From the NCBI RefSeq assembly GCF_025151535.1, contig NZ_CP102288.1, forward strand, positions 3,109,501 through 3,173,500: a stretch of 64,000 nucleotides of DNA, in the 5' to 3' direction. The DNA is from Segatella copri DSM 18205 (GTDB lineage Bacteria > Bacteroidota > Bacteroidia > Bacteroidales > Bacteroidaceae). The notes beneath the pieces were generated by a model. It was not told where the DNA came from, did no database searches, and saw only the letters and a list, made by a program, of their open reading frames with translations. Both the position numbers and the translations under genes were made by a program. This document shows, one piece after another, positions 1 through 64,000 of the stretch (position 1 is the stretch's first letter; each line of letters begins with the position of its first letter).

Positions 1-10
1 TGGGTTACGG

Positions 11-160
11 ATACGACTCCGTAGGCTAATGGAGACGTATCCTTCGGCTTGTCGAGATATCTGCGTCAGCTGACGGAGCTACTTGATTCAGCTGATTGAG
101 CTACTTGCGTCAGCAGACAGAACCACTTATGTTAGCTGACTGAACTATATCAGTATTCAG
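11..160. repeat. Tandem 22-bp degenerate repeat array 1
   Basis: At least six consecutive units start at 11, 33, 55, 77, 99 and 121 and keep an exact 22-bp step; a partial unit follows at 143. Bases 1-10 look like the end of an earlier unit, so the array probably begins outside the window. Units 3 to 6 carry a dyad centred 22 bp apart (69.5, 91.5, 113.5, 135.5), for example CGTCAGCTGACG at 64-75 and TCAGCTGA at 88-95. Units differ strongly in sequence while the register never slips. There are no CRISPR-like spacers. Confidence 0.8.
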
Positions 161-446
161 TTGTATTACATGTGTATATTTTCTCTAACTTAATACCACA
201 TCTGCCACACTTATACTTAACTCTTTGATTATAAGCGAATAACGAGTGGCAATAAGGGGTGTTTCTGTTGTCACCTTATTGCCACCTGTTGCCACATTTT
301 GCCTAAAACCAGCAAAATATCGGTGTTTTAGATGGATTTTGGGGTGAAAACTAAGATGATATTGAGCAAAAACGCTGATTTTTCGGTTCAATATTAGGCT
401 TTTTCAATCGTTTTTTGCAATTTTACTTGGCAACAAAGGAAGAAAA

Positions 447-556
447 ATACGTTCCGATGCAGTAAAAAATGCGTCCCGATGTAGCATTTGCTACGTCCCG
501 ACGCAGCAAAAGATACGTCCGGACGTAGTACAAGATACGTCGGGACGTAATTTCAG
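447..556. repeat. Tandem 22-bp degenerate repeat array 2
   Basis: Five units start at 447, 469, 491, 513 and 535, all exactly 22 bp long. The shared core resembles TACGTCCCGACG-TAG. The fourth unit holds the perfect dyad ACGTCCGGACGT. The unit sequence is unrelated to the array at 11-160, yet the period is identical. It lies about 190 bp upstream of the promoter box of the SusC gene. Confidence 0.85.
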
Positions 557-722
557 CATTATGAAAACGGCTGCATAGAAACAAAAAAAAGTGTGTATTG
601 AACTTGTTTTTGCAAACTGTAATCGGATGTGACAAAAAACCAACAATTAACTAAATTTATGAGCAAATATGCTAAAAAAGATAGATATTTCGTGTTAATT
701 ATTTAAATTTTAAGCGATTATC

Positions 723-753
723 TTGGGCAAATAAGAAAATATTCGTAATTTTG
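723..753 (+). promoter_or_regulatory. Bacteroidota-type promoter for the SusC locus
   Basis: A -7 box TAATTTTG at 746-753 matches TAnnTTTG, and a TTGG at 723-726 sits about 20 bp upstream as the -33 element. It points at the SusC gene and implies a leader of about 140 nt. Confidence 0.65.
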
Positions 754-900
754 CACCGATTTAAGTTAAATAGGTATTTCCATGCGTGCATTTTAGTGAA
801 AGAATGTATAAATGGAGGGGCGAAGTGTTGCCCTGAGTGCTTTCGGCTTTTACCAAACGAGAAAAAAATGAGAAAAAATGATAATTATTAATTAATAAAC

Positions 901-3852
901 TTGAAACAAACAAGGATGAGAAGATTAACTCTTTTACTTGTCTCACTTGTATTGTTGTCTATCCAATCGGTCTTGGCGCAGAGTTTCAGCGTCAAGGGTA
1001 CAGTCGTGTCTGCTGAAGACAACGAACCGATGATTGGTGTGACCATTATGCAAGAGGGAACATCAAATGGCGTAGTGACCGATATTGACGGTAACTATAC
1101 CATCGAAATTAAGGGTGCTTCGAAGGCTACGCTTGCCTACTCTTATGTGGGTTGCGTTACGCAGAAGCACGTTGTGAAAGCGCAGACTAATACGCTCAAC
1201 ATCACCCTTGCTTCGGATTCCAAGATGATGGATGAAGTGGTTGTGGTGGCGTATGGCGTGAGAAAGAAGGGAACCATTGCGGGTTCCGTGTCTGCCGTAA
1301 AGTCTGAAAAGATAGAAAATGTGCCGGCGGCAAGCTTCGACCAAGCTTTGCAGGGACAGAGTACTGGTTTGCAGGTCATCTCTTCTTCGGGTGAACCTAG
1401 CAAGGCGGCTACCTTCCAGATCCGTGGTACCAACTCTATCAACTCCGGCAAGTCGCCACTCTTTATCCTCGACGGCGTGCCAATCTCAAGTTCTGATTTC
1501 AATACCTTGAGTCCTAACGATATCGAAAGTATCTCTGTATTGAAGGATGCCTCTTCTACCTCAATCTATGGTGCACGTGCTGCCAATGGTGTGGTTGTCA
1601 TCACTTCCAAGCGAGGCTTGTCAATGGACAAGGCGAAGATTACGCTCCGTGCACAGTATGGTTTCTCTGAGTTGGCACAGACCAACTGGAAAATGATGAA
1701 TACCGACGAGCGTATCCAGTTTGAGAAAGAAGTAGGTCTGGATACAGGTAAGGATTACAATCTCCTTTCAAGAGTAAACGTAAACTGGCTGGACGAGGTG
1801 TTCAACGACCGCGCTCCGCTGCAGAGCTACGAACTCTCTATCAACCGTGCTACCGACCGCTTGAACTACTATGTTTCTGGTGGTTTCTACGATCAGGATG
1901 GTATCGCACAGAATTCAACCTTCCGCCGTTACAACATCCGCACCAATGCTGATGTAAAGGCTGGCAAGTGGTTGAAGGTAGGTACCAACACCATGGCTGC
2001 CTATGAAGAGGCTCAGCAGGCTGACGACGGTAGCTATACTACCGTTACTCCTATCTCAGCATGCCGATTCATGCAGCCTTACTGGAATCCTTATGCCAAG
2101 GATGGCAGTCTGGCTTCACTTTCAGCAGGCAACTGGGCTGGAACCAGCGAGAACCCTATCGTTTACATGGGCTTGAATCCTATCAAGAACAAGAAATATA
2201 AGGTGCTCTCTACCATGTATGCTGAAATCTATCCGATAGAGAATCTGACTATCCGTACTCAGTTCGGTGCCGATTTCACCCATTCTACAGCGTTCCTCCA
2301 GTCGTTCCCAAGTCTCTCTTCAAATAACGGACAGGGTACTGCGGCACGCCAGAGCAGCGATGCCATCAACCTGACAGAGACTACTACGGCTAACTACCGT
2401 TTCACCCTGAACGATATCCATTCGTTCAACGTGATGCTGGGTCAGGAGGCTGTCAATTTCCACTCAGAGGGTTTCCAGGTATATTCCAAGGGTCAGACCA
2501 GCGATCTCCTGACCAACGTATCATCTGGTACACGTGCCAGCCGCTGGGCAGATTCATCTTCTGACTACTCTTACCTGTCATTCTTCATGCGTGGCGAGTA
2601 TAACTATAAGGAGCTCTACTATGCCGACTTCTCTCTGCGTACCGATGCTTCTTCACGTTTCGGTAAGGATCATCGCTGGGGTACATTCTGGTCGCTCGGT
2701 TTCATGTATAACGTGAAGTCAACCGACTGGCTGAAGGATATGAAGTGGCTCAGCACAGCCCAGATTGCCGTAAGTACCGGTACATCGGGTAATTCTGAGA
2801 TTCCTAACTATTATCATCTGGCTCTGGTATCGGGTGGTGCCAACTACGATAATACTGCCGGTTTCTCTCCATCACAGAGTGGTAACGAGGAATTGGGTTG
2901 GGAGTCAACATGGGCAAACAACTTCGCCCTCCGTTTGGGCTTCCTCGACAGAATCAACTTCAGCTTCGAGGCTTACTACAAGCGTACCTCTAATATGCTG
3001 ATGCGCGTTCCTGAGTCTTATACCGTAACCGGCGAGGGCTATCGCTGGAAGAACGTAGGTGTGATGGCTAACAAGGGTATCGAGCTGAGTGCTGACGGTG
3101 ATGTTATCCGCACACGCGACTTTACCTGGAATGTAAGTGCCAACGTATCTTACAACCAGAACCGATTGAAGGAACTCTATAACGGTGTAACCGAGTATGT
3201 AAACTCAACCACCGGTTTGAAGTATGTGGTAGGTCACTCAGTAAGCGAGTTCTTCCTGAACCGTTATGCCGGTGTGAATCCAGCGAATGGTGAGCAGCTC
3301 TGGTATGATAAGGATGGCAACGTGACCAACGAGTTCCGTGAGAGCGACAAGGTGATGACAGGCAAGACCTATGATGCACCTTGGATGGGCGGTTTCGGTA
3401 CAAGCTTCCGTTGGAAGGGCTTGCAGCTTTCTGCCCAGTTCAGCTGGATCGGTACACGCTACGTGATTAACAACGACCGTTACTTCGAGGAGAGCGGTGT
3501 AACCTTCGGTACTGCTTACAACCAGTCAAACCGTCTGTTGTACGACCGCTGGAAGCAGCCAGGCGATATTACCGACATCCCACGTTGGGGCGAGGTAACC
3601 CAGCTCGACGACCGCTTCTTGGAGAATGCATCGTTCCTCCGTCTGAAGAATCTCAGTCTGTCCTATTCATTGCCACAGAGTCTGTTGCGCAAGACCAACT
3701 TCTTCTCTATGGTCAGAATCTACGGTCAGGCACAGAACCTCTTCACCGTAACCGGTTTCAACGGTCTGGATCCTGAGGTTTCATCCAATATTTACCAGGC
3801 ACAGTATCCGGCATCACGCCAGTTTACTCTGGGTGTTGAATTGCAATTCTAA
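901..3852 (+). CDS. SusC/RagA-family TonB-linked outer membrane receptor
   Basis: This is the outer-membrane barrel of a SusCD uptake complex, importing an oligomeric ligand with TonB energy. A signal peptide ends at about SVLAQS. A carboxypeptidase-regulatory-like domain follows (about residues 28-110, GTV...GVTI...DGNYTI), then a TonB-box-like DEVVVVAYG, the plug with IRGTNSINSGKSPLFILDGVPI, and a barrel ending in the aromatic LGVELQF. The length of 983 aa is normal for the family. The reading frame opens with TTG at 901; an ATG at 916 gives the same signal peptide minus five residues and is a fair alternative. The SusD partner starts 18 bp downstream. The ligand cannot be told from sequence, but the downstream protease suggests peptide or glycoprotein. 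Confidence 0.93.
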   Translation: MKQTRMRRLTLLLVSLVLLSIQSVLAQSFSVKGTVVSAEDNEPMIGVTIMQEGTSNGVVTDIDGNYTIEIKGASKATLAYSYVGCVTQKHVVKAQTNTLNITLASDSKMMDEVVVVAYGVRKKGTIAGSVSAVKSEKIENVPAASFDQALQGQSTGLQVISSSGEPSKAATFQIRGTNSINSGKSPLFILDGVPISSSDFNTLSPNDIESISVLKDASSTSIYGARAANGVVVITSKRGLSMDKAKITLRAQYGFSELAQTNWKMMNTDERIQFEKEVGLDTGKDYNLLSRVNVNWLDEVFNDRAPLQSYELSINRATDRLNYYVSGGFYDQDGIAQNSTFRRYNIRTNADVKAGKWLKVGTNTMAAYEEAQQADDGSYTTVTPISACRFMQPYWNPYAKDGSLASLSAGNWAGTSENPIVYMGLNPIKNKKYKVLSTMYAEIYPIENLTIRTQFGADFTHSTAFLQSFPSLSSNNGQGTAARQSSDAINLTETTTANYRFTLNDIHSFNVMLGQEAVNFHSEGFQVYSKGQTSDLLTNVSSGTRASRWADSSSDYSYLSFFMRGEYNYKELYYADFSLRTDASSRFGKDHRWGTFWSLGFMYNVKSTDWLKDMKWLSTAQIAVSTGTSGNSEIPNYYHLALVSGGANYDNTAGFSPSQSGNEELGWESTWANNFALRLGFLDRINFSFEAYYKRTSNMLMRVPESYTVTGEGYRWKNVGVMANKGIELSADGDVIRTRDFTWNVSANVSYNQNRLKELYNGVTEYVNSTTGLKYVVGHSVSEFFLNRYAGVNPANGEQLWYDKDGNVTNEFRESDKVMTGKTYDAPWMGGFGTSFRWKGLQLSAQFSWIGTRYVINNDRYFEESGVTFGTAYNQSNRLLYDRWKQPGDITDIPRWGEVTQLDDRFLENASFLRLKNLSLSYSLPQSLLRKTNFFSMVRIYGQAQNLFTVTGFNGLDPEVSSNIYQAQYPASRQFTLGVELQF

Positions 3853-3870
3853 CCAAGAAAGGAGAAAAAA

Positions 3871-5397
3871 ATGAATATCAAAAATATAAAGACATACATC
3901 CTGTCGGGAATCCTAGCCCTCTCGATGTCTTCCTGTCTTGATAAGTATCCAGAGGATTCTATCCGCATGGACCAGGCTATCAACACGGTGGGCGACATAG
4001 ACAAGCTGGTGTACGGTATCTACGACAGTTTCAAGAGCAGCGCCCTCTATTCGGGCAATCTGACAATCCTGCCAGATCTGCAGGCAGACTTCGTGTACTG
4101 CGTGAAGGGCTACTCTAATGCCTATGGCGATATCTACCGTTGGAAAGATATCAAGGCTACCAACACCGACATCGAGGCGGTATATGCCGACCTTTATGGT
4201 GTTATCAACAATGCCAACTTCCTGCTCGACAATGTAGATAAGGTAAAGGCAAACACCAACAGTGATAAGGAGCTCGACAAGTTGGAGCAGTGTGAGGGCG
4301 AGGCTTATTTCGCTCGTGCCCTGGCTTACTCAGAGTTGATCAAGTGTTTCTGCAAGGCTTACGATAGCGATGAGCAGGCAGAGAAGGAACTCGGCGTGGT
4401 ACTCACAGAGCACTATTACGGCAATGAGCCACAGAAGAGAGCCAGTCTGAAGGAATCATACGAATTCGTATTGAGAGACCTTGACAAGGCTACTGGGTAT
4501 CTGAAGGTAGACGAAGACTTCACAGGAAGTCTCTACAACGAGATTTACTTCAACGAGTATACCTGTCATGCCTTGCGTGCGCGCGTATCCTTATATATGC
4601 ATAAGTATGATGATGCCATCAAGTATGCATCTAAGGTAATCGGCAGTAAGTATTATACATTGGAGAAGGCTTCTTCCAACACCTATTCAAACCAGGTGAA
4701 CGATTATAAGTATATCTGGACCTATGGTGATTCGCGTGAGGCTATCTGGAAGGTAGGCTTCACCGTGAACAGCTATGGCGGTGCACTGGGTACCATCTTC
4801 GATAACTACAACTTCGTAACTTATCGCCCTGACTATGTGCCTGAGACATGGGTCATCAACTCATTCGACAGCAATGACCTCCGTGCTGCAGCCATCTTCA
4901 CAACCCGTGTAACAGGTTATGAGCACGGTTTGCAGTGGCCTTTGCTGAGCAAGTATTTCGGCGATGCAGAATTCCTGAACAACAATATCCTGCATGTTCA
5001 TCAGCCAATGGTATTCCGTCTGTCAGAGCAGTATCTGATACGTGCTGAGGCTTACGCCATGAAGGGGGACTATAGTAAGGCAGGTAAGGACATCTCTACC
5101 TTGCGTACAGCCCGCTACTCATCTTATGGTGGTAACACCTCGATGAGCGAGAGCAACGCCATGAAGATAATCGAGGCAGAGCGCGTGAAGGAACTCTATA
5201 TGGAAGGCTTCCGTCTGAACGACCTCAAGCGCTGGCACAAGGGATTTGAGCGTAAGGCTGCCGACCAGCCTGCTGCCAACTTCGTGCAGAGCAGTCTGAA
5301 GGTTGAAAAGGATGACCCTCTCTTTGTCTGGCCAATTCCTCAGCATGAGCTTGAGGCACCAGGTTCTGAGATTCAGCCTAATGAAAGTAACAAATAA
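3871..5397 (+). CDS. SusD/RagB-family surface lipoprotein
   Basis: This is the ligand-capturing lid of the SusCD pair, anchored on the outer face of the outer membrane. The signal peptide ends in a lipobox with Cys22 (LSMSSC-LDKYPED); acidic residues after the Cys fit the Bacteroidota surface-export signal. The N-terminal region has the usual TPR-like helices (ALAYSELIKCF), and the C-terminal half has the family hallmarks FRLSEQYLIRAEAYA and ERVKELYMEGFRLNDLKRW, ending with a WPIPQHE motif. The length of 508 aa is normal. It is tightly linked to the SusC gene and surely co-transcribed with it. Confidence 0.93.
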   Translation: MNIKNIKTYILSGILALSMSSCLDKYPEDSIRMDQAINTVGDIDKLVYGIYDSFKSSALYSGNLTILPDLQADFVYCVKGYSNAYGDIYRWKDIKATNTDIEAVYADLYGVINNANFLLDNVDKVKANTNSDKELDKLEQCEGEAYFARALAYSELIKCFCKAYDSDEQAEKELGVVLTEHYYGNEPQKRASLKESYEFVLRDLDKATGYLKVDEDFTGSLYNEIYFNEYTCHALRARVSLYMHKYDDAIKYASKVIGSKYYTLEKASSNTYSNQVNDYKYIWTYGDSREAIWKVGFTVNSYGGALGTIFDNYNFVTYRPDYVPETWVINSFDSNDLRAAAIFTTRVTGYEHGLQWPLLSKYFGDAEFLNNNILHVHQPMVFRLSEQYLIRAEAYAMKGDYSKAGKDISTLRTARYSSYGGNTSMSESNAMKIIEAERVKELYMEGFRLNDLKRWHKGFERKAADQPAANFVQSSLKVEKDDPLFVWPIPQHELEAPGSEIQPNESNK

Positions 5398-5412
5398 AAT
5401 AAGGAGACGATC

Positions 5413-6315
5413 ATGAAGAAAATAATGATGGGATGTTTGGCAGCCGTAGCTGCACTCATCGCTCTTGTGAGTTGTTCACAGGATTATACCACTTATGCTG
5501 GTCCAAGTCATATCATGTTCTCTGATACGCTCTATCAGTATGCTGTACAGGAAAGCAATGAGGTTTTCAATGTGCCTGTATCTGCAACCGAAAAAGCTGA
5601 CTACGACCGCACCTTCGGCGTGGAGGTAGTAGACAAGCAGAGCAATGCCATCGAGGGTAAGCATTACCGCATCCTCAACAACACCGTTACAATCAAGGCG
5701 GGCGAGATGGTAGGAAATGTGAAGGTTCAGGGTATCTATGATAACATCGGCAAGACCGATTCGCTCGGCTTCACCCTGAAACTGGTGATTCCGGAGAAGT
5801 ATAACTGGACAGATCTCTATAAGGACTATGCCCACGTGGTAATGCAGAAGTCTTGTCCTTTCGATATCCACAACTTCTCTGGCTGGTGCATGGTAACATC
5901 TACCTTCTACAGCAAGTATCTGAACAACGTAAACAACCGTCTGATCAAGACCGAGGTGGTGGAAGGTGAGGAGAATACCGTTCTGCTGAAGGATGTTTAC
6001 TATAAGGGCTACAACCTGAAGTTGAAGTTCAATACCAAGAACATGCTTGAGCCAAAGGTAGAGATGGACGACCAGATAGCCGGTGAGACCGGCGAGGCGT
6101 TCGGTACCATCTATGGAGACGGCAAGTTGCGCATCAGCCAGCCTTCTCTCTATACCTCTTATTATAACACCTGCCAGAACTATGTATTGCAGTATGTTGT
6201 TATGAGTGTAAACAACAAGGATGGTTCATTATTCGGTAATGTAGGTACCTTTATCACCGTATTTGAATGGATCGACGATGCAGAGGCAGAGAAATTGAAA
6301 GAACAAGGATATTAA
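5413..6315 (+). CDS. DUF4843 lipoprotein of the SusCD locus
   Basis: A lipoprotein of 300 aa with Cys21 in LIALVSC-SQDY. The body matches the DUF4843 pattern: a beta-rich N-terminal part (FSDTLYQYAVQES...VPVSATEKADYDRTFGVEVV), a Calx-beta-like IEGKHYRILNNTVTIKAGE, and a C-terminal aromatic region. Such proteins commonly follow SusD genes in loci lacking glycosidases. The gene lies 15 bp after the SusD gene. Its biochemical role is not known; it may be an accessory ligand-binding surface protein. Confidence 0.82.
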   Translation: MKKIMMGCLAAVAALIALVSCSQDYTTYAGPSHIMFSDTLYQYAVQESNEVFNVPVSATEKADYDRTFGVEVVDKQSNAIEGKHYRILNNTVTIKAGEMVGNVKVQGIYDNIGKTDSLGFTLKLVIPEKYNWTDLYKDYAHVVMQKSCPFDIHNFSGWCMVTSTFYSKYLNNVNNRLIKTEVVEGEENTVLLKDVYYKGYNLKLKFNTKNMLEPKVEMDDQIAGETGEAFGTIYGDGKLRISQPSLYTSYYNTCQNYVLQYVVMSVNNKDGSLFGNVGTFITVFEWIDDAEAEKLKEQGY

Positions 6316-6333
6316 TCGTAGAATAAAAAGAAA

Positions 6334-7914
6334 ATGAAAACATTGATTTCAAAATATTGGCTCGTATTGATGGCGCTGGTATCAGTGACTCTGTTCACAG
6401 CTTGTTCCAGCGATGACGATGCCGTAACTCCTGTATTCCCACAGGTACAGCCTATCGCCGGTGAAGCTGGCGAAGTGAAAGAGTTTACTTTCGAAGCTAA
6501 CGAGAGCTGGAGCCTTTCTTCAGACAAAATCTGGTGTAAACTGGTGCAGGGCGAGAAAACAGACGCCTTCGTACTCAATGGTACTGCAGGCAAGCAGACC
6601 ATCAAGGTTAAGATTACTGATGATGATGCCAGCAAGGATATGAGCGTGGCTCAGCTCTTCCTGAATATGAGTGGTCAGAAGGTTGCCATAGCTGAGGTTA
6701 AGCGTTCGGCTGCCGGCTATAAGTTGCAGGTATTCGATGCGGCTGGCAATGATATCACCGAGACAGGTATCACTGTAGGTTACAATGTATACACCAAGTT
6801 TACCGTAAAGTCAAACTACCGTTTTGCTGTTACCAATACTCCAGCTTGGGTAGACTTGGAAGGCGGCTTCCTGGTAGGTACACCTAACAAGGATGCTGTA
6901 GGCGGAGTTTCCTTCAAGGAGAATCAGGGCGTAAGTGCTAAGTATGCCATCGCTAAGGACGGCAACTACACCATCACCTTTACTTCTGAGGATGGCAAGG
7001 CTGCTGTAACCGTACCTGTTATCTATAATGGTATGACCACCAGCACCATGGATGTTACTTATCCAACCTCTTCACAGTGGGCAGTATGGAATGTATCTCT
7101 CGATGGTAAGGTGTTCACTCAGAATGGTTCTAGCCTGACTGGTGGTGATACCAATGATTTCACTTTCTACAACTTCGTTCCTTTCACCCTCAAGACCTTG
7201 GGTGATGCTTACCAGCTGGTAGTCTTCGAAAACACGGAGAATGGTTTGTTTGAGGATGGAACTGGTGCTGTGAAGCTGCAGGGTGAGAAGGGTGATGTGA
7301 AGCTCACAGTCGCTCCATTAGGCAGCGGAAGCCGTGAGTTCTTGGTTTATGCATTGCCAAAGAGCGTATTCGAGAGTCTGGAGAATGGACTCGACGGAAT
7401 GCTGGAGGAAGACTTCATGACTGTGAAGAGCGATTACGACCGTTACTTCCTGATGGATGTTGTACAGAAGGAGGCCAACTCTTCTGCTGATGATCAGTCT
7501 GCAGCACCGACAATCTTGAAGATGAACTACTTGCCAGTAGAGTGCAAGAAGGATAAATCAATGTATGGTTCTGTCATATCAGAAGTATTTGGCTACAATG
7601 GTGACGAAATATATGTCGCTCAGTCAGAAGTAGGAAGCTCTCTTACAGTTAATCCTAATATCAAGGATTGGGATCCTACCACTATGATGGAGACAGGCTA
7701 TCTTACAGTTATGGATAGCAACGGAAATGATGTTCCTGCAGAGCCTAGTATGGATACGAATAATAACTGGGTATTCTTCGTAAAGGTTCCTGCTGCTACT
7801 CCGATATTTATGGTATTCGAGGACAACGGAACTCCTGTAAAGGTTCTTGTTGTTGAATCTCCTGGTGAGGGAATGAGTAAGAAACATACTTCTATCAGAA
7901 AAATTAGAAAGTAA
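6334..7914 (+). CDS. BACON-like surface lipoprotein
   Basis: A 526-aa lipoprotein with Cys24 (TLFTAC-SSDDDAV); the run of Asp after Cys predicts export to the cell surface. Residues about 35-110 (VKEFTFEANESWSLSSDKIWCKL...VKITDDD) look like a BACON or related immunoglobulin-like fold, repeated less clearly further on (YKLQVFDAAGNDITETGITVG). No catalytic motif is visible. Its stop codon overlaps the next start by one base (TAATG), indicating translational coupling. Probably an adhesive or binding component of the SusCD locus; the exact family beyond BACON-like is uncertain. Confidence 0.75.
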   Translation: MKTLISKYWLVLMALVSVTLFTACSSDDDAVTPVFPQVQPIAGEAGEVKEFTFEANESWSLSSDKIWCKLVQGEKTDAFVLNGTAGKQTIKVKITDDDASKDMSVAQLFLNMSGQKVAIAEVKRSAAGYKLQVFDAAGNDITETGITVGYNVYTKFTVKSNYRFAVTNTPAWVDLEGGFLVGTPNKDAVGGVSFKENQGVSAKYAIAKDGNYTITFTSEDGKAAVTVPVIYNGMTTSTMDVTYPTSSQWAVWNVSLDGKVFTQNGSSLTGGDTNDFTFYNFVPFTLKTLGDAYQLVVFENTENGLFEDGTGAVKLQGEKGDVKLTVAPLGSGSREFLVYALPKSVFESLENGLDGMLEEDFMTVKSDYDRYFLMDVVQKEANSSADDQSAAPTILKMNYLPVECKKDKSMYGSVISEVFGYNGDEIYVAQSEVGSSLTVNPNIKDWDPTTMMETGYLTVMDSNGNDVPAEPSMDTNNNWVFFVKVPAATPIFMVFEDNGTPVKVLVVESPGEGMSKKHTSIRKIRK

Positions 7915-10595
7915 TGAACAGAATGAAAATATTTTCAAAGGCACTCTTGTTGCTCTTGGTCTCTCTCCTGACCTTTGCAGCAACAAGTTGCTCGGATGAT
8001 GAAACCGGAGGCTGGGACGGCACATACGGATATGTGCAGTTCACGCTCAGCAAGAAGGTTTCTTCTAGAGCTACCCGTGCTACTGCCCTTGACAAACTTG
8101 AGAAACTGGATGATGCCAAGAAAATCAAGGTGGTCATGGAGCACAACGGTACAACTGTCTCTCAGACACTGGTGCTCAATTCTTATAATTCAGAGAATGC
8201 AGAGTATGGTCTGAGAAGTGAAAAACTGCAACTCGCTTCGGGTACTTACACCGTCATCGGTTTCTATCTCTATGATGCTGTAGACGAGGAGTTGCTGGCT
8301 TCTTCTGCCGGCGAAACATTCACTGTAGTAGGTGGCGGTCTGGAAGTACAGAACCTCATGGTGGAGACTGTGGAGCGTGGTAAGGTGAAGTTCAATCTCG
8401 TGAAGGAGTGGGAGAAGACCCGTGCCGGTGGTGCCGAGTATCTCTTCTCTAACATCCGTCTCGTTGATGTCAGCGTAACTAATCTCTTTACCCGTGAGAC
8501 CTATACTTTCCCTGAACTGAAGGTGAAATACAAGGAGGGAAGCAAGGAGAATCAGAATCCTGACAATGAGAACGATAAGTATATGGACACAGGTACAGCT
8601 TACTGCGATTCTACCGTATGGCTGCCTGCCGGTACCTATCAGGTTACCTCATATACCACCTACGGCAAGACAGGTGCGGTGAAGACCAAGTATGAGACCC
8701 AGCCTGTAAAGGGTGAGACTTTCATTATAGAGGACAATCAACTCAATGATAAAGCTCAGGTGCCTATCCTCCTTTCCAAGACCAAGGAGTATATCAAGGA
8801 CTATGAGGCGTTGAAGGCTATCTGGGAATCTCTCCAGGGTAAGGAGTGGAGCTTCTATGGTGATGCTACCTTCAAGGGAGCTAACTGGAACTTCAACAAG
8901 GAACTCGATATGTGGGGCGAACAGCCGGGCGTAACGCTCAACAGCAACGGCCGTGTCATCGGTCTTATCATCGCCGGTTTCGGAGCAAAGGGAATCGTAC
9001 CTGATGCCATCGGACAGCTGACAGAACTCCAGGTGCTCAACCTCGGTTCTCACGATGAGAAGATTGGTGCCAACATCTTCAATGATTATGATGCAAACAG
9101 TCTGACTGCAGCAAAGAAGAGCAGCATGCGTCACGACTATGAGAACAAGTTCCTGAAGTATGACCCACGTGCCAATATGTCGGATATGATTGTAGAAAGC
9201 TACAACTCTGATCCTAAGGTGGCACCGAAGAACAGAATCAAGAAGGACAGCCGCATCAACCTGAAGGATGCACAGATCGGTACATTGACCAACAAGATTA
9301 CAGGTGTATCTAAGGCCATCTATCGTCTGACTAAGTTGCAGCAGTTCTATATCGGTAACTCTTCTATCACATCCGATGAGGTTTGTGCGAAGTTCTACAA
9401 TGCTGACGATCCTGTTTATGGTAAGTTTGCACAGGAATTCAAGGATGAGGATTGGGACAAGATGGAAAACCTGACCGATATCGAACTTTACAACTGTCCG
9501 AAGATCAGTCGCATTCCAGACTTCTACTATAATCTCCCTAAATTGCAGGCGATGAACCTGGCACGATGCAAGGGAATCTCAGCCAACCAGTTGAGAAGCG
9601 ACTGGACCCGCTTAGCTGAGGAGAAGACCGGTAAGACACTCCAGATTCTCTATATGAGTTACAACAACCTGGAGGAGTTCCCAGAGTCATCTGCCTTGAG
9701 CAAGATGGTGAATCTCGGTCTGCTCGACCTGGCTTACAACAACATCAAGAAGTTGCATCCGTTCGGTTCTGAGGTAGCACTTACTTCTCTCTATCTGAAC
9801 AACAACCAGATTGAGGAGGTTCCTGCTAATCTCTGTGCCTTTACAGAAGATGTAGAGAGTCTGACCTTCGCTCACAACAAACTGAAGAAGATTCCGAATA
9901 TCTTCGATGCAAGTTCTGTTCGCGAGATGGGTTCTGTAGACTTCTCTTACAACGAGATTACAGGTGTAGATAATAGTCATGGTACCTACAAGGGTATCAA
10001 TGCAGCTTCAGTCAGTCTGTCAAACAATAAGATAGAGAAGTTCCCTTCTGAGTTGTTTACAGCCGGTTCGCCAATCACAACCATCGATTTGAGCGGCAAC
10101 CAGATGCGCACCATCCCTAAGGGTTCCATCAAGGGCAAGAAGGCTTATCTGCTGCAGGTCATCGACTTCCGATTCAACAAGTTGACATCCCTCTCTGATG
10201 ACTTCCGCTCAACCACATTGCCATACATTACCAATATGGACTTGAGCTACAACTGCTTCACCGAGGTGCCAACCCAGCCATTGAACAGTGCCGTGCTCCG
10301 TGCCTTTGCCATCAACCACCAGCGTGATGGGAAGGACCAGCGTTGTCTGCGTACATGGCCTACAGGAATCACAACCTGTCCGAGCCTGATCCAGTTCCAG
10401 ATTGGTTCCAATGATATCCGTAAGGTAGAAGAGACACTGACCTCTCACCTTTATATCCTGAATATCGCAGACAACCCTAACATCTCTATCGATGTAACCA
10501 GCGTCTGCCCATACATCAAGGCAGGTAGGTATATGCTGTTCTACGACAAAAATCAGGACATCCGCGGTTGCGATGCTTTGGATCTCGAAAATTAA
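7914..10595 (+). CDS. DUF4458/leucine-rich-repeat surface lipoprotein
   Basis: An 893-aa lipoprotein, Cys26 (FAATSC-SDDETGG) followed by acidic residues. Residues about 35-150 resemble DUF4458 (YVQFTLSKKVSSRATRA...TYTVIGFYLYD). From about residue 340 on there are leucine-rich repeats with LxxLxLxxN cores, for example LQVLNLGSH, LGLLDLAYNNIKKL, LTSLYLNNNQIEEVP and ITTIDLSGNQMRTIP, typical of protein-binding LRR surface proteins. A second in-frame ATG at 7923 is an alternative start. It is coupled to the upstream gene by a one-base overlap. A role in binding host or dietary protein is inference. Confidence 0.85.
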   Translation: MNRMKIFSKALLLLLVSLLTFAATSCSDDETGGWDGTYGYVQFTLSKKVSSRATRATALDKLEKLDDAKKIKVVMEHNGTTVSQTLVLNSYNSENAEYGLRSEKLQLASGTYTVIGFYLYDAVDEELLASSAGETFTVVGGGLEVQNLMVETVERGKVKFNLVKEWEKTRAGGAEYLFSNIRLVDVSVTNLFTRETYTFPELKVKYKEGSKENQNPDNENDKYMDTGTAYCDSTVWLPAGTYQVTSYTTYGKTGAVKTKYETQPVKGETFIIEDNQLNDKAQVPILLSKTKEYIKDYEALKAIWESLQGKEWSFYGDATFKGANWNFNKELDMWGEQPGVTLNSNGRVIGLIIAGFGAKGIVPDAIGQLTELQVLNLGSHDEKIGANIFNDYDANSLTAAKKSSMRHDYENKFLKYDPRANMSDMIVESYNSDPKVAPKNRIKKDSRINLKDAQIGTLTNKITGVSKAIYRLTKLQQFYIGNSSITSDEVCAKFYNADDPVYGKFAQEFKDEDWDKMENLTDIELYNCPKISRIPDFYYNLPKLQAMNLARCKGISANQLRSDWTRLAEEKTGKTLQILYMSYNNLEEFPESSALSKMVNLGLLDLAYNNIKKLHPFGSEVALTSLYLNNNQIEEVPANLCAFTEDVESLTFAHNKLKKIPNIFDASSVREMGSVDFSYNEITGVDNSHGTYKGINAASVSLSNNKIEKFPSELFTAGSPITTIDLSGNQMRTIPKGSIKGKKAYLLQVIDFRFNKLTSLSDDFRSTTLPYITNMDLSYNCFTEVPTQPLNSAVLRAFAINHQRDGKDQRCLRTWPTGITTCPSLIQFQIGSNDIRKVEETLTSHLYILNIADNPNISIDVTSVCPYIKAGRYMLFYDKNQDIRGCDALDLEN

Positions 10596-10616
10596 ACCCT
10601 ATAAGAAAGTAGTAAT

Positions 10617-12665
10617 ATGAAATATATGAATAAACTGACATTAGGTATCGTTCTCGCTGCCGGGCTTTTCACAGCCTGCAGCGATAAGGATGATGTCGAT
10701 ATCCCAGGAGGACTGGCGCTCGATAAAGAGGAGATAGCCATAGGCCCTCAGGGTGGAACGGAGCAGATTGCCATCGCTGCCTCACAGGACTGGGTGGCAA
10801 ATACCTCTGAGCCTTGGCTGATGCTTTCGCCTGCCAACGGTGTGGGTTCTGTTGAGGGTACCATCACGGTGGATTCTACTCTTTCCAACACGCTTCGCAG
10901 CACAGAACTCAGTTTCCAGGGTGCCAACGGACAGAGTCGCAAGCTTACCATCACCCAGTTCGGTTATGGCAAGCAGATCTTCCTGAAGGATCCTGTTGTA
11001 GAAATCGAAAACTCCGGTTCTTACGATAATCGTGCTTTCGAGAGTCTGATTTCCGCCAACGTGGAATGCAAGATTGGTAAGATAGAGTATTCTTTCGAGG
11101 GGGATCTGACCGATGCTGAGAAGGCAGAGAACGAGAGCGAGCGTGAGGGCTGGCTTCTGAACAGCAAGGATGAAGATAAGCTGACAGGTACTAACCTGGG
11201 TATCAAGCTGGACAGAAAGTACCGTCCTCGCACCGTGAACTTCAAGTTCCGCTGGGCGATGAACGTGGTTCCTGCCGTTCGTGTGGCTAAGGTTCATCTC
11301 GTGCCAGTCAAGGCTGAAGACCAGCTGGTAGATGCAGATGGTAATCCTACCGATGATGTTATCCTGACCGTTCGTCAGAAGGCAGCACCAAAGATTGAGG
11401 ACAACCGTGCCGGTGACTCTCTCTCTGTCATCATGATCCACCAGAAACTGGGTAGCATTGCTACCTTCGATTCCAGCGAGAACATGCGCAACTGGAGCGG
11501 CGTAACGCTCTGGGAAGCTACTGATGATTTCGTGAAGGATCATCCTGAGGCTTTAGGACGTGTACGTTCTGTCAAGTTCAGCATGTTCAACCTCAAGAGT
11601 GGCGAAACTCTTCCTAAGGAAGTGGGTAATCTCAAGTTCCTGGAGTCATTCTCTGTTGCTGCCAACGAGAACAACCAGATTCGTGAGGTGAAGCTCGGTG
11701 ATGAAATCTGCTCGCTGAAGTATCTGAAGAATCTTACCGTTCAGGCTTACGGTCTGACTCAGTTGCCTGCTAGCTTTGTTAAGCTGGGCAAGAGTCTTGA
11801 ATCGCTCAACCTGGTAAATAACAACTTCAACAAGTTGTCGGATATCACCGATATCGTCAACGAGAAGAACTTCCCTAAGTTGCGTAACCTCATTCTCTAT
11901 GCACAGCGCCGTACGGATGTTGTCATCAACATCGCTTCGCTGGGCGAAAAGAATGCATCAGGCGTCTATGTTTATAATAACTATCCTATCGGACTGTATG
12001 GTAAGGTAAATGCCGGATCTGCAGACCGTCAGGCGCTTCTCAAGCTCCTGACATGGGATAAGTTGAATACACTGAAGTTGTCTTACTGCTTCCTGGAGGG
12101 TGAACTTCCTACCGATGAAGAGATGGATGCAGCTCTGGAGGCTGCCGGCAAGGCCACCCGATACAGCAAGTCTGACTTCTCTACTAACAAGGAAGATTAT
12201 CTCGACAAGCTGGTAGGCGATACCTGCAAGTGGTTGCTCTCAGGCTGGAATAATCCTGTAACCTGCAAACACAAGGATGGTTCTGTAGTTTGCGAGGATG
12301 TTTATGCTAGCGAGGTGCCACGTGTATTGCCAAACTGCCGTCAGTTGTCACTCAACCTGAACTTCTTTACAGGTGAGGTGCCAAACTGGATTCTCTTCCA
12401 TCCACACCTGGTAGAATGGAATGCACCTACGTTGATCTTCAACCAGCAGCCTAAGGGTAAGAACAGCGATGGCGCTGCCGTTGGTTTCTCTAATATGACA
12501 GAAGACAGCTACAGCTACGACTACTATTACGGAACCAGCGACCCAGGCAGCAAGTGGGAGATTCCGGGTGTAGCTTATCCGCTCTACTACCGCACATACG
12601 TGGCAGCAGGCGATATTAATGAAGCTGCGCTGATGGCTAAGTACAGGAGAACTAAGAAAAAGTAA
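10617..12665 (+). CDS. BACON plus leucine-rich-repeat surface lipoprotein
   Basis: A 682-aa lipoprotein with Cys21 (AGLFTAC-SDKDDVD), again acidic after the Cys. Residues about 34-115 are a BACON domain (GGTEQIAIAASQDWVANTSEPWLMLSP...LRSTELSFQG). Leucine-rich-repeat-like segments follow from about residue 325 (VGNLKFLESFSVAANENNQIREV, LKYLKNLTVQAYGLTQLPASF, LESLNLVNNNFNKL). ATG at 10617 and at 10626 are both possible starts. It sits 21 bp after its LRR neighbour and 31 bp before the protease gene. Likely a surface binding protein acting with the neighbouring subtilase. Confidence 0.85.
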   Translation: MKYMNKLTLGIVLAAGLFTACSDKDDVDIPGGLALDKEEIAIGPQGGTEQIAIAASQDWVANTSEPWLMLSPANGVGSVEGTITVDSTLSNTLRSTELSFQGANGQSRKLTITQFGYGKQIFLKDPVVEIENSGSYDNRAFESLISANVECKIGKIEYSFEGDLTDAEKAENESEREGWLLNSKDEDKLTGTNLGIKLDRKYRPRTVNFKFRWAMNVVPAVRVAKVHLVPVKAEDQLVDADGNPTDDVILTVRQKAAPKIEDNRAGDSLSVIMIHQKLGSIATFDSSENMRNWSGVTLWEATDDFVKDHPEALGRVRSVKFSMFNLKSGETLPKEVGNLKFLESFSVAANENNQIREVKLGDEICSLKYLKNLTVQAYGLTQLPASFVKLGKSLESLNLVNNNFNKLSDITDIVNEKNFPKLRNLILYAQRRTDVVINIASLGEKNASGVYVYNNYPIGLYGKVNAGSADRQALLKLLTWDKLNTLKLSYCFLEGELPTDEEMDAALEAAGKATRYSKSDFSTNKEDYLDKLVGDTCKWLLSGWNNPVTCKHKDGSVVCEDVYASEVPRVLPNCRQLSLNLNFFTGEVPNWILFHPHLVEWNAPTLIFNQQPKGKNSDGAAVGFSNMTEDSYSYDYYYGTSDPGSKWEIPGVAYPLYYRTYVAAGDINEAALMAKYRRTKKK

Positions 12666-12696
12666 GATAAACATAAAAACAATATAGAAGCAAACA

Positions 12697-14784
12697 ATGA
12701 AGAAAAAGTTTTTCTATATAGCAATGGTCGCATTGGCATTGACGGGCTGTTCTGACAGCCTGTCAACCATCGGCTCTTCTGACGGCAATTCTGAAATCAC
12801 CATCCCTGCAGATGCTGAGGCGGGTGAGTTGCTGATAAAGTTCAGTCCGGAGATGAGCGATATCCTCGACCAGGCACAACTGAGCAAGACTCGCGCCGGA
12901 AAGGCTACCCGTTCGGGTATTCCTTCTACTGACGAGGTGCTCGACATCCTGGGAAGCTACAGCTTTGAGCGTGTGTTCCCGGTAGATGCAAATACTGAGG
13001 CAAGAACCCGCGAGGCGGGACTCCACCTCTGGTATACGGTGAAGTTTAATAAGGGAACCGACCTGAAGGCGGCTGCCGATCGCCTGAAGCAGTTGGGTGA
13101 AATCTCAAAGGTTCAGACTAACGGTCGCATCAAGCGTGCTTACAATACAGACAGCAAGCGCATCTATCTCAGCGATAAGGCACTTCAGCAGAAGTCTACC
13201 CGCTCAGCAGCCGAGGGCGAGCCAAACGACCCAGGCTTTGCCAGCCAGTGGCATTACCGTAACCTGGGTGAGGACCACTATGACTTTGAGAAGCTCAACA
13301 ATAATCAGGTGGGTGCTAAGGCAGGATGTGACGTGAATGCACTTGAGGCATGGAAGACCTGTACAGGCGATCCTTCTATCATCGTGGCTATTCTTGATGA
13401 GGGCGTGATGTATACGCACCCTGATCTGGCAGCCAACATGTGGTGCAACCCGGGCGAAAGCGTTCAGGGTGCCAAGACTGACGGCGACGGTAATGGTTAT
13501 GAGGGCGACCTTCATGGCTACAACTTCGTTACTGAGAGTGGCGATATTACCTGGACTGATGCCAATGACACCGGTCATGGTACTCACGTAGCTGGTACTA
13601 TTGCAGCCGTTAATAATAATGGTAAAGGTGTTTGTGGTGTAGCTGGTGGTGACGGTACTCCTAACTCTGGTGTCAAGATCATGTCATGCCAGGTATTCTC
13701 CGGCCAGAACAGTGTAACCTTGGCAGGCGAGGCGAGAGCCATCAAGTATGCTGCCGATAATGGTGCTGTCATCCTGCAGTGCAGTTGGGGTTACAACTCT
13801 TCAGAGTCTAGCATCATCAATGGTTATACTCCGGGTCCTGCTACCGAGAAGGAATGGGCTGAGACCTATCCGCTGGAGAAGGAAGCTCTGGATTACTTCA
13901 TCAACAATGCCGGTTCGCCTAATGGTGTCATCGACGGCGGTATTCCAGTCTTCGCAGCCGGTAACGAGTATGCTGGCAATCCTGCTTTCCCAGGTGCTTA
14001 CTCTAAGTGCGTCAGCGTATCTTCATTAGCTGCCGACTATACTCCAGCCTGCTACACTGATTACGGTTCGCTCGTAACCCTGAGCGCTCCTGGTGGCGAC
14101 TTGGATTATTACAGCAAGATTGGCGAGCAGGAAGATGAATACTGGGCAGAGACAACCGAGCAGAAAGGTGCTGTGCTCTCTACGATGATCAAGAACGGTC
14201 AGCCTGCTTACGGCTACATGGAGGGTACCTCTATGGCTTGTCCTCATGTTTCGGGTGTGGCTGCCTTGGGTCTCGCTTATGCAAGCAAGACGAACCGTCA
14301 TTATCGTGCTGCCGACTTCGTAGCCCTGATGAAGAAATCTGTGAAGGAATTGGATAGTCATTATCAGAATGGTGCAACCAAGACCTACTACATGAACCAT
14401 TCTACCGTAGGTGCTTCGCCAGAGATTGTACAGCTCTCTAAGTACATCGGCAAGATGGGTGCTGGTCTGATTGATGCAGCTCAGCTCTTGAACAACATCA
14501 AGAACAAGAAACTCAGTTCTGATATGAAGTTGCCTAACGTGTATGTGGGCATCGAGAAGACTGTTTCTCTCAACCTCGCTGCATATTTCGCAGGTCAGAC
14601 AGAGGGATTCTCTTGCTCTGTAGCGAATAGCAGCGTAGCTTCTGCTTCGGTAGATGGCAAGACGCTCACCGTGAAAGGACTCGCTTCCGGAAGCACATCG
14701 CTCACCGTAACAGCTGCCGATGGTACCAGCCAGACCGTAGTTGTGACTGTTAGAAAGAGTGCCGGTAACAATGGTTGGATGTAA
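12697..14784 (+). CDS. Subtilisin-like (S8) serine protease lipoprotein
   Basis: A 695-aa lipoprotein protease, Cys18 (VALALTGC-SDS). Residues about 40-150 look like a subtilase propeptide (AGELLIKFSPEM...LKQLGEISKVQTNGRIKRAY). The catalytic triad is visible: Asp234 in VAILDEGVMYTHPDL, His294 in DTGHGTHVAGT and Ser512 in GTSMACPHVSG. The residue after the catalytic Asp is Glu instead of the usual Ser or Thr. The C-terminus (about 605-690) is a Big2-like immunoglobulin fold (VANSSVASASVDGKTLTVKGLASGSTSLTVTA). It is the only clear enzyme in the SusCD locus, suggesting extracellular cleavage of protein ligands before SusCD import. Confidence 0.92.
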   Translation: MKKKFFYIAMVALALTGCSDSLSTIGSSDGNSEITIPADAEAGELLIKFSPEMSDILDQAQLSKTRAGKATRSGIPSTDEVLDILGSYSFERVFPVDANTEARTREAGLHLWYTVKFNKGTDLKAAADRLKQLGEISKVQTNGRIKRAYNTDSKRIYLSDKALQQKSTRSAAEGEPNDPGFASQWHYRNLGEDHYDFEKLNNNQVGAKAGCDVNALEAWKTCTGDPSIIVAILDEGVMYTHPDLAANMWCNPGESVQGAKTDGDGNGYEGDLHGYNFVTESGDITWTDANDTGHGTHVAGTIAAVNNNGKGVCGVAGGDGTPNSGVKIMSCQVFSGQNSVTLAGEARAIKYAADNGAVILQCSWGYNSSESSIINGYTPGPATEKEWAETYPLEKEALDYFINNAGSPNGVIDGGIPVFAAGNEYAGNPAFPGAYSKCVSVSSLAADYTPACYTDYGSLVTLSAPGGDLDYYSKIGEQEDEYWAETTEQKGAVLSTMIKNGQPAYGYMEGTSMACPHVSGVAALGLAYASKTNRHYRAADFVALMKKSVKELDSHYQNGATKTYYMNHSTVGASPEIVQLSKYIGKMGAGLIDAAQLLNNIKNKKLSSDMKLPNVYVGIEKTVSLNLAAYFAGQTEGFSCSVANSSVASASVDGKTLTVKGLASGSTSLTVTAADGTSQTVVVTVRKSAGNNGWM

Positions 14785-14795
14785 GTGGATATAAT

Positions 14796-15533
14796 ATGAA
14801 GATATTTGCTTTCCTATCGCTTTTCTTCCTGGCTTTGCCTGTTACGGTGAATGCGCAGAAGGAACTGCTGAAGTTTGAGCATCCGCTTATCGATGCAGGT
14901 ACGATGACCGAGGACGATGCGCCTCGCACCTTCACCTTCGTAGGTAAGAATGTGAGCAAGAAGATACTGCACATCACACAGGTGAGAACCACCTGTGGAT
15001 GTACCAGTTCTTATGTTAGGGGGGATGTGATGAAGCCTGGCGATACCTGTCAGGTGCAGATCACCTTCACGCCTAACCGCTATCCGGGCACCATCAATAC
15101 GGGTGCTTATCTCTATCTGAAAGAGGTAGAGGGACAGCCTGCCGTTAAGCTTGCCTTAACGGGAAAGGTGCTGCCGGGTGCTGACCAGTGGGCACGCTAT
15201 CCGCACAAGATGGGAGCACTCAGACTGAAACAGGCGAAGGCAAGTATCACAGAGGTAAAGCCGGGCACAGAGCCTGAGGCACGTATCCTCTGCGGAAACA
15301 GCGGTGACAAGCCGCTCCGTATATCCAGCCTCCTTCTTCCTCCTTATGCCCGTCTTACGACAGAGCCTGAGGTGATAGAACCGGGTGATGAGGCTGACCT
15401 CGTCATCACCATCATAGCCGATAAGATTCCGGCTACGATGCCCGAATCCTTCACCTTCCCTGTTATTCTGGAGGGCTTGGACGCCCGCCCGTCTGACAGA
15501 ACGATACAGGTCGTTGTAAAGGTAAAAAGGTAA
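14796..15533 (+). CDS. DUF1573 periplasmic/exported protein
   Basis: A protein of 245 aa with a cleavable signal peptide (MKIFAFLSLFFLALPVTVNA-Q) and no lipobox. It shows the DUF1573 signature near the N-terminus (LIDAGTMTEDDAPRTFTFVGKNVSKKILHI...TTCGCT...VKPGD-like MKPGDTCQVQITFTP) and a second weaker copy after residue 160. I chose ATG 14796 because it gives a clean signal peptide; an upstream in-frame TTG at 14775 would put seven residues in front and overlap the protease gene. DUF1573 folds are ASPM-SPD-2-Hydin-like; function in this locus is unknown. Confidence 0.8.
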   Translation: MKIFAFLSLFFLALPVTVNAQKELLKFEHPLIDAGTMTEDDAPRTFTFVGKNVSKKILHITQVRTTCGCTSSYVRGDVMKPGDTCQVQITFTPNRYPGTINTGAYLYLKEVEGQPAVKLALTGKVLPGADQWARYPHKMGALRLKQAKASITEVKPGTEPEARILCGNSGDKPLRISSLLLPPYARLTTEPEVIEPGDEADLVITIIADKIPATMPESFTFPVILEGLDARPSDRTIQVVVKVKR

Positions 15534-15570
15534 AAGGGAAAAAAAGTAAAAAAGAAAAAATACCAAGACA

Positions 15571-16062
15571 ATGAAATATTTGAAAAAACTCTTCACCCTC
15601 CTGGTGATTGCTTTGTTTGCCTGCGGCTTTGCAGCCTGCAGCAGCGATGATGAAGAACCGGAGGAGCCTTCTCTGGAAGTTACACCTGCCAATCTTCATG
15701 GCACATGGGAGTTGGCTGAGTGGAACGGTGAACCTCTTGCTGAGGGCACATACTGCTACATCGTTTTCAACCGCAAGGACCAGACTTTCGAGATGTATCA
15801 GAAGTTTGACAGTATGTATGGTCGCCATATCACCGGTTCGTTCGCTATCAAGAACGATCCATACCAGGGCTACATTATCAGCGGAAGCTATGATAACGGT
15901 AAGGGCGACTGGAACCAGAGTTATCTCGTAACCCGTCTCCTGGCATCGGGTTCCATGATATGGACCGCCAAGGACGATGTTACCGACATCAGCCGCTACA
16001 AGCGTTGCGATGAGGTACCTGCCGAGATACTCAAGGAATGTAAAGATCTCACTGAAGAATAA
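15571..16062 (+). CDS. Lipocalin-like lipoprotein
   Basis: A 163-aa lipoprotein with Cys23 (FACGFAAC-SSDDEEPEEP); the acidic run predicts surface exposure. The body fits the lipocalin-like family (LHGTWELAEWNGEPL...YIVFNRKDQTFEMYQKF...ITGSFAIKND). It is the last gene of the SusCD locus and is followed immediately by a terminator hairpin. Ligand unknown. The C-terminal part (KRCDEVPAEILKECKDL) is polar and may be flexible. Confidence 0.78.
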   Translation: MKYLKKLFTLLVIALFACGFAACSSDDEEPEEPSLEVTPANLHGTWELAEWNGEPLAEGTYCYIVFNRKDQTFEMYQKFDSMYGRHITGSFAIKNDPYQGYIISGSYDNGKGDWNQSYLVTRLLASGSMIWTAKDDVTDISRYKRCDEVPAEILKECKDLTEE

Positions 16063-16112
16063 AAAAAAGAGCGAATTATCTGCAAATTCTGCGGATTATT
16101 CGCTCTTTTTTT
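16062..16112 (+). terminator. Rho-independent terminator of the SusCD locus
   Basis: The arms AGAGCGAAT and ATTCGCTCT pair around a loop of about 20 nt, with an A-run before and a T-run after (16104-16112), so it can act on both strands. It begins at the stop codon of the lipocalin-like gene. Confidence 0.85.
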
Positions 16113-16113
16113 G

Positions 16114-16121
16114 TATCTTTG
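16114..16121 (+). promoter_or_regulatory. -7 promoter box for the ThiD-AraC gene
   Basis: TATCTTTG matches TAnnTTTG and follows directly on the terminator T-run. No clear -33 TTTG is seen 19-21 bp upstream. Because transcription would start after it, the in-frame TTG at 16119 cannot be the start codon. Confidence 0.6.
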
Positions 16122-16157
16122 CCCTCAAACTTATCATCGGGTTCAAAGTTTAAGAAT

Positions 16158-17120
16158 ATGATATTAACGATTACAGGTTCAGACAGCACCGGAGGCTCTG
16201 GTGTGCAGGCGGACATCAGGACGATTTCCGAGTTGGGCGGTTATGCTGTTTCGGCGATAACCAGCATCACTGTGCAGAATACGCTCGGTATTCAGGAGTT
16301 CTTTGATATTCCTGCCGAGATTGTTTCGGGGCAGATTGAGGCTATCATGAACGATATGCAGCCTGATATTGTGAAGATTGGTATGATACGCAGGGTGGAA
16401 ACGCTGAATGTGGTCATCGATGCGTTGACCAGGTACCGTCCTGCCCATATCATCTATGCCCCTGCCATCTGGTCGAGCCAGGGCGATGCGCTGATGACGG
16501 AAGATGTGGTGAGCCAGATCAAATACCGTCTGCTGCCGCTCTGTTCTGTCGTCGTGTCACGCAAGAAGGAGAGCGACATCATTCTTCAGAATTCCAAACT
16601 ACTGAGCCTTGCCGAGAAGCAGGGACTCCGGATCTATCGCCTCGACAATGCCAATTCGCATGGTCTCATCAACCGTTTCTCTTCAGCTCTTGCCGTCTAT
16701 CTGAATCAGGGCAAGAAGATGGAGGAGGCGCTGGCGATGGCGCAGGATTTCATCAATGTAGAACTCGTGCGCCAGAGCAATCTGCAGGGCAGGAGTTCCG
16801 AGCTTTACAACCAGTTTATATCGCAGGTTAATAACTTCTGCCGCACTTACAGCGATGTTCATTTCTATGCCGACCAGTTGAATGTGAGTGGCCGTTATCT
16901 GGCTCAGGTTACCCGCCGCATCTCCGGCAAGACGCCGAAGGCAATCATCGATGAATACATAGTGAAGGAGATAGAGCGCGAGCTTTCTACCACCACGCAT
17001 ACGGTTCAGGAGATAGCCAATACCTTCGGTTTCTCCTCGCAGGCGCATCTCACCAAATTCTTCAAGAAGATGAGAGGGGTAACGCCTTCTGCTTTCAGGC
17101 AACCAAAACCTGTTAATTAA
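16158..17120 (+). CDS. ThiD-like kinase domain fused to AraC-type DNA-binding domain
   Basis: A 320-aa predicted transcription factor. The N-terminal about 205 residues match phosphomethylpyrimidine/pyridoxal kinase ThiD: ITGSDSTGGSGVQADIRTISELG substrate-binding loop, AITSITVQNT, and DIVKIGMI. The C-terminal about 100 residues form an AraC helix-turn-helix (VSGRYLAQVTRRISGKTPKAIIDEY...TVQEIANTFGFSSQAHLTKFFKKMRGVTPSAFR). The ThiD catalytic anion-hole motif (H-GTGC in the enzyme) is replaced by SHGLINRFSS, and the ATP-binding strand with K-GG is missing, so the kinase part probably only senses a ligand. The pdxS-pdxT genes lie 1.7 kb downstream, which suggests control of vitamin B6 (or thiamine pyrimidine) metabolism. 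ATG 16158 was chosen over the TTG inside the promoter. Confidence 0.85.
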   Translation: MILTITGSDSTGGSGVQADIRTISELGGYAVSAITSITVQNTLGIQEFFDIPAEIVSGQIEAIMNDMQPDIVKIGMIRRVETLNVVIDALTRYRPAHIIYAPAIWSSQGDALMTEDVVSQIKYRLLPLCSVVVSRKKESDIILQNSKLLSLAEKQGLRIYRLDNANSHGLINRFSSALAVYLNQGKKMEEALAMAQDFINVELVRQSNLQGRSSELYNQFISQVNNFCRTYSDVHFYADQLNVSGRYLAQVTRRISGKTPKAIIDEYIVKEIERELSTTTHTVQEIANTFGFSSQAHLTKFFKKMRGVTPSAFRQPKPVN

Positions 17121-17138
17121 AATGAGTCCGGCCAATTA

Positions 17139-17286
17139 AGGAAATAAAATACGGTCAACTGAGGAAATGAAATACGGTCAACTGAGGAAATGAAATACGG
17201 CCAACTGAGGAAACGAAATCCAGCCAACTGAGGAAATAAAATCCAGCCAACTGAGGAAATAAAATCCAGCCAACTGAGGAAATATC
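17139..17286. repeat. Tandem 23-bp repeat array 3
   Basis: Six full units start at 17139, 17162, 17185, 17208, 17231 and 17254, each 23 bp, plus a partial unit at 17277. The shared parts are AGGAAATAAAAT and CCAACTG. The first three units differ from the last three by ACGG versus CCAG, so the array seems to have grown by duplication. It starts 18 bp after the stop codon of the ThiD-AraC gene and ends just before the promoter of the ATPase gene. Confidence 0.9.
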
Positions 17287-17298
17287 AAAAAAAAGTAG

Positions 17299-17306
17299 TA
17301 TCTTTG
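17299..17306 (+). promoter_or_regulatory. -7 promoter box for the DUF4143-type ATPase
   Basis: TATCTTTG followed by GCACACG lies 26 bp before the ATG at 17332. The -33 region falls inside the last unit of the 23-bp array and has no clear TTTG. Confidence 0.55.
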
Positions 17307-17331
17307 CACACGTAATCAAATATTTGAAAAT

Positions 17332-18603
17332 ATGGAATACAAATATAGAATCGCAGACCAAATGCTGGCAAAGAAACTGGCAAGCAAGGGGGCTATCTTG
17401 ATAGAAGGTCCAAAATGGTGTGGGAAAACTACCACCGCCGAACAGCAGGCTAATAGTATCCTGTATATGGATAATCCTGCCTCATTGGAAACAAATCTAC
17501 AGATGGCAGAGATTGATGCTTCTTTCTTGCTGGAGGGTGATACGCCAAGACTTATTGATGAATGGCAGTTGGCACCCAAACTTTGGGATGCCATCAGATT
17601 TGAGGTTGACCATCGGCATGATGTGGGACAGTTTGTCTTGACAGGCTCTGCTGTACCTGCAGATGAAAAAGATATGCACCATTCTGGAACAGGACGGTTC
17701 AGTTGGCTAACGATGAGACCAATGAGTCTCTATGAATCAGGCGAATCAAACGGAAAGGTGAGTTTGGCACATTTATTTGAAACACCAGAAAAGATAGTTG
17801 CCATTAACAAACTGAAGATAGATGACCTGGCATATCTGATTTGCCGTGGCGGTTGGCCTTTTGCTTGTGGATTACAAGGCGAAGCAGCTTTGGAACAAGC
17901 ATTCGACTATGTGGATGCTGTTATTAAGAAAGATATTTCGCGGGTGGATGGAGTAAATCGTAACGCAACGACTACAAGATTGCTATTGCGTTCATACGCC
18001 CGGAATCAAGGTTCGCAAGCAACCATCGGAACGATAGTGGCTGATATGATGACAAATGATGAAAATGAAATTAGCGTGAAGACAGCAGGTAGCTATCTGG
18101 AAGCCTTGCGCAAGATTTTTGTCATAGAGGATTCCGAAGCCTGGAATCCTAACCTACGCTCCAAGACGGCTATCCGTACTGCAAATACCCGTTACTTTAT
18201 AGACCCGTCTATCGGAACGGCAGTATTGGGACTGGGGCCTAAAGATCTTATCAACGACCTCAATACGATGGGGCTCTTTTTTGAAACCCTTTGTATTCGT
18301 GATTTGCGAGTCTTTGCAGATGCATTAGATGGAGAGGTGTATCATTATCGCGATAAAAATGGATTGGAATGTGATGCTGTTGTGCATCTGCGTAATGGTA
18401 AATATGGACTTGTTGAAGTAAAGTTAGGTGGCGACAAGCTCATTAACGAGGGTGCAGAAAACCTGCTAACTCTTGCCGGTAAAATAAATACAGAAAAAAT
18501 GAATGATCCATCTTTCATGATGGTACTTACGGGAACAGGCGATTTCGCTTATCGAAGAAAAGATGGTGTTTATGTTGTTCCTATCGGGTGCTTGAAAGAT
18601 TAA
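17332..18603 (+). CDS. AAA ATPase with DUF4143 domain
   Basis: A 423-aa protein of the AAA_14/DUF4143 type. Walker A is GPKWCGKTT (about residues 26-34), Walker B is RLIDEWQLAP, and the sensor-like FVLTGSAVPADEK follows. The N-terminal half is the ATPase, and the C-terminal DUF4143 part (about residues 195-400) has the nuclease-like EVKLGG motif in CDAVVHLRNGKYGLVEVKLGG, reminiscent of PD-(D/E)xK folds. These ATPases are abundant and variably present in Bacteroidota; their role is not established. It is a single gene between the ThiD-AraC regulator and pdxS, so it may be an insertion that separates regulator and target. Confidence 0.88.
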   Translation: MEYKYRIADQMLAKKLASKGAILIEGPKWCGKTTTAEQQANSILYMDNPASLETNLQMAEIDASFLLEGDTPRLIDEWQLAPKLWDAIRFEVDHRHDVGQFVLTGSAVPADEKDMHHSGTGRFSWLTMRPMSLYESGESNGKVSLAHLFETPEKIVAINKLKIDDLAYLICRGGWPFACGLQGEAALEQAFDYVDAVIKKDISRVDGVNRNATTTRLLLRSYARNQGSQATIGTIVADMMTNDENEISVKTAGSYLEALRKIFVIEDSEAWNPNLRSKTAIRTANTRYFIDPSIGTAVLGLGPKDLINDLNTMGLFFETLCIRDLRVFADALDGEVYHYRDKNGLECDAVVHLRNGKYGLVEVKLGGDKLINEGAENLLTLAGKINTEKMNDPSFMMVLTGTGDFAYRRKDGVYVVPIGCLKD

Positions 18604-18866
18604 AATAAGGTTCATTTTACTTCTTGCCTGGTAACGGTACTAAGTTGCATCAGCGCTTCTTGATTTTCAATCAAAGTCCAATTTAGAGCGAGTTAGTATT
18701 TTTAACAGCTTTCCTCCTCTTTATATATTCAGGAATATCTCTTATATATTTGCGAATCTCTCTTTATACAAAATGACTCAATGTTTGCAGAAAATGGAAC
18801 ATTTTTTTCTGTTTTCAGTGAAAAATGTTTCCTTTGCAGCCGTAATTGAATAAAAATATAAGAATT
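18604..18866. other. Intergenic region before pdxS
   Basis: No gene or clear array is seen. The stretch is AT-rich near 18720-18830. A degenerate -7 box TTCCTTTG lies at 18829-18836 (T instead of the usual A at position 2), followed by GCAGCCG, about 30 bp before the pdxS ATG. Any site for the ThiD-AraC regulator would be expected here, but none can be defined by eye. Confidence 0.4.
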
Positions 18867-19742
18867 ATGGCAGAAAATAGACAAGAATTGAACCGCAACT
18901 TGGCTCAGATGCTCAAGGGTGGTGTGATTATGGACGTAACAACTCCAGAACAGGCAAAAATCGCAGAGGCAGCAGGTGCATGCGCAGTAATGGCTTTGGA
19001 ACGTATTCCAGCTGACATCCGTGCAGCAGGTGGTGTTTCACGTATGAGCGACCCTAAGATGATCAAGGGTATTCAGGAGGCTGTTTCTATCCCTGTAATG
19101 GCTAAGTGCCGCATCGGTCACTTCGCTGAGGCTCAGATTCTTCAGGCTATCGAAATCGACTATATTGACGAGAGCGAGGTGCTCTCTCCAGCTGATAATG
19201 TTTATCACATTGACAAGACTCAGTTTGACGTACCATTCGTTTGTGGTGCCAAGAACCTGGGTGAGGCGCTCCGCCGTATTGCTGAGGGTGCTACGATGAT
19301 CCGTACCAAGGGTGAGCCAGGAACAGGTGATGTGGTTCAGGCTGTTACCCACATGCGTATGATGCAGAGCGAAATCCGCCGCCTGGTTTCTATGAGCGAG
19401 GATGAACTTTACGAGGCAGCCAAGCAGTTGCAGGCTCCTTACGACCTGGTGAAGTATGTTCACGAGAACGGCAAGTTGCCAGTGGTTAACTTCGCTGCCG
19501 GTGGTGTGGCTACTCCAGCTGATGCTGCCCTGATGATGCAGCTCGGTGCCGAGGGTGTATTCGTAGGCTCTGGAATCTTCAAGAGCGGTAACCCAGCTAA
19601 GCGTGCCCAGGCTATCGTGAAGGCAGTTACCAACTACAACGACCCTAAGATGCTGGCTGAGTTGAGCGAGGACCTCGGTGAGGCAATGGTAGGTATCAAT
19701 GAGCAGGAGATAGCTTTGCTCATGGCTGAAAGAGGTAAGTAA
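18867..19742 (+). CDS. pdxS: Pyridoxal 5'-phosphate synthase subunit PdxS
   Basis: The synthase subunit builds PLP from ribose 5-phosphate, glyceraldehyde 3-phosphate and ammonia in the DXP-independent pathway. It shows [17 protein letters not shown] with the Asp of the active site, [34 protein letters not shown] with the Schiff-base Lys, [13 protein letters not shown], the phosphate loop [11 protein letters not shown], and [32 protein letters not shown]. Length 291 aa is normal. An in-frame TTG at 18846 exists, but ATG 18867 gives the family's usual MAENR start. The stop overlaps the pdxT start by one base, so the two are translationally coupled. Confidence 0.97.
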
Positions 19743-20311
19743 TGAGAATAGCAGTATTAGCTTTACAAGGCGCTTTTGCTGAGCACAGACAGAAGTTGGC
19801 TCAGTTGGGCGTGGATAGTTTCGAGGTTCGCCAGTTGAAGGATTGGAACCAGCCAAAGGATGGCTTGATTATTCCGGGCGGTGAGAGTACTACCCAGGCG
19901 AAACTCTTGAATGAATTGGGATTGATGGATCCAGTGAAGGTGGCGATTGCTGCCGGCTTGCCAGTTTATGGTACCTGTGCCGGTTTGATTCTTCTTGCCA
20001 AGAAGATTGAGGGCGAGCCTAGCCAGCGCATTGCTTCGATGGACATCACGGCTTTGAGAAATGCCTACGGTCGCCAGTTGGGCAGTTTCTACATCGAGGC
20101 TCCGATGAAGGGCATCGAGGGAAATATCCCAATGACTTTCATCCGTGCCCCTTATATTAAAGAGGTGTGGGGAGATGCTGAGGTTCTTGCTGAGGTAGAT
20201 GGCAAGATTGTGGCTGCCCGCCAGGGTAACCAGCTCGTTACCGCCTTTCATCCTGAACTGAACGAAAGTCTGGAGATTCATAAGTATTTTCTGGGGATGT
20301 GCAGCAAGTAG
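19742..20311 (+). CDS. pdxT: Pyridoxal 5'-phosphate synthase glutaminase subunit PdxT
   Basis: The glutaminase subunit supplies ammonia to PdxS. Typical motifs are visible: [15 protein letters not shown] at the N-terminus, IPGGESTT, the nucleophile Cys in VYGTCAGLILLA, and the His-Glu pair in TAFHPELNE. The length of 189 aa is normal. It overlaps pdxS by one base. A 22-bp repeat array begins right at its stop codon. Confidence 0.97.
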   Translation: MRIAVLALQGAFAEHRQKLAQLGVDSFEVRQLKDWNQPKDGLIIPGGESTTQAKLLNELGLMDPVKVAIAAGLPVYGTCAGLILLAKKIEGEPSQRIASMDITALRNAYGRQLGSFYIEAPMKGIEGNIPMTFIRAPYIKEVWGDAEVLAEVDGKIVAARQGNQLVTAFHPELNESLEIHKYFLGMCSK

Positions 20312-20448
20312 GCTTCATCCAGAGATGAAACTTATTTCGTTGCCCGATGAAACAGGCTTCATGGGCACATGAAGCTACATAGCAAAGTATCTTAGGATAC
20401 ATTGCCAAGTATCTTAAGATACATGAGCAAGTATCCTAAGATACTTTT
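20311..20448. repeat. Tandem 22-bp repeat array 4
   Basis: Six units start at 20311, 20333, 20355, 20377, 20399 and 20421, all 22 bp. The first and third share GGCTTCAT...ATGAA; the last three share ACAT-GCAAGTATC-TAAGAT and make the perfect dyad GTATCTTAAGATAC across unit ends. Two sequence families are thus placed on one 22-bp grid. The array begins at the pdxT stop codon and ends in a T-run, so it may also serve as its transcript 3' end. Confidence 0.88.
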
Positions 20449-20482
20449 TTATTGAATGTCTGATACTTTTTTCCGATAAATG

Positions 20483-20514
20483 TTTGCCGTTTACAAATAT
20501 TCATCGTATCTTTG
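20483..20514 (+). promoter_or_regulatory. Promoter of the second AAA ATPase gene
   Basis: TTTG at 20483-20486 and TATCTTTG at 20507-20514, spaced by 20 bp, fit the Bacteroidota consensus very well. The start codon is about 42 bp downstream. Confidence 0.75.
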
Positions 20515-20555
20515 CATTATGAAATCTTCGTTACGTAAAACTCATAATGATGTAA

Positions 20556-21683
20556 ATGCTTATGGTACAGTTAAATCCTTTTATTATTGAAGGCTATCTT
20601 TCGCCGGAATATTTCTGTGATAGGGTAGAGGAAACAGCTCTTCTTACCCGCCATTTGACCAATCGGTGCAATGTCGCATTGATTGCACCAAGACGTCTGG
20701 GTAAGTCGGGACTGATTTATAATTGTTTTCAGAAGGAAAACATCCGTGAGCAGTATCATTGCATCTATATTGATATTTATGATACGAAGAATTTGAACGA
20801 ATTCGTCTATGCGCTGGGCAAGGGAATCCTGACGGCACTCAAGCCAAAGGGCAGGAAAGTATGGGAATTTTTCCTGAATATGCTCCAGTCTCTGAAGTCA
20901 ACTATCACTTTTGACATCAATGGAAATCCGGAGTGGAGTGTTGGTTTGGGAGATATTCAGGCTCCGGATATTACGCTGGATGAGATCTTCGCTTATCTCG
21001 AACAGGCAGATAAACCTTGTCTGGTGGCGATAGATGAGTTTCAGACAGTTGCAAACTATCCAGAGAAAACCGTTGAGGCAACCTTGCGTAAGCGAATACA
21101 GAATTGCCACAATGCAAACTTTGTCTTTTCTGGCTCCAAGCGCCACATGATGGCATTGATGTTTACTTCCCAGTCACGCCCGTTCTATCATAGTTCGAGT
21201 ATCATGGGGTTGGAGGCAATCAATGAGCAGACTTACCTGGATTTTGCCAATCACCATCTTGCCAGGAACAATAAAGAGATAAGTGCAGCGGCTTTTACCT
21301 ATTTATATCATCATTTCGATGGCATTACCTGGTATATTCAGTATGTACTCAATATGCTTTATACTTCAATTTCTGATAGGTCTTTGTTGCAGGAGGATGA
21401 TGTCAGGATGGCGATAGATAGCATCCTTTCCCAGCAACGCTTTGCCTATCAGGCCTTGCTGTATCAGCTTACAGCCAAGCAGAAACAGCTTCTCATAGCC
21501 ATTGCTCAGGAAGGTAAGCCTTCTTCCCTGATGTCGCAAGAGTTCTTGCAGAAGTATCATCTTGGTGCAAGCACCGTGCAGGGAGCTGTCAAGACCTTAC
21601 TGGACAGAGACTTTATCACGCAAGATGAAGGCGTTTACCAATTATGTGACAAGTTTTTGGAGCTGAGCCTGCGAGCTGGTTGA
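20556..21683 (+). CDS. Archaeal-type AAA/STAND ATPase
   Basis: A 375-aa ATPase. Walker A is APRRLGKSGLI (about residues 45-55) and Walker B is CLVAIDEFQTV. The sensor region reads FVFSGSKRHMM, and the C-terminal part (TAKQKQLLIAIAQEGKPSSL...LGASTVQGAVKTLLDRDFIT) is a winged-helix domain. This fits the Archaeal_ATPase (PF01637-like) group. No membrane segment is visible. ATG at 20562 is a minor alternative start. It is monocistronic and flanked by 22-bp arrays on both sides. Function is unknown; roles in stress or mobile-element defence have been proposed for related families but nothing here proves it. Confidence 0.85.
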   Translation: MLMVQLNPFIIEGYLSPEYFCDRVEETALLTRHLTNRCNVALIAPRRLGKSGLIYNCFQKENIREQYHCIYIDIYDTKNLNEFVYALGKGILTALKPKGRKVWEFFLNMLQSLKSTITFDINGNPEWSVGLGDIQAPDITLDEIFAYLEQADKPCLVAIDEFQTVANYPEKTVEATLRKRIQNCHNANFVFSGSKRHMMALMFTSQSRPFYHSSSIMGLEAINEQTYLDFANHHLARNNKEISAAAFTYLYHHFDGITWYIQYVLNMLYTSISDRSLLQEDDVRMAIDSILSQQRFAYQALLYQLTAKQKQLLIAIAQEGKPSSLMSQEFLQKYHLGASTVQGAVKTLLDRDFITQDEGVYQLCDKFLELSLRAG

Positions 21684-21876
21684 GTAAGTAAAAGATACGT
21701 CTGAGTAAGCGAAATGAAGCGGCAGAGTGAGCCTACTGATATATCTGAATAAGCCTACAGATATGACTGAGCAAGCACAAGGATATGACTGAACAAGCAC
21801 AAGGATTCGACTGAGCAAGTGAAAGAATACGTTTGCTCAGGTTCAAGAAGTTTGAATATCAGGTTAAAGGAGTATG
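21679..21876. repeat. Tandem 22-bp repeat array 5
   Basis: Units start at 21679, 21701, 21723, 21745, 21767, 21789 and 21811, all 22 bp, with two weaker ones at 21833 and 21855. The common core is CTGAGCAAGC-CAAGGATATGA. The array begins at the stop codon (21681-21683) of the AAA ATPase gene. It continues on the same side into the palindromic repeat at 21895-21985. Confidence 0.85.
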
Positions 21877-21894
21877 TATCTAAGAGATTCCCCA

Positions 21895-21985
21895 CTAGGC
21901 TCAGCAGCTCTGCTGAGCCTAGTCAGCAGGTCTGCCGACTGCAGTCAGCACATCTGCCGAGCCTAGTGGCAACACCCTATAATCG
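21895..21985 (-). repeat. Dispersed triple-palindrome repeat, copy 1
   Basis: Three palindromes are centred at 21908.5, 21930.5 and 21952.5, exactly 22 bp apart. The first is the 28-bp dyad CTAGGCTCAGCAG...CTGCTGAGCCTAG. The outer end reads CAACACCCTATAATCGTAC. The reverse complement of this stretch matches 44411-44501 almost base for base over 63 bp, so it is one dispersed element in two orientations. Confidence 0.9.
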
Positions 21986-22023
21986 TACAACCACACACCT
22001 TTTAGCTGTACGATAATAACCGT

Positions 22024-23325
22024 TTATAACAACTCCGGAAGCTGGAAGAGCTTCACGCTGTTGCTGCCTTTGATGAGGATGTAATGGTCATGAGGCTGGT
22101 TCGCCTTGAGCGCTTCCTTCACCTCCTCTACATTCTGGAACTTGCGGTAGCTGCATGGAATATCCTTGAATTCATCGCCCACCAGCCATACATTCTCCAG
22201 ACCAGCTGTCTGCAATTGGTCTACTACCTTCTGGTGCTCCTCATGGCTCACTTCGCCGAGTTCGCCCATCTGTCCGAGAATCGCCATCTTATGAGGCACA
22301 TCCATCATGCGGAAGTTCTCGATGGCGGCTGCCATGCTCGAAGGGTTGGCATTGTAGGCATCCACCACCAGCTTGTTGTGCGCCGTCTCTTCCAACTGCG
22401 AACGGTTGTTGCTTGGGATGTAGTTCTCCAGGGCATGATCTATCTGCTGAGGCTTCACATCGAAATGAAGACCGATGGTGATGGCAGCAAGCATGTTGTC
22501 GATATTGTAAGAGCCGATGAGATGGGTTTGAACCTCATGCCAGTCGAAACTCTCGGTGCGCCAGCGGAACTTCAGGAAAGGAGCGCAGGAGATGACTTCT
22601 CCCCATACATCGCAGTTTTCATCCTTGCCGTATGTGATGAGGCGGTTGATGTTGCGCTGCTCAGCCATCTGCATCAGATGCTCGTTGTCTGCATTGATGA
22701 AGACGAGGGCATCGTTGGCTGCGAGGTAATCATAGAGCTCTCCCTTGGTCTTCTTTACGCCTTCGAAGCTTCCGAATCCCTGCAGATGGGCACGGCCCAC
22801 GTTGGTAATCATACCGCAGGTTGGTTCCACGTATTCCACGAGTTTTCGAATGTCACCAGGATGGGAAGCACCCATCTCTACAACGGCAATCTCATTCTCT
22901 GGTGAGAGACGGAAGAGGGTCTTTGGTACGCCTACATCATTATTGAAGTTACCCTGGGTGAACATCACGTTGAACTTCTCGCCGAGAACAGCAGAGACGA
23001 GTTCCTTGGTGGTGGTCTTGCCGTTGGTTCCGGTGATGCCTACCACAGGAATATCGAAGTGGCGGCGATGCTCACGGGCTAGTTCCTTGAAGGTGGTGAG
23101 GCAGTCCTCTACGAGGATGTAGCGTTCCTCGCCTTCCTTGGCATACTCTTTTTCATCTACAATCACATAGGCACAGCCTTTCTCCAAAGCCATGTCGGCA
23201 AACTTGTTGCCATCAAACGATGCACCCTTCAAAGCCAGGAAGATGCTGCCCTCTGGGCAGTCGCGGCTGTCAGTGGTAATCACTGGGTGCGCTTGGTAAA
23301 TCTGATAGAGTTCTGAAATATCCAT
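22024..23325 (-). CDS. murF: UDP-N-acetylmuramoyl-tripeptide--D-alanyl-D-alanine ligase MurF
   Basis: The last cytoplasmic Mur ligase, adding D-Ala-D-Ala to UDP-MurNAc-tripeptide. An N-terminal substrate domain (TTDSRDCPEGSIFLALKGASFDGNKFADMAL) is followed by the ATP loop VVGITGTNGKTTTKE, the Mur ligase middle-domain motifs (FNNDVGVPKTLFRL, EMGASHPGDI, TNVGRAHLQGFGS) and the C-terminal domain with VVDAYNANPSSM and ILGQMGELG. The length of 433 aa is normal. It is a single gene here, on the minus strand, with its own promoter. Confidence 0.96.
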   Translation of the reverse strand: MDISELYQIYQAHPVITTDSRDCPEGSIFLALKGASFDGNKFADMALEKGCAYVIVDEKEYAKEGEERYILVEDCLTTFKELAREHRRHFDIPVVGITGTNGKTTTKELVSAVLGEKFNVMFTQGNFNNDVGVPKTLFRLSPENEIAVVEMGASHPGDIRKLVEYVEPTCGMITNVGRAHLQGFGSFEGVKKTKGELYDYLAANDALVFINADNEHLMQMAEQRNINRLITYGKDENCDVWGEVISCAPFLKFRWRTESFDWHEVQTHLIGSYNIDNMLAAITIGLHFDVKPQQIDHALENYIPSNNRSQLEETAHNKLVVDAYNANPSSMAAAIENFRMMDVPHKMAILGQMGELGEVSHEEHQKVVDQLQTAGLENVWLVGDEFKDIPCSYRKFQNVEEVKEALKANQPHDHYILIKGSNSVKLFQLPELL

Positions 23326-23349
23326 AGTCTATAACTGTTATTTTGGGTG

Positions 23350-23357
23350 CAAAAGTA
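23350..23357 (-). promoter_or_regulatory. -7 promoter box for murF
   Basis: CAAAAGTA on the plus strand reads TACTTTTG on the minus strand, matching TAnnTTTG, 25 bp upstream of the murF start codon. Confidence 0.55.
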
Positions 23358-23421
23358 ATCTAAATTATGGACATAACAAACAATTTTCCCAAAAAATGAT
23401 GGTAATCTCGAATATTCTTTC

Positions 23422-23429
23422 TATTTTTG
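23422..23429 (+). promoter_or_regulatory. -7 promoter box for the small-protein/folP/cdaA operon
   Basis: TATTTTTG matches TAnnTTTG and lies 40 bp before the ATG of the 73-aa membrane protein. No strong -33 element is seen. Confidence 0.5.
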
Positions 23430-23468
23430 CAGAAATATTCGATGAATCTTTAGAAAGTGAGGCTCTTT

Positions 23469-23690
23469 ATGGGTAGTAGAGATGAAAAAGATAAAACGAA
23501 AGTAAGGAAGGAAAAGCTGGCAGGCTATTTCTATAATCTATCCCAGTTGATATTTACGGGGACTGGGGTAGGAGGTTTCTTGCCGTTGCTGAAAGGTGAA
23601 GCTACGGTCGGTGATGTCTCTGTATTAATTTTTGGTGTTTTGGCTACAGCTGTTTTTGCAGGTATAGCTAATAAAATTTTAAAATATTGA
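23469..23690 (+). CDS. Small two-segment membrane protein (DUF6722-like)
   Basis: A 73-aa protein with a charged N-terminus (GSRDEKDKTKVRKEK) and two predicted membrane segments, about residues 20-40 (YNLSQLIFTGTGVGGFLPLL) and 48-68 (VSVLIFGVLATAVFAGIAN). The pattern resembles the small DUF6722 family of Bacteroidota, but that assignment is only by look. An in-frame GTG at 23457 would add four residues; ATG 23469 is preferred. It is the first gene of an operon with four micro-proteins, folP and cdaA. Confidence 0.65.
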   Translation: MGSRDEKDKTKVRKEKLAGYFYNLSQLIFTGTGVGGFLPLLKGEATVGDVSVLIFGVLATAVFAGIANKILKY

Positions 23691-23694
23691 TTAT

Positions 23695-23799
23695 ATGAGT
23701 TATTTAGCATTATTTTTTCTGATTTGCTGTATCGTCGGTGGAAGTTTTTTAGCTTGGTTATATACAAAACCAGGCGAGAAATGGTTGAAAGATTTGTAA
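23695..23799 (+). CDS. Single-pass membrane micro-protein, paralogue A
   Basis: A 34-aa ORF: MSYLALFFLICCIVGG, then SFLAWLYTKPGEKWLKDL. One hydrophobic helix (about residues 3-22) is followed by a positively charged amphipathic tail. It begins 4 bp after the stop of the 73-aa gene. Compared with the copy at 23929, most differences in the N-terminal part are synonymous (AGT/AGC, TTA/TTG, TTT/TTC), which argues for selection on the protein. Confidence 0.72.
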   Translation: MSYLALFFLICCIVGGSFLAWLYTKPGEKWLKDL

Positions 23800-23810
23800 A
23801 ATATTAAGTT

Positions 23811-23924
23811 ATGGAAGTTTACAATGGACTATTGTTTTTCTTTGTGGTTGGAACAATCATAGGTGGGAGCTTTCTTGCCTGGACTTATACTAAGCCCGGT
23901 AAAAAATGGCTTAAGGAATTGTAG
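23811..23924 (+). CDS. Single-pass membrane micro-protein, paralogue B
   Basis: A 37-aa ORF: MEVYNGLLFFFVVGTIIGG followed by SFLAWTYTKPGKKWLKEL. It has a different N-terminus from its three neighbours but the same GxSFLAW and TKPGKKWLKEL tail. It lies 11 bp after the first copy. It is too short for default gene finders. Confidence 0.72.
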   Translation: MEVYNGLLFFFVVGTIIGGSFLAWTYTKPGKKWLKEL

Positions 23925-23928
23925 TGTT

Positions 23929-24033
23929 ATGAGCTATTTGGCATTGTTCTTTTTAGTATGCTCGATTTTCGGTCTTGGTTTTATAGCTTGGACTTATACT
24001 AAATCGGGTGAAAAGTGGCTTAAGGAATTGTAG
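23929..24033 (+). CDS. Single-pass membrane micro-protein, paralogue C
   Basis: A 34-aa ORF: MSYLALFFLVCSIFGLG, then FIAWTYTKSGEKWLKEL. Spacing to the previous stop is 4 bp. It is nearly identical to the next copy at the nucleotide level, including the linker, so copies C and D are a recent tandem duplication of about 109 bp. Confidence 0.74.
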   Translation: MSYLALFFLVCSIFGLGFIAWTYTKSGEKWLKEL

Positions 24034-24037
24034 AATT

Positions 24038-24142
24038 ATGAGCTATTTGGCATTGTTCTTTTTAGTTTGCTCAATTTTTAGCCTAAGTTTTATTGCCTGG
24101 ACTTACACAAAGCCAGGTAAAAAGTGGCTTAAGGAGTTATAA
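24038..24142 (+). CDS. Single-pass membrane micro-protein, paralogue D
   Basis: A 34-aa ORF: MSYLALFFLVCSIFSLS, then FIAWTYTKPGKKWLKEL. It ends 4 bp before the folP ATG at 24147. A longer folP frame that starts at TTG 24093 runs through this ORF in another frame, but its N-terminal residues do not look like DHPS, so the micro-protein reading is favoured. Confidence 0.74.
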   Translation: MSYLALFFLVCSIFSLSFIAWTYTKPGKKWLKEL

Positions 24143-24146
24143 TCCG

Positions 24147-24992
24147 ATGGAATATACGATCAATATCAAGGGGCGCTTGATGGATTTGAGTATCCCTCAG
24201 GTGATGGGCATCCTGAACGTTACGCCCGACAGTTTCTACTCTGGCAGTAGAAAACAGACTGAAATGGAGATAGCTCAGAGAGCTAATCAGATTATAGAAG
24301 AAGGTGGAAGCATCATTGATGTGGGCGCTTTCTCCACCCGTCCCGGTGCCGATGAAGTATCGGAAGAGGAGGAGGGAAGACGCCTGAAGTTTGCTCTCGA
24401 CATCGTTCGCAGGGAGCAACCGGATGCTGCCGTCTCCGTAGATACCTATCGCCCAACCTTGGCACGTAAGTGTATCGAGGAGTGGGGAGCCGATATCATC
24501 AACGATGTATCAGAAGGTGGAATTACTGGTATCGCCAATGTACCGCTGGAGCAGAGACAGGAGGAATATCCTGAAATGTTCCGTGTGGTGGGCGAGCTGA
24601 AGGTACCTTATATATTAATGTCGGTGCAGCCTACGCTCGAAACGATGATGAAGGGCTTTGCCAGAGAGGTACAGCAGTTGCGCGACCTGGGAGCCAAGGA
24701 CATCATCCTCGACCCAGGCTTCGGCTTCGGCAAGAATCTCATCCAGAATTATCAGATTTATAATGAGATGGAGAAGTTGAACGTGATGGAACTTCCGGTT
24801 CTGGTAGGCATCTCCCGCAAGAGTATGATATACAAGCTGCTGGGTGGAGATGCTACGACATCGCTCAATGGAACTTCCGTGCTCGACACCATCGCCCTGA
24901 TGAAGGGCGCCAGCATCCTCAGAGTGCACGATGTGAAAGAAGCTGCTGAGGCTGTGAAGATAATAGAAGCAATGAAGGAGGGACGCACATGA
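24147..24992 (+). CDS. folP: Dihydropteroate synthase FolP
   Basis: Condenses the pterin diphosphate with p-aminobenzoate in folate synthesis, in the cytoplasm. Signature motifs: VMGILNVTPDSFYSGS, IIDVGAFSTRPGA (DHPS signature 2), VSVDTYRPTLARKC, INDVSEGG, IILDPGFGFGKN and LVGISRKSMI. Length is 281 aa. ATG 24147 gives the expected MEYTINIKGRLMDLSIPQVMG start. The stop overlaps the cdaA start (ATGA), so they are translationally coupled. Confidence 0.96.
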   Translation: MEYTINIKGRLMDLSIPQVMGILNVTPDSFYSGSRKQTEMEIAQRANQIIEEGGSIIDVGAFSTRPGADEVSEEEEGRRLKFALDIVRREQPDAAVSVDTYRPTLARKCIEEWGADIINDVSEGGITGIANVPLEQRQEEYPEMFRVVGELKVPYILMSVQPTLETMMKGFAREVQQLRDLGAKDIILDPGFGFGKNLIQNYQIYNEMEKLNVMELPVLVGISRKSMIYKLLGGDATTSLNGTSVLDTIALMKGASILRVHDVKEAAEAVKIIEAMKEGRT

Positions 24993-25759
24993 TAGAATTT
25001 GGCATCAAAGACTTTCTCGATATTCTCCTGGTAGCCTCGCTGCTGTTCTATGTTTATCGTCTGATGAAGGAATCGCGCTCCCTGAACATCTTCGTGGGCA
25101 TCATGCTCTTCGTGCTTATCTGGCTCTTTGTGAGTCAGATACTGGAAATGCGTCTGCTGGGTTCTATCCTGGATAAACTGGTGAGCGTGGGAGTCATCGC
25201 CCTCATCGTCATCTTCCAGGAGGATATCCGTAGATTCCTTTATGAAATCGGTTCGCAGAAAGGTATGCGCCGGCTGGTTCGCTTCTTCCACTCCAGCAAG
25301 GAGAGCCAGAAGGAGGCTAACAAGGAGACCATCATGCCGATTGTGATGGCGTGTATGAGTATGGCGAAGAAATACGTAGGTGCTCTTATCGTTATAGAGC
25401 GAGGCGTTCCACTGAAGGACATCATGGATACGGGTGAGGAGATAGACGCCAAGATTAACCAGCGGCTGATAGAGAATATTTTCTTCAAGAATTCGCCGCT
25501 TCATGATGGAGCCATGGTAGTGAGCAATAAGCGCATCATGGCAGCCGGATGTATTCTGCCTGTGAGTCATAACCTCGATATTCCGAAGGAACTGGGACTC
25601 CGCCATCGTGCCGCTCTCGGAATATCACAGAGCAGTGATGCCATCGCCGTCATTGTATCCGAGGAGACCGGACGAATCAGCGTGGCCATCAAGGGCGAGT
25701 TCAAACTCAGACTCTCGGCCGAGGAACTGGAAAGCATCCTTACTCTGGAAATGATATAA
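24989..25759 (+). CDS. cdaA: Membrane diadenylate cyclase CdaA
   Basis: Makes cyclic di-AMP from two ATP. Three N-terminal membrane helices lie in residues about 8-85 (DILLVASLLFYVYRLM, SLNIFVGIMLFVLIWLFVS, LVSVGVIALIVIFQEDIRRFLYEIG), followed by the DAC domain with the catalytic DGAMVVSN and the GLRHRAALGISQSSDAIAVIVSEETGRISVA nucleotide-binding motifs. The length of 256 aa fits the family. It overlaps folP by 4 bp. In this operon the micro-membrane proteins upstream could be partners, but this is only positional. Confidence 0.95.
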   Translation: MIEFGIKDFLDILLVASLLFYVYRLMKESRSLNIFVGIMLFVLIWLFVSQILEMRLLGSILDKLVSVGVIALIVIFQEDIRRFLYEIGSQKGMRRLVRFFHSSKESQKEANKETIMPIVMACMSMAKKYVGALIVIERGVPLKDIMDTGEEIDAKINQRLIENIFFKNSPLHDGAMVVSNKRIMAAGCILPVSHNLDIPKELGLRHRAALGISQSSDAIAVIVSEETGRISVAIKGEFKLRLSAEELESILTLEMI

Positions 25760-25766
25760 GTTAAGT

Positions 25767-25798
25767 GAAGAGTGAAGAACGAAGAGTGAAGAATTCAT
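25767..25798. repeat. GTGAAGA heptamer repeat, ending in GAAGAATTCA
   Basis: A short run of GAAGAGT/GAAGAAC units follows the cdaA stop codon. The same type of run, always ending in GAAGAATTCA, is found at 30353-30386 and 34592-34618, and in the other orientation near 63713-63740. Confidence 0.7.
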
Positions 25799-25893
25799 CA
25801 CTTTTCCTACTACGTAAACCTTTACGATATGAATAATCTCCCGATTTAGCTTTTTTTACACATTTTAATCGCTGCTATTTCAAAGAAAATGTG

Positions 25894-25901
25894 TACTTTT
25901 G
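25894..25901 (+). promoter_or_regulatory. -7 promoter box for pta
   Basis: TACTTTTG matches TAnnTTTG. The leader to the pta ATG is about 100 nt. Confidence 0.55.
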
Positions 25902-26004
25902 CAAAGTCGATGTGGCAAAAAGGTGAAAAACAAGATAACATCACCTAACACTTTGACAGATCTACTTAGGAAACAACAAAATATATAAAATATTAAAAAG
26001 TAAA

Positions 26005-27051
26005 ATGGATTTATTACAGCAAATCGTAGCTCGCGCTAAAGCTGACAAGCAGCGCATCGTGCTCCCTGAAGCAGAAGAGGAGCGTACATTGAAAGCAGCC
26101 GATAAAGTTTTGGCTGATGATCTCGCAGACATCATCCTCATCGGTAACCCTGCCAATATTAAGAATCTCGCTGCTCAGTGGGGTCTTAACAACATCGACA
26201 AGGCTACTATCGTTGATCCACAAAACAACCCTAAGACTGAGGAGTATGCTGAGAAGCTCGCTGAACTTCGCAAGAAGAAGGGCATGACCGTAGAGCAGGC
26301 TCGTGAACTCGTAACTAAGAACAACCTCTACCTCGGTTGTATGATTATCAAGACTGAGGGCGCTGATGGTCAGATTTCTGGTGCATTGAGCACTACTGGT
26401 GATACTCTCCGTCCAGCTCTTCAGATCATCAAGTGTACTCCAGGTATCACTTGCGTAAGTGGTGCTATGTTGCTCATCTCAGACCAGAAGCAGTATGGTC
26501 AGGATGGCGTTGTAGTAATGGGTGACGTTGCTGTAACTCCAAACCCTACAGCAGACCAGCTTGCTCAGATTGCCTATACTACAGCTCATACAGCTCAGTC
26601 AGTGGCAGGTATTACTGATCCACAGATTGCCATGTTGAGCTTCTCTACAAAGGGTAGCGCAAAGGATGCTATCAACAAGGAGACTGGCAAGAGTGTTTAT
26701 ATTATTGACAAGGTAAAGGATGCCGTAGCTATTGCTAAGGAGAAGTTCCCAGAGCTTCATCTCGATGGTGAACTTCAGGCAGATGCAGCCCTCGTTCCTG
26801 AGGTAGCTGCCAAGAAGGCTCCAGGTTCTGACGTAGCTGGTAAGGCTAACGTTTTGGTAGTTCCTAACCTCGAGGTTGGTAACATCGGCTACAAGCTCGT
26901 TCAGCGTTTGGGTGGTGCCATCGCTATCGGTCCTATCCTCCAGGGTATTGCCCGTCCTGTAAACGATCTTTCTCGTGGTTGCTCTGTTGATGACATCTAC
27001 TACATGGTAGCCATCACAGCTTGCCAGGCACAGGATGCTAAGAAGGCGTAA
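26005..27051 (+). CDS. pta: Phosphate acetyltransferase Pta
   Basis: Interconverts acetyl-CoA and acetyl phosphate, the first step of acetate formation. Features: RIVLPEAEEERTLKAADKVL, GALSTTGDTLRPALQIIK, MGDVAVTPNPTADQLAQIAYTTAHTAQSVAG, MLSFSTKGSA, and VLVVPNLEVGNIGYKLVQRLGGAIAIGPILQG. At 348 aa it is the short, class I type without the N-terminal regulatory domain. ackA follows after 45 bp, so it forms the usual pta-ackA operon. Confidence 0.97.
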   Translation: MDLLQQIVARAKADKQRIVLPEAEEERTLKAADKVLADDLADIILIGNPANIKNLAAQWGLNNIDKATIVDPQNNPKTEEYAEKLAELRKKKGMTVEQARELVTKNNLYLGCMIIKTEGADGQISGALSTTGDTLRPALQIIKCTPGITCVSGAMLLISDQKQYGQDGVVVMGDVAVTPNPTADQLAQIAYTTAHTAQSVAGITDPQIAMLSFSTKGSAKDAINKETGKSVYIIDKVKDAVAIAKEKFPELHLDGELQADAALVPEVAAKKAPGSDVAGKANVLVVPNLEVGNIGYKLVQRLGGAIAIGPILQGIARPVNDLSRGCSVDDIYYMVAITACQAQDAKKA

Positions 27052-27096
27052 TTGAGACTAACTTTATTCAATCAATAACATTACAAAATTAACATT

Positions 27097-28299
27097 ATGA
27101 AAATATTGGTTCTGAACTGCGGTAGTTCATCTATCAAGTACAAGTTATATAATATGGACGATGAGTCTGTATTGGCACAGGGTGGTGTAGAGCGTATCGG
27201 TCTTGATAACGCTTTCATCAAGGTGAAATTGCCTAACGGCGAGAAGAAGCAGATCATGCACGACATGCCTGACCACAAGGAAGGTGTGAACTTCGTGTTC
27301 AAGTGTCTGCTCGACCCGGAAATCGGTGCTATCAAGGACTTAAAGGAAATCGACGCAGTAGGACACCGTGTCGTACAGGGTGGTGACAAGTTCAACGAGA
27401 GTGTTATCGTTGACAAGAGCGTAGAGGATGGTATCGAGGAACTTTGCGACCTCGCTCCTGTTCACAACGCAGGTCACCTGAAGGGTATCCGTGCCGTTGA
27501 CTCTTTGATGCCTGGCACTCCTCAGGTTTGCGTATTCGACAACGCATTCCACAGCACAATGCCAGACTACGCTTATCTCTATGCAATTCCTTACGAGTTG
27601 TACGAGAAGTATCACGTACGCCGTTATGGTTTCCACGGAACATCTCACCGCTATGTTTCTAAGCGTGTTTGCGAGATTCTCGGTCTCGACCAGAACAACT
27701 CCAAGATCATTACTTGCCACATCGGTAACGGTGGCTCTGTAGCTGCTGTATTGAACGGTAAGGTATTGGATACTTCAATGGGCTTGACCCCATTGGCTGG
27801 TCTGATGATGGGCTCACGTTGTGGTGACATCGATGCTTCTGCCGTTACCTACTTGATGGAGAAGTTGAACATGAAGCCACAGGAGATGGCTGACTTCCTG
27901 AACAAGAAGAGTGGTGTGCTCGGTATTACAGGTATTTCTTCTGATATGCGCGACATCGAGAACGCTGCCAACGAGGGTAACGAGAAGGCTCAGCTGGCTC
28001 TCCGCATGTACGAGTATCGCATCAAGAAGTACATTGGTGCTTACACAGCAGCTATGGGTGGCGTTGACGCTGTCGTATTTACAGCTGGTGTTGGTGAGAA
28101 CCAGACCGACCTGCGCGAGGAAGCTTGCAAGAACCTGGAGTATCTTGGCATCAAGATTAACAAGGAAGTGAACGATAAGGTTCGTGGCGAGGAAGCTATC
28201 ATCTCTACTGACGACAGTAAGGTGAAGGTAGTTGTAGTTCCTACCGACGAGGAGATTGTTATCGCTCGCGATACAATGGAATTGGTTGCTAACAAGTAA
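27097..28299 (+). CDS. ackA: Acetate kinase AckA
   Basis: Converts acetyl phosphate and ADP to acetate and ATP. The sequence has the KILVLNCGSSSIKYKLY signature, GHRVVQGGDKF, RRYGFHGTSHRYVSKR, CHIGNGGSVAAVLNGKVLDTSMGLTPLAGLMMGSRCGDID and VFTAGVGENQTDLRE. The 400-aa length is normal. It is downstream of pta and is followed by a hairpin terminator. Confidence 0.98.
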   Translation: MKILVLNCGSSSIKYKLYNMDDESVLAQGGVERIGLDNAFIKVKLPNGEKKQIMHDMPDHKEGVNFVFKCLLDPEIGAIKDLKEIDAVGHRVVQGGDKFNESVIVDKSVEDGIEELCDLAPVHNAGHLKGIRAVDSLMPGTPQVCVFDNAFHSTMPDYAYLYAIPYELYEKYHVRRYGFHGTSHRYVSKRVCEILGLDQNNSKIITCHIGNGGSVAAVLNGKVLDTSMGLTPLAGLMMGSRCGDIDASAVTYLMEKLNMKPQEMADFLNKKSGVLGITGISSDMRDIENAANEGNEKAQLALRMYEYRIKKYIGAYTAAMGGVDAVVFTAGVGENQTDLREEACKNLEYLGIKINKEVNDKVRGEEAIISTDDSKVKVVVVPTDEEIVIARDTMELVANK

Positions 28300-28317
28300 T
28301 CATACGCTATATATAAT

Positions 28318-28360
28318 AAGGTGAAGACTAGAAACATAAGTGAATGGTCTTCACCTTTTT
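28318..28360 (+). terminator. Rho-independent terminator after ackA
   Basis: The arms AAGGTGAAGAC (28318-28328) and GTCTTCACCTT (28347-28357) pair perfectly and are followed by a T-run. Confidence 0.85.
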
Positions 28361-28384
28361 AATTTTTTGAGATTTTTGAGAATT

Positions 28385-29431
28385 ATGAAAACAAAGATTG
28401 TAACTTTCGGAGAAATATTGCTTAGGATTTCTAAGCCTGGTTATCAACGTTTATTTCAGGGACATCATATGTTTGGCAATTATGGTGGCAGTGAGGCTAA
28501 TGCAGCCATCTCTTTGGCTTATTTAGGCGATAATGTAGAGTATGTAACCCGTGTGCCATATGGTGAGATGGGTGAGGCAGCGTTGATGCATCTCAGAGAG
28601 TACGGTCTGAATGTTTCTCATGTTGTGCGTGGCGGCGAACGTCTCGGAACTTATTATTTCGAAGAAGCAGTAGCTATGCGCAATTCCCGTGTGGTTTACG
28701 ACCGCAAGAATTCTTCTTTCTATACGCTGAAGCGCGGAATGGTGAAATGGGAAAAGGTGCTGGCTGATGCTGCCGTATTCCATTGCTCCGGCATTACCTG
28801 TGCTATCAGCCGCGATGCGATGGAATCAACTATGGATGCCATCAAACTTGCTGTTTCTGACGGGTTGACCATTTCCTGCGATATTAATTACCGTAAGAAT
28901 CTCTGGGGATATGGTCTGGAGCCTCATGATGTGCTATTCCAGATGATGCAGTATAGCGACATCATCTTTGGTGACCAGAATGAGTGGGAGATAGCCAGCG
29001 GTGTGCCTCATATTCCTTTCGAGGCTTTGGATGCAGACTATGAGATTGACAAGGAGGCTTATCAGGAGTATTTCCGCAAGATGCATCAGCTCTTCCCTAA
29101 GTGTAAGAAGATGGTGATGGCGGTAAGAAATCAGATTGCCAGCAGTCATCATACCTTGAGCGGCTTGCTCTATGATGCTGTAGAAGATCAGCTCTATACT
29201 ACAAGAATCTATGATATTGAGCCGATTGTTGATCCGATGGGTGTAGGTGATGCCTTTATTGCTGCCTATATTCATGCCCATCAGAAGTGGGGCGACAAGA
29301 ACCAGTATTGCCTGGATTTCTCTCTGTCAGCAAGCGCGATAAAAAATACGGTTCCGGGTGATCAGAATCTGGTTACAGAAGAAGAAATCATCAATAACAT
29401 GACTTCTTCGGGAGGACGCATACAGAGATAG
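28385..29431 (+). CDS. PfkB-family sugar kinase (2-keto-3-deoxygluconate kinase-like)
   Basis: A ribokinase-fold kinase of 348 aa. Features are VTFGEILLRISKPGYQR at the N-terminus, NYGGSEANAAISLAYLG (substrate-binding GG), CDINYRKNLWG, and the C-terminal PfkB signature DPMGVGDAFIAAYIHA with the catalytic Asp. The whole pattern fits KDG kinase (KdgK) of Bacteroidota, though other hexonate kinases cannot be excluded. The frame opens upstream inside the ackA terminator; ATG 28385 is the sensible start. It is a single gene, with no neighbouring KDPG aldolase. Confidence 0.85.
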   Translation: MKTKIVTFGEILLRISKPGYQRLFQGHHMFGNYGGSEANAAISLAYLGDNVEYVTRVPYGEMGEAALMHLREYGLNVSHVVRGGERLGTYYFEEAVAMRNSRVVYDRKNSSFYTLKRGMVKWEKVLADAAVFHCSGITCAISRDAMESTMDAIKLAVSDGLTISCDINYRKNLWGYGLEPHDVLFQMMQYSDIIFGDQNEWEIASGVPHIPFEALDADYEIDKEAYQEYFRKMHQLFPKCKKMVMAVRNQIASSHHTLSGLLYDAVEDQLYTTRIYDIEPIVDPMGVGDAFIAAYIHAHQKWGDKNQYCLDFSLSASAIKNTVPGDQNLVTEEEIINNMTSSGGRIQR

Positions 29432-29565
29432 TTTATAGTTGATAGGTTATAGTTAATAGGGCAATCTTGCTCTGAGATAGTTATAGTTGATAGTTAATAG
29501 TTTATAGCAGGAACCTCTTTAAGTAAGATAGTCCTATAAACTCTATTAACTATCAACTATAAACT
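29430..29565. repeat. Inverted-repeat cluster between convergent genes
   Basis: AGTTTATAGTTGATAG at 29430-29445 pairs with CTATCAACTATAAACT at 29550-29565. Inside, GTTGATAGTTAATAG (29486 on) pairs with CTATTAACTATCAAC (29542-29556). The stretch is built of TAGTTGATAG/TAGTTAATAG steps. It lies between the convergent kdgK-like and lpxH genes and may end transcripts from both sides, although there is no strong T-run. Confidence 0.7.
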
Positions 29566-29570
29566 GTTTA

Positions 29571-30335
29571 TTACGGTTGGCTTTCGCCTTCCACATATTC
29601 TTCCATAAACATGTGTTCGCCATCAAACACGGCATAGGTGAACTGCCATATCCAGTCGCCCAGAATCATCAGTCGGGTCTTTTTGCTCAACATCAGATCC
29701 AGTTCAATGTGGCGATGGCCGAACATGAAGTAATCTATATCCTTGTGACCTTGCATATACTGTTTGGCAAAGCGTACCAGGAACTCCTTCTTTTCGCCCA
29801 TATAAGGCTCTTCCTTTCCGTCAGCACGTTTCAGTCGGCTATGCTTAGCCCAGTTCAAGCCCAAAGCCATTCCCCAGCGAGGATGAATCGCATTAAGGAG
29901 GCGTTGGCAGGTCTGGTTCTGGAACATTCTTTTCAGAAACTTGAATTTCTTGTCTGGGTCACCCAGTCCGTCTCCATGTGCCAGATAGAATACTTTATCG
30001 TATATCTCTATGGTCTGAGGCTTGTAATGTACGGTAACGCCACACTCTTCCTCCAGGTAGCCATAGGTCCAGAGGTCGTGGTTACCCGTAAAGAAATGTA
30101 CTTCCACTCCCATATCGGTCAACTCCGAGAGTTTACCTAAGAAGCGTGTATAGCCTTTTGGTACAACATATTTATATTCGTTCCAGAAGTCAAACATGTC
30201 ACCCAGGAGATAAACTGCCGCAGCCTTCGTCTTGATGCTGTCCAGGAAACGGACCAGGCGGCGTTCTTGCATGCGGGCATGCGGAATGGCTAATGAGCCA
30301 AGGTGCGCATCTGAGAGGAAATATACATTTTTCAT
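29571..30335 (-). CDS. lpxH: UDP-2,3-diacylglucosamine diphosphatase LpxH
   Basis: A metallophosphoesterase in lipid A synthesis that cleaves UDP-diacylglucosamine to lipid X. Metal motifs: YFLSDAHLGS (D-x-H), LLGDMFDFWNEY (GD), FFTGNHDLW (GNHD), LAHGDGLG (GDG) and MFGHRHIE (GHRH). The length of 254 aa is normal. The C-terminal IWQFTYAVFDGEHMFMEEY is typical of Bacteroidota copies. The next gene upstream on the same strand is the MIP18-like one, 61 bp away. Confidence 0.92.
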   Translation of the reverse strand: MKNVYFLSDAHLGSLAIPHARMQERRLVRFLDSIKTKAAAVYLLGDMFDFWNEYKYVVPKGYTRFLGKLSELTDMGVEVHFFTGNHDLWTYGYLEEECGVTVHYKPQTIEIYDKVFYLAHGDGLGDPDKKFKFLKRMFQNQTCQRLLNAIHPRWGMALGLNWAKHSRLKRADGKEEPYMGEKKEFLVRFAKQYMQGHKDIDYFMFGHRHIELDLMLSKKTRLMILGDWIWQFTYAVFDGEHMFMEEYVEGESQP

Positions 30336-30352
30336 AAGCGATTCTTTTTAAA

Positions 30353-30386
30353 TGAAGAGTGAAGAATGAAGAGTGAAGAATTCAAC
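30353..30386. repeat. GTGAAGA heptamer repeat
   Basis: A run of GAAGAGT/GAAGAAT units ends in GAAGAATTCA, in the gap between lpxH and the MIP18-like gene, as at 25767-25798. Confidence 0.65.
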
Positions 30387-30396
30387 GGCTTTGTCT

Positions 30397-30717
30397 TTAT
30401 TCAAAACCGAGTTCTACGCGAGCTTCCTCGCTCATCATACTCTGATCCCAAGCCGGTTCGAATACAAGGTTCACATTGGCAGATTTTACGCCTTCCACGC
30501 TGTCTACCTTGCTTCTTACATCCTCCAGGATGAAGTCGGCAGCAGGGCATGAAGGGGCTGTGAAGGTCATGTCGAGATCTACGGTGGCATCGTCTTTCAC
30601 ATCTATTTTGTAAATCATACCGAGGTCCCAGATATTGACAGGAATCTCTGGGTCGTAAACGGTCTTAAGCACATCTACGATCTTTTCTTCTATCTTTGTC
30701 TTTTCTTCTTGTGTCAT
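30397..30717 (-). CDS. MIP18/SufT-like iron-sulfur assembly protein (DUF59)
   Basis: A 106-aa protein of the DUF59 fold. It shows YDPEIPVNIWDLGMIYKIDV and the Cys motif FTAPSCPAADFI, the hallmark of the SufT/PaaD-type group thought to assist Fe-S cluster insertion. The length is normal for stand-alone forms. It has its own -7 box (TATCTTTG, minus strand, 30739-30746). Confidence 0.88.
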   Translation of the reverse strand: MTQEEKTKIEEKIVDVLKTVYDPEIPVNIWDLGMIYKIDVKDDATVDLDMTFTAPSCPAADFILEDVRSKVDSVEGVKSANVNLVFEPAWDQSMMSEEARVELGFE

Positions 30718-30738
30718 AATAATCTTTGTTTTTGCCTA

Positions 30739-30746
30739 CAAAGATA
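30739..30746 (-). promoter_or_regulatory. -7 promoter box for the MIP18-like gene
   Basis: CAAAGATA on the plus strand reads TATCTTTG on the minus strand, 22 bp upstream of the start codon. Confidence 0.55.
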
Positions 30747-30818
30747 ATAATTATTGCAGACAAAACAAAAAGAAAAGCTGTTTTTTTCTTGCAGAAGGAC
30801 TAATATGCACCAAATAGA

Positions 30819-31508
30819 CTACAATTTACCTTTATCGTGATATGAATAAAAGGCACCGTCGGTTATGATGACATGGTCCATAAAGAAGAGGCGCATGATT
30901 TCGCAGGCTTTGGCAATCTTTTGGGTAAGTACATCATCGGCTTTGCTTGGCTGAGGATTGTTACTGGGATGATTGTGGCAGAAGGCGATAATGGTAGCGT
31001 TGTTGAGCACCGCTTCTTTGATGATAAGACGGATGTCGGTTGCCGTTTCTGTAATGCCGCCTTTTGAGATGCAGCTCGCTTTGATGAGCTTGAAGTTCTG
31101 GTTCATCATCAGGAGCCATGCTTCCTCTGTATCTAAATCCTGCATCTTCGGAAGCATATAGTTGTAGATGGCAAGGGATGAGCCTAAGTCGGGACGTGTG
31201 CCAATCTTATCGAGAGCACGGCGCTTGCCCAGTTCGCAGGCTGCAAGAATGGTGATGGCTTTGGCGGGTCCCATTCCTTTATATTGCGTCAGTTCTCTGA
31301 TGGACTTCTTTCCTAGCTGGTTCAGGTTGTTGTCGCAATCCTTCAGAATGCGTTTCATCAGGTCTACGGCACTTTCGTCAGTAGATCCCGAACCAATCAG
31401 AATACCTAAGAGCTCGGCATTGGATAATGCTGAGGCTCCCAAACGCTCCAGTTTCTCGCGAGGCTTGTCTTCTTCTGCCCAATTGGCAATGGTTAGTTTC
31501 TCTGCCAT
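30819..31508 (-). CDS. radC: RadC-family JAB-domain protein
   Basis: A 229-aa protein. The N-terminal helix-hairpin-helix region (LGILIGSGSTDESAVDLMKRIL...ELTQYKGMGPAKAITILAACELGKR) is followed by the JAMM metalloprotease-like domain with the zinc motif FCHNHPSNNPQPSKAD and an upstream Glu in LIIKEAVLNNA. The name RadC is historical; a DNA repair role has not been confirmed and the activity is unknown. The length is normal. Confidence 0.92.
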   Translation of the reverse strand: MAEKLTIANWAEEDKPREKLERLGASALSNAELLGILIGSGSTDESAVDLMKRILKDCDNNLNQLGKKSIRELTQYKGMGPAKAITILAACELGKRRALDKIGTRPDLGSSLAIYNYMLPKMQDLDTEEAWLLMMNQNFKLIKASCISKGGITETATDIRLIIKEAVLNNATIIAFCHNHPSNNPQPSKADDVLTQKIAKACEIMRLFFMDHVIITDGAFYSYHDKGKL

Positions 31509-31560
31509 AATAATAACTGATAAGTAGATTATTATTGGCTTCTCTTTTTGCGGGGAAGTC

Positions 31561-32619
31561 TTATTTGTAGAAAGTCTTGTTGTATGCGCAGAATTCGCTC
31601 TGTCCCAGTACGCATCTCTTCCACCATGCAGAAAGAAATCCGCATCCGTAACCCATCAGCTGTGTGAAGGCAGCGCGAATACTCAGCAAGCCTATCTTCA
31701 CGCTGTGATTCTCTCTGCTGCTGTCGATAAACAGTGCGATGGTATAGAGAATGATGCCGGCGAGACCGATGCAGCCCAATGCTGCCATCGCATTGCCCAA
31801 GGTTGGGAATACGTGAGCGGTGCCAAGCATGTATGGCAGGAAGCCGAAGAAGAGCAGAAGCAGCGTGCCTATTACACCCACGGTGAAGACCATAGGAAGG
31901 AGATGCACGAGTTTGAGACTCTCTGGATATTTCTTGTAGAGATTGATGCGGGCGATGCCACTGTTGTAGACCTGTCGCCAGAACTTGCGGAAGTCGGTGC
32001 GGCGCTTATGCCATACCCATGCTTCAGGGAACAGACGGCAACGGCAGCCTGCCTTGAAGATACGGATAGAGAAATCAATGTCCTCACCGAAACGCATATT
32101 GGAAAAGCCATTCAACCTGAGATAAACATCCCTGCGGATGCCCATGTTGAATGAACGGGGATAGAACTTATCCATCTTCTTCTTTCCGCCACGGATACCA
32201 CCGGTGGTAAAGAAAGAAGTCATGGAATAAGAAATGGCTTTCTGAGTATCTGTAAATGATGAGTGTGCCTTGTCGGGACCGCCGAAAGCATCGGCTGGCT
32301 CACGGCTCAACTCATCACTTACAGCCTTCAGATAACCTTCTGGCAAGACCACGTCGCTATCGAGTATCAGAAGATACTCACCCTTGGCGCGCTCGGCACC
32401 ATAGTTGCGACTCTGGCCCGGACCAGAGTTCTCCTTATAGTAATAATGTATATCCATCATGTGCTCATATCGCTTGCACACCTCCTCGCAGGGAGTCTGT
32501 GAGCCATCCTCAACGATGACAACTTCGAAGTCTTTCTCTGATTGATGAGTCAGACTCTCTAAAAGTTCGTCCACTTCGTCAGGACGATTAAATACAGGTA
32601 CTATGATGGAATATTTCAT
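31561..32619 (-). CDS. Family 2 glycosyltransferase with C-terminal membrane segments
   Basis: A 352-aa enzyme. The GT-A domain has SIIVPVFNRPDEVDELLESL, VIVEDGS, NSGPGQSRNYG, the DxD-like LLILDSDVVLPEG, NMGIRRDVYLRLNGF, and GEDIDFSIRI with the catalytic acid. Two membrane helices follow (about residues 245-268 and 278-305), fitting a membrane-associated transferase for glycolipid or surface glycan. The acceptor is unknown. Confidence 0.88.
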   Translation of the reverse strand: MKYSIIVPVFNRPDEVDELLESLTHQSEKDFEVVIVEDGSQTPCEEVCKRYEHMMDIHYYYKENSGPGQSRNYGAERAKGEYLLILDSDVVLPEGYLKAVSDELSREPADAFGGPDKAHSSFTDTQKAISYSMTSFFTTGGIRGGKKKMDKFYPRSFNMGIRRDVYLRLNGFSNMRFGEDIDFSIRIFKAGCRCRLFPEAWVWHKRRTDFRKFWRQVYNSGIARINLYKKYPESLKLVHLLPMVFTVGVIGTLLLLFFGFLPYMLGTAHVFPTLGNAMAALGCIGLAGIILYTIALFIDSSRENHSVKIGLLSIRAAFTQLMGYGCGFLSAWWKRCVLGQSEFCAYNKTFYK

Positions 32620-32682
32620 TCTTCTTACTATTAAGGGTTAGTTTTACTCAATAAGAGCACAATCTTCCTGTTGGAGGATGTA

Positions 32683-33249
32683 TTACTCGCTTACACGACC
32701 GAGGTAGCTACCGTCACGGGTGTCGATCTGGATAGTCTCGCCTTCGTTGATGAACAAAGGAACACGAACCTCAGCACCAGTCTCCAATGTAGCAGGCTTT
32801 GTAGCGTTGGTAGCAGTATTACCCTTTACACCTGGCTCAGAGTGAGTAATCTTCAAAGTAGTCTTCACTGGCATTTCAGCCAAGAGGATAGTACCATCAG
32901 TTGTATCAGTAACCACCTCAACAACGTCACCCTCCTTCATGTACTGGCCACCAGTAACGTTCTCCTTAGCGATAGGCACCTGCTCGAAAGTCTCCTGGTT
33001 CATGAAGATGCAACCAGTAGCGTCCTCGTAGAGGTACTGGTAAGGACGGCGCTCAACGCGAACATCCTCCAATTTGAAACCTACCTGGAATGTACGTTCC
33101 AATACACGACCGTCGGCAACATTCTTCAATTTTGTGTTCATTACGGTGTTACCTTTACCTGGCTTTCTGTGCTGAAAGTCGATGCAAACCCATACTTTGC
33201 CATCCATGCGGATGCAAGTACCAATCTTAATTTCCTGTGAATTAATCAT
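32683..33249 (-). CDS. efp: Translation elongation factor P
   Basis: EF-P relieves ribosome stalling at proline stretches. The N-terminal KOW-like domain has CIRMDGKVWVCIDFQHRKPGKGNTVMNTKLKNV, with the loop Lys in KPGKG. The central OB domain includes FMNQETFEQVP, and the C-terminal signature reads LKITHSEPGVKGNTATNATKPATLETGAEVRVPLFINEGETI. The length of 188 aa is normal. Promoter elements on the minus strand lie 45 bp upstream. It is divergent from rpmH. Confidence 0.97.
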   Translation of the reverse strand: MINSQEIKIGTCIRMDGKVWVCIDFQHRKPGKGNTVMNTKLKNVADGRVLERTFQVGFKLEDVRVERRPYQYLYEDATGCIFMNQETFEQVPIAKENVTGGQYMKEGDVVEVVTDTTDGTILLAEMPVKTTLKITHSEPGVKGNTATNATKPATLETGAEVRVPLFINEGETIQIDTRDGSYLGRVSE

Positions 33250-33295
33250 TTCTTGTTTATCTTGAATGTTATTATAATAATCTCAAAATCGAGTG

Positions 33296-33326
33296 CAAAG
33301 TTACGGCAAAAACATGAAAAATCAAA
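33296..33326 (-). promoter_or_regulatory. Promoter of efp
   Basis: On the minus strand TAACTTTG (plus 33296-33303) and TTTG (plus 33323-33326) are spaced by 19 bp, a near-perfect Bacteroidota promoter. Confidence 0.7.
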
Positions 33327-33375
33327 GGAAATATCGAAAAAAACATAAATATTTAAGCTAAATTTGGTAGTTTTC

Positions 33376-33406
33376 TTGGTTATTTCAGAAAATATGCGTA
33401 ATTTTG
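33376..33406 (+). promoter_or_regulatory. Promoter of rpmH
   Basis: TTG at 33376-33378 and TAATTTTG at 33399-33406, with a 20-bp spacer, match the Bacteroidota consensus. The leader to the rpmH ATG is about 58 nt. Confidence 0.65.
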
Positions 33407-33470
33407 CAGCCCAAAAAGGGCGTGTTTTGCACTTTTGTGAAGAATATTAATTAAAAAATAAATAAGAAAA

Positions 33471-33626
33471 ATGAAAAGAACATTTCAGCCTCACAATCGT
33501 CGTCGCGTAAACAAGCATGGTTTCCGTGAGCGTATGGCAACTAAGAATGGTCGTCGCGTATTGGCTTCTCGCCGTGCTCATGGCCGTAAGAAGTTAACTG
33601 TATCTGACGAGCACCACGGAAAGTAA
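33471..33626 (+). CDS. rpmH: 50S ribosomal protein L34
   Basis: A 51-aa, very basic protein: [20 protein letters not shown] followed by [20 protein letters not shown]. This is the L34 signature; the family length is 44-52 aa. The C-terminal [11 protein letters not shown] tail is typical of Bacteroidota. It is the only ribosomal protein gene here and is not next to rnpA or dnaA, unlike the arrangement in many bacteria. Confidence 0.97.
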
Positions 33627-33661
33627 TTCCGAGGAAAGATTCGTCTGTTGACGATGACATT

Positions 33662-33696
33662 AAAAGCAGCAAGGATGTATTCTTTGCTGCTTTTTG
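33662..33696 (+). terminator. Rho-independent terminator after rpmH
   Basis: AAAAGCAGCAA pairs with TTGCTGCTTTT around a short loop, with a T-run at the end. Confidence 0.82.
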
Positions 33697-33805
33697 TTGT
33701 TTATAACGCCCCTTCCTTTTCTGAGATTGCTCTTTTGGGAACAAAGATGTTTTGTTTTTATATCATAAAATTAGGTGGTGAGAGTGCAAAAACTTTCCTT
33801 TTTAT

Positions 33806-33836
33806 TTTGTTCTTCCCCCAAATACTTGTATCTTTG
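33806..33836 (+). promoter_or_regulatory. Promoter of the PASTA-protein gene
   Basis: TTTG at 33806-33809 and TATCTTTG at 33829-33836, spaced by 19 bp, lie 16 bp before the start codon. The leader is thus very short. Confidence 0.7.
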
Positions 33837-33852
33837 CACCAAAAAATAATAT

Positions 33853-34587
33853 ATGACTTCATCAGAGTTTATAAATAAGTTTAAGAGTAAGTACCTTTGG
33901 GGGAATATCGGTGCCATGATTCTGGTACTGGTGTTGCTCTGTGTCGGTGTCAAGTATGGCATCGATATCTATACCCATCATGGTGAGGCCATCCGTGTGC
34001 CGGATATTCGATATAAGAACATCGATGATGCTACACATATCCTCGACGATGCGGGATTGGAAATTGTTGTAACGGATACGGGATATGTCCGCTCTTTGCC
34101 GCCTGATGTCATTCTGGAGCAGACTCCGGTTTTCGGAGAAGTGGTAAAGTCGGGACATGTTATCTATGTTACCATCAATTCTGATCATTCTCCACGTATC
34201 ACCATTCCTGATGTCATTGACAACAGTTCGTTGCGAGAGGCAATGGCTAAACTTACTGCTATGGGATTCAAACTGGGTACACCTGAATATATTCCTGGCG
34301 AAGAGGATTGGGTTTATGGTATCCTCGTTAAGGGTAAGCATGTTGTAGCTGGTGATAAGGTTTCTATCGATGATGTGCTTGTCATACAGGTTGGCAATGG
34401 TAAACGGAGCGTTGATGATTCTATCGATGTGGTAGATCCGGTTTATCACGGCGAAGAAGATGTGATGGAAGGCGAAGGTGACATGAGCGGAGAAACTCAT
34501 GAAGACAACTTCGAGGTGGTTCCTGGTACGGAAGCCACAGAGCCTGCTCCTTCGCATGAACACCATCAGAAGGAAGTGGTGGAGTAG
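33853..34587 (+). CDS. PASTA-domain membrane protein
   Basis: A 244-aa protein with one N-terminal membrane helix (about residues 17-38, GNIGAMILVLVLLCVGVKYGI) and two PASTA domains (about 48-112, VPDIRYKNIDDATHILDDAGL, and 118-182, IPDVIDNSSLREAMAKLTAMGF). The C-terminal 55 residues are acidic and low complexity. PASTA domains bind peptidoglycan or beta-lactam-like ligands; here there is no kinase or transpeptidase domain, as usual for Bacteroidota versions next to rluD. It is upstream of rluD and ddl, probably in one transcript. Confidence 0.9.
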   Translation: MTSSEFINKFKSKYLWGNIGAMILVLVLLCVGVKYGIDIYTHHGEAIRVPDIRYKNIDDATHILDDAGLEIVVTDTGYVRSLPPDVILEQTPVFGEVVKSGHVIYVTINSDHSPRITIPDVIDNSSLREAMAKLTAMGFKLGTPEYIPGEEDWVYGILVKGKHVVAGDKVSIDDVLVIQVGNGKRSVDDSIDVVDPVYHGEEDVMEGEGDMSGETHEDNFEVVPGTEATEPAPSHEHHQKEVVE

Positions 34588-34591
34588 GAGA

Positions 34592-34618
34592 AATGAAAAG
34601 TGAAGAGTGAAGAATTCA
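34592..34618. repeat. GTGAAGA heptamer repeat
   Basis: A short run of GAAAAGT/GAAGAGT units ending in GAAGAATTCA is inserted between the PASTA gene and rluD, at the beginning of the rluD leader. It makes the true rluD start uncertain. Confidence 0.65.
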
Positions 34619-34630
34619 ATAGTAATACGA

Positions 34631-35794
34631 ATGATATTTTTAGAATATATATGTAATAAGGTATATGCTCCTGTAGAGGATGACTTCGGGTTTGATGATG
34701 CAGGAGATATGGACGAACTGGATGATGAACTCCAGATGGAGGAAGGAACCGCTGCTTCTGGTGAAGGAGGAGATGAACTCTATGAGCACTGGAAGGTTCA
34801 GGTGGATGCCAACCAGGATCCGGTGCGTATTGATAAGTACCTGGCTGATAAGATGGCCTATCAGAGCCGTAACCGTATTCAGCAGGCTGCTGATGCCGGA
34901 TTCATCCATGTCAATGGTAAACCGGTAAAGAGCAACTATAAGGTGCGCCCTAATGATCTGGTTACTCTGATGCTCGACCGTCCTCGTCATGAAACGAGTA
35001 TCAAACCTGAAGAAATCGCTATCAATGTGGTTTATGAAGACGATCAGCTGATGGTGGTCAACAAGGAAGCAGGTATGGTGGTGCATCCGGGTGCGGGCAA
35101 CTTTCATGGAACCTTGATTCAGGCGGTAGCCTGGCATTTAAGGGATATGCCTGAGTTTGATGCCAATGATCCGGAAGTGGGCTTGGTGCATCGAATCGAT
35201 AAAGATACCAGCGGACTGCTCGTTGTGGCAAAGACTCCTACGGCAAAGAACGCACTGGGTAAGCAGTTCTTCAACAAGACTACCCATCGCAGTTACAATG
35301 CGCTCGTTTGGGGCAACATTGTAGAAGATGAAGGTCGCATAGAAGGCAATATCGGCCGTGATCCGAAGAACCGCCTCCGTATGAAGGTCTTCGATCCGGA
35401 TAGCGGAATAGGCAAGACGGCGGTTACGCATTACAAGGTGTTGGAGCGTTTCGGTTATACCACCTTGGTGCAGTGTGTGCTTGAAACAGGCCGTACCCAT
35501 CAGATTCGTGCTCACATGAAGCATATCGGTCATCCGCTCTTTATGGACGAAACGTATGGCGGAACAGAGATTCTGAGAGGTCAGCGCAGTAGCAGCTACA
35601 AGGCATTTATCCAGAACTGCTTCAAACTCTGTCCGCGTCAGGCTCTCCATGCCAAGACACTCGGCTTCGTGCATCCTACAACCAAGCAGCAGATGGATTT
35701 TGACAGTGAGTGGCCAAATGATTTTAGACAATTAATAGAAAAGTGGCGCGGCTTCATCGCTGGCACCACACAAGATACATTCAAAAATATTTAG
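34631..35794 (+). CDS. rluD: RluA/RluD-family 23S rRNA pseudouridine synthase
   Basis: A pseudouridine synthase with an N-terminal acidic extension (about residues 10-50), an S4 domain (RIDKYLADKMAYQSRNRIQQAADAGFIHVNGKPVKSNYKV) and the catalytic domain with VHRIDKDTSGLLVVAKT (catalytic Asp in HRID) plus CVLETGRTHQIRAHMKHIGHPLFMDE. About 387 aa. The frame is open upstream to GTG 34607, but this runs into a repeat, so ATG 34631 is chosen; a start nearer residue 27 (ATG 34709) is also possible. The assignment to RluD rather than RluC is by best look. Confidence 0.88.
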   Translation: MIFLEYICNKVYAPVEDDFGFDDAGDMDELDDELQMEEGTAASGEGGDELYEHWKVQVDANQDPVRIDKYLADKMAYQSRNRIQQAADAGFIHVNGKPVKSNYKVRPNDLVTLMLDRPRHETSIKPEEIAINVVYEDDQLMVVNKEAGMVVHPGAGNFHGTLIQAVAWHLRDMPEFDANDPEVGLVHRIDKDTSGLLVVAKTPTAKNALGKQFFNKTTHRSYNALVWGNIVEDEGRIEGNIGRDPKNRLRMKVFDPDSGIGKTAVTHYKVLERFGYTTLVQCVLETGRTHQIRAHMKHIGHPLFMDETYGGTEILRGQRSSSYKAFIQNCFKLCPRQALHAKTLGFVHPTTKQQMDFDSEWPNDFRQLIEKWRGFIAGTTQDTFKNI

Positions 35795-35799
35795 TAATT

Positions 35800-36795
35800 A
35801 TGGAAAATAGCAAGAGAACGATAGCCATCGTATGTGGTGGTGATTCTTCTGAGCACGACGTATCATTGCGCTCAGGACAGGGTTTGTACTCTTTCTTTGA
35901 TAAAGAGCGCTACAATATTTATCTCGTCGATGTGAAGGGCACCGACTGGCATGTTGCTTTGGATAATGGTGAGACTATCGAGATTGACAAGAACGATTTT
36001 TCTTTCGTTATGAACGGCAAGCATGTCTATTTCGATTATGCTTATATCACCATCCACGGACAGCCTGGTGAGAATGGTGTGATGCAGGGCTACTTCGACC
36101 TCATCCATCTGCCATACTCTACAAGCGGTGTTCTGGTAGAGGCAATGACTTTTGATAAGTATGTGCTCAATAATTATCTGCGCGGTTTCGGTATAAACGT
36201 AGCAGACAGTATCTTGCTCCGTCGCGGTGAAGCTTATGATGAAGAAGAGATTGCCAAGCGCATCGGTATGCCTTGTTTCGTAAAGCCTGCTGCTGACGGC
36301 AGTAGCTTTGGTGTGAGCAAGGTGAAGAATGCTGACCAGCTGGCTCCAGCCCTCCGTGTGGCTTTCATGGAGAGCAATGAGGTAATGATCGAGGGCTTCC
36401 TTGATGGTACAGAGATTTCACAGGGTATCTACAAGACAGCCGAGAAGACTGTTGTACTGCCAGCTACAGAGGTGGTTACTACCAACGAGTTCTTCGATTA
36501 CGATGCCAAGTATAACGGTCAGGTACAGGAAATCACTCCAGCCCGTCTCTCTCCAGAGACTGCAGAAGAGGTTGCCAAGACTACATCCCGCATCTACGAC
36601 ATTCTTCATGCCAACGGTATCATCCGTATCGACTATATCATCTCTAAGGATAAGGATGGTAAAGACAAGGTGAACATGCTGGAGATCAATACCACTCCAG
36701 GTATGACCGTTACCAGTTTCATTCCTCAGCAGGTTCGTGCAGCAGGTCTTGATATCAAGGATGTGCTCAGCGAAATTGTGGAGAATCAGTTCTAA
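35800..36795 (+). CDS. ddl: D-alanine--D-alanine ligase
   Basis: Makes D-Ala-D-Ala for peptidoglycan, supplying MurF. ATP-grasp features: IVCGGDSSEHDVSLRSGQ, YITIHGQPGENGVMQGYFDL (the substrate-binding HG.GE.G), FVKPAADGSSFGVSKV, EGFLDGTEISQG, and NMLEINTTPGMTVTSFIPQQ. The length of 331 aa is normal. It starts 5 bp after rluD stops, so the two are co-transcribed. An earlier in-frame start at 35743 lies inside rluD and is rejected. Confidence 0.96.
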   Translation: MENSKRTIAIVCGGDSSEHDVSLRSGQGLYSFFDKERYNIYLVDVKGTDWHVALDNGETIEIDKNDFSFVMNGKHVYFDYAYITIHGQPGENGVMQGYFDLIHLPYSTSGVLVEAMTFDKYVLNNYLRGFGINVADSILLRRGEAYDEEEIAKRIGMPCFVKPAADGSSFGVSKVKNADQLAPALRVAFMESNEVMIEGFLDGTEISQGIYKTAEKTVVLPATEVVTTNEFFDYDAKYNGQVQEITPARLSPETAEEVAKTTSRIYDILHANGIIRIDYIISKDKDGKDKVNMLEINTTPGMTVTSFIPQQVRAAGLDIKDVLSEIVENQF

Positions 36796-36802
36796 TAATT
36801 GG

Positions 36803-36960
36803 GGAATTTATAGAAGTTAAGGGAATTTATAGAAGTTAAGGGACAATAGTTTTGAAGCCTATAGGTGTGGTAAAAAGCATTTGTCCCTTAACTTCCCAAA
36901 CGACCATAGGGAGTGATAACTTCTCTTTACTTCTCTAACTTCCCATAAAAATATAAAGTT
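36803..36960. repeat. Direct and inverted repeats between ddl and the acyltransferase
   Basis: GAATTTATAGAAGTTAAGG occurs twice at 36804 and 36823 (19-bp step). GTCCCTTAACTTCCC at 36883-36897 and CTAACTTCCC near 36936-36945 are partial reverse complements, so a hairpin with a loop of about 45 nt can form. A gene is not seen here. Confidence 0.65.
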
Positions 36961-38109
36961 ATGAAGATCCCTCAAGAATTTGATACCATCCGTCCTTGGG
37001 AGCCTGAAGATCTCCCAGAGGTATTCGACCGTTTGCTTTCAAACGATCAGTTTAAACAAGTGCTTGCCTATCTCTATCCACAAGTACCTTTCGAGATGAT
37101 TGCCCAGAAGTTGAAGGCATGTAAGACCAATCTGGATTTCCAGCTGGCTTTTGCTTACGATTTTGTTCATGGCATTCTGAAGAAGGCAGCAACAGGCTGC
37201 GAGATGGATTGCACATCGCTCGATAATACCCGTAATTATACTTTCATCAGTAATCACCGTGATATCGTGCTCGATTCAGCCATTCTCGATGTCCTTCTTG
37301 TCGATAATGGTTTTAAGACCACCTGTGAGATAGCTATCGGCGATAATCTCCTTTCTCTTCCTTGGGTCAAGGGCCTGGTACGTGTCAACAAGGCGTTTAT
37401 CGTAGAGCGTGCCCTGAGCATGCGACAGATGCTGATGTCGAGCAAGCGCCTCTCTGACTATATGCATTTCGCCATCAAGGAGAAGAACGAGAACATCTGG
37501 ATAGCCCAGCGCGAGGGTAGGGCCAAGGACAGTAATGACCGCACCCAGAAGAGTATCCTCCAGATGATGTCGATGGGAGGCGAGGGTAGCATTATCGACC
37601 GCCTGAAACAACTTCATCTCGTACCGCTCTCTATCAGTTACGAATATGATCCATGCGATTTCCTGAAGGCAAAGGAGTTCCAGCAGAAGCGCGATAATGC
37701 CGATTGGAAGAAGGGACCAATGGATGACCTGGTAAGCATGCAGACCGGTATCTTCGGTTATAAGGGTCATGTGCATTATCATGCAGCTCCATGTCTTGAT
37801 GATTATCTGGACAGTCTTGATCCTGATATGCCTAAGCAGGATATATATAATAAGGTAGCCGCCTACATGGATGAGCAGATATTCAAGAACTACCGCCTCT
37901 ATCCGGGCAACTATGTGGCTCTTGATTTGCTTGAAAACTCAACTGCTCATCAGGCTGAATATACTGCCGAAGATAAGGCAAAATTTGAAAAATATATGGC
38001 TGGTCAGCTTGCGAAAATTGACCTTCCAAATAAGGATGAAGCTTACTTGAGAGAGAAATTTCTCGAGATGTATGCTAATCCTGTACGTAATTACCTTGCT
38101 GCTCAATAG
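36961..38109 (+). CDS. Glycerol-3-phosphate/lysophosphatidate-type acyltransferase
   Basis: A 382-aa protein with PlsC-like motifs: FISNHRDIVLDSAIL (the H-x-D-type block I), KAFIVERALSMRQ (block II) and ENIWIAQREGRAKDSND (block III, in place of EGTR). A YEYDPCDFLKA block IV-like segment follows. This pattern fits the larger Bacteroidota 1-acyl-sn-glycerol-3-phosphate acyltransferase homologues. No membrane helix is obvious. The acyl donor and acceptor are not defined by sequence. A 22-bp array follows downstream. Confidence 0.78.
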   Translation: MKIPQEFDTIRPWEPEDLPEVFDRLLSNDQFKQVLAYLYPQVPFEMIAQKLKACKTNLDFQLAFAYDFVHGILKKAATGCEMDCTSLDNTRNYTFISNHRDIVLDSAILDVLLVDNGFKTTCEIAIGDNLLSLPWVKGLVRVNKAFIVERALSMRQMLMSSKRLSDYMHFAIKEKNENIWIAQREGRAKDSNDRTQKSILQMMSMGGEGSIIDRLKQLHLVPLSISYEYDPCDFLKAKEFQQKRDNADWKKGPMDDLVSMQTGIFGYKGHVHYHAAPCLDDYLDSLDPDMPKQDIYNKVAAYMDEQIFKNYRLYPGNYVALDLLENSTAHQAEYTAEDKAKFEKYMAGQLAKIDLPNKDEAYLREKFLEMYANPVRNYLAAQ

Positions 38110-38154
38110 CGGCACGGTAATACTTTTTCTGTTTGATGATGTTGGAAACTGTTA

Positions 38155-38286
38155 TTATCTGCCTGTTTTAATCAGACTCCTAATTGGTAATTCATAAGCT
38201 GTTTAAGGCAGACTGTTAACTGGCAAACCACAGACAGCCTACTGGCGCTATAGCCGCTAGTGGACTGTTCGCCTAGAACAGCCTTC
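38155..38286. repeat. Tandem 22-bp degenerate repeat array 7
   Basis: Units start at 38177, 38199, 38221, 38243 and 38265, with a weaker one at 38155. They share starts of the form CTG-TT or TGGC. The dyads GCTATAGC (centre 38250.5) and CTGTTC...GAACAG (centre 38273) lie about 22 bp apart. Conservation is weaker than in the other arrays but the period is the same. Confidence 0.62.
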
Positions 38287-38404
38287 CCCTTTGCCTTTGT
38301 TTCGTTTTTATGCGAAGCTTACGAAGAAATACTCTTCACTCTTCACCTTTCGCTCGGAATCCCCTGTGTTTATCGGCATTCCGGGCGGTGAAGAGTATTC
38401 GGGC

Positions 38405-38519
38405 ACTCTTCACCTACTCTTCACCACTCTTCACCTCTCTGTTTCGGCGGATTTGCGTATCTTCTTACGCCTCGATGCCTCGTGCCTTGGTGAAGAGTGG
38501 TGAAGAGTGGGTGAAGAGT
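38405..38519. repeat. 31-bp inverted repeat of CTCTTCACC units
   Basis: The left arm (38405-38435) is three ACTCTTCACC-type units. The right arm (38489-38519) is their reverse complement with one mismatch, GGTGAAGAGTGG and so on. The loop of 53 nt includes TTTCGGCGGATTTGCGT. Further single CTCTTCAC units lie at 38331-38350 and GTGAAGAGT at 38578-38592. No gene overlaps; the short ORFs across it are low complexity. Confidence 0.85.
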
Positions 38520-38610
38520 CGCTGATAACTCTTCACCCCTTGAAACGCCCTGTTTATGGGCGTTTCAGAGCATAAGGTGAAGAGTGAAGAGTTTCTGACG
38601 GAATAGGTCT

Positions 38611-38644
38611 AAGCCCCGACTGCCGTCCAGCAGTCGGGGCTTTT
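38611..38644 (+). terminator. Strong rho-independent terminator
   Basis: AAGCCCCGACTGC pairs perfectly with GCAGTCGGGGCTT, with a six-base loop and a T-run. No gene ends close by on the plus strand, so it may end transcripts from the repeat region or the acyltransferase gene. Confidence 0.85.
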
Positions 38645-38717
38645 CGTAGCATTATGTTAGCAGGATTTGACTTTTATTGCTTTTCTTCTGTACTATCTTG
38701 TTGAATGTATGTTTTTG

Positions 38718-38749
38718 TTTGGAAGTTACAATATTTTATTGTAACTTTG
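38718..38749 (+). promoter_or_regulatory. Promoter of the decayed PD40-type gene
   Basis: TTTG at 38718-38721 and TAACTTTG at 38742-38749 with a 20-bp spacer match the consensus. It still looks intact although the gene it served is broken. Confidence 0.65.
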
Positions 38750-38820
38750 TACGGGTATAAGGAAAGTTCTAAATCGTCCACGGGTGTTGTGGAAAGAACA
38801 TGAATTTAAAATATAATCTC

Positions 38821-39185
38821 ATGAAGAATTTGATGATAAAAACTTGGAAACCGCTGCTGTCGCTGCTCTTCGGTGTGGCGGTCGTGATATTCTGGGCAGT
38901 GCCATCGATAGCTGGCACAACTGGAGCAGGGATTCCCATTGGTTTGTCTTTACATCCCGCCGCGGTGACGGCCTCTATACCCGTCTTTATCTCGCCTGCA
39001 TCGATGACAAGGGCAATGTAAGCAAGCCGTTCCTGTTGCCACAGCGCAATCCGAAGAAGTACTACGATGAGTTGCTGGATTCCTATAATACCCCTGATTT
39101 CACATCCAAGCCAGTAGAGCTGGATGCCCGTGCGGCAGGAAATGAAATCATGAGTGATAAGAGGATTCCGACAAAGGTTAGATAA
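38821..39185 (+). pseudogene. Remnant of a PD40/TolB-like exported protein
   Basis: The first frame from ATG 38821 encodes a signal or membrane segment (MKNLMIKTWKPLLSLLFGVA...) and then reads out of frame. A second frame continues with DSWHNWSRDSHWFVFTSRRGDGLYTRLYLACIDDKG...KPFLLPQRNPKKYYDELLDSYNTPDF, which resembles the C-terminal end of Bacteroidota PD40 beta-propeller proteins of several hundred residues. So the middle is deleted and the ends are out of frame. The family is assigned by resemblance only. Confidence 0.6.
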
Positions 39186-39203
39186 CGGAATCTTTATAAT
39201 TCC

Positions 39204-40271
39204 TTATTCTGTAGAACATAATTCCTTCCCTGCAATGCATTCCATTTCTATCAACCAGCCGGGGCGGCATACTTTTGCCTCCACGATGATGCGGGGTATT
39301 TGTGGATAAAACTGCTGCATCAATTTGGCAACCGTATGATAGTCGGAGATGTCGCGCAGATAGATGATGAAGTATTGGATATCATTCATCGTGGCATCGC
39401 CATCTTTCAGCAGGGCGCCGATGTTCTCAAGCAGTCTGCCGGTCTGGCGCACGATGTCTCCTTCATAGACCACATCTCCATGCTTGTCGATACTGGCTGT
39501 ACCGGAGATGAAGTATTGTTGCTTGAACTGCTGGCTTACTTCTGGATGGAGAGTATGGGTAGGTAGCGTAAGCCGGGTTCCTCGTTCGAAGGCTACTCCA
39601 TATTCATGGGTAGGATTCAGATGTTCGAGTGCCTGAAGATACTTCTTGTCCTCTTCCTTGATATGGGGGATGGTGAGGAAGTCGATGGCTACAGCTGCAT
39701 GGCGTACCGGAGTGGCGCCACCGATACTTGTGCTGGCGATGTAGTGGGTGTCTGCTGTCAATCCCTCTTTATCGAAGATGTCATTACGGGCTTCTACTAC
39801 GCCTTGATAGTTTACATCGATGTTGGTGACGTATATCCAGGTGCGAATCAGGTTGCGTTCCATTGTCATATCCGTACCTTCGATAGTCTTCAGGTATTTA
39901 TTGAAGAGAAGACGGGTCTGTTCGTACGAATCCTTTCCCTTAGCCTCCTCCTCTGTAAGGCGAAGACTGTGAAAGAGAATGGAAGTCTGGGAGTCCGTTG
40001 TCTTGATTAGCAGACTCACCTTGCTGCCATTCAGTGGAGTCTGTTCCACGATAGTGAGGTTTGCGCCTTTCAGAAACTCCTGATAAAGGAGAGATTCTTC
40101 TAACTCTTTTATCTGGTTCTGGGCGTCGCTGAGGAATACCTTACAATATTGCAAGGTACGGTTTTCCAGTTTCTCTGTATCGAGAAAGTTACCTAGTTTT
40201 AGATACAGAAAGTTAAGGCGATCATTGAATGAACCCTTAGCTTCTGGTGAAAGTATTATGTATTTGTCCAT
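39204..40271 (-). CDS. RidA/YjgF-like domain protein, FkbO/Hyg5-like layout
   Basis: A 355-aa protein. The last about 120 residues (FISGTASIDKHGDVVYEGDIVRQTGRLLENIGALLKDGDATMNDIQYFIIYLRD) are a RidA/YjgF domain. The middle part (RTWIYVTNIDVNYQGVVEARNDIFDKEGLTADTHYIASTSIGGATPVRHAAVAIDFLTI) resembles the chorismatase-like YjgF relatives. ATG 40271 (MDKYIILSPEAKG) is chosen since the open frame further upstream is AT-rich and hydrophobic. A -7 box TACCTTTG lies on the minus strand at 40295-40302. Substrate unknown. Confidence 0.78.
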   Translation of the reverse strand: MDKYIILSPEAKGSFNDRLNFLYLKLGNFLDTEKLENRTLQYCKVFLSDAQNQIKELEESLLYQEFLKGANLTIVEQTPLNGSKVSLLIKTTDSQTSILFHSLRLTEEEAKGKDSYEQTRLLFNKYLKTIEGTDMTMERNLIRTWIYVTNIDVNYQGVVEARNDIFDKEGLTADTHYIASTSIGGATPVRHAAVAIDFLTIPHIKEEDKKYLQALEHLNPTHEYGVAFERGTRLTLPTHTLHPEVSQQFKQQYFISGTASIDKHGDVVYEGDIVRQTGRLLENIGALLKDGDATMNDIQYFIIYLRDISDYHTVAKLMQQFYPQIPRIIVEAKVCRPGWLIEMECIAGKELCSTE

Positions 40272-40452
40272 CTCGTTTTTCTTTTTTTCGGCAGCAAAGG
40301 TACGGATAATATCTGAGATATAAGAATATAGACAGGATGAAATGATAAAAATACCGAGATATGGGGATAGGAACAGGCTGGATAGAACGGAAAAGAGGGA
40401 AATAAAGGCTTGTTTTCCTTCACTTCCCCCTATCTTTTTCTTATTTCCTGCT

Positions 40453-41415
40453 TTAGAGTGATTCGAGCATACGCTTGATGACCACCTCGGCTGAAATCTC
40501 ACGGTTGGCTGCCTCTGGAATCACCAGACTGTTCTTGCTTTCAATGACATCATCGGTTACAATCAAGCCACGGCGAACTGGCAGGCAGTGCATGAAGCAA
40601 CCATCGTTGGTCCAGCTCATGTGCTCCTCGTCGATGGTCCAGCTCATATCCTTGCTCAGAATTTCGCCATACTGTGCTGGGTCTTTCACGCCCGGACAGC
40701 TCCAGTTCTTGGCATAAACGAAGTCTGCACCTTCCAGAGCCTTCTTCTGGTTGTACTCTACCTTGGCATTGCCTACGAACTTAGGATCGAGTTCGTATCC
40801 CTCAGGGTGAGTAACCACGAAATCTACATCGGCTGCATTCATCCACTGGGCGAATGAGTTTGGCACAGCCTGAGGCAAGGCACGGCAATGAGGAGCCCAG
40901 GTCAGGACTACCTTAGGACGAGCCACCTTCTTATGCTCCTCGATGGTGATGAGGTCGGCAAATGCCTGGAGTGGATGAACGGTAGCTGTCTCCATAGCGA
41001 AGACTGGGCGGCCGCTGTACTTTACAAACTGGTTGACGATGGTCTCGGCATAATCGTAGTCACGGTCTTTCAAACCGGCAAAGCTACGAACACCGATAAG
41101 GTCGCAGAAGCTACCCATCACAGGGATTGCCTCCAGCAGGTGCTCGCTCTTGTCGCCATCCATGATAACGCCACGCTCTGTCTCCAGTTTCCATGCACCG
41201 GCATTCACATCAAGCACGATAACATTCATGCCCAGGTTCATCGCAGCCTTCTGTGTACTCAGTCGGGTACGGAGACTGTTATTGAAGAATATCATCAGCA
41301 AGGTTTTGTTCTTGCCCAACTCCTGATAACCGAAACGGTTTGCTTTCACTTCCTGTGCCTCGGCGAGCGCTGCTTTCAGGTCGCCAAGGTCTTCAACATT
41401 AAAGAATGTCTTCAT
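40453..41415 (-). CDS. argF': N-succinylornithine (or N-acetylornithine) carbamoyltransferase
   Basis: A 320-aa transcarbamylase. The carbamoyl phosphate loop reads FFNNSLRTRLSTQKA instead of the usual STRTR, and the text around it (NVIVLDVNAGAWKLETERGVIMDG, EAIPVMGSFCDLIGVRSF, HPLQAFADLITIEEHK, FMHCLPVRRGLIVTDDVI) is the Bacteroides-type ArgF' pattern, which uses N-succinyl-L-ornithine. The family knowledge comes from the B. fragilis enzyme; the substrate choice here is inferred. It works with argD-type and other arginine genes; one such gene lies at the window's right end. Confidence 0.9.
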   Translation of the reverse strand: MKTFFNVEDLGDLKAALAEAQEVKANRFGYQELGKNKTLLMIFFNNSLRTRLSTQKAAMNLGMNVIVLDVNAGAWKLETERGVIMDGDKSEHLLEAIPVMGSFCDLIGVRSFAGLKDRDYDYAETIVNQFVKYSGRPVFAMETATVHPLQAFADLITIEEHKKVARPKVVLTWAPHCRALPQAVPNSFAQWMNAADVDFVVTHPEGYELDPKFVGNAKVEYNQKKALEGADFVYAKNWSCPGVKDPAQYGEILSKDMSWTIDEEHMSWTNDGCFMHCLPVRRGLIVTDDVIESKNSLVIPEAANREISAEVVIKRMLESL

Positions 41416-41483
41416 TGTTATTTCGTTTTTTATTTGTTATTTCTGATATATATTGCTCTTGAATCTTTCTTCTTGAATCTTGA

Positions 41484-41517
41484 TGTTTGCAAAGTTTGCA
41501 TGCAAACCTTGCAAACA
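41484..41517. repeat. 34-bp near-perfect palindrome
   Basis: TGTTTGCAA...TTGCAAACA with the centre TTTGCATGCAAA; only one base pair of the dyad mismatches. It sits in the 160-bp gap between argF' and proA, upstream of the argF' start. Confidence 0.75.
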
Positions 41518-41537
41518 TGGCAGAAACTAAGACTTGG

Positions 41538-41574
41538 TACGGAGAGGGTACGGAGCAGGTACGGAGCGGGTCTT
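41538..41574. repeat. GTACGGAG 11-12-bp tandem repeat
   Basis: GGTACGGAG occurs three times in a row with 11-12-bp steps, just 3' of the proA stop codon (proA ends at 41576 on the minus strand). Confidence 0.7.
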
Positions 41575-41575
41575 G

Positions 41576-42862
41576 TTAGGCTCTTGTCTGTCCCTGACCT
41601 GTAATCAACCACTTGTAGGTGGTAATCTCTTCTAGCGCCATTGGTCCGCGGGCTCCAAGCTTTTGGGTACTGATGCCAATCTCTGCGCCCAATCCGAACT
41701 GTGCGCCATCGGTGAAACTGGTTGGAGCATTCACATAAACGCAGGCTGCATCTACCATCGCCTGGAACTTCTTCTGGGCAGTTTCATTGTTGGAAACAAT
41801 GCTCTCGCTATGTCCGCTTCCGTAAGTGGCGATATGGTCGAGTGCTTCATCTTCTGAAACAACGGTTTTGATGCCCATCTGCATGCTGAGCCATTCGGTG
41901 TTCCAGATACTCTTCACGTTGGCATCAGCCTCTTTCATCTTCGCTTCGCTTTCCTCTGCCTTATATAATAAGGTGTCAGGATAGTGTCCCTTTAAGGCTT
42001 CGTAAGCCTTGGCATCTGCATGAATCTTGGTCTGTTTCTCGGCGAGTCCCTCGCAGAGAGCAGGGAGGTCGCTTAATCTGTTTTCGTGAATCAGCAGACA
42101 GTCGAGCGCATTGCATACGCTCACTCTTCGGCACTTGGCATTGGTGATGATGCGCTTGCCCATCTCCAGGTCGCCATCCTTGTCGAAGTAACAATGTACC
42201 ACGCCGGCTCCGGTTTCGATAACCGGAACTTTGGCAGTATCACGGACGAAGTTGATGAGCTTCTTTCCTCCACGAGGAATACAGAGGTCAATATAGCCCA
42301 CGGCATTCAGCATTTCGCCGGTAGCTTCATGGGTAGCAGGGAGCAGTGTAACAACATTCGGATCAATACCAAAAGTTATCAACACCCTGTGGATAAGTTC
42401 GACACCCGCTGAGTTTGAGGCGTTTGCATCCTTACCACCTTTCAGTACGCACGCATTTCCACTCTTGAAACAGAGTGAGAAAACATCGTAAGTCACATTA
42501 GGACGGGCTTCATAAATCATGCCGATAACTCCGAATGGAACGGCTACTCGCTGCAGATGCAAACCATTTTCGAGTGTTTTGTCTTTGAGAACTCTTCCGA
42601 GCGGTGAGGGCAGGGTACTTACGTGTCGCATATCCGAAGCAATATCCTGGAGTCGCTGCTCTGTGAGTTGCAATCGGTCGTAGAGCGGGTTCGCCTTGTC
42701 CATCTTCGCCAGGTCTTCTGCGTTCGCTGCAAGGAGCGCAGGAGTCTCTGCGATGATAGCGTCAGCCACCGCCTTTAGCACTTCATTACGTTGTTCGTCG
42801 CTGAGCAAGCCCAGTGTCTTGCTAGCTGCCTTCACTTTTTGGAAAGTCTCTTTCAGTTCCAT
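41576..42862 (-). CDS. proA: Glutamate-5-semialdehyde dehydrogenase (gamma-glutamyl phosphate reductase)
   Basis: Second step of proline synthesis: NADPH reduction of glutamyl 5-phosphate. Features are [73 protein letters not shown], and the catalytic Cys in [16 protein letters not shown], then [30 protein letters not shown]. The length of 428 aa is normal. It is far from proB and proC in this window. A minus-strand -7 box (TACCTTTG) lies at 42933-42940. Confidence 0.96.
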
Positions 42863-42932
42863 TTGCTATTTCCTTTCTTATTTTTATGATAAGATATTTT
42901 GTAATGTGTTACGAGTTCCCTCTTAACAACGG

Positions 42933-42940
42933 CAAAGGTA
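42933..42940 (-). promoter_or_regulatory. -7 promoter box for proA
   Basis: CAAAGGTA on the plus strand reads TACCTTTG on the minus strand, about 70 bp upstream of the proA ATG. Confidence 0.5.
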
Positions 42941-43028
42941 AGCATAAATATCGGAAATTGCAAACTTTATGCAAGAAAAAGTGATGATTTTATAGATAAA
43001 TGGATAGTTATACGGAAAATGAGATTTA

Positions 43029-43133
43029 AAAAGGTCAGGCAGCGCCTGACCTTTTGGGGGTAGCAAAGAAGATTCAGCAGACAGTGTCTGCTGTTTTTGC
43101 TTTTTGAATTCTTCAGACAGTGTCTGAAGAATT
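43029..43133. repeat. Three consecutive palindromes
   Basis: AAAAGGTCAGGC/GCCTGACCTTTT (43029-43055), CAGCAGACA/TGTCTGCTG (43075-43093) and AATTCTTCAGACA/TGTCTGAAGAATT (43107-43133) follow each other. The first could be a terminator on the minus strand. The second and third share the CAGACA-G-TGTCTG core. Confidence 0.75.
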
Positions 43134-43234
43134 GTTAACTCTTTGAATTTCAGGTAGAACTTCTTGAAATTCATGATGTTTGTCTCCGAGAATCCTTTTC
43201 CGAATTCTATCGCAGAAATACTCAGAACTTTCAT
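43100..43234 (-). pseudogene. Fragment of a YhcG/DUF1016-type PDDEXK protein
   Basis: The reading frame from 43234 gives ISAIEFGKGFSETNIMNFKKFYLKFKE, which resembles the N-terminal domain of DUF1016 (YhcG) proteins, where FGKGFS-x-NL-xxM-xxFY is typical. The frame then enters the palindromic repeats and unrelated sequence, so most of the gene (normally about 350 aa) is gone. The fragment is short, so the assignment is tentative. A -7 box (TACCTTTG, minus strand) is at 43325-43332. Confidence 0.5.
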
Positions 43235-43358
43235 ATCCTTTGGTAAATGAAAAGATTTTCTAATTTCTTGTTACTTAGTTTTATACGCCATTACATCTTT
43301 TGTGTTACAGCCTTATTGTAAAGGCAAAGGTACAACTGTTTCTTGAATATGCAAAAGA

Positions 43359-43401
43359 AAATGGCAGAAAGTTGAGGTACATACTCAACTTTCTGCCATT
43401 T
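43359..43401 (-). terminator. Terminator hairpin after the lipoprotein gene
   Basis: AAATGGCAGAAAGTTGAG and CTCAACTTTCTGCCATTT form an 18-bp perfect stem with a 7-nt loop. It lies 17 bp after the minus-strand lipoprotein gene stops. Confidence 0.8.
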
Positions 43402-43418
43402 ATGATGTAATCTTTTGA

Positions 43419-43889
43419 TTATTTAATCTTCTTGAATGTGATAGTACTAGGATATGAGGCGTTGCCATCCAGATTGTATTTTAAAACCATAGTTGTCGAA
43501 TTAATACTCTGTATGGTATACACATCTAAAACGTTGATGCCATCTTCTTCGTATGTAGTTAATTTGTTGCCTGAGATAGTATAGGCTTCTCCGGAACAAT
43601 CTATTTTCCATTTGTTTCCAGTCCAAAAATACTCATTGAAAGTGCCACCTTGCTTGAATTCGAAAGAGATAGCATCATCAATGTCTATGTCCTGATCTAC
43701 TTTAGCAGGCTTGTCATTTTCATCCCAGTCATAGCCTGTTACATGTGTAGGTTGCCACATTCCAATGATGTATGTCTGGACATCTTCTGGGGAAGGCGTG
43801 TCTTCGTCATCTGAAGAACAAGCAGTGAAAGACACCATTGCAAACAAGGCGAAAAGAATCGCCAAAAGAGAAAAATGTAACTTTTTCAT
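43419..43889 (-). CDS. Small lipocalin-like lipoprotein
   Basis: A 156-aa lipoprotein with lipobox Cys25 (FAMVSFTAC-SSDDEDTPSPED), acidic after the Cys, so probably surface exposed. The mature part is a beta-rich domain (IIGMWQPTHVTGYDW...KWKIDCSGEAYTISGNKLTTYEEDG...INSTTMVLKYNL) like Bacteroidota lipocalin-type proteins. It is preceded by a long leader (about 300 nt) with structured segments and its own promoter at 44203-44210. Function unknown. Confidence 0.75.
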   Translation of the reverse strand: MKKLHFSLLAILFALFAMVSFTACSSDDEDTPSPEDVQTYIIGMWQPTHVTGYDWDENDKPAKVDQDIDIDDAISFEFKQGGTFNEYFWTGNKWKIDCSGEAYTISGNKLTTYEEDGINVLDVYTIQSINSTTMVLKYNLDGNASYPSTITFKKIK

Positions 43890-44210
43890 AAAATTTGCCC
43901 GTTATGCCGATAGCTATGCTTTTAATGTTATTAAATTAGTGAACTGGATAGATTGCGAAGCCATCGTTCTACATAACCTACGGATACAAACACGTGGACG
44001 AAACTTGTCCAAATTGCAGCCGTAGGAAAAGCTGATTAGAACAACAAGTAACGCCCACGATATAGCGGACGTTCACTATCTGTCGTTTCTAATGCTCTTT
44101 TTGAAATTTCCTACGTTCCAATTTGCATGACCGAATAGCAAACGCTAATTTAACCATCAAAAATATGGAAGTCCTCACAATAGTGTGATTCGATTCCAAC
44201 TGCAAAGGTA
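43890..44210 (-). promoter_or_regulatory. Long structured leader and promoter of the lipoprotein gene
   Basis: A -7 box TACCTTTG (minus strand, plus 44203-44210) would give a leader of about 310 nt. On the plus strand GTTCTA (43969 on) pairs with TAGAAC, CCTACGG with CCGTAGG, and GGAC with GTCC, giving a nested three-part hairpin over about 43969-44042. Next to it AACGCCCACGATATAGCGGACGTT (4-base steps quoted in parts: AACGCCC and GGACGTT) is an imperfect dyad. No protein is convincing. Could be a cis-acting RNA or a recombination-site-like element. Confidence 0.5.
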
Positions 44211-44410
44211 AGGATAATTCTTGAAATAGCAAAATTAAACCCAGAAATTTAAAGGAAAAATTTTCTTTTTGCCTTGCTTCTGTGCTTTTTAAGTTTGTCT
44301 GCACAGCCCTCTTGCTTATCTTTAAAAGTCAAAGGATAGTTCTATGAAGAACGTTCCTTATTCTCTTATATATTGTTGATGATGTTGTATCACAAGAGAA
44401 TTGTATTCGT

Positions 44411-44501
44411 ACGATTATAGGTGTTGTCCCTATAGTCAGCAGATGTGCTGACTGCAGTCGGCAGACCTGCTGACTAGGCTCAGCAGAGCTGCTGAGCCTA
44501 G
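44411..44501 (+). repeat. Dispersed triple-palindrome repeat, copy 2
   Basis: Palindromes are centred at 44443.5, 44465.5 and 44487.5, 22 bp apart; the last is the 28-bp dyad CTAGGCTCAGCAG...CTGCTGAGCCTAG at 44474-44501. The stretch from GCAGATGTGCTGAC to the final CTAG is identical to the reverse complement of copy 1 for about 63 bp. The flank ACGATTATAGG-TGTTG is also shared with copy 1. Confidence 0.9.
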
Positions 44502-44505
44502 CGGC

Positions 44506-44637
44506 AAACTCCGAGAAGCAGTATTCTCTTACCCAAGAAACTGTCTCCGCTAACTCAAGAAACTATCTCCGTTAACCCGAGATTCTGTGTCCGTAAGCTT
44601 AAGCAACCACATTCTCTTACTTAAGCAACCATATTCT
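44506..44637. repeat. Tandem 22-bp repeat array 6
   Basis: Six units start at 44506, 44528, 44550, 44572, 44594 and 44616, all 22 bp. Cores are TTAC-CAAGAAACT-TCTCCG in the first half and TTAAGCAACCA-ATTCT in the second. It directly continues the triple palindrome, mirroring the order seen at 21679-21985. Confidence 0.87.
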
Positions 44638-44663
44638 CTGGCTTGTTAAAGCAGTTAGGGAAT

Positions 44664-44792
44664 CTACATATCCATAGTGTAGTTGTGAAGATATTCCCAA
44701 GCATCGTTCAAATCACGTAAAGGGAGGCGCTCTTTTACGAGCTTTATCTTTAATGCCTTGCAGAATGCTTTCAGAACAGATTCTGTTGCCAT
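44664..44792 (-). CDS. 42-aa basic/acidic helical ORF downstream of AAA ATPase 3
   Basis: An ORF of 42 codons in the 3' flank of the ATPase gene: MATESVLKAFCKALKIKLVK, then ERLPLRDLNDAWEYLHNYTM-DM. It is preceded by GGAGGAG directly before the ATG. The same frame stays open back into the end of the ATPase gene, so it could be a longer protein or the tail of a former fusion. No family is recognised. It lies between the ATPase and the 22-bp array. Confidence 0.45.
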   Translation of the reverse strand: MATESVLKAFCKALKIKLVKERLPLRDLNDAWEYLHNYTMDM

Positions 44793-44820
44793 CTCCTCCA
44801 ACTTAATATAGTTAGGACGT

Positions 44821-46239
44821 TTAGAGAACAAACAAGTCATCCATTGTTACTACCGACTGAACATCCCAGGCATAAGGATTGTCGGATAATCCCATGGTCG
44901 TAATCATTGTAAGATGCACGGCTTTTTCGGTACCAGTCTCTTGGATGAAGCGCTCTCGCTTGTTTTGTAAACTCGCATCTATCGTATTAGTTATCTGAAA
45001 AGGAGCCTTGGAGTATTTGATTTCACAGAGATTAATGACATCATCGCTCCTGTCTACCAGCAAGTCGATCTGTGCTCCCGGCTTTTCCTTGCTCCCGCCT
45101 ACACTCCAAGAATAAACCGTGGTGATAACTCCTTGAATGCCAAGCTTCGCCTTGATCTGCCCCACATGCTGCAGGCATACTCGTTCAAAAGCCAAACCGC
45201 ACCACGTATTGTACTCGGGTTTGCCGGTAATCTTTGTCCAATATTGTGCATCATTGATATAGCTGTCCTTGATAAACTTATAATAAAATAAGGTGTAATT
45301 GTCCATTAGCTGGAATAAGGCATTCTTGGCTTTCATTCCGATGCAATTATATTTTCGGATAAATCCGCAGTATTCCAAGTTCTCTAAGTATTCCGTCAAC
45401 TTTCCATTGTCGGTCAATTTGGTAGTTCGTAAGATTTCTGTTCGGGTCATTCCGACTTTCTTGGTTGCCAAAGCATCTACTATCGAGAGATAAGGCTTAG
45501 GCTGTTTGAACAAAGAGTCGTATAAGTCATCAAACTCGTGACGAAGATTGCCATCTTCTGAGAAAAATAACTGGTTGATGTTCTGTGCCAGACTCATTCC
45601 CGGTTTCAGTTGAGACCAATAAAACGGAACACCTCCCATGATCATATAGCCTTCCAAAACCTGTCGGCGATTAAAGCGCAGTCCCATTTCTTCAGAATAG
45701 AGTTCGCATTCCCTTAAGCAAAACGGTTTCAGGTGAATACGGATAGACACACGGTTGTGCAATCCACCATGATTTTTAATTACCTTATTGATAATCCATG
45801 AGGTAGCACTGCCGCAAACGATGAGGAGAATATCCTTGCGGGCGGAAGCCCATCCATTCCAGAAATGTTCCAAAGCCGAAAGAAAATTGGAGCGTGGAGA
45901 ATCCATCCATGGCATCTCGTCGATGAACACAACTTTCTTGGGGATAGTAGATTGCACCAACAGTTGCCCCAACCTGTCAAAAGCATCATACCAATCTTTT
46001 AACTTCGACTGTTTCTGTTTGCTATATGATGTGAGTGAACGGTTGAACTCTGCCAATTGTATGCGATTGGTCTCATTTGCCAATCCTGTATGATAAAAGG
46101 CAAAGTCATTGTTGAAGGCCTCCCTTACCAGGAAAGTCTTTCCCACTCGTCTGCGCCCATATATGGCAACAAACTTCGACTCATCAGCAATCAACGCTTG
46201 ATGAAGTGTCTTCAGTTCTTCTTTTCTACCTATTAACAT
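44821..46239 (-). CDS. AAA ATPase with DUF234-type C-terminal domain
   Basis: A 472-aa archaeal-type ATPase. Walker A is IYGRRRVGKTFLVREAF (about residues 26-42) and Walker B is VVFIDEMPWMDSPRS; the sensor reads LIVCGSATSWIINKVI. A winged-helix segment (about 275-315) follows. The C-terminal DUF234 part has the nuclease-like pattern AQIDLLVDRSDDVINLCEIKYSKAPFQI (D...E-x-K of PD-(D/E)xK folds). The start MLIGRKEELKTL is typical. A minus-strand -7 box is at 46265-46272. Function unknown; a toxin- or defence-like role is speculation. Confidence 0.88.
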   Translation of the reverse strand: MLIGRKEELKTLHQALIADESKFVAIYGRRRVGKTFLVREAFNNDFAFYHTGLANETNRIQLAEFNRSLTSYSKQKQSKLKDWYDAFDRLGQLLVQSTIPKKVVFIDEMPWMDSPRSNFLSALEHFWNGWASARKDILLIVCGSATSWIINKVIKNHGGLHNRVSIRIHLKPFCLRECELYSEEMGLRFNRRQVLEGYMIMGGVPFYWSQLKPGMSLAQNINQLFFSEDGNLRHEFDDLYDSLFKQPKPYLSIVDALATKKVGMTRTEILRTTKLTDNGKLTEYLENLEYCGFIRKYNCIGMKAKNALFQLMDNYTLFYYKFIKDSYINDAQYWTKITGKPEYNTWCGLAFERVCLQHVGQIKAKLGIQGVITTVYSWSVGGSKEKPGAQIDLLVDRSDDVINLCEIKYSKAPFQITNTIDASLQNKRERFIQETGTEKAVHLTMITTMGLSDNPYAWDVQSVVTMDDLFVL

Positions 46240-46264
46240 AGTTCAAATAGTTATATTTCTGGGG

Positions 46265-46272
46265 CAAATATA
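46265..46272 (-). promoter_or_regulatory. -7 promoter box for AAA ATPase 3
   Basis: CAAATATA on the plus strand reads TATATTTG on the minus strand, 26 bp before the ATG. Confidence 0.5.
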
Positions 46273-46289
46273 CGAAAAAATAGTGAGAT

Positions 46290-46331
46290 AACGTGCGGAA
46301 TCTATCTTTTTTTAGATACATTCCGCACGTT
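46290..46331. repeat. Long hairpin, copy 1 (AACGTGCGGAAT)
   Basis: AACGTGCGGAAT (46290-46301) pairs with ATTCCGCACGTT (46320-46331), and TATCT with AGATA inside. The loop is T-rich. The sequence is repeated as copy 2 at 46422-46474. Confidence 0.85.
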
Positions 46332-46421
46332 TAAAGTATATTTTTAACGTTTGTTATTATAAAAAGTAAAGAAAAGAGTATGCAGAATAGCCCAAATATG
46401 AAGCGATATCTAAGAAAATGT

Positions 46422-46474
46422 GCTTTAAACGTGCGGAATGTGTCTTTTTTAAGCACATTCCGCACGTTTAAAGC
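46422..46474. repeat. Long hairpin, copy 2 (21-bp stem)
   Basis: GCTTTAAACGTGCGGAATGTG (46422-46442) is an exact reverse complement of 46454-46474; an 11-nt loop contains a run of T. One further mismatch extends it to about 25 bp. It lies 43 bp 3' of the DUF6377 gene (minus strand) and may serve as its terminator. Confidence 0.88.
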
Positions 46475-46516
46475 GCATACGCTCCTTTTATGTTCTCTTG
46501 GCTGTTCTGACTCTAA

Positions 46517-48133
46517 TTAGCCTATCACATTGCATAGTTGGTTGATGGCTGCATCAAAAGTGGTGAGGTCTTTGGCTCGCTTTCTGATGGCTGCCTTGTA
46601 ATTATAGATGGTTTGCGTAGAATAGAACAGGAGGGTGGCCAGTTCCTGACCATCCGTAATTCCCAGTCGCATCAGTGCATAGATACGCAGTTCCTTGGTA
46701 AGACTGTTAGGGGCAGGGAGAACTATCTGTTTTTCTGGCAACAGCAGTTGGTTGAACTCTTCCACGAAATTCGGATACAAGTCAATGAATGCCTTGTCGA
46801 AGCGAATATAGAAGTTGGCAGCCTCTTCTTCTGCCAGCTTGTAGCTGTTGATGGCAGTCAGAAGATCGGCAGTTTGCTTTGCCTTGATTTTGCGGCTTAC
46901 CAATTTGCGATAATCATCCAGTTTCTTGATATATACAGCACTGATGTCCATAAATAAATGCATATAGGTTTCTCTTCGCTTATTGGTGTTGAGCAGCTTC
47001 TGGTTCAGTTCGTCCAAGAGTGTATTTTGGCTTTTTATCTCCCTACGGCTCTTGGCTAGACGCTTGTTCATCTTGAATGCAAAGAAAGCCATGGCAAGGA
47101 ATCCTAGTGACAGGATACTCACGATGACGAGAGATGCTGTTACGATGCGGTTCTTGCGTACTTCTGCCTGATGGTTCGTTTCTGTGATAAGGGGTAGTAT
47201 GCGGGAAATCTCTACCATGCGGAGGCGGTTGTTGTAGAATTGGGCATCCTCCATGGAGCAATAGATGTATTTGGCAACCCTCTTTGCATAGGAGGCATCC
47301 TTATTATATAGATAGGTGGAAAGTTCCTGAAGGGCAAGATTCTCCTTCAGGGGACATATCTGGTCTGAGATGGCTGCTTCTACAATATACTTTTCATATA
47401 AATCCTTTTGGTCGGTATCATAATAATAGCGGGCTATGCAATAAGCCGATGAGGCATGCACACGGCTGTTCAGGGGACTGGCTGAAAGTGCCTTCATGTA
47501 GAACTGAAGCATCTTTTTGCTTGTACGCTGCTTTAGATATTCAAACTCTCCTGAAAGATAGTAATAAAGAGCGGATTCCTTGTTGCCGATATGTTCAAGA
47601 GTCTTGCCTAAATAAAAACGTTTCTTGGCTGCCAATCCTTCTTGAAACTCCGACTTATTGCAGAAAGTTTCCCAGTAGTTATATACCCAAGTCAAGGTAT
47701 AATAATAGTATTGCAATAACTTAGGTGACATTTTCTCCACATCCATTGCGAGCATTAAGTCTTCTGCCTGGCTGTAGAAACCGCCTGTTGACAGCACTGC
47801 CGCACGATTGATTTTATTCAGGTTGATGAAATAATCATCCTGAAGTTGTGCTGCCAGCTGGTAGCCCTTCTTGGCGTATGTCATGGCAGAGTCGTAACGG
47901 TAGGTATAATACTCTCTGTAGATCTGGTTATAGAGCCTAAGCTGGCTGCGCTTGTCGGAAGTCATGTATAGTTGCTTTTTGAGTCTTAGTAGTTTCGCTT
48001 CTTTTCTTTGGGTAAACTTGCTTCGCTGAGCGATGTAACTGTCTAAACGATGGAACAGCTGTTCCTCGTTTACGGAAGAAGCATTTGCCATTAATGGCAT
48101 AAACATCATTAAGAACCACAATACTACTTTCAT
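46517..48133 (-). CDS. DUF6377-type TPR sensor/transcriptional regulator
   Basis: A 538-aa protein. A signal peptide or first helix (MKVVLWFLMMFMPLMANA-S) is followed by TPR-like helices (residues about 30-310, YNQIYREYYTYRYDSAMTYAKKGYQLA). A membrane helix (about 336-360, VTASLVIVSILSLGFLAMAFFAF) and a coiled-coil linker follow. The C-terminal part (about 480-538, ELRIYALMRLGITDGQELATLLFYSTQTIYNYKAAIRKRAK) is a LuxR-like helix-turn-helix. This is the DUF6377 architecture of membrane-bound regulators that control nearby nutrient-uptake loci. It is divergent from the TonB receptor and GH36 genes, which it probably regulates. Confidence 0.84.
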   Translation of the reverse strand: MKVVLWFLMMFMPLMANASSVNEEQLFHRLDSYIAQRSKFTQRKEAKLLRLKKQLYMTSDKRSQLRLYNQIYREYYTYRYDSAMTYAKKGYQLAAQLQDDYFINLNKINRAAVLSTGGFYSQAEDLMLAMDVEKMSPKLLQYYYYTLTWVYNYWETFCNKSEFQEGLAAKKRFYLGKTLEHIGNKESALYYYLSGEFEYLKQRTSKKMLQFYMKALSASPLNSRVHASSAYCIARYYYDTDQKDLYEKYIVEAAISDQICPLKENLALQELSTYLYNKDASYAKRVAKYIYCSMEDAQFYNNRLRMVEISRILPLITETNHQAEVRKNRIVTASLVIVSILSLGFLAMAFFAFKMNKRLAKSRREIKSQNTLLDELNQKLLNTNKRRETYMHLFMDISAVYIKKLDDYRKLVSRKIKAKQTADLLTAINSYKLAEEEAANFYIRFDKAFIDLYPNFVEEFNQLLLPEKQIVLPAPNSLTKELRIYALMRLGITDGQELATLLFYSTQTIYNYKAAIRKRAKDLTTFDAAINQLCNVIG

Positions 48134-48203
48134 AACTATCCTTTTAATTGTTATTGTTACTATCTGATAGGCTATTAGAGTGCCTTATAATTGTATTTTT
48201 CTG

Positions 48204-48211
48204 CAAAGATA
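48204..48211 (-). promoter_or_regulatory. -7 promoter box for the DUF6377 regulator
   Basis: CAAAGATA on the plus strand reads TATCTTTG on the minus strand, about 70 bp upstream of the ATG. Confidence 0.5.
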
Positions 48212-48358
48212 CTACATTTATTCCTCTTTTTACCATCTACTCTATTAAAAAGTATTAATATCTTTGATAGCTTGATTATTAGAAGGTTATAGACTTAATA
48301 AATCTAATATTTATCTACTCGTAACCTACACATGATGCCAATGTCTGAAAAATCTCCT

Positions 48359-48366
48359 TAACTTTG
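48359..48366 (+). promoter_or_regulatory. -7 promoter box for the TonB receptor/GH36 pair
   Basis: TAACTTTG followed by GCAACCG; the leader to the ATG at 48437 is about 65 nt. No clear -33 element. Confidence 0.55.
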
Positions 48367-48436
48367 CAACCGCAATCGAATCGCATTCGGTAGCAAGTGA
48401 AATCATGTAAAACTAAGAATAAACAACTGTAAGATT

Positions 48437-50743
48437 ATGAACTTAAGAATCCGTACATTTTCTATGGCTTTGGTAGCGATGTCTGCTGCAAGCCAAGTGT
48501 ATGCACTTCCTTCCGACGAATCTGAAAACAAGGAGAAAAAGGAAGAGCGTAATGTGATGCTCAACGCATCTGATGCCAACAAGCCTCGTGAAATCCAGAT
48601 AGGATTGCCAAGTGAGGATGTAACCGTATATGAGAACGGTCTTCCAGCCGTTTACTCTTCTTCCGTACACAGACTGTCTGCACATTGGCGTAGCGATGCC
48701 TCACTGAAAGGTACCGACTTGATGACTCCATCTGAGTCTGCCATTGCTACAGGTAATATTGCATACGCAGTTTCTTCTTTCAGCGAGTTGGGACAGAAAG
48801 AGTTCAAGGGCAAGCTCAACTATAAGGCAAACCATTTTGGTATGCAGAATGTAGACCTCAACCTGTCTGGTGGAATCGGTGACAATTGGCTTTATACTGC
48901 CAGTATGTATCAGAATTTCGATCCAGGTAGTTTCAAGCTTCGCTTTACTGATTATGCCGACCGTACCCAACTTTATCATTTCGGTATCACTCGCATCTTG
49001 AATGATGGAAAGGGACGTGTCTCCTTATTATATAAGTATTCCAACAGCAAGAACCCTGGCAATTTTGCCAATGCAGCCCCATTTATCTATTCTGGCGACG
49101 GTAGTATCAAGAAGATTGATGGCTTTGATCCGGGTATGGACTCATACGTGCAGCGTCAAGGTTCTTTCCAATACTTGAATACAAAGTCAGGAAAGATGGA
49201 GACATGGAATATGAGCGATGGCAGTGAGAATCATGCCAACGAAATTGCCCTCATCAGCCAGTATCAGTTTGATAATGGATGGTTGTGGAAATTCAACGCC
49301 AAGTATATGAATGCTCCACGTGCCAATTATGTAGATTACGGAGGAAGTACCATCTCTCAGGTGAGCGAGGCTGATGGCTATCAGCTTTCTGATGGGTCTG
49401 CCTACAGTGGCTATATAGAAGGCCGTCGCACCTGGTTGCATGTTGGTAAGGTGAGCAATGCGCTTTTGACTACCGAAATCTCTAAGCAGTTGAATAACCA
49501 TAAGTTAATGATTGGTTTGAACGAGTGGTATTACCATCTCAATTACTATTCGTCTTCGTTCCAGTGGGCAGGCACCGTAGAAGCTTATCCACGCACATTG
49601 AGCCAGATATATGTCAATCCCCTTGATCCTACGCAGACAGCTCATCGTTCTGAAACTTTCGGTTATAATGAGTTGAGTCCAGAATACACCAAGGGTTCAG
49701 AGAACAAGTTGGCACTCTACTTTACCGACGAATGGAAGGTTAGTCCTAAGTTCAAGGTGTTCTATGGTGGTAGATTGGAGTACTACCGCATGTCTGCCGA
49801 GCAGATTTCTACTCCACGTTTCTCAGGATTCCACATGGGTAACTATAATACATACGCCACTGCTGCTGATGGTTCTGTTGTTGCTACCGAGCACAGCATC
49901 GAAGCAAAGAACGTAACCAAGGATAAATTGAATTATGCAGCCACCTTGCAGTTGACGTATAACCTTACCCGCCAGTTTGGTCTGACAGCCGATGCTACCA
50001 TCGCCACCCGTTTCCCACGCATCAGCGAGTATGCAGGAACAGGACCTACCGAGGAGCAGTATAAGCGAGTAACCATTCCATTGATTCGTGGTGGTATTTT
50101 CTACAAGAACGATTGGATTGACCTCTCTTCAATGGTGACCTACATTTCAAAGTCGAACAATATCGACCAGCAGAATCTTACCAAGCCTGGCACTACAGAG
50201 GGCAAGACCGTGTTGCTCATCTATAACATCCAGACTTTGGGTTGGACAACCTCGGCAGAAATCAATCCGTTCAAGAACTTCCACATGCATGCACTCTTCA
50301 CTTATCAGAAGCCGGTGTATAAGAACTATAATGCGAGCGTAACGTTCAGTGACGGTCAGTCTATGGGTGTGAATGCCAACAATATGATTGTCAAGGAGAT
50401 TCCTCAGGTTCTTGTAGAGTTGGACCCTAAATACGACATCACCAAGAATCTGAATGCCTGGTTGAGCTTCCGTTACTTCGGTAAGACCTATGCCAACCTT
50501 CAGGAGGCACTCTACTTCAATGGTCACTGGGAGACTTTCGGCGGAATCAACTGGAATGTGAACAAGAAACTGAGCCTTGGCGTGAGTGTCATCAATATCT
50601 TCAACGAGAAGGGTGCCAAGGGTACCATTAGCGGCTCTGAGCTGATTACCAAGCAGGAAGCTGGCAAATATGACGGCAAGTACATGAGTGGTAGCTATCT
50701 CCGTCCGTTCACGGTGGAATTCTCTGCAGGAATCAAATTCTAA
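48437..50743 (+). CDS. TonB-dependent outer membrane receptor (no SusD partner)
   Basis: A 768-aa outer-membrane receptor. A signal peptide ends near ASQVYA-LPS. The plug-like region (EIQIGLPSEDVTVYENGLPAVYSSSVHRLS...) lacks a clear carboxypeptidase-regulatory domain of the SusC type. The rest is barrel strands with many aromatic girdles (YYRMSAEQISTPRFSGF, AWLSFRYFGKTYANLQEALYFNGHW) and the C-terminus ends FTVEFSAGIKF. It is followed by a secreted alpha-galactosidase 64 bp downstream and faces a DUF6377 regulator, so it likely imports an alpha-galactoside, but substrate is inference. Confidence 0.88.
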   Translation: MNLRIRTFSMALVAMSAASQVYALPSDESENKEKKEERNVMLNASDANKPREIQIGLPSEDVTVYENGLPAVYSSSVHRLSAHWRSDASLKGTDLMTPSESAIATGNIAYAVSSFSELGQKEFKGKLNYKANHFGMQNVDLNLSGGIGDNWLYTASMYQNFDPGSFKLRFTDYADRTQLYHFGITRILNDGKGRVSLLYKYSNSKNPGNFANAAPFIYSGDGSIKKIDGFDPGMDSYVQRQGSFQYLNTKSGKMETWNMSDGSENHANEIALISQYQFDNGWLWKFNAKYMNAPRANYVDYGGSTISQVSEADGYQLSDGSAYSGYIEGRRTWLHVGKVSNALLTTEISKQLNNHKLMIGLNEWYYHLNYYSSSFQWAGTVEAYPRTLSQIYVNPLDPTQTAHRSETFGYNELSPEYTKGSENKLALYFTDEWKVSPKFKVFYGGRLEYYRMSAEQISTPRFSGFHMGNYNTYATAADGSVVATEHSIEAKNVTKDKLNYAATLQLTYNLTRQFGLTADATIATRFPRISEYAGTGPTEEQYKRVTIPLIRGGIFYKNDWIDLSSMVTYISKSNNIDQQNLTKPGTTEGKTVLLIYNIQTLGWTTSAEINPFKNFHMHALFTYQKPVYKNYNASVTFSDGQSMGVNANNMIVKEIPQVLVELDPKYDITKNLNAWLSFRYFGKTYANLQEALYFNGHWETFGGINWNVNKKLSLGVSVINIFNEKGAKGTISGSELITKQEAGKYDGKYMSGSYLRPFTVEFSAGIKF

Positions 50744-50807
50744 GATAATAACGAAAGAATTATAGCGTTTAATTATAACAAAGCAATCACGTAAAAACCA
50801 AAGAACG

Positions 50808-52988
50808 ATGAAAAAGGTATTTATGATTATCGCAGCGATGTGCATGACATCTATCATGGCATCTGCTCAAAAGACCATCCGAGTGTCAACCGACAAGACC
50901 GACCTCGTGATGCAGGTTTCTCCTAAGGGTCGCCTCTACCAAGTGTATCTGGGTGACAAGTTGAAGAATCCTTCAGATTACAATCATCTGAAGTGGGATG
51001 TATATGCGGCTTCTGATGGTTCCGTCTGCCAGCGAGGTCATGAGGTTTATGCAACCTCTGGTGCTGAAGATTTCTTCGAGCCGGCAGTGGCAGTGACCCA
51101 TGCAGATGGTAACATGACCACCTATTTGTATTATCAGTCTTCTGAAGAAAAGGCTATCAGTGGAGGTGTTGAGACCATCATCACGCTTAAGGACAAGGTG
51201 TATCCGCTGACCGTGAAGCTCCACTATGCAGCTTACCCTAAGGAGAACGTCATCAAGGCGTGGAGCGAAATTTCTCATAAGGAGAAAGCTCCGGTTACGC
51301 TTTGGAGATATAGCTCAACAATGCTTTATTTCAAGGCAAACAAGTATTTCGTTACCAATTATCATAGCGACTGGGCTAAGGAAGGACAGCCTGAAACTTG
51401 CCAGTTGACTGCTGGTAAGAAGATTGTTGATACCAAGTTGGGTACTCGTGCAGCCATGCAGGAGGAGCCGTTCTTTGAACTGGGATTCGATGAGCCTGCC
51501 AAGGAGAATGAGGGCAAGGTGATGCTTGGAACCATCGGATGGCCTGGGAACTTCCGATTTACCTTCGAGGTAGATAACGTGGGAGCTCTTCGGGTTATTC
51601 CTGCCATCAATCCATACGCCTCTAACTATAAGCTGAAGGCTGGTGAGACGTTCACTACCCCTGAGTTTATCTTTGCCATGAGCGATAATGGTATTGGTGA
51701 GGCTTCCCGTAATTTGCACAATTGGGCTCGCCAGTATCAGGTAAACATGGGTATGGAAGATCGCCTTACGCTCTTGAACAACTGGGAGAATACAGGCTTC
51801 GACTTCAACCAGCAGAGTCTTGCAGAGTTGATGAAGGATGCCAAGGACCTGGGTGTTGATATGTTTTTGCTTGATGATGGTTGGTTTGCCAACAAGTATC
51901 CTCGCAAGGACGACCATGCAGGTCTCGGCGACTGGGAGGCTACCAAGAGCAAACTGCCTGATGGAATATCTGGATTGGTAAGAGATGCCAAGAAGGCTGG
52001 TGTAAAGTTTGGTATTTGGATTGAGCCTGAGATGGTGAATCCTAAGAGCGAACTCTTTGAGAAGCATCCTGACTGGGTCATCATGCAGCCAAAGCGTGAT
52101 ACCTATTATTACCGCAACCAGCTGGTACTTGATATCAGTAATCCTAAGGTACAGGATTATGTGTTCGGCATCGTGGATCGTATCATGACGGAGAATCCGG
52201 ATGTGGCTTACTTCAAGTGGGACTGCAACAGTGTGATTACCAATATCTATTCTCCATATCATAAGGAGAATCAGGGTAATTTCTATATCGATCATGTCCG
52301 TGGTATCTACAAGGTCCTTACCCGTATTCATAAGAAGTATCCTAAGTTGCCGATGATGCTCTGCTCTGGCGGTGGCGGCAGAATGGATTACGAGATGCTT
52401 AAGTATTTTACCGAGTTCTGGTGTTCAGACGATACGGATCCATACGAGCGCCTCTACATCCAGTGGAGTCTGTCAAAGTTCTTCCCAGCCAAGACCATGG
52501 GTTCGCATGTAACCAATTGGAACAAGAATACCAGTGTGAAGTTCCGCACCGATGTTTGCAGTTCATGTAAGTTGGGCTTTGATATCGACCTCAAGTCGCT
52601 TTCTGGTGATGAATACAAGTTTGTGCAGAATGCTGTCAAGAACTACGATAGCATGAAGCCGATGATTCTTGAGGGCGACCAGTATCGTCTGGTTTCTCCA
52701 TACGAAGGCAACCACTGTGCCATTAACTATGTAAGTAAGGACAAGCAGCGTGCCGTTCTCTTTGCTTACGACTTGCATCCACGCTACAAGGAGCCTGTGA
52801 TGAATGTGAAGATGCAGGGATTGGATGCCGATAAGGTTTATACCGTAAAGGAGACCAATCTGATGCCTGGAAAGGAATCTGATTTGGAGTGCAATGGCAA
52901 GCAGTACAGCGGTGACTATCTGATGAAGGTCGGCTTGAATGTATTCAGCCAGACCGATGGAACGAGCCACGTATTGGTATTAGAATAA
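50808..52988 (+). CDS. Alpha-galactosidase, glycoside hydrolase family 36
   Basis: A 726-aa exported enzyme (signal peptide MKKVFMIIAAMCMTSIMASA-Q). The N-terminal beta-sandwich domain runs to about residue 310, then the TIM barrel with MFLLDDGWFANKYPRKD, the nucleophile Asp472 in AYFKWDCNSVI, CSGGGGRMDYEML, and the acid/base pair in CSDDTDPYERLYIQWS (Asp541). A C-terminal beta domain follows. GH36 family activity is alpha-galactosidase, hydrolysing melibiose, raffinose or galactomannan side chains. It is in the same transcript as the TonB receptor. Confidence 0.94.
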   Translation: MKKVFMIIAAMCMTSIMASAQKTIRVSTDKTDLVMQVSPKGRLYQVYLGDKLKNPSDYNHLKWDVYAASDGSVCQRGHEVYATSGAEDFFEPAVAVTHADGNMTTYLYYQSSEEKAISGGVETIITLKDKVYPLTVKLHYAAYPKENVIKAWSEISHKEKAPVTLWRYSSTMLYFKANKYFVTNYHSDWAKEGQPETCQLTAGKKIVDTKLGTRAAMQEEPFFELGFDEPAKENEGKVMLGTIGWPGNFRFTFEVDNVGALRVIPAINPYASNYKLKAGETFTTPEFIFAMSDNGIGEASRNLHNWARQYQVNMGMEDRLTLLNNWENTGFDFNQQSLAELMKDAKDLGVDMFLLDDGWFANKYPRKDDHAGLGDWEATKSKLPDGISGLVRDAKKAGVKFGIWIEPEMVNPKSELFEKHPDWVIMQPKRDTYYYRNQLVLDISNPKVQDYVFGIVDRIMTENPDVAYFKWDCNSVITNIYSPYHKENQGNFYIDHVRGIYKVLTRIHKKYPKLPMMLCSGGGGRMDYEMLKYFTEFWCSDDTDPYERLYIQWSLSKFFPAKTMGSHVTNWNKNTSVKFRTDVCSSCKLGFDIDLKSLSGDEYKFVQNAVKNYDSMKPMILEGDQYRLVSPYEGNHCAINYVSKDKQRAVLFAYDLHPRYKEPVMNVKMQGLDADKVYTVKETNLMPGKESDLECNGKQYSGDYLMKVGLNVFSQTDGTSHVLVLE

Positions 52989-53022
52989 AGTTTCTCTGTA
53001 AGCATCCTATAATAAAGAAGTT

Positions 53023-53064
53023 AATCAAGACTGGTTTAATCTTATGCATAAACCAGTCTTGATT
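53023..53064 (+). terminator. Terminator after the GH36 gene
   Basis: AATCAAGACTGGTTTA and TAAACCAGTCTTGATT form a 16-bp perfect stem with a 10-nt loop, followed by a T-rich stretch. Confidence 0.83.
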
Positions 53065-53073
53065 TTATTTGTT

Positions 53074-54088
53074 ACCTCAGTTCGGGATAACGAGCTCTAT
53101 CTAAAGGCTTTATAATGTTTTTATATAAGGGACACAGAGGCTTGGCAACCATCTATATATCTTGGATGGTTGCTGAGACAAAATCCTCCTGTAAAATATG
53201 CAATGTTAGAAAAGACTCAGCTGTTTCGTATCTTCGATAACGTATCCAGTAAGTGCCTTGGGCTTGTTGTCAAAGAAACAGTATGCCCCTAATGCAGAAA
53301 TAATATTTATGATGAAATTCGCAACAGACCTGTGACGTGAATGTACTATCTGAGCCGTATTTTTCAACAGGTCATTAATCGTTTCAATGATGTATCTTTT
53401 GCGTAGCATCATCTTGTCATAGAACGGCATTAGTTTGTTCTTCATGTTCACTCTCAGTCCTGTAACCAACTGGATGCCTTCCTCAAAAAGCGAATCGAAG
53501 AATTTTTGCGAGATATAGCCTTTATCTGCAAACAGCTTACCATACAGACGTTTAGCCAATACATCGAATACCGTTGGATCTTTGTCGCTAACGTTTGCAC
53601 CAGTGAGAACAAAAGCAATTATCTCACCTCTATCATTACATCTGCCAAAAGCACGGAGATTCAGGAAGAACATGAGAGGGAAGAATACGCGATTTTCAAG
53701 TTCTACAAAACGGTTATAAGACACCGCATTTGGAAAATATGACTTCAAAGTTTCTCTAATAAAGAATAGGTAATAATGCTTGAAGTTTCGGAACGAGCCG
53801 AAATGGAAATACAGCAAAATCGTCATGATTTCACTATCAGATAAAGAGGCTTTACGTCGTCTGCGCTTTACTCTATCTTCACTCAAAAGCAATTTTCCTG
53901 CATTTTCAGCATCAAAAACTTTGTAAAATTCATCAATAATACAAAATAATTCTGTAACTTTGTCCTTGGTAATCTCCATAATGATATCTTTTTATGTTTG
54001 TAACTAATTGGATTTCAACTACAAAGATACAAAAAATATCGGAGATTACCAACTTTTTTAGGCACTATTTCTTATCCCGAACTGAGGT
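53074..54088 (-). mobile_element. IS982-family insertion sequence, internally deleted
   Basis: Terminal inverted repeats ACCTCAGTTCGGGATAA (53074-53090) and TTATCCCGAACTGAGGT (54072-54088) are exact. One transposase frame lies between. The length of about 1015 bp is slightly shorter than a typical member, consistent with the deletion in its transposase. I do not see a clear target-site duplication by eye. The left side follows the GH36 terminator. Confidence 0.88.
53206..53979 (-). pseudogene. IS982-family transposase with deleted catalytic segment
   Basis: A 257-aa open frame. The N-terminus (DKVTELFCIIDEFYKVF...RKASLSDSEIMTILLYFHFGSFRNFKHYYL...NAVSYNRFVELE) and the C-terminus (KLFADKGYISQKFFDSLFEEGIQLVTGLRVNMKNK...KRYIIETINDLLKNTAQIVHSRHRS) are typical IS982. 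Between LNLRAFGRC and NDRGEIIAFVLTGANVSD about 50 residues are missing, including the first catalytic Asp segment (normally D-S/T-x-L-x-V-C) of the DDE triad. So it is in frame but should be inactive. A minus-strand -7 box TATCTTTG is at 54022-54029. Confidence 0.85.
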
Positions 54089-54090
54089 AA

Positions 54091-54149
54091 ACAATACACC
54101 ATGCCAAAAAGGTGGAACGTTGTCCCACTTTTTGGGCATGGTGCATTGT
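54091..54149. repeat. Imperfect hairpin between IS982 and the DUF6398 gene
   Basis: ACAAT-CACCATGCC-AAAAA-GTGG pairs with the region CCACTTTTTGGGCATGGTG-ATTGT; about 22 of 25 positions match. It is directly next to the IS right end and 3' of the DUF6398 gene, so it may be that gene's terminator. Confidence 0.65.
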
Positions 54150-54191
54150 TATTGGCAAGGAATGCCCGTAATGTAGCCTTGTCTTTTGACA

Positions 54192-54614
54192 TTAGTCGAA
54201 GAAGAAAAATCCATTTGACATTCGAAGACGATTGAAAGGATTGTTTGTGGCAATCTCTTTCAATGAAAAGTTGGGATCGAATACTTGACTTATCTTCAGC
54301 AAGTCTTTTATCGTCCTCGACTTTTGCGCCGTGGTAGAGTTGCTTGTGCCAAAATATTCACAGATGTCATTCGATGTCAAGCTTAGTCGGGAGTCCTTGC
54401 TGAATATGAAGTTGATGCTGCATATGGTGTAAACAGCTGCTGCTGCCCAAATCTCTAATCTTCCAGACTGGAGAGGATTGGTGCGTTTCCTTCCAAGTTT
54501 CTGTATCAGCTGGGTGCATAGTGTGGCACATTCCTCGTCCAACTTCTCGTTGCAGAAGTTCACAGCAAGTTCTGTTACCTTCACTTCTCTTTCTTTCAAT
54601 TCTTTTTTGTCCAT
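54192..54614 (-). CDS. DUF6398 domain protein
   Basis: A 140-aa cytoplasmic protein. The central part (GRLEIWAAAAVYTICSINFIFSKDSRLSLTSNDICEYFGTSNSTTAQKSRTIKDLLKI) looks like the DUF6398 family and has a helix-turn-helix-like stretch (SNDICEYFGTSNSTTAQKSRTI). Function unknown; it may bind DNA. No operon partner except the broken rhuM upstream on the same strand. Confidence 0.72.
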   Translation of the reverse strand: MDKKELKEREVKVTELAVNFCNEKLDEECATLCTQLIQKLGRKRTNPLQSGRLEIWAAAAVYTICSINFIFSKDSRLSLTSNDICEYFGTSNSTTAQKSRTIKDLLKISQVFDPNFSLKEIATNNPFNRLRMSNGFFFFD

Positions 54615-54706
54615 ATTTTCTGATGCCTTTTATTTTTATTCAATAATCTTCACCTCGAATGGTTCATGCGTCTAAATATATTTATGTAATGCCTTCAAAG
54701 AAATAC

Positions 54707-55146
54707 TTACTCCTTGAAATCCAAAGATGGCAAGTCTTCGTTGCCGTCAAACTTGTCGAAGTCGGAGCGGAAAAGGCGGTCTTGGATGATGCGGTATTTT
54801 TCAAACTCAGTCTCGGCATATTCCTTTGCATACTCTGCCGTCACCTCCCCAGCGTCTTTCAAGACGTCATCTCCACCAGCTTCTAAAACGATATCTATAC
54901 GTTTCGCCCAATCCTCCATTGTCATGGGAATGTGACGGTCTGCCATGCGTTGGGCAAAATCCAAAATGGTGTTGACAAGTTTTCCCATATGTTATCGGTT
55001 GAGCAGTCAAACAATGTCGCCATTGCCTTCTGTGTAGCCCACACCGTCTCGTCTTTATACAATACCTGTACGCCTTGTTCCTTACCCTCTGCCACGAAGG
55101 TAAGAAACTCTGCAGTACTGTTACGTATTTCTTTTTTCTTTGCCAT
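54707..55146 (-). pseudogene. rhuM: Broken rhuM-family gene
   Basis: The N-terminal frame (55146 down to about 55000) gives MAKKKEIRNSTAEFLTF, VAEGKEQGVQVLYKDETVWATQKAMATLFDCSTDNI, the start of RhuM virulence-type proteins. A second frame (54988 to 54707) gives GKLVNTILDFAQRMADRHIPMTMEDWAKRIDIVLEA and EYAKEYAETEFEKYRIIQDRLF, the C-terminus of the same family. The middle of about 150 residues is deleted and the two halves are in different frames. A full RhuM is about 330 aa. Confidence 0.82.
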
Positions 55147-55160
55147 TGCTTGTGATTCTA

Positions 55161-55940
55161 TTATTTTTCCATCGGTCTTGGAGCAAACTCTGTATGTAGG
55201 GTCTCCATCGGATGCTCTTTGAGGTCGATGAGGATGTTTGGGGTATTACCATTGGCAATGATCACCTTGATGCCGGCATTCGCTACATCCTGGGCGGTCT
55301 TCAATTTGGAAATCATGCCGCCTCTGCCGTGGCTACTCTTCTCATCGCTCACATATTCGCTCACATCTCGGTCGTAATATACCGAAGGGATGATGCGAGA
55401 GGTTGGGAGAGATGGGTCGCCATTGTAAATGCCATCCACATTGGAGAGCAAAACGAGGGCATCGGCATTCAGCATTCTTGCAATCAAGCCAGATAATTCA
55501 TCGTTATCCGTAAACATTAGCTCGGTGAGGCATACGGTATCATTCTCGTTGACGATAGGGAGTACGCCATTCTCCAACATCAGTTCCATACAAGCCTTTT
55601 GGTTCTGATACTGTTCCTTGGCAAGGAAGTTCTCCTTCATGGTCAATACCTGTCCCACCTTGATGTTGTATTCTCTGAACAGGTCATAATACAATCTAAT
55701 CAGCTTGCCTTGACCTACGGAAGAGAACAGCTGTCGCTGCTCTACACTGTCCAGCTGGTGGTCTACCTGCAATTCGCCCCTGCCTGCCATCACGGCACCA
55801 GAAGATACGAGTATCACCTCGTAGTCGTGCCTTCTCAACCAAGCCAGTTGGTCAACCAAAGCCGACATTCTAGTTACGTTCAAATGTCCATCCTCTCGGG
55901 TCAGCACGTTGCTGCCCACCTTTACTACTATTCGTCTCAT
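55161..55940 (-). CDS. proB: Glutamate 5-kinase
   Basis: First step of proline synthesis. Amino-acid kinase fold: RRIVVKVGSNVLTREDG, VILVSSGAVMAGRGEL, VGQGKLIRLYYDLF, VLPIVNENDTVCLTELMFTDNDELSGLIA, ALVLLSNVDGIYNGDPS, HGRGGMISKLKTAQDVANAGIKVIIANG. 259 aa; the C-terminal PUA domain of the E. coli type is absent. ATG 55940 is preferred over 55982, which adds residues unlike the family. It lies three genes from proC and 13 kb from proA. Confidence 0.95.
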   Translation of the reverse strand: MRRIVVKVGSNVLTREDGHLNVTRMSALVDQLAWLRRHDYEVILVSSGAVMAGRGELQVDHQLDSVEQRQLFSSVGQGKLIRLYYDLFREYNIKVGQVLTMKENFLAKEQYQNQKACMELMLENGVLPIVNENDTVCLTELMFTDNDELSGLIARMLNADALVLLSNVDGIYNGDPSLPTSRIIPSVYYDRDVSEYVSDEKSSHGRGGMISKLKTAQDVANAGIKVIIANGNTPNILIDLKEHPMETLHTEFAPRPMEK

Positions 55941-56008
55941 AAATTCTTTTATGTTGACATACTGGGTGAGGGCAGGAAACAAAACCTGCCCTCCCAGCGC
56001 ATTCTTCT

Positions 56009-57667
56009 TTATTTTTTGTTGTCTTTCTCTCTAATCTCTACTCTTCGAATCTTGCCGGAGATGGTCTTTGGCAATTCATCTACGAATTCGATGATGCGAG
56101 GATATTTATAAGGGGCAGTCTCATGCTTCACATGATCCTGCAGCTTCTTGACTAGGTCTGGACCTGCCATACTCTTGTATTCATCCTTCAGCACGACGGT
56201 AGCCTTGACTACCATACCGCGGATTGGGTCTGGCACACCGGTGATGGCGCACTCTACTACGGCAGGGTGAGTCATCAGGGCATTCTCTACCTCGAAAGGA
56301 CCGATGCGGTAGCCCGAGCTCTTGATTACGTCATCGATTCTGCCCTCAAACCAGAAGTAGCCTTCCTCATCACGCCAGGCCATATCGCCCGTGTGATAGA
56401 AACCATCATGCCAAACCGATTTGGTCTGCTTCTCATCACGATAGTAATATTTGAAGAGGCCGATAGGCTTGTCGTCGCCGATGCGGATGCAAATCTCGCC
56501 CTTTTCACCATCTTCGCATTCCGTCATGTCTGGGCGAAGGATGTGAACATCATATTGTGGATTTGGCTTGCCCATGCTTCCTGGCTTTGGTTTGATCCAA
56601 GGGAAGGTTCCGAGTGTCATCGTGGTCTCAGTCTGTCCGAAGCCCTCGTAAATCTGAACACCAGTCAGCTTCTGGAAGGTCTCTGCCACGGATGGGTTCA
56701 TTGCCTCACCCGCTGTGGTGCAGTATTCAAGACTGCTGAGGTCATACTTAGAGAAATCTTCCTGAATCATGAAGCGATAGATGGTAGGAGGGGCACAGAA
56801 AGAGGTGATGTGATACTTCTCAATCTGGCGCATGATCTTATCAGCCGTAAACTTCTCGTGATCGAAGACAAAGACGGTAGCTCCGGCAAACCATTGTCCG
56901 TAGAGTTTGCCCCATACAGCCTTGCCCCAACCGGTATCGGCTACGGTAAGATGGATGGAATTCTCGTGGAGATTGTGCCAATATACACCCGTGGTCAGAT
57001 GACCGAGCGCATAGAGGTGATCGTGTGCCACCATCTTTGGCTCGCCTGTGGTTCCCGATGTAAAGTACATCAGCAGGGTATCTTCGTTAGAGCTTACATG
57101 CTCCGGACGAACGAAAGGAGCACATTCGTTCCATTCCTTCATCCAGTCGTGGAAACCTTCAGGGATATCCGGACCGATACTAATCAATGTCTTGACAGTC
57201 GGACTCTCTGGCATTGCCTGATTAACCTGCTCTACCACGTAATCATCGCCGCAGCAGATAATCGCCTTCACGCTTGCTGCATTGTTGCGGTAAACGATGT
57301 CGTGCTTGGTAAGCATGTGGGTAGCAGGGATGGCTACGGCACCCAACTTGTGGAGACCGAGCATGGCAAGCCACCACTGATAGTGACGCTTCAGAATGAG
57401 CATCACTTTATCATCGTGACCGATGCCGAGACTCTGGAAGTAAGCAGCAGCCTTGTCGCTCTGCTCCTTCAGGTCCTTGTATGTAAAATGGATTTCTTCT
57501 CCACGTTCACTTGCCCAAAGCAGCGCCACGTGGTCTGGTTTGATCTTTGCCCATTCGTCCATCACGTCGTAGGCAAAGTTGAAATCTTCTGGTATGATAA
57601 ACTCCAGATGCTCCTTGAAGTCTTGCTCTGAAGTAAATTTTGTCTGTTTTAGAAATCTCTCGATCAT
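56009..57667 (-). CDS. AMP-forming acyl-CoA synthetase
   Basis: An ANL-superfamily ligase of 552 aa. Motifs: the P-loop LMYFTSGTTGEPKMVAHDH, YEGFGQTETT (A5), YHTGDMAWRDEEGYFWFEGRIDDVIKSSGYRIGPFEVENAL (A7-A8) and PKTISGKIRRVEIRE with the adenylation Lys near the C-terminus. The overall pattern fits a medium-chain or short-chain acyl-CoA ligase of the kind found in Bacteroidota; the acid is not defined. It is 10 bp downstream of the XRE-cupin gene, in one operon. Confidence 0.9.
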   Translation of the reverse strand: MIERFLKQTKFTSEQDFKEHLEFIIPEDFNFAYDVMDEWAKIKPDHVALLWASERGEEIHFTYKDLKEQSDKAAAYFQSLGIGHDDKVMLILKRHYQWWLAMLGLHKLGAVAIPATHMLTKHDIVYRNNAASVKAIICCGDDYVVEQVNQAMPESPTVKTLISIGPDIPEGFHDWMKEWNECAPFVRPEHVSSNEDTLLMYFTSGTTGEPKMVAHDHLYALGHLTTGVYWHNLHENSIHLTVADTGWGKAVWGKLYGQWFAGATVFVFDHEKFTADKIMRQIEKYHITSFCAPPTIYRFMIQEDFSKYDLSSLEYCTTAGEAMNPSVAETFQKLTGVQIYEGFGQTETTMTLGTFPWIKPKPGSMGKPNPQYDVHILRPDMTECEDGEKGEICIRIGDDKPIGLFKYYYRDEKQTKSVWHDGFYHTGDMAWRDEEGYFWFEGRIDDVIKSSGYRIGPFEVENALMTHPAVVECAITGVPDPIRGMVVKATVVLKDEYKSMAGPDLVKKLQDHVKHETAPYKYPRIIEFVDELPKTISGKIRRVEIREKDNKK

Positions 57668-57677
57668 AGTTACTCTT

Positions 57678-58232
57678 CTAGATTATTATACAAAGGAACT
57701 TGGCTGGCTCATTGTTGAGTGAGCGGAAACAATGCGACTTTCTACTGTCGAAGTAGATGCTGTCGCCTGGATTCAGCACCATCACCTTTTCTTCGATGGT
57801 TACTTCGAGCTGTCCCTCAATCACATAATCATATTCCTGTCCGTCGTGTCCGTTCTTGTTTGGTTTCTTGTCGCCTGGCAACGGATCCACCTGTACCATG
57901 AACGGATTCACCTTTCTATCCTTGAATCCTACGGCAAGGCTCTGGTATTTATACTGGTTGTTGCGGTCTATCTCCGGTCCCTGTCCCTTGCGGGTAACGT
58001 AGTATCCCTTCATGCGAGGTTCCTCTCCGAAGAGCAATACGTCAAGGTCGATGCCGTATCGCTTAGAGATTTTTGACAGGCGATAAACAGAAGGATCCGC
58101 CTCACCGGATTCTATCTTGAGGTAATGATCAAGACTGATTTCGCACAGTTCTGCAATTTCCTCGGCAGGAATATTGAGAACCTCGCGGAGACCTTTCAGC
58201 CTTTCACCGATTTGTTTGATTGCTTCATCCAT
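57678..58232 (-). CDS. XRE-family regulator with cupin domain
   Basis: A 184-aa protein: an N-terminal helix-turn-helix (about residues 9-65, LKGLREVLNIPAEEIAELCEISLDHYLKIESGEADPSVYRLSKISKRYGIDLDVLL) and a C-terminal cupin (about 105-184, NKNGHDGQEYDYVIEGQLEVTIEEKVMVLNPGDSIYFDSRKSHCFRS). The cupin may bind a small molecule or metal. It is the first gene of the acyl-CoA ligase operon, so it probably controls it. A minus-strand -7 box is at 58306-58313. Confidence 0.9.
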   Translation of the reverse strand: MDEAIKQIGERLKGLREVLNIPAEEIAELCEISLDHYLKIESGEADPSVYRLSKISKRYGIDLDVLLFGEEPRMKGYYVTRKGQGPEIDRNNQYKYQSLAVGFKDRKVNPFMVQVDPLPGDKKPNKNGHDGQEYDYVIEGQLEVTIEEKVMVLNPGDSIYFDSRKSHCFRSLNNEPAKFLCIII

Positions 58233-58305
58233 AAAATATTCTTTTTATTGTTTGCTTTGATAATACATTGAACAGTTGCTGATGGGCAATTTCGAAATGT
58301 AAGCA

Positions 58306-58313
58306 CAAAGATA
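58306..58313 (-). promoter_or_regulatory. -7 promoter box for the XRE-cupin/acyl-CoA ligase operon
   Basis: CAAAGATA on the plus strand reads TATCTTTG on the minus strand, about 75 bp upstream of the start codon. Confidence 0.5.
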
Positions 58314-58428
58314 CGAAAAATATTTAAAACGGCTCAAAAAACTTACGTTTTTATAACTCTTTGTGCTTATAAAAACGAAAATGCTGCACAAATAAAGTAA
58401 TCTGTGCAGCATTCATTGTATCATTTTC

Positions 58429-59211
58429 TTATTTCTTTCCTGCCAATAAACCATTGATGACTGCGCTGGTAAAGCCGCCTTGTTCCATGGTATTCAAGCC
58501 CTTGATGGTGCAGCCGCCAGGAGTTGTTACTTTATCAATGGCAGCCTCTGGGTGTTCGCCTGTTTCCTGAAGCAGTTCTACGGCACCCTTGATGGTCTGC
58601 AAGACAATCTTCTGGGCATCCTTTGCCTTGAACCCCATCTCTACGCCGCCTTCTACATTGGCTCTTACATAGCGCATGGCGTAAGCAATGGCACACGACA
58701 TGGCGGTAGCTGCTGGGAAGAGACGCTCTTCCATGATGAGGCTTTCGCCCAATTCATCGAAGATTTCTGTAATCTGCTGGATTTCTGTAGCAGATGCATC
58801 TACAGGAGTGATGAAGGTCATCGACTGTTTATAGGCGATGGCGATGTTTGGCATCACGAGGAAGAAGGTTGGGGTGATGCCATCCTTGTCCAGCCACTCC
58901 TTGATGTTGGCTGATGGCACACCGGCTGCTACCACTACGAGTTTCTGACTCTTGTAGTTGAGTGCATCCTTGATTCCCTTTAATGTCTTCTCCACGCACC
59001 ATGGTTTTACTACCACGCAAATGATGTCTGCGCCATGGCAAGCCAACTGGTTGTCGAGAGTTACGCTGGCTCCTTCGCTTGCGAAGTGATCCAATACTGG
59101 TTGGTTATGGTCAGATACCGTAATATCTGATGGAGTGAACTTCTCGCTCTGCAAGAGTCCTTCAGCCATGGCACCGCCCATAGCACCTGCTCCGATAATT
59201 GTTATTTTCAT
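58429..59211 (-). CDS. proC: Pyrroline-5-carboxylate reductase
   Basis: Last step of proline synthesis. The Rossmann loop is ITIIGAGAMGGAMAEGLL; further features are ICVVVKPW, VVVAAGVPSANIKEWL, FFLVMPNIAIAYKQSMTFI and the C-terminal TTPGGCTIKGLNTMEQGGFTSAVINGLL signature. 260 aa is normal. ATG 59211 is preferred since it gives MKITIIGAG; an upstream in-frame ATG at 59235 adds eight residues. A minus-strand -7 box (TATCTTTG) is at 59244-59251. Confidence 0.95.
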   Translation of the reverse strand: MKITIIGAGAMGGAMAEGLLQSEKFTPSDITVSDHNQPVLDHFASEGASVTLDNQLACHGADIICVVVKPWCVEKTLKGIKDALNYKSQKLVVVAAGVPSANIKEWLDKDGITPTFFLVMPNIAIAYKQSMTFITPVDASATEIQQITEIFDELGESLIMEERLFPAATAMSCAIAYAMRYVRANVEGGVEMGFKAKDAQKIVLQTIKGAVELLQETGEHPEAAIDKVTTPGGCTIKGLNTMEQGGFTSAVINGLLAGKK

Positions 59212-59243
59212 TGTCGTCTTATAGTTAAAATGCAATTACGGTG

Positions 59244-59251
59244 CAAAGATA
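59244..59251 (-). promoter_or_regulatory. -7 promoter box for proC
   Basis: CAAAGATA on the plus strand reads TATCTTTG on the minus strand, 33 bp before the ATG. Confidence 0.55.
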
Positions 59252-59335
59252 CTACTTTTATCAGAAAAAAGAGCAGTTTATAGATGATTTTTTAAGAAAG
59301 TGCGCTTGTTTACTGACGATTTTTTAAGAAATTCG

Positions 59336-61411
59336 CTAGTTTACTCCCATTCTGGAAGTATCTACGTCCTTGGTTCTCTTCTCCTTGTACTTGCCTATCT
59401 TATAGATGATGGAGATGGATGCTGATGCCCAATCTTGCTTGATGTTCATGTGATAGTCTTGATTGCCTTGTACTGATTTTGTAGAGAATCCCTCGTTGAA
59501 GATGTTGCTGCCTTTAACCACAATGCTCCATTTATCATTATCGGAAGCCCATCTCAACATAGCAATCAAGAGAAAGACTGATTTGATGTCATAGAGTCCT
59601 TGAATGGCTTTCGACTGATAGAATGGGTTAAGTATGAAATGGATGTGATGGCTTCGGCTAAGCTGGGCGGATAGATTTCCGGCAAGAATGGCAGAGATAT
59701 GTTTGCGATTGAAGGGTAAGTCAAAGAAATCGTTACTCTTGTCATGTCTGTAGATTCCTGTTGCCGAAACACTTCCGTTCATCCAATTGCCTATACCGAA
59801 AGTCGTCGATGCTCTAATGCCTATAGTATGATTATAGTCGAAATTGGTCTCCTTCATAATGACTGCCATGTGGTCGGTAGTCTGATAAGGCAACTGCACA
59901 GAATAGTTGGGCTGGAACTCTGCAAATGCCATCAATGTATGGCGACTTTTGATAGTCCACGTCAGGTTGGTCTCGTATGTAGAGTAAGGCTTGAGAAGAG
60001 GATTCCCCCATATCTCCATATAGGTAGAGGCATAGTAAATGCTGCCCATGGTTGACCAATAGCTAGGAAACTGTGAGCTGGAACTGAAGGATAAGTTGAG
60101 TATGTTGCCAGGATTGGCTTTCCACGATGCATTAAGTGTGGGATAAATATGCCATTTGTTCCATTGTGGAGAATGGTACTGCTCCGCTTCGACAGAGGCT
60201 TCCAAGCTGATTCGCTCGTTTATCTGTTTGCTTATGCCGCCATAGAAACTCAAGATTCTTTCTTCGATATTCACCTGGCTGGTTGCATCAGGAATGTCTG
60301 CTCCATCCTTGTTGGTCGTGGCTTGGTAGCTTCTGTTGTTGCTGTTTTGGAATTTCATACCATACGACAGTTCCCAACCCTGTTTCAATGAGTGGGATTG
60401 GTCTGCTGTGAAAAGCCATTTGTCTATTACTTGCTTGCTGTTTGTGTATAGAATACGCTCTTCGTCAAGCATCGTTCCTGCTAGATATTGCTGGCTGGGG
60501 TTTTGGTAGTTGAGATAGGATATGCCTATTTGTAGTCCAAAGGGCAGGTTGTAGCTGACATCTACATTGTGCAGGTAGGTATGCTCATTGCCCTGTTGCT
60601 GGGATGTGCCTGTTCCCATCGTTTCATGATGAGGATGGCTGCTGTCCCATTTTCCTGTATATGCCAGGGATAGCTGGTGGTTATCAGCAAATGCATAACT
60701 CAGTCCCAAGCGATAGTTGTGAGTCAATCCTGGGGTTTTCTGTGAGGTCTTGTCATGATACGCTACTCGCTTTCCTTGAAGGGGATGATTGGCATTGGTA
60801 GTAGTTTCACCGTATGATGTTCCATCTGTAAATGAATACATGGCATCCAGTCCGAATTTTCCTTTTTGGAACAGCAGGTTGCCTTTGCCTTCCCCTTCTC
60901 CGTATTTGCTTTGGTTCCAGATGCTTTGTATTTGTCCTGAAAGCTGGTTCTTTCCTACATAGTCTTTGGTAATCAGGTTGATGACCATTCCACGAACATG
61001 TAGGCGTGCTGGCGCTGCCAGCATCACTTCGGCTTTGGCTAATTGTGATGCGGGCATGGCTTTTAATCGCTCTGCCAGTTGTGCATAATTGAGCGTGGTT
61101 GGTTTACCGTTGATGATGAGAGTCAGTTCCTTTCCTGCATAATTGATGTTGCCGTTTAGTTCGTTTACTCCTGGTATTCGGGTAAGGGCATCATAAGCGT
61201 TGTCTGCCGGCATTTTCTCTATGAGCAGTGGCATGTTGTACACCAATTGTCCTCTTTCTGCCTTGACGATAGGACGTGTCGCCTTGACGAAAACCTCTGG
61301 CAGGTTTTGCATCATCATCAGGGTGGTAAGCGTGTCTTTTACCTCTTCGTTTTGAGCGCAAAGGGGCTGGCTCAGCAATAATGCTGAACCTAAGATAAAA
61401 TTTATTTTCAT
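59336..61411 (-). CDS. TonB-dependent receptor-like outer membrane barrel protein
   Basis: A 691-aa outer-membrane protein. A signal peptide (MKINFILGSALLLSQPLCA-Q) is followed by a TonB-box-like LPEVFVKATRP and a plug domain (GQLVYNMPLLIEKMPADNAYDALTRIPGVNELNGNINYAGKELTLIINGKPTTLNY). The barrel fits the OMP_b-brl_3 group (YRLGLSYAFADNHQLSLAYTGKW; SLEASVEAEQYHSPQWNKWHIYPTLNASWK). There is no carboxypeptidase-regulatory domain. It is the last gene of the LytTR-TonB-TPR operon. Ligand unknown. Confidence 0.86.
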   Translation of the reverse strand: MKINFILGSALLLSQPLCAQNEEVKDTLTTLMMMQNLPEVFVKATRPIVKAERGQLVYNMPLLIEKMPADNAYDALTRIPGVNELNGNINYAGKELTLIINGKPTTLNYAQLAERLKAMPASQLAKAEVMLAAPARLHVRGMVINLITKDYVGKNQLSGQIQSIWNQSKYGEGEGKGNLLFQKGKFGLDAMYSFTDGTSYGETTTNANHPLQGKRVAYHDKTSQKTPGLTHNYRLGLSYAFADNHQLSLAYTGKWDSSHPHHETMGTGTSQQQGNEHTYLHNVDVSYNLPFGLQIGISYLNYQNPSQQYLAGTMLDEERILYTNSKQVIDKWLFTADQSHSLKQGWELSYGMKFQNSNNRSYQATTNKDGADIPDATSQVNIEERILSFYGGISKQINERISLEASVEAEQYHSPQWNKWHIYPTLNASWKANPGNILNLSFSSSSQFPSYWSTMGSIYYASTYMEIWGNPLLKPYSTYETNLTWTIKSRHTLMAFAEFQPNYSVQLPYQTTDHMAVIMKETNFDYNHTIGIRASTTFGIGNWMNGSVSATGIYRHDKSNDFFDLPFNRKHISAILAGNLSAQLSRSHHIHFILNPFYQSKAIQGLYDIKSVFLLIAMLRWASDNDKWSIVVKGSNIFNEGFSTKSVQGNQDYHMNIKQDWASASISIIYKIGKYKEKRTKDVDTSRMGVN

Positions 61412-61432
61412 GTGTTTATGTTTGTTTGATGG

Positions 61433-62491
61433 TTATTGCTTGAGTTGCTCTTTGGCTTTGGATATGAGTTGTGCTGCCTCTTTTTTATCTTCTAGTCTGT
61501 TTGCATTTGCTAAGAACATCTGGAGATGCTGTTTCGCTTTCAGCTTGTTCTTGGAAGCGATGAACATTTGGGCGGCATTGTAATAGTTGAGCGGGTCGTC
61601 TTCTTCATCGTAAAGGATGCATAACTCAAAGTCACGTGCTGCGTCTGCATATCGGCTGTGTTGAAAATGTAGGTCGGCTAGCCATTTATAGGTTCGCAAT
61701 GCTCTATCTTTTGGCAAGGAAACCTCTAACGACTGGTTGAAATGAGCCATAGACAATGAATCCATGCAGAAGGATTTCTCTATCAAAGCCAAGTGGAAAA
61801 GGCAAGTGGCATTGTCGTTTTTGAACTGAACTGCTTTCTGGTAATGTTTCAGCGCCTTTTCATTGTCCGGCTGGTCCTCATAACAGAGACCAAGGATGAA
61901 ATTGGATTCGAAATTATCAAATCCTTGTGCTATCAGTTTCTCATACAAGGGTATAGCCTCATCGTATTTGAATTGCATGAATAGGGAATAGGCATATTCC
62001 TTGTTGACATATAAGTTCGTGGAATCACATTGAGAAATGTAATTCTTCGCCACTTTTTCTGCTCTGTCTGGTTTGTTCACTCCATTGTAATGCACTGCAA
62101 GCGAAGCGATAATTTCACTGTCGTATGGGAATAAGAATGCGATGCGCTCGCCCCAAAGAGAAACCTTGTCATTGTTGTTCTGATTGAGATACGCATAATA
62201 GAACATTCGCATGTCTTCGTGGTTGATGCTATCTGATGGAATCTTGTCTAGGCAAGAAATGCAGGCGGTGTAGTTGCCTACTTTCCGATAGCAGGAAGCC
62301 AGTTTCCTGCGTGCTCCCAGGTGAGATGGATTTGCTTCCAGATACTTTTGGTAGTATTGGGTTGCATGAAATACATCATATCTACTCAAACAGCTGTCTC
62401 CTTGTTGAAGTAGATTAGCTGTGGTCTCGTTGGCCTTGGCATTCATTGCCATACATAGCCATAATATAAGGATCAATCTAAACTGTTTCAT
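61433..62491 (-). CDS. Exported TPR protein
   Basis: A 352-aa protein with a signal peptide (MKQFRLILILWLCMAMNAKA-N) and TPR helices throughout, for example HATQYYQKYLEANPSHLGARRKLASCYRKVGNYTACISCLDKI and ESNFILGLCYEDQPDNEKALKHYQKAVQFKNDNATCLFHLALIEK. No catalytic motif is visible, so it is probably a periplasmic scaffold. It lies 21 bp upstream of the barrel gene and 12 bp downstream of the TonB gene. Confidence 0.84.
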   Translation of the reverse strand: MKQFRLILILWLCMAMNAKANETTANLLQQGDSCLSRYDVFHATQYYQKYLEANPSHLGARRKLASCYRKVGNYTACISCLDKIPSDSINHEDMRMFYYAYLNQNNNDKVSLWGERIAFLFPYDSEIIASLAVHYNGVNKPDRAEKVAKNYISQCDSTNLYVNKEYAYSLFMQFKYDEAIPLYEKLIAQGFDNFESNFILGLCYEDQPDNEKALKHYQKAVQFKNDNATCLFHLALIEKSFCMDSLSMAHFNQSLEVSLPKDRALRTYKWLADLHFQHSRYADAARDFELCILYDEEDDPLNYYNAAQMFIASKNKLKAKQHLQMFLANANRLEDKKEAAQLISKAKEQLKQ

Positions 62492-62503
62492 CGTTTTTGC
62501 TGA

Positions 62504-63025
62504 TTATTTCTTTCTTACTTCGGGAGTGAAAACGACAGGCAAGGTAAACTCCATGTTTACTTCCTCGCCATCGGAGAGTCGGGCAGGCTTCCAATGAGGG
62601 CTTCTCTTGAGAAGTTCAATCACAGTCTGCTCGTAGGCTTTTTCTTTGGGAGCTTCGAGAACTTTAAACAATCCCAATGTTCCATCCTTTTGAACGGTGA
62701 AGTTGATGACGACTCGCGCAGGTTTGTCTTCCAATCCTTTAGGATATTGGATGTTTGTCATCACCCATCTTAGGAAATCGTTGATGTCGCCATTGCCGTT
62801 GAAGATTGGCATCTGACCACCTTCCGGTAAAACAGCTATCGTCTTTAACACATGAGGTTGTGATACGCTTTGCGGTTTGAACATAAGGACGATGGTTATA
62901 CCTATTATTGCTATCACGCAAGCGGCTATCCCAAATACCTTTTTATATATATGAGATTTTGTGTATCTTGTTTCCTGTGCTTTGCCCAGGAAATAAGTTT
63001 CTTCCAGATTGTTTTTTTCTTTCAT
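62504..63025 (-). CDS. TonB-family energy transducer
   Basis: A 173-aa protein. One membrane helix (about residues 31-51, VFGIAACVIAIIGITIVLMF) is followed by a short linker and a TonB C-terminal domain (NDFLRWVMTNIQYPKGLEDKPARVVINFTVQKDGTLGLFKVLEAP...RSPHWKPARLSDGEEVNMEFTLPVVF). The linker is short and without the Pro-rich spacer of classical TonB. ATG 63025 is preferred; the ORF continues upstream into the LytTR gene in another frame. It is paired with an outer-membrane barrel and a LytTR regulator. Confidence 0.88.
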   Translation of the reverse strand: MKEKNNLEETYFLGKAQETRYTKSHIYKKVFGIAACVIAIIGITIVLMFKPQSVSQPHVLKTIAVLPEGGQMPIFNGNGDINDFLRWVMTNIQYPKGLEDKPARVVINFTVQKDGTLGLFKVLEAPKEKAYEQTVIELLKRSPHWKPARLSDGEEVNMEFTLPVVFTPEVRKK

Positions 63026-63030
63026 ACCTT

Positions 63031-63399
63031 TTACGATTTTATGGAGTTGTCTAAAAGTGCTTTTAATTGTTTGAGTGGTTCCTTGCTGACGTGCAGAGTG
63101 AATTTCTCGCAAAACCGTTCGTTGTACAAAACTAGTTCTGAAGTGTTGAGGTTGATGCTGAAAATGTGCTGGCTATTAATAATGTAGTTTCTGCCAACAC
63201 GAGCGAAGAAGTGTGCCGTTTTGGCAAGTTGCTCTACTATTTTCTTCTCAAAGACCACAAGGTTGAACGAGAAGGTGTATTCATCGCCGTTGGTGAGTCG
63301 GAGATTGCAATAGCTTCCTTCCGAACAGACGTATGCTATCTGTTCGGAAGCCACTCTGAGCAAGAAGTTGGCATTTGATATGATGAGATATTCTTCCAT
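63031..63399 (-). CDS. Stand-alone LytTR DNA-binding regulator
   Basis: A 122-aa protein that is only a LytTR domain: VASEQIAYVCSEGSYCNLRLTNGDEYTFSFNLVVFEKKIVEQLAKTAHFFARVGRNYIINSQHIFSINL...KFTLHVSKEPLKQLK. Most LytTR proteins carry a receiver domain; it is missing here, so the signal input is unclear. It starts the operon with the TonB, TPR and barrel genes (5 bp gap to TonB). A minus-strand -7 box TACCTTTG lies at 63416-63423, 17 bp upstream. Confidence 0.88.
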   Translation of the reverse strand: MEEYLIISNANFLLRVASEQIAYVCSEGSYCNLRLTNGDEYTFSFNLVVFEKKIVEQLAKTAHFFARVGRNYIINSQHIFSINLNTSELVLYNERFCEKFTLHVSKEPLKQLKALLDNSIKS

Positions 63400-63415
63400 A
63401 CTGATAAGTTTGGTG

Positions 63416-63423
63416 CAAAGGTA
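63416..63423 (-). promoter_or_regulatory. -7 promoter box for the LytTR-TonB-TPR-barrel operon
   Basis: CAAAGGTA on the plus strand reads TACCTTTG on the minus strand, 17 bp upstream of the start codon. The leader is therefore short. Confidence 0.55.
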
Positions 63424-63576
63424 AGCAAAATATTTAAAAAGTATGGCTGGAGGTAGCGTGTTTTTTGTGAACCAGTGGATTTGTTTTGTGGAGAATATGA
63501 AGTCAAACTCTAGATATGACTATCTGTTTAAGGTGGTCAACTAAAATCGTTAAACCACAGTTAGTAATCTAGCGAG

Positions 63577-63617
63577 GAAAAAACAAAAAAGCAGCAAACC
63601 GCAAAGGGCTTGCTGCT
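63577..63617 (-). terminator. Terminator of the argD-type gene
   Basis: AGCAGCAA (63590-63597) pairs with TTGCTGCT (63610-63617), and the minus strand then has a T-run of six and further T's. It lies 3' of the aminotransferase gene. Confidence 0.8.
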
Positions 63618-63712
63618 CACGATAGGAGTGTTTCCTATTTCTTTTATGGGTTGTATATATGACTGAAGAGCTGTTGAATTGGCTTTCCCTTTGGCCGCCG
63701 AACTTTGTTTCT

Positions 63713-63740
63713 TCACTCTTCACTCTTCGTTCTTCACTTT
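63713..63740. repeat. GTGAAGA heptamer repeat, reverse orientation
   Basis: CTTCACTCTTCACTCTTCGTTCTTCAC in the 3' flank of the argD-type gene is the reverse complement of the GAAGAGT runs at 25767 and 30353. Confidence 0.65.
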
Positions 63741-64000
63741 CTATACTTCCTTCAATATGGTTTCCAATCTTCCGATGAAGTCATCCACATTCTCCTTGGT
63801 CAATACCAATGGAGGGAGGATGCGGAGGATGTTGGTGCCGGCGCAACCGGTGAAGCAGTGCTGCTCGTGGATGAGCTTGCTGCGAACTTCCTTGTGAGGA
63901 ATATCGAGTACGGCTCCTACCATCAAACCACGGCCACGAACTTCTGTGATGTGGCTGTTGTGCTTCTGCAACTCCTTCAGCTGGGCAATGAGATATTCAC
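63741..64000 (-). CDS. argD: Acetylornithine/succinylornithine aminotransferase, C-terminal part
   Basis: Only the last about 86 residues lie inside the window; the rest is beyond the right edge. The frame reads EYLIAQLKELQKHNSHITEVRGRGLMVGAVLDIPHKEV, then FTGCAGTNILRILPPLVLTKENVDDFIGRLETILKEV, the C-terminal domain of class III PLP aminotransferases: VRGRGLM, a gap, and LRILPPL. It fits ArgD, with ornithine-type aminotransferase as the main alternative. It would act in the arginine pathway with argF' at 40453. Confidence 0.8.
   Translation of the reverse strand, partial: EYLIAQLKELQKHNSHITEVRGRGLMVGAVLDIPHKEVRSKLIHEQHCFTGCAGTNILRILPPLVLTKENVDDFIGRLETILKEV

Follow-up and report, generated by a model that had tools for sequence, protein, structure and literature searches.

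Intergenic repeat arrays of Segatella copri and other Prevotellaceae share a 22-bp step across differing unit sequences

What keeps the spacing of tandem repeat units constant when their sequences differ? The question is raised by a stretch of 64,000 nucleotides (the window) of Segatella copri DSM 18205, a member of the Segatella (Prevotella) copri group with a 3.33-Mb single-contig genome (G000, in which the window is C1:3109501-3173500), whose MurF is 99% identical to those of S. copri Indica and iA622, 97% to that of an uncultured Prevotella genome, and 92% to that of S. copri iAQ1173. The original prediction described seven intergenic arrays here with unrelated units but a common period of 22 bp, once 23 bp. 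We compared each array with 1000 dinucleotide shuffles, at the lag proposed for it and at all other lags, and ran Tandem Repeats Finder over the window with a minimum score of 40. Six arrays lie far above the shuffles. Lag 22 was the best lag for 11-160 (identity 0.64), 447-556 (0.72), 20311-20448 (0.61), 21679-21876 (0.64), and 44506-44637 (0.64), and lag 23 was the best for 17139-17286 (0.93); in all six cases, none of the 1000 shuffles reached the value at any lag. The seventh, 38155-38286, was rejected as a 22-bp array, since its identity at lag 22 was 0.31, another lag did better, and 98% of shuffles reached as much at one lag or another, 9% of them doing so at lag 22 itself; it is also absent from the Tandem Repeats Finder list at that score. 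Two dyad arrays with lag 22 had been overlooked, at 21896-21976 (0.63) and 44418-44500 (0.64), and no shuffle equals either. Adjoining the rejected array, positions 38330-38592 hold inverted arms of about 105 bp made of GTGAAGAGT/ACTCTTCAC repeats, with more than 10 related places in S. copri Indica.

The period also stands out in bulk intergenic DNA. Lag 22 ranked first in the window, in a 400-kb sample of the genome, and in two congeners. The 8.6 kb of intergenic DNA in the window gave 313 matches at lag 22 versus 0 in 20 dinucleotide shuffles; lags 23 and 44 gave 122 and 142 matches, and coding DNA of the window gave none at lag 22. Sampling the same genome in twenty pieces of 20 kb gave 535 lag-22 matches in 51 kb of intergenic DNA, versus no more than 1 in 5 shuffles, and 77 in 347 kb of coding DNA. 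With simple repeats removed beforehand, lag-22 arrays made up 7 of 14 arrays in the window (10.9 per 100 kb), 8 of 40 in the genome sample (2.0), 9 of 37 in Indica (2.25), 11 of 24 in genome G016 (5.5), 9 of 16 in genome G010 (5.0), and 21 of 60 in 59 murF loci (2.0). The window is thus unusually rich in them, and in each Prevotellaceae set counted no other single period is as common as 22 bp. Other periods summed exceed it in several sets (32/40 in the genome sample, 28/37 in Indica, 39/60 in the murF loci), though the largest of them reaches at most 4, 4, and 10 arrays, respectively. Raw matches in the murF loci are more numerous at lag 7 (1148) than at lag 22 (921), owing to heptamer repeats (lags 7, 14, and 21), a separate phenomenon. 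Five other Bacteroidales genomes held one lag-22 array in 346 kb (1 of their 11 arrays); this lone array outside Prevotellaceae lies in 64 kb of genome G026 and is by itself not distinguishable from the Prevotellaceae rate. No lag-22 array was found in 50 kb of Escherichia coli or in a 21-kb Porphyromonadaceae locus, and none was listed for eight murF loci titled Muribaculaceae or Bacteroidales. The pattern is real, is spread through Prevotellaceae, and is unusual in keeping length over sequence.

The arrays are of two kinds, dyad and directional, joined in varying order, at times with a 23-bp dyad array as well, in dispersed, modular, non-coding intergenic elements (window positions 1-556, 21684-22013, and 44404-44657 among them), several of which are absent from related strains. 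What had been described as separate arrays at 11-160 and 447-556 are two parts of a single element, A, of 637 bp, which runs from window position -80 to 556 and so starts about 80 bp before the window (L135:1420). Its left part is a directional 22-bp array on the plus strand (1-160; motif match z 5.9), its middle (161-442) contains an inverted repeat GTGGCAATAAGG..CCTTATTGCCAC near 245-296, and its right part is a dyad 22-bp array (443-562) with the core CGTCNNGACG and fold z values of -7.7 and -5.7 on the two strands. Further long copies lie in G000 near 1281159-1281816 and 3309052-3309537, the latter with an internal deletion, and 32 matches were listed for window positions 1-600, self included.

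Element B combines the same two kinds of array. In the window, a directional 22-bp array on the plus strand (21684-21880; motif z 7.3, fold z -0.6 and -0.7) follows directly behind an AAA_14-type ATPase gene (20556-21683, plus strand) and is succeeded by a three-unit dyad module (21890-21985; fold z -7.0 and -7.8 for 21890-22015) and by the remnant of a 23-bp GTACAAC array extending to about 22013. A second copy lies on the minus strand, with its dyad module at 44404-44502 and its directional array at 44508-44657, on the 3' side of an ATPase gene (44821-46239, minus strand). The dyad arrays at 21896-21976 and 44418-44500 are one module in opposite orientations, contrary to the claim of unrelated units. 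The module occurs in at least seven places in this genome (window 21885 included; seven of 18 candidates scored), to which the copy at 44404 is extra, in three places in Indica (one of them a weak match), and, weakly and once each, in two more of 120 genomes. The fullest composite, at 443.67-444.58 kb of G000, has the order dyad A, directional, dyad B, 23-bp array. In 7 of 10 copies a same-strand open reading frame ends 173 to 392 bp before the module; none was detected for the other three. An orientation relative to replication was considered and rejected, as 3 of 8 copies in this genome run with it (judged by hand from GC skew every 160 kb).

Two further arrays stand near pdxT and an ATPase gene. 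The array behind pdxT (20311-20453), conserved in S. copri iA622 (L112), ends in a three-unit dyad array at 20372-20453 (AAGTATCYTARGATACTT; fold z -7.9 and -8.6) followed by a T run, and this part probably also ends transcripts. The 23-bp array occupies 17131-17284, between the stop codon of the open reading frame 16119-17120 and an AAA_14/DUF4143 ATPase gene (17332-18603). A paralogous AAA_14/DUF4143 gene near 2.27 Mb of G000 likewise has a 23-bp array just upstream (L224:1274-1389), with a different unit sequence. Arrays of 23 bp also include GTACAAC arrays at loci L398 and L400; lag 22 is commoner. Side observations in this part of the window include the frame 16119-17120 itself, in which an HMP-P kinase-like N-terminal part is fused to a C-terminal part of the AraC DNA-binding type, a dispersed repeat of about 50 bp (18656-18707) upstream of an SOR/SNZ (pdxS-like) gene, with 11 places listed in Indica, and a 109-bp unit in 2.4 copies at 23877-24135.

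We asked how far unit sequences are shared. Ten element B copies were aligned on the dyad module; their directional arrays enter the module in 22-bp register in 9 of 10 cases, the window copy at 21684 being one base off. Nine copies supplied a directional motif (58 units, consensus ACGnCTTnTnnnGTTnAAGGAn, 15.4 bits in total), whose skeleton is retained in copies that differ at other bases. Seven arrays of this genome outside the motif set, chosen by eye for similarity, match it at z 3.9 to 7.3 versus column-permuted controls: 21684, element A twice, L140 (the same place as L397), L149 (the same place as L399), L015, and L018. None of 18 others exceeded z 2.0. The original prediction that units differ completely between arrays holds only in part: 447-556, 20372-20453, and 17131-17284 did not match this skeleton, and 11-160, 21679-21876, and 44506-44637 share it in degenerate form. 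Counting array pairs as sharing a unit at z > 3.5, we found 36/36 pairs in G016, 24/136 in this genome, 4/28 in Indica, 4/15 in G010, and 19/153 among the murF-locus species, and only 3/153 between G016 and this genome. Unit families therefore differ between these species, and the step is common to them. Between strains, no genome-specific drift of units was seen (mean similarity 0.46 within G000 versus 0.44 between G000 and Indica); the L325 array has a similarity of 0.54 to its Indica orthologue versus 0.52 to the nearest array in its own genome, and a test for within-genome homogenisation in S. copri gave no clear result on the same comparison.

Length is conserved better than sequence, as had been proposed. 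Directional motif matches follow one another at 22 bp in 151 steps, versus one step each at 20, 21, and 23 bp; another 15 steps have other lengths, none above 40. This count is partly circular and overstates the constraint, since many of the arrays themselves went into the motif and some of the loci overlap one another. Among palindromes behind murF in other species, with a motif picked after its arrays had been seen, all 14 steps shorter than 60 bp equal 22, and one shuffle gave none. Substitutions and gap events stand at 261:61 in intergenic DNA, 2612:48 in coding DNA, and 12:0 in arrays. Between two element A copies, the ratios are 34:0 in the directional array, 43:3 in the middle, and 5:1 in the dyad array, a difference too small to count alone. 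In the arrays compared, length changes mostly by whole units. The orthologous arrays L325 and L324 are 148 bp each and about 60% identical, next to a gene with 252/290 and a module with 85/95 identical positions; an alignment with gaps allowed inserts four cancelling gaps in the array.

Selection for long stem-loops, acting as terminators, mRNA 3' ends, or cruciforms, could yield a 22-bp step as a by-product of 11-bp stem halves. Each of the three window dyad arrays tested forms a single nested hairpin on either strand (6/6 folds, z -5.7 to -8.6), and one is followed by the T run behind pdxT. In 32 of 42 dyad arrays, units at mirror positions are more complementary than when their order is permuted (Wilcoxon 1.1e-5), versus 19 of 33 non-dyad arrays; dyad arrays were picked by their permuted mean so that the choice would not favour the effect, five cut-offs gave binomial p values of 0.0001 to 0.008, and these p values are optimistic because homologous arrays are among those counted. 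The window array 21894-21977 opposes the effect (0.78 observed versus 0.81 permuted). Dyads within units, attributed earlier to many units, are a property of some arrays, 26 of 51 at p <= 0.05, in a test that does not register array-wide hairpins. Against a hairpin function, three directional arrays with an equal step show no excess folding (6 folds, z 0 to -1.8). Their consensus is weakly self-complementary, but no covariation appears at dyad centres within units (0.416 observed versus 0.423 null; of the 44 centres tested, a few others reach z 3.7 to 4.6), a result that suits independent half-sites better than a helix. On these two grounds we rejected RNA hairpins as an explanation of the directional arrays. 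In oriented dyad arrays, mismatches (GT 22, AC 14, other 62) carry no clear G-U bias of the kind expected for RNA, an Rfam search of the window gave 0 matches at the gathering score, and dyad arrays with both neighbours known show no clear preference for convergent genes (8/27 versus 84/494 intergenic regions, a partly different set). Since hairpin-forming and non-folding arrays both use 22 bp, the step seems more basic than the hairpin, and we consider stem-loop selection a serious rival but improbable as its source.

Mirror complementarity is also what template switching could leave. If slippage or template switching in replication or repair gained and lost 22-bp units, the arrays would be functionless and their mirror symmetry the product of quasi-palindrome correction. 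Consistent with such fixed-step copying, L324 units are near-identical while those of its orthologue L325 are diverse, the G016 sample consists of one unit family throughout, and the related arrays L397 and L399 differ in unit number. However, ordinary slippage has no preferred period, and although other periods summed exceed 22 in several sets, none singly passes the 4, 4, and 10 arrays given above. Copying of this kind also sits poorly with the directional skeleton, retained while other bases differ between copies, and with the GACTNNAGTC palindromes, which are retained behind murF in 6 of 60 loci while their spacers change. We rank fixed-step copying second, as a serious rival that is nonetheless rather unlikely.

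The dispersal of the elements and their patchy presence in relatives would also fit multi-site ends of a Tn7/Mu-like mobile element, mostly as MITE-like remnants. Window positions 20454-22023, which hold the AAA_14 gene and an element B copy, are missing from iA622, where 47 bp separate the pdxT-side array from the murF stop codon, and at the place in Indica that corresponds to 43402-46516, about 1.25 kb of other DNA stands instead of a counterpart. An element behind a small gene next to L330 is missing at that stop codon in 3/3 relatives, one of which has a directional-looking array about 280 bp further on (by eye). The L018 array is missing in 4/4 relatives, with anchors that are only 71 to 83% identical and may be paralogues; searches with pieces from L015 and L327 found no orthologue in four genomes. 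Three copies of element A, whose flanks differ, all have a sharp right end, and the L395 copy has a 62-bp direct repeat on both sides (6989-7050 and 7564-7625). However, the left end is defined by the window copy alone, the other two long copies sharing 154 bp more; the first and last 24 bases of three element A copies do not pair as terminal inverted repeats, their 8-bp flanks contain no target-site duplication, and no autonomous parent was found. Arrays lie more often near AAA_14/ATPase_2 genes (8/45 loci versus 4/95, p 0.019; at looser thresholds 10/45 versus 5/95, p 0.013, and 13/45 versus 10/95, p 0.006; 9 of 54 loci excluded as repeats or weak, window genes 17332 and 20556 outside the set) and near PDDEXK_2 genes (4/12 versus 7/100 tiles, p 0.017), and for two of the three long element A copies the distance to a PDDEXK_2 gene is about 365 and 405 bp. 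Both excesses are moderate and come from small tests, which accessory regions, with their long gaps, confound. We rejected a general link to AAA_14/ATPase_2 genes. Altogether, transposon ends appear a remote explanation. Two observations belong to these gene families in their own right: at L395 3128-6648, a Y1 transposase gene and a PDDEXK_2 gene are duplicated together in tandem, adjoining the element A copy, and 40 of 48 AAA_14 matches in the whole of G000 (3.3 Mb) exceed the family cut-off, a large paralogous ATPase set.

Our first choice, held tentatively and with somewhat less than even confidence, is that the step is held at the DNA level by a putative oligomerising DNA-binding protein. 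Each unit would be a putative binding site; a protein that oligomerises along DNA would need sites about two turns apart and so would keep the step; unit sequences would be free to change along with the protein, and the step would not. Dyad arrays can also form long hairpins or cruciforms. Several findings count against the protein. The proposed phasing on one DNA face is only approximate, since by arithmetic 22 bp is not exactly two turns but 2.1 turns at 10.5 bp per turn, a rotation of about 34 degrees per unit. A row of independent operators would not need array-wide mirror complementarity (32/42), the gap argument weakens inside element A (34:0 versus 43:3 and 5:1), and the L325/L324 arrays are about 60% identical, with no genome-specific drift shown at strain level. 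A 22-bp ruler common to all Prevotellaceae, either an oligomerising DNA protein whose sequence preference shifts between species or a copying machine that writes exact 22-bp steps, is an attractive but doubtful extension. Short repeats are usually known by their sequence and vary in length; here, unit length is kept across species while sequence drifts. A protein responsible for the step would be a new factor, architectural or regulatory, in a dominant gut genus; if copying is responsible, repeat birth in these bacteria would have a defined step, which is directly testable.

How do these elements compare with known systems? Plasmid iterons and the ends of Tn7 and Mu are rows of repeats about two turns long bound by one protein, with Tn7/Mu transposase sites of about 22 bp. 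The S. copri arrays resemble them as rows of roughly two-turn repeats and differ in that no replication initiator or transposase could be linked to them and in having several unit families per genome. In function, the elements would be closest to BIME arrays or iterons. A literature search, mainly of works outside subscription, found no 22-bp array family in Prevotella in titles and abstract openings. As far as the portions consulted describe them, REPs and the GTAG- and CGTC-tagged palindromes are dispersed intergenic palindromes in mosaic groups, BIMEs are both regularly spaced REPs and binding sites, and REPs are tagged and often accompanied by a RAYT transposase (PMC3733652; PMC2817692). 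The element B dyad module (at least seven places plus window 44404) is similarly a short extragenic palindrome in many grouped copies; unlike in REP/BIME, as so described, non-palindromic arrays have the 22-bp step too. A REP/RAYT system was rejected: no 20- to 23-bp array occurs in the 3.3-kb loci of the two PF01797 (Y1) genes of the genome, where the sole repeats are 24-bp ones within coding sequence. One of these two genes is about 1.5 kb away from element A. BrickBuilt of Porphyromonas gingivalis, in the parts of its description consulted, is a dispersed intergenic element with imperfect 23-nt tandem repeats in variable unit number at 19 loci, with some strain differences, a single repeat family, IS5-like terminal inverted repeats, and indels of 0 to 6% within elements (PMC4596501). 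Its terminal repeat GAGACC(A/T)T(T/C)GCA has no match with up to two mismatches on either strand of five element regions. On that partial account, the S. copri elements share with BrickBuilt their dispersed intergenic position, their occurrence in Bacteroidales, and tandem repeats of varying unit number; unlike BrickBuilt with its single family, S. copri has several, mostly of 22 bp, and combines dyad with directional arrays. From the portions of this literature consulted, BrickBuilt and the REP/BIME elements are the nearest relatives, and the best reading of the arrays is that they are BIME/BrickBuilt-like.
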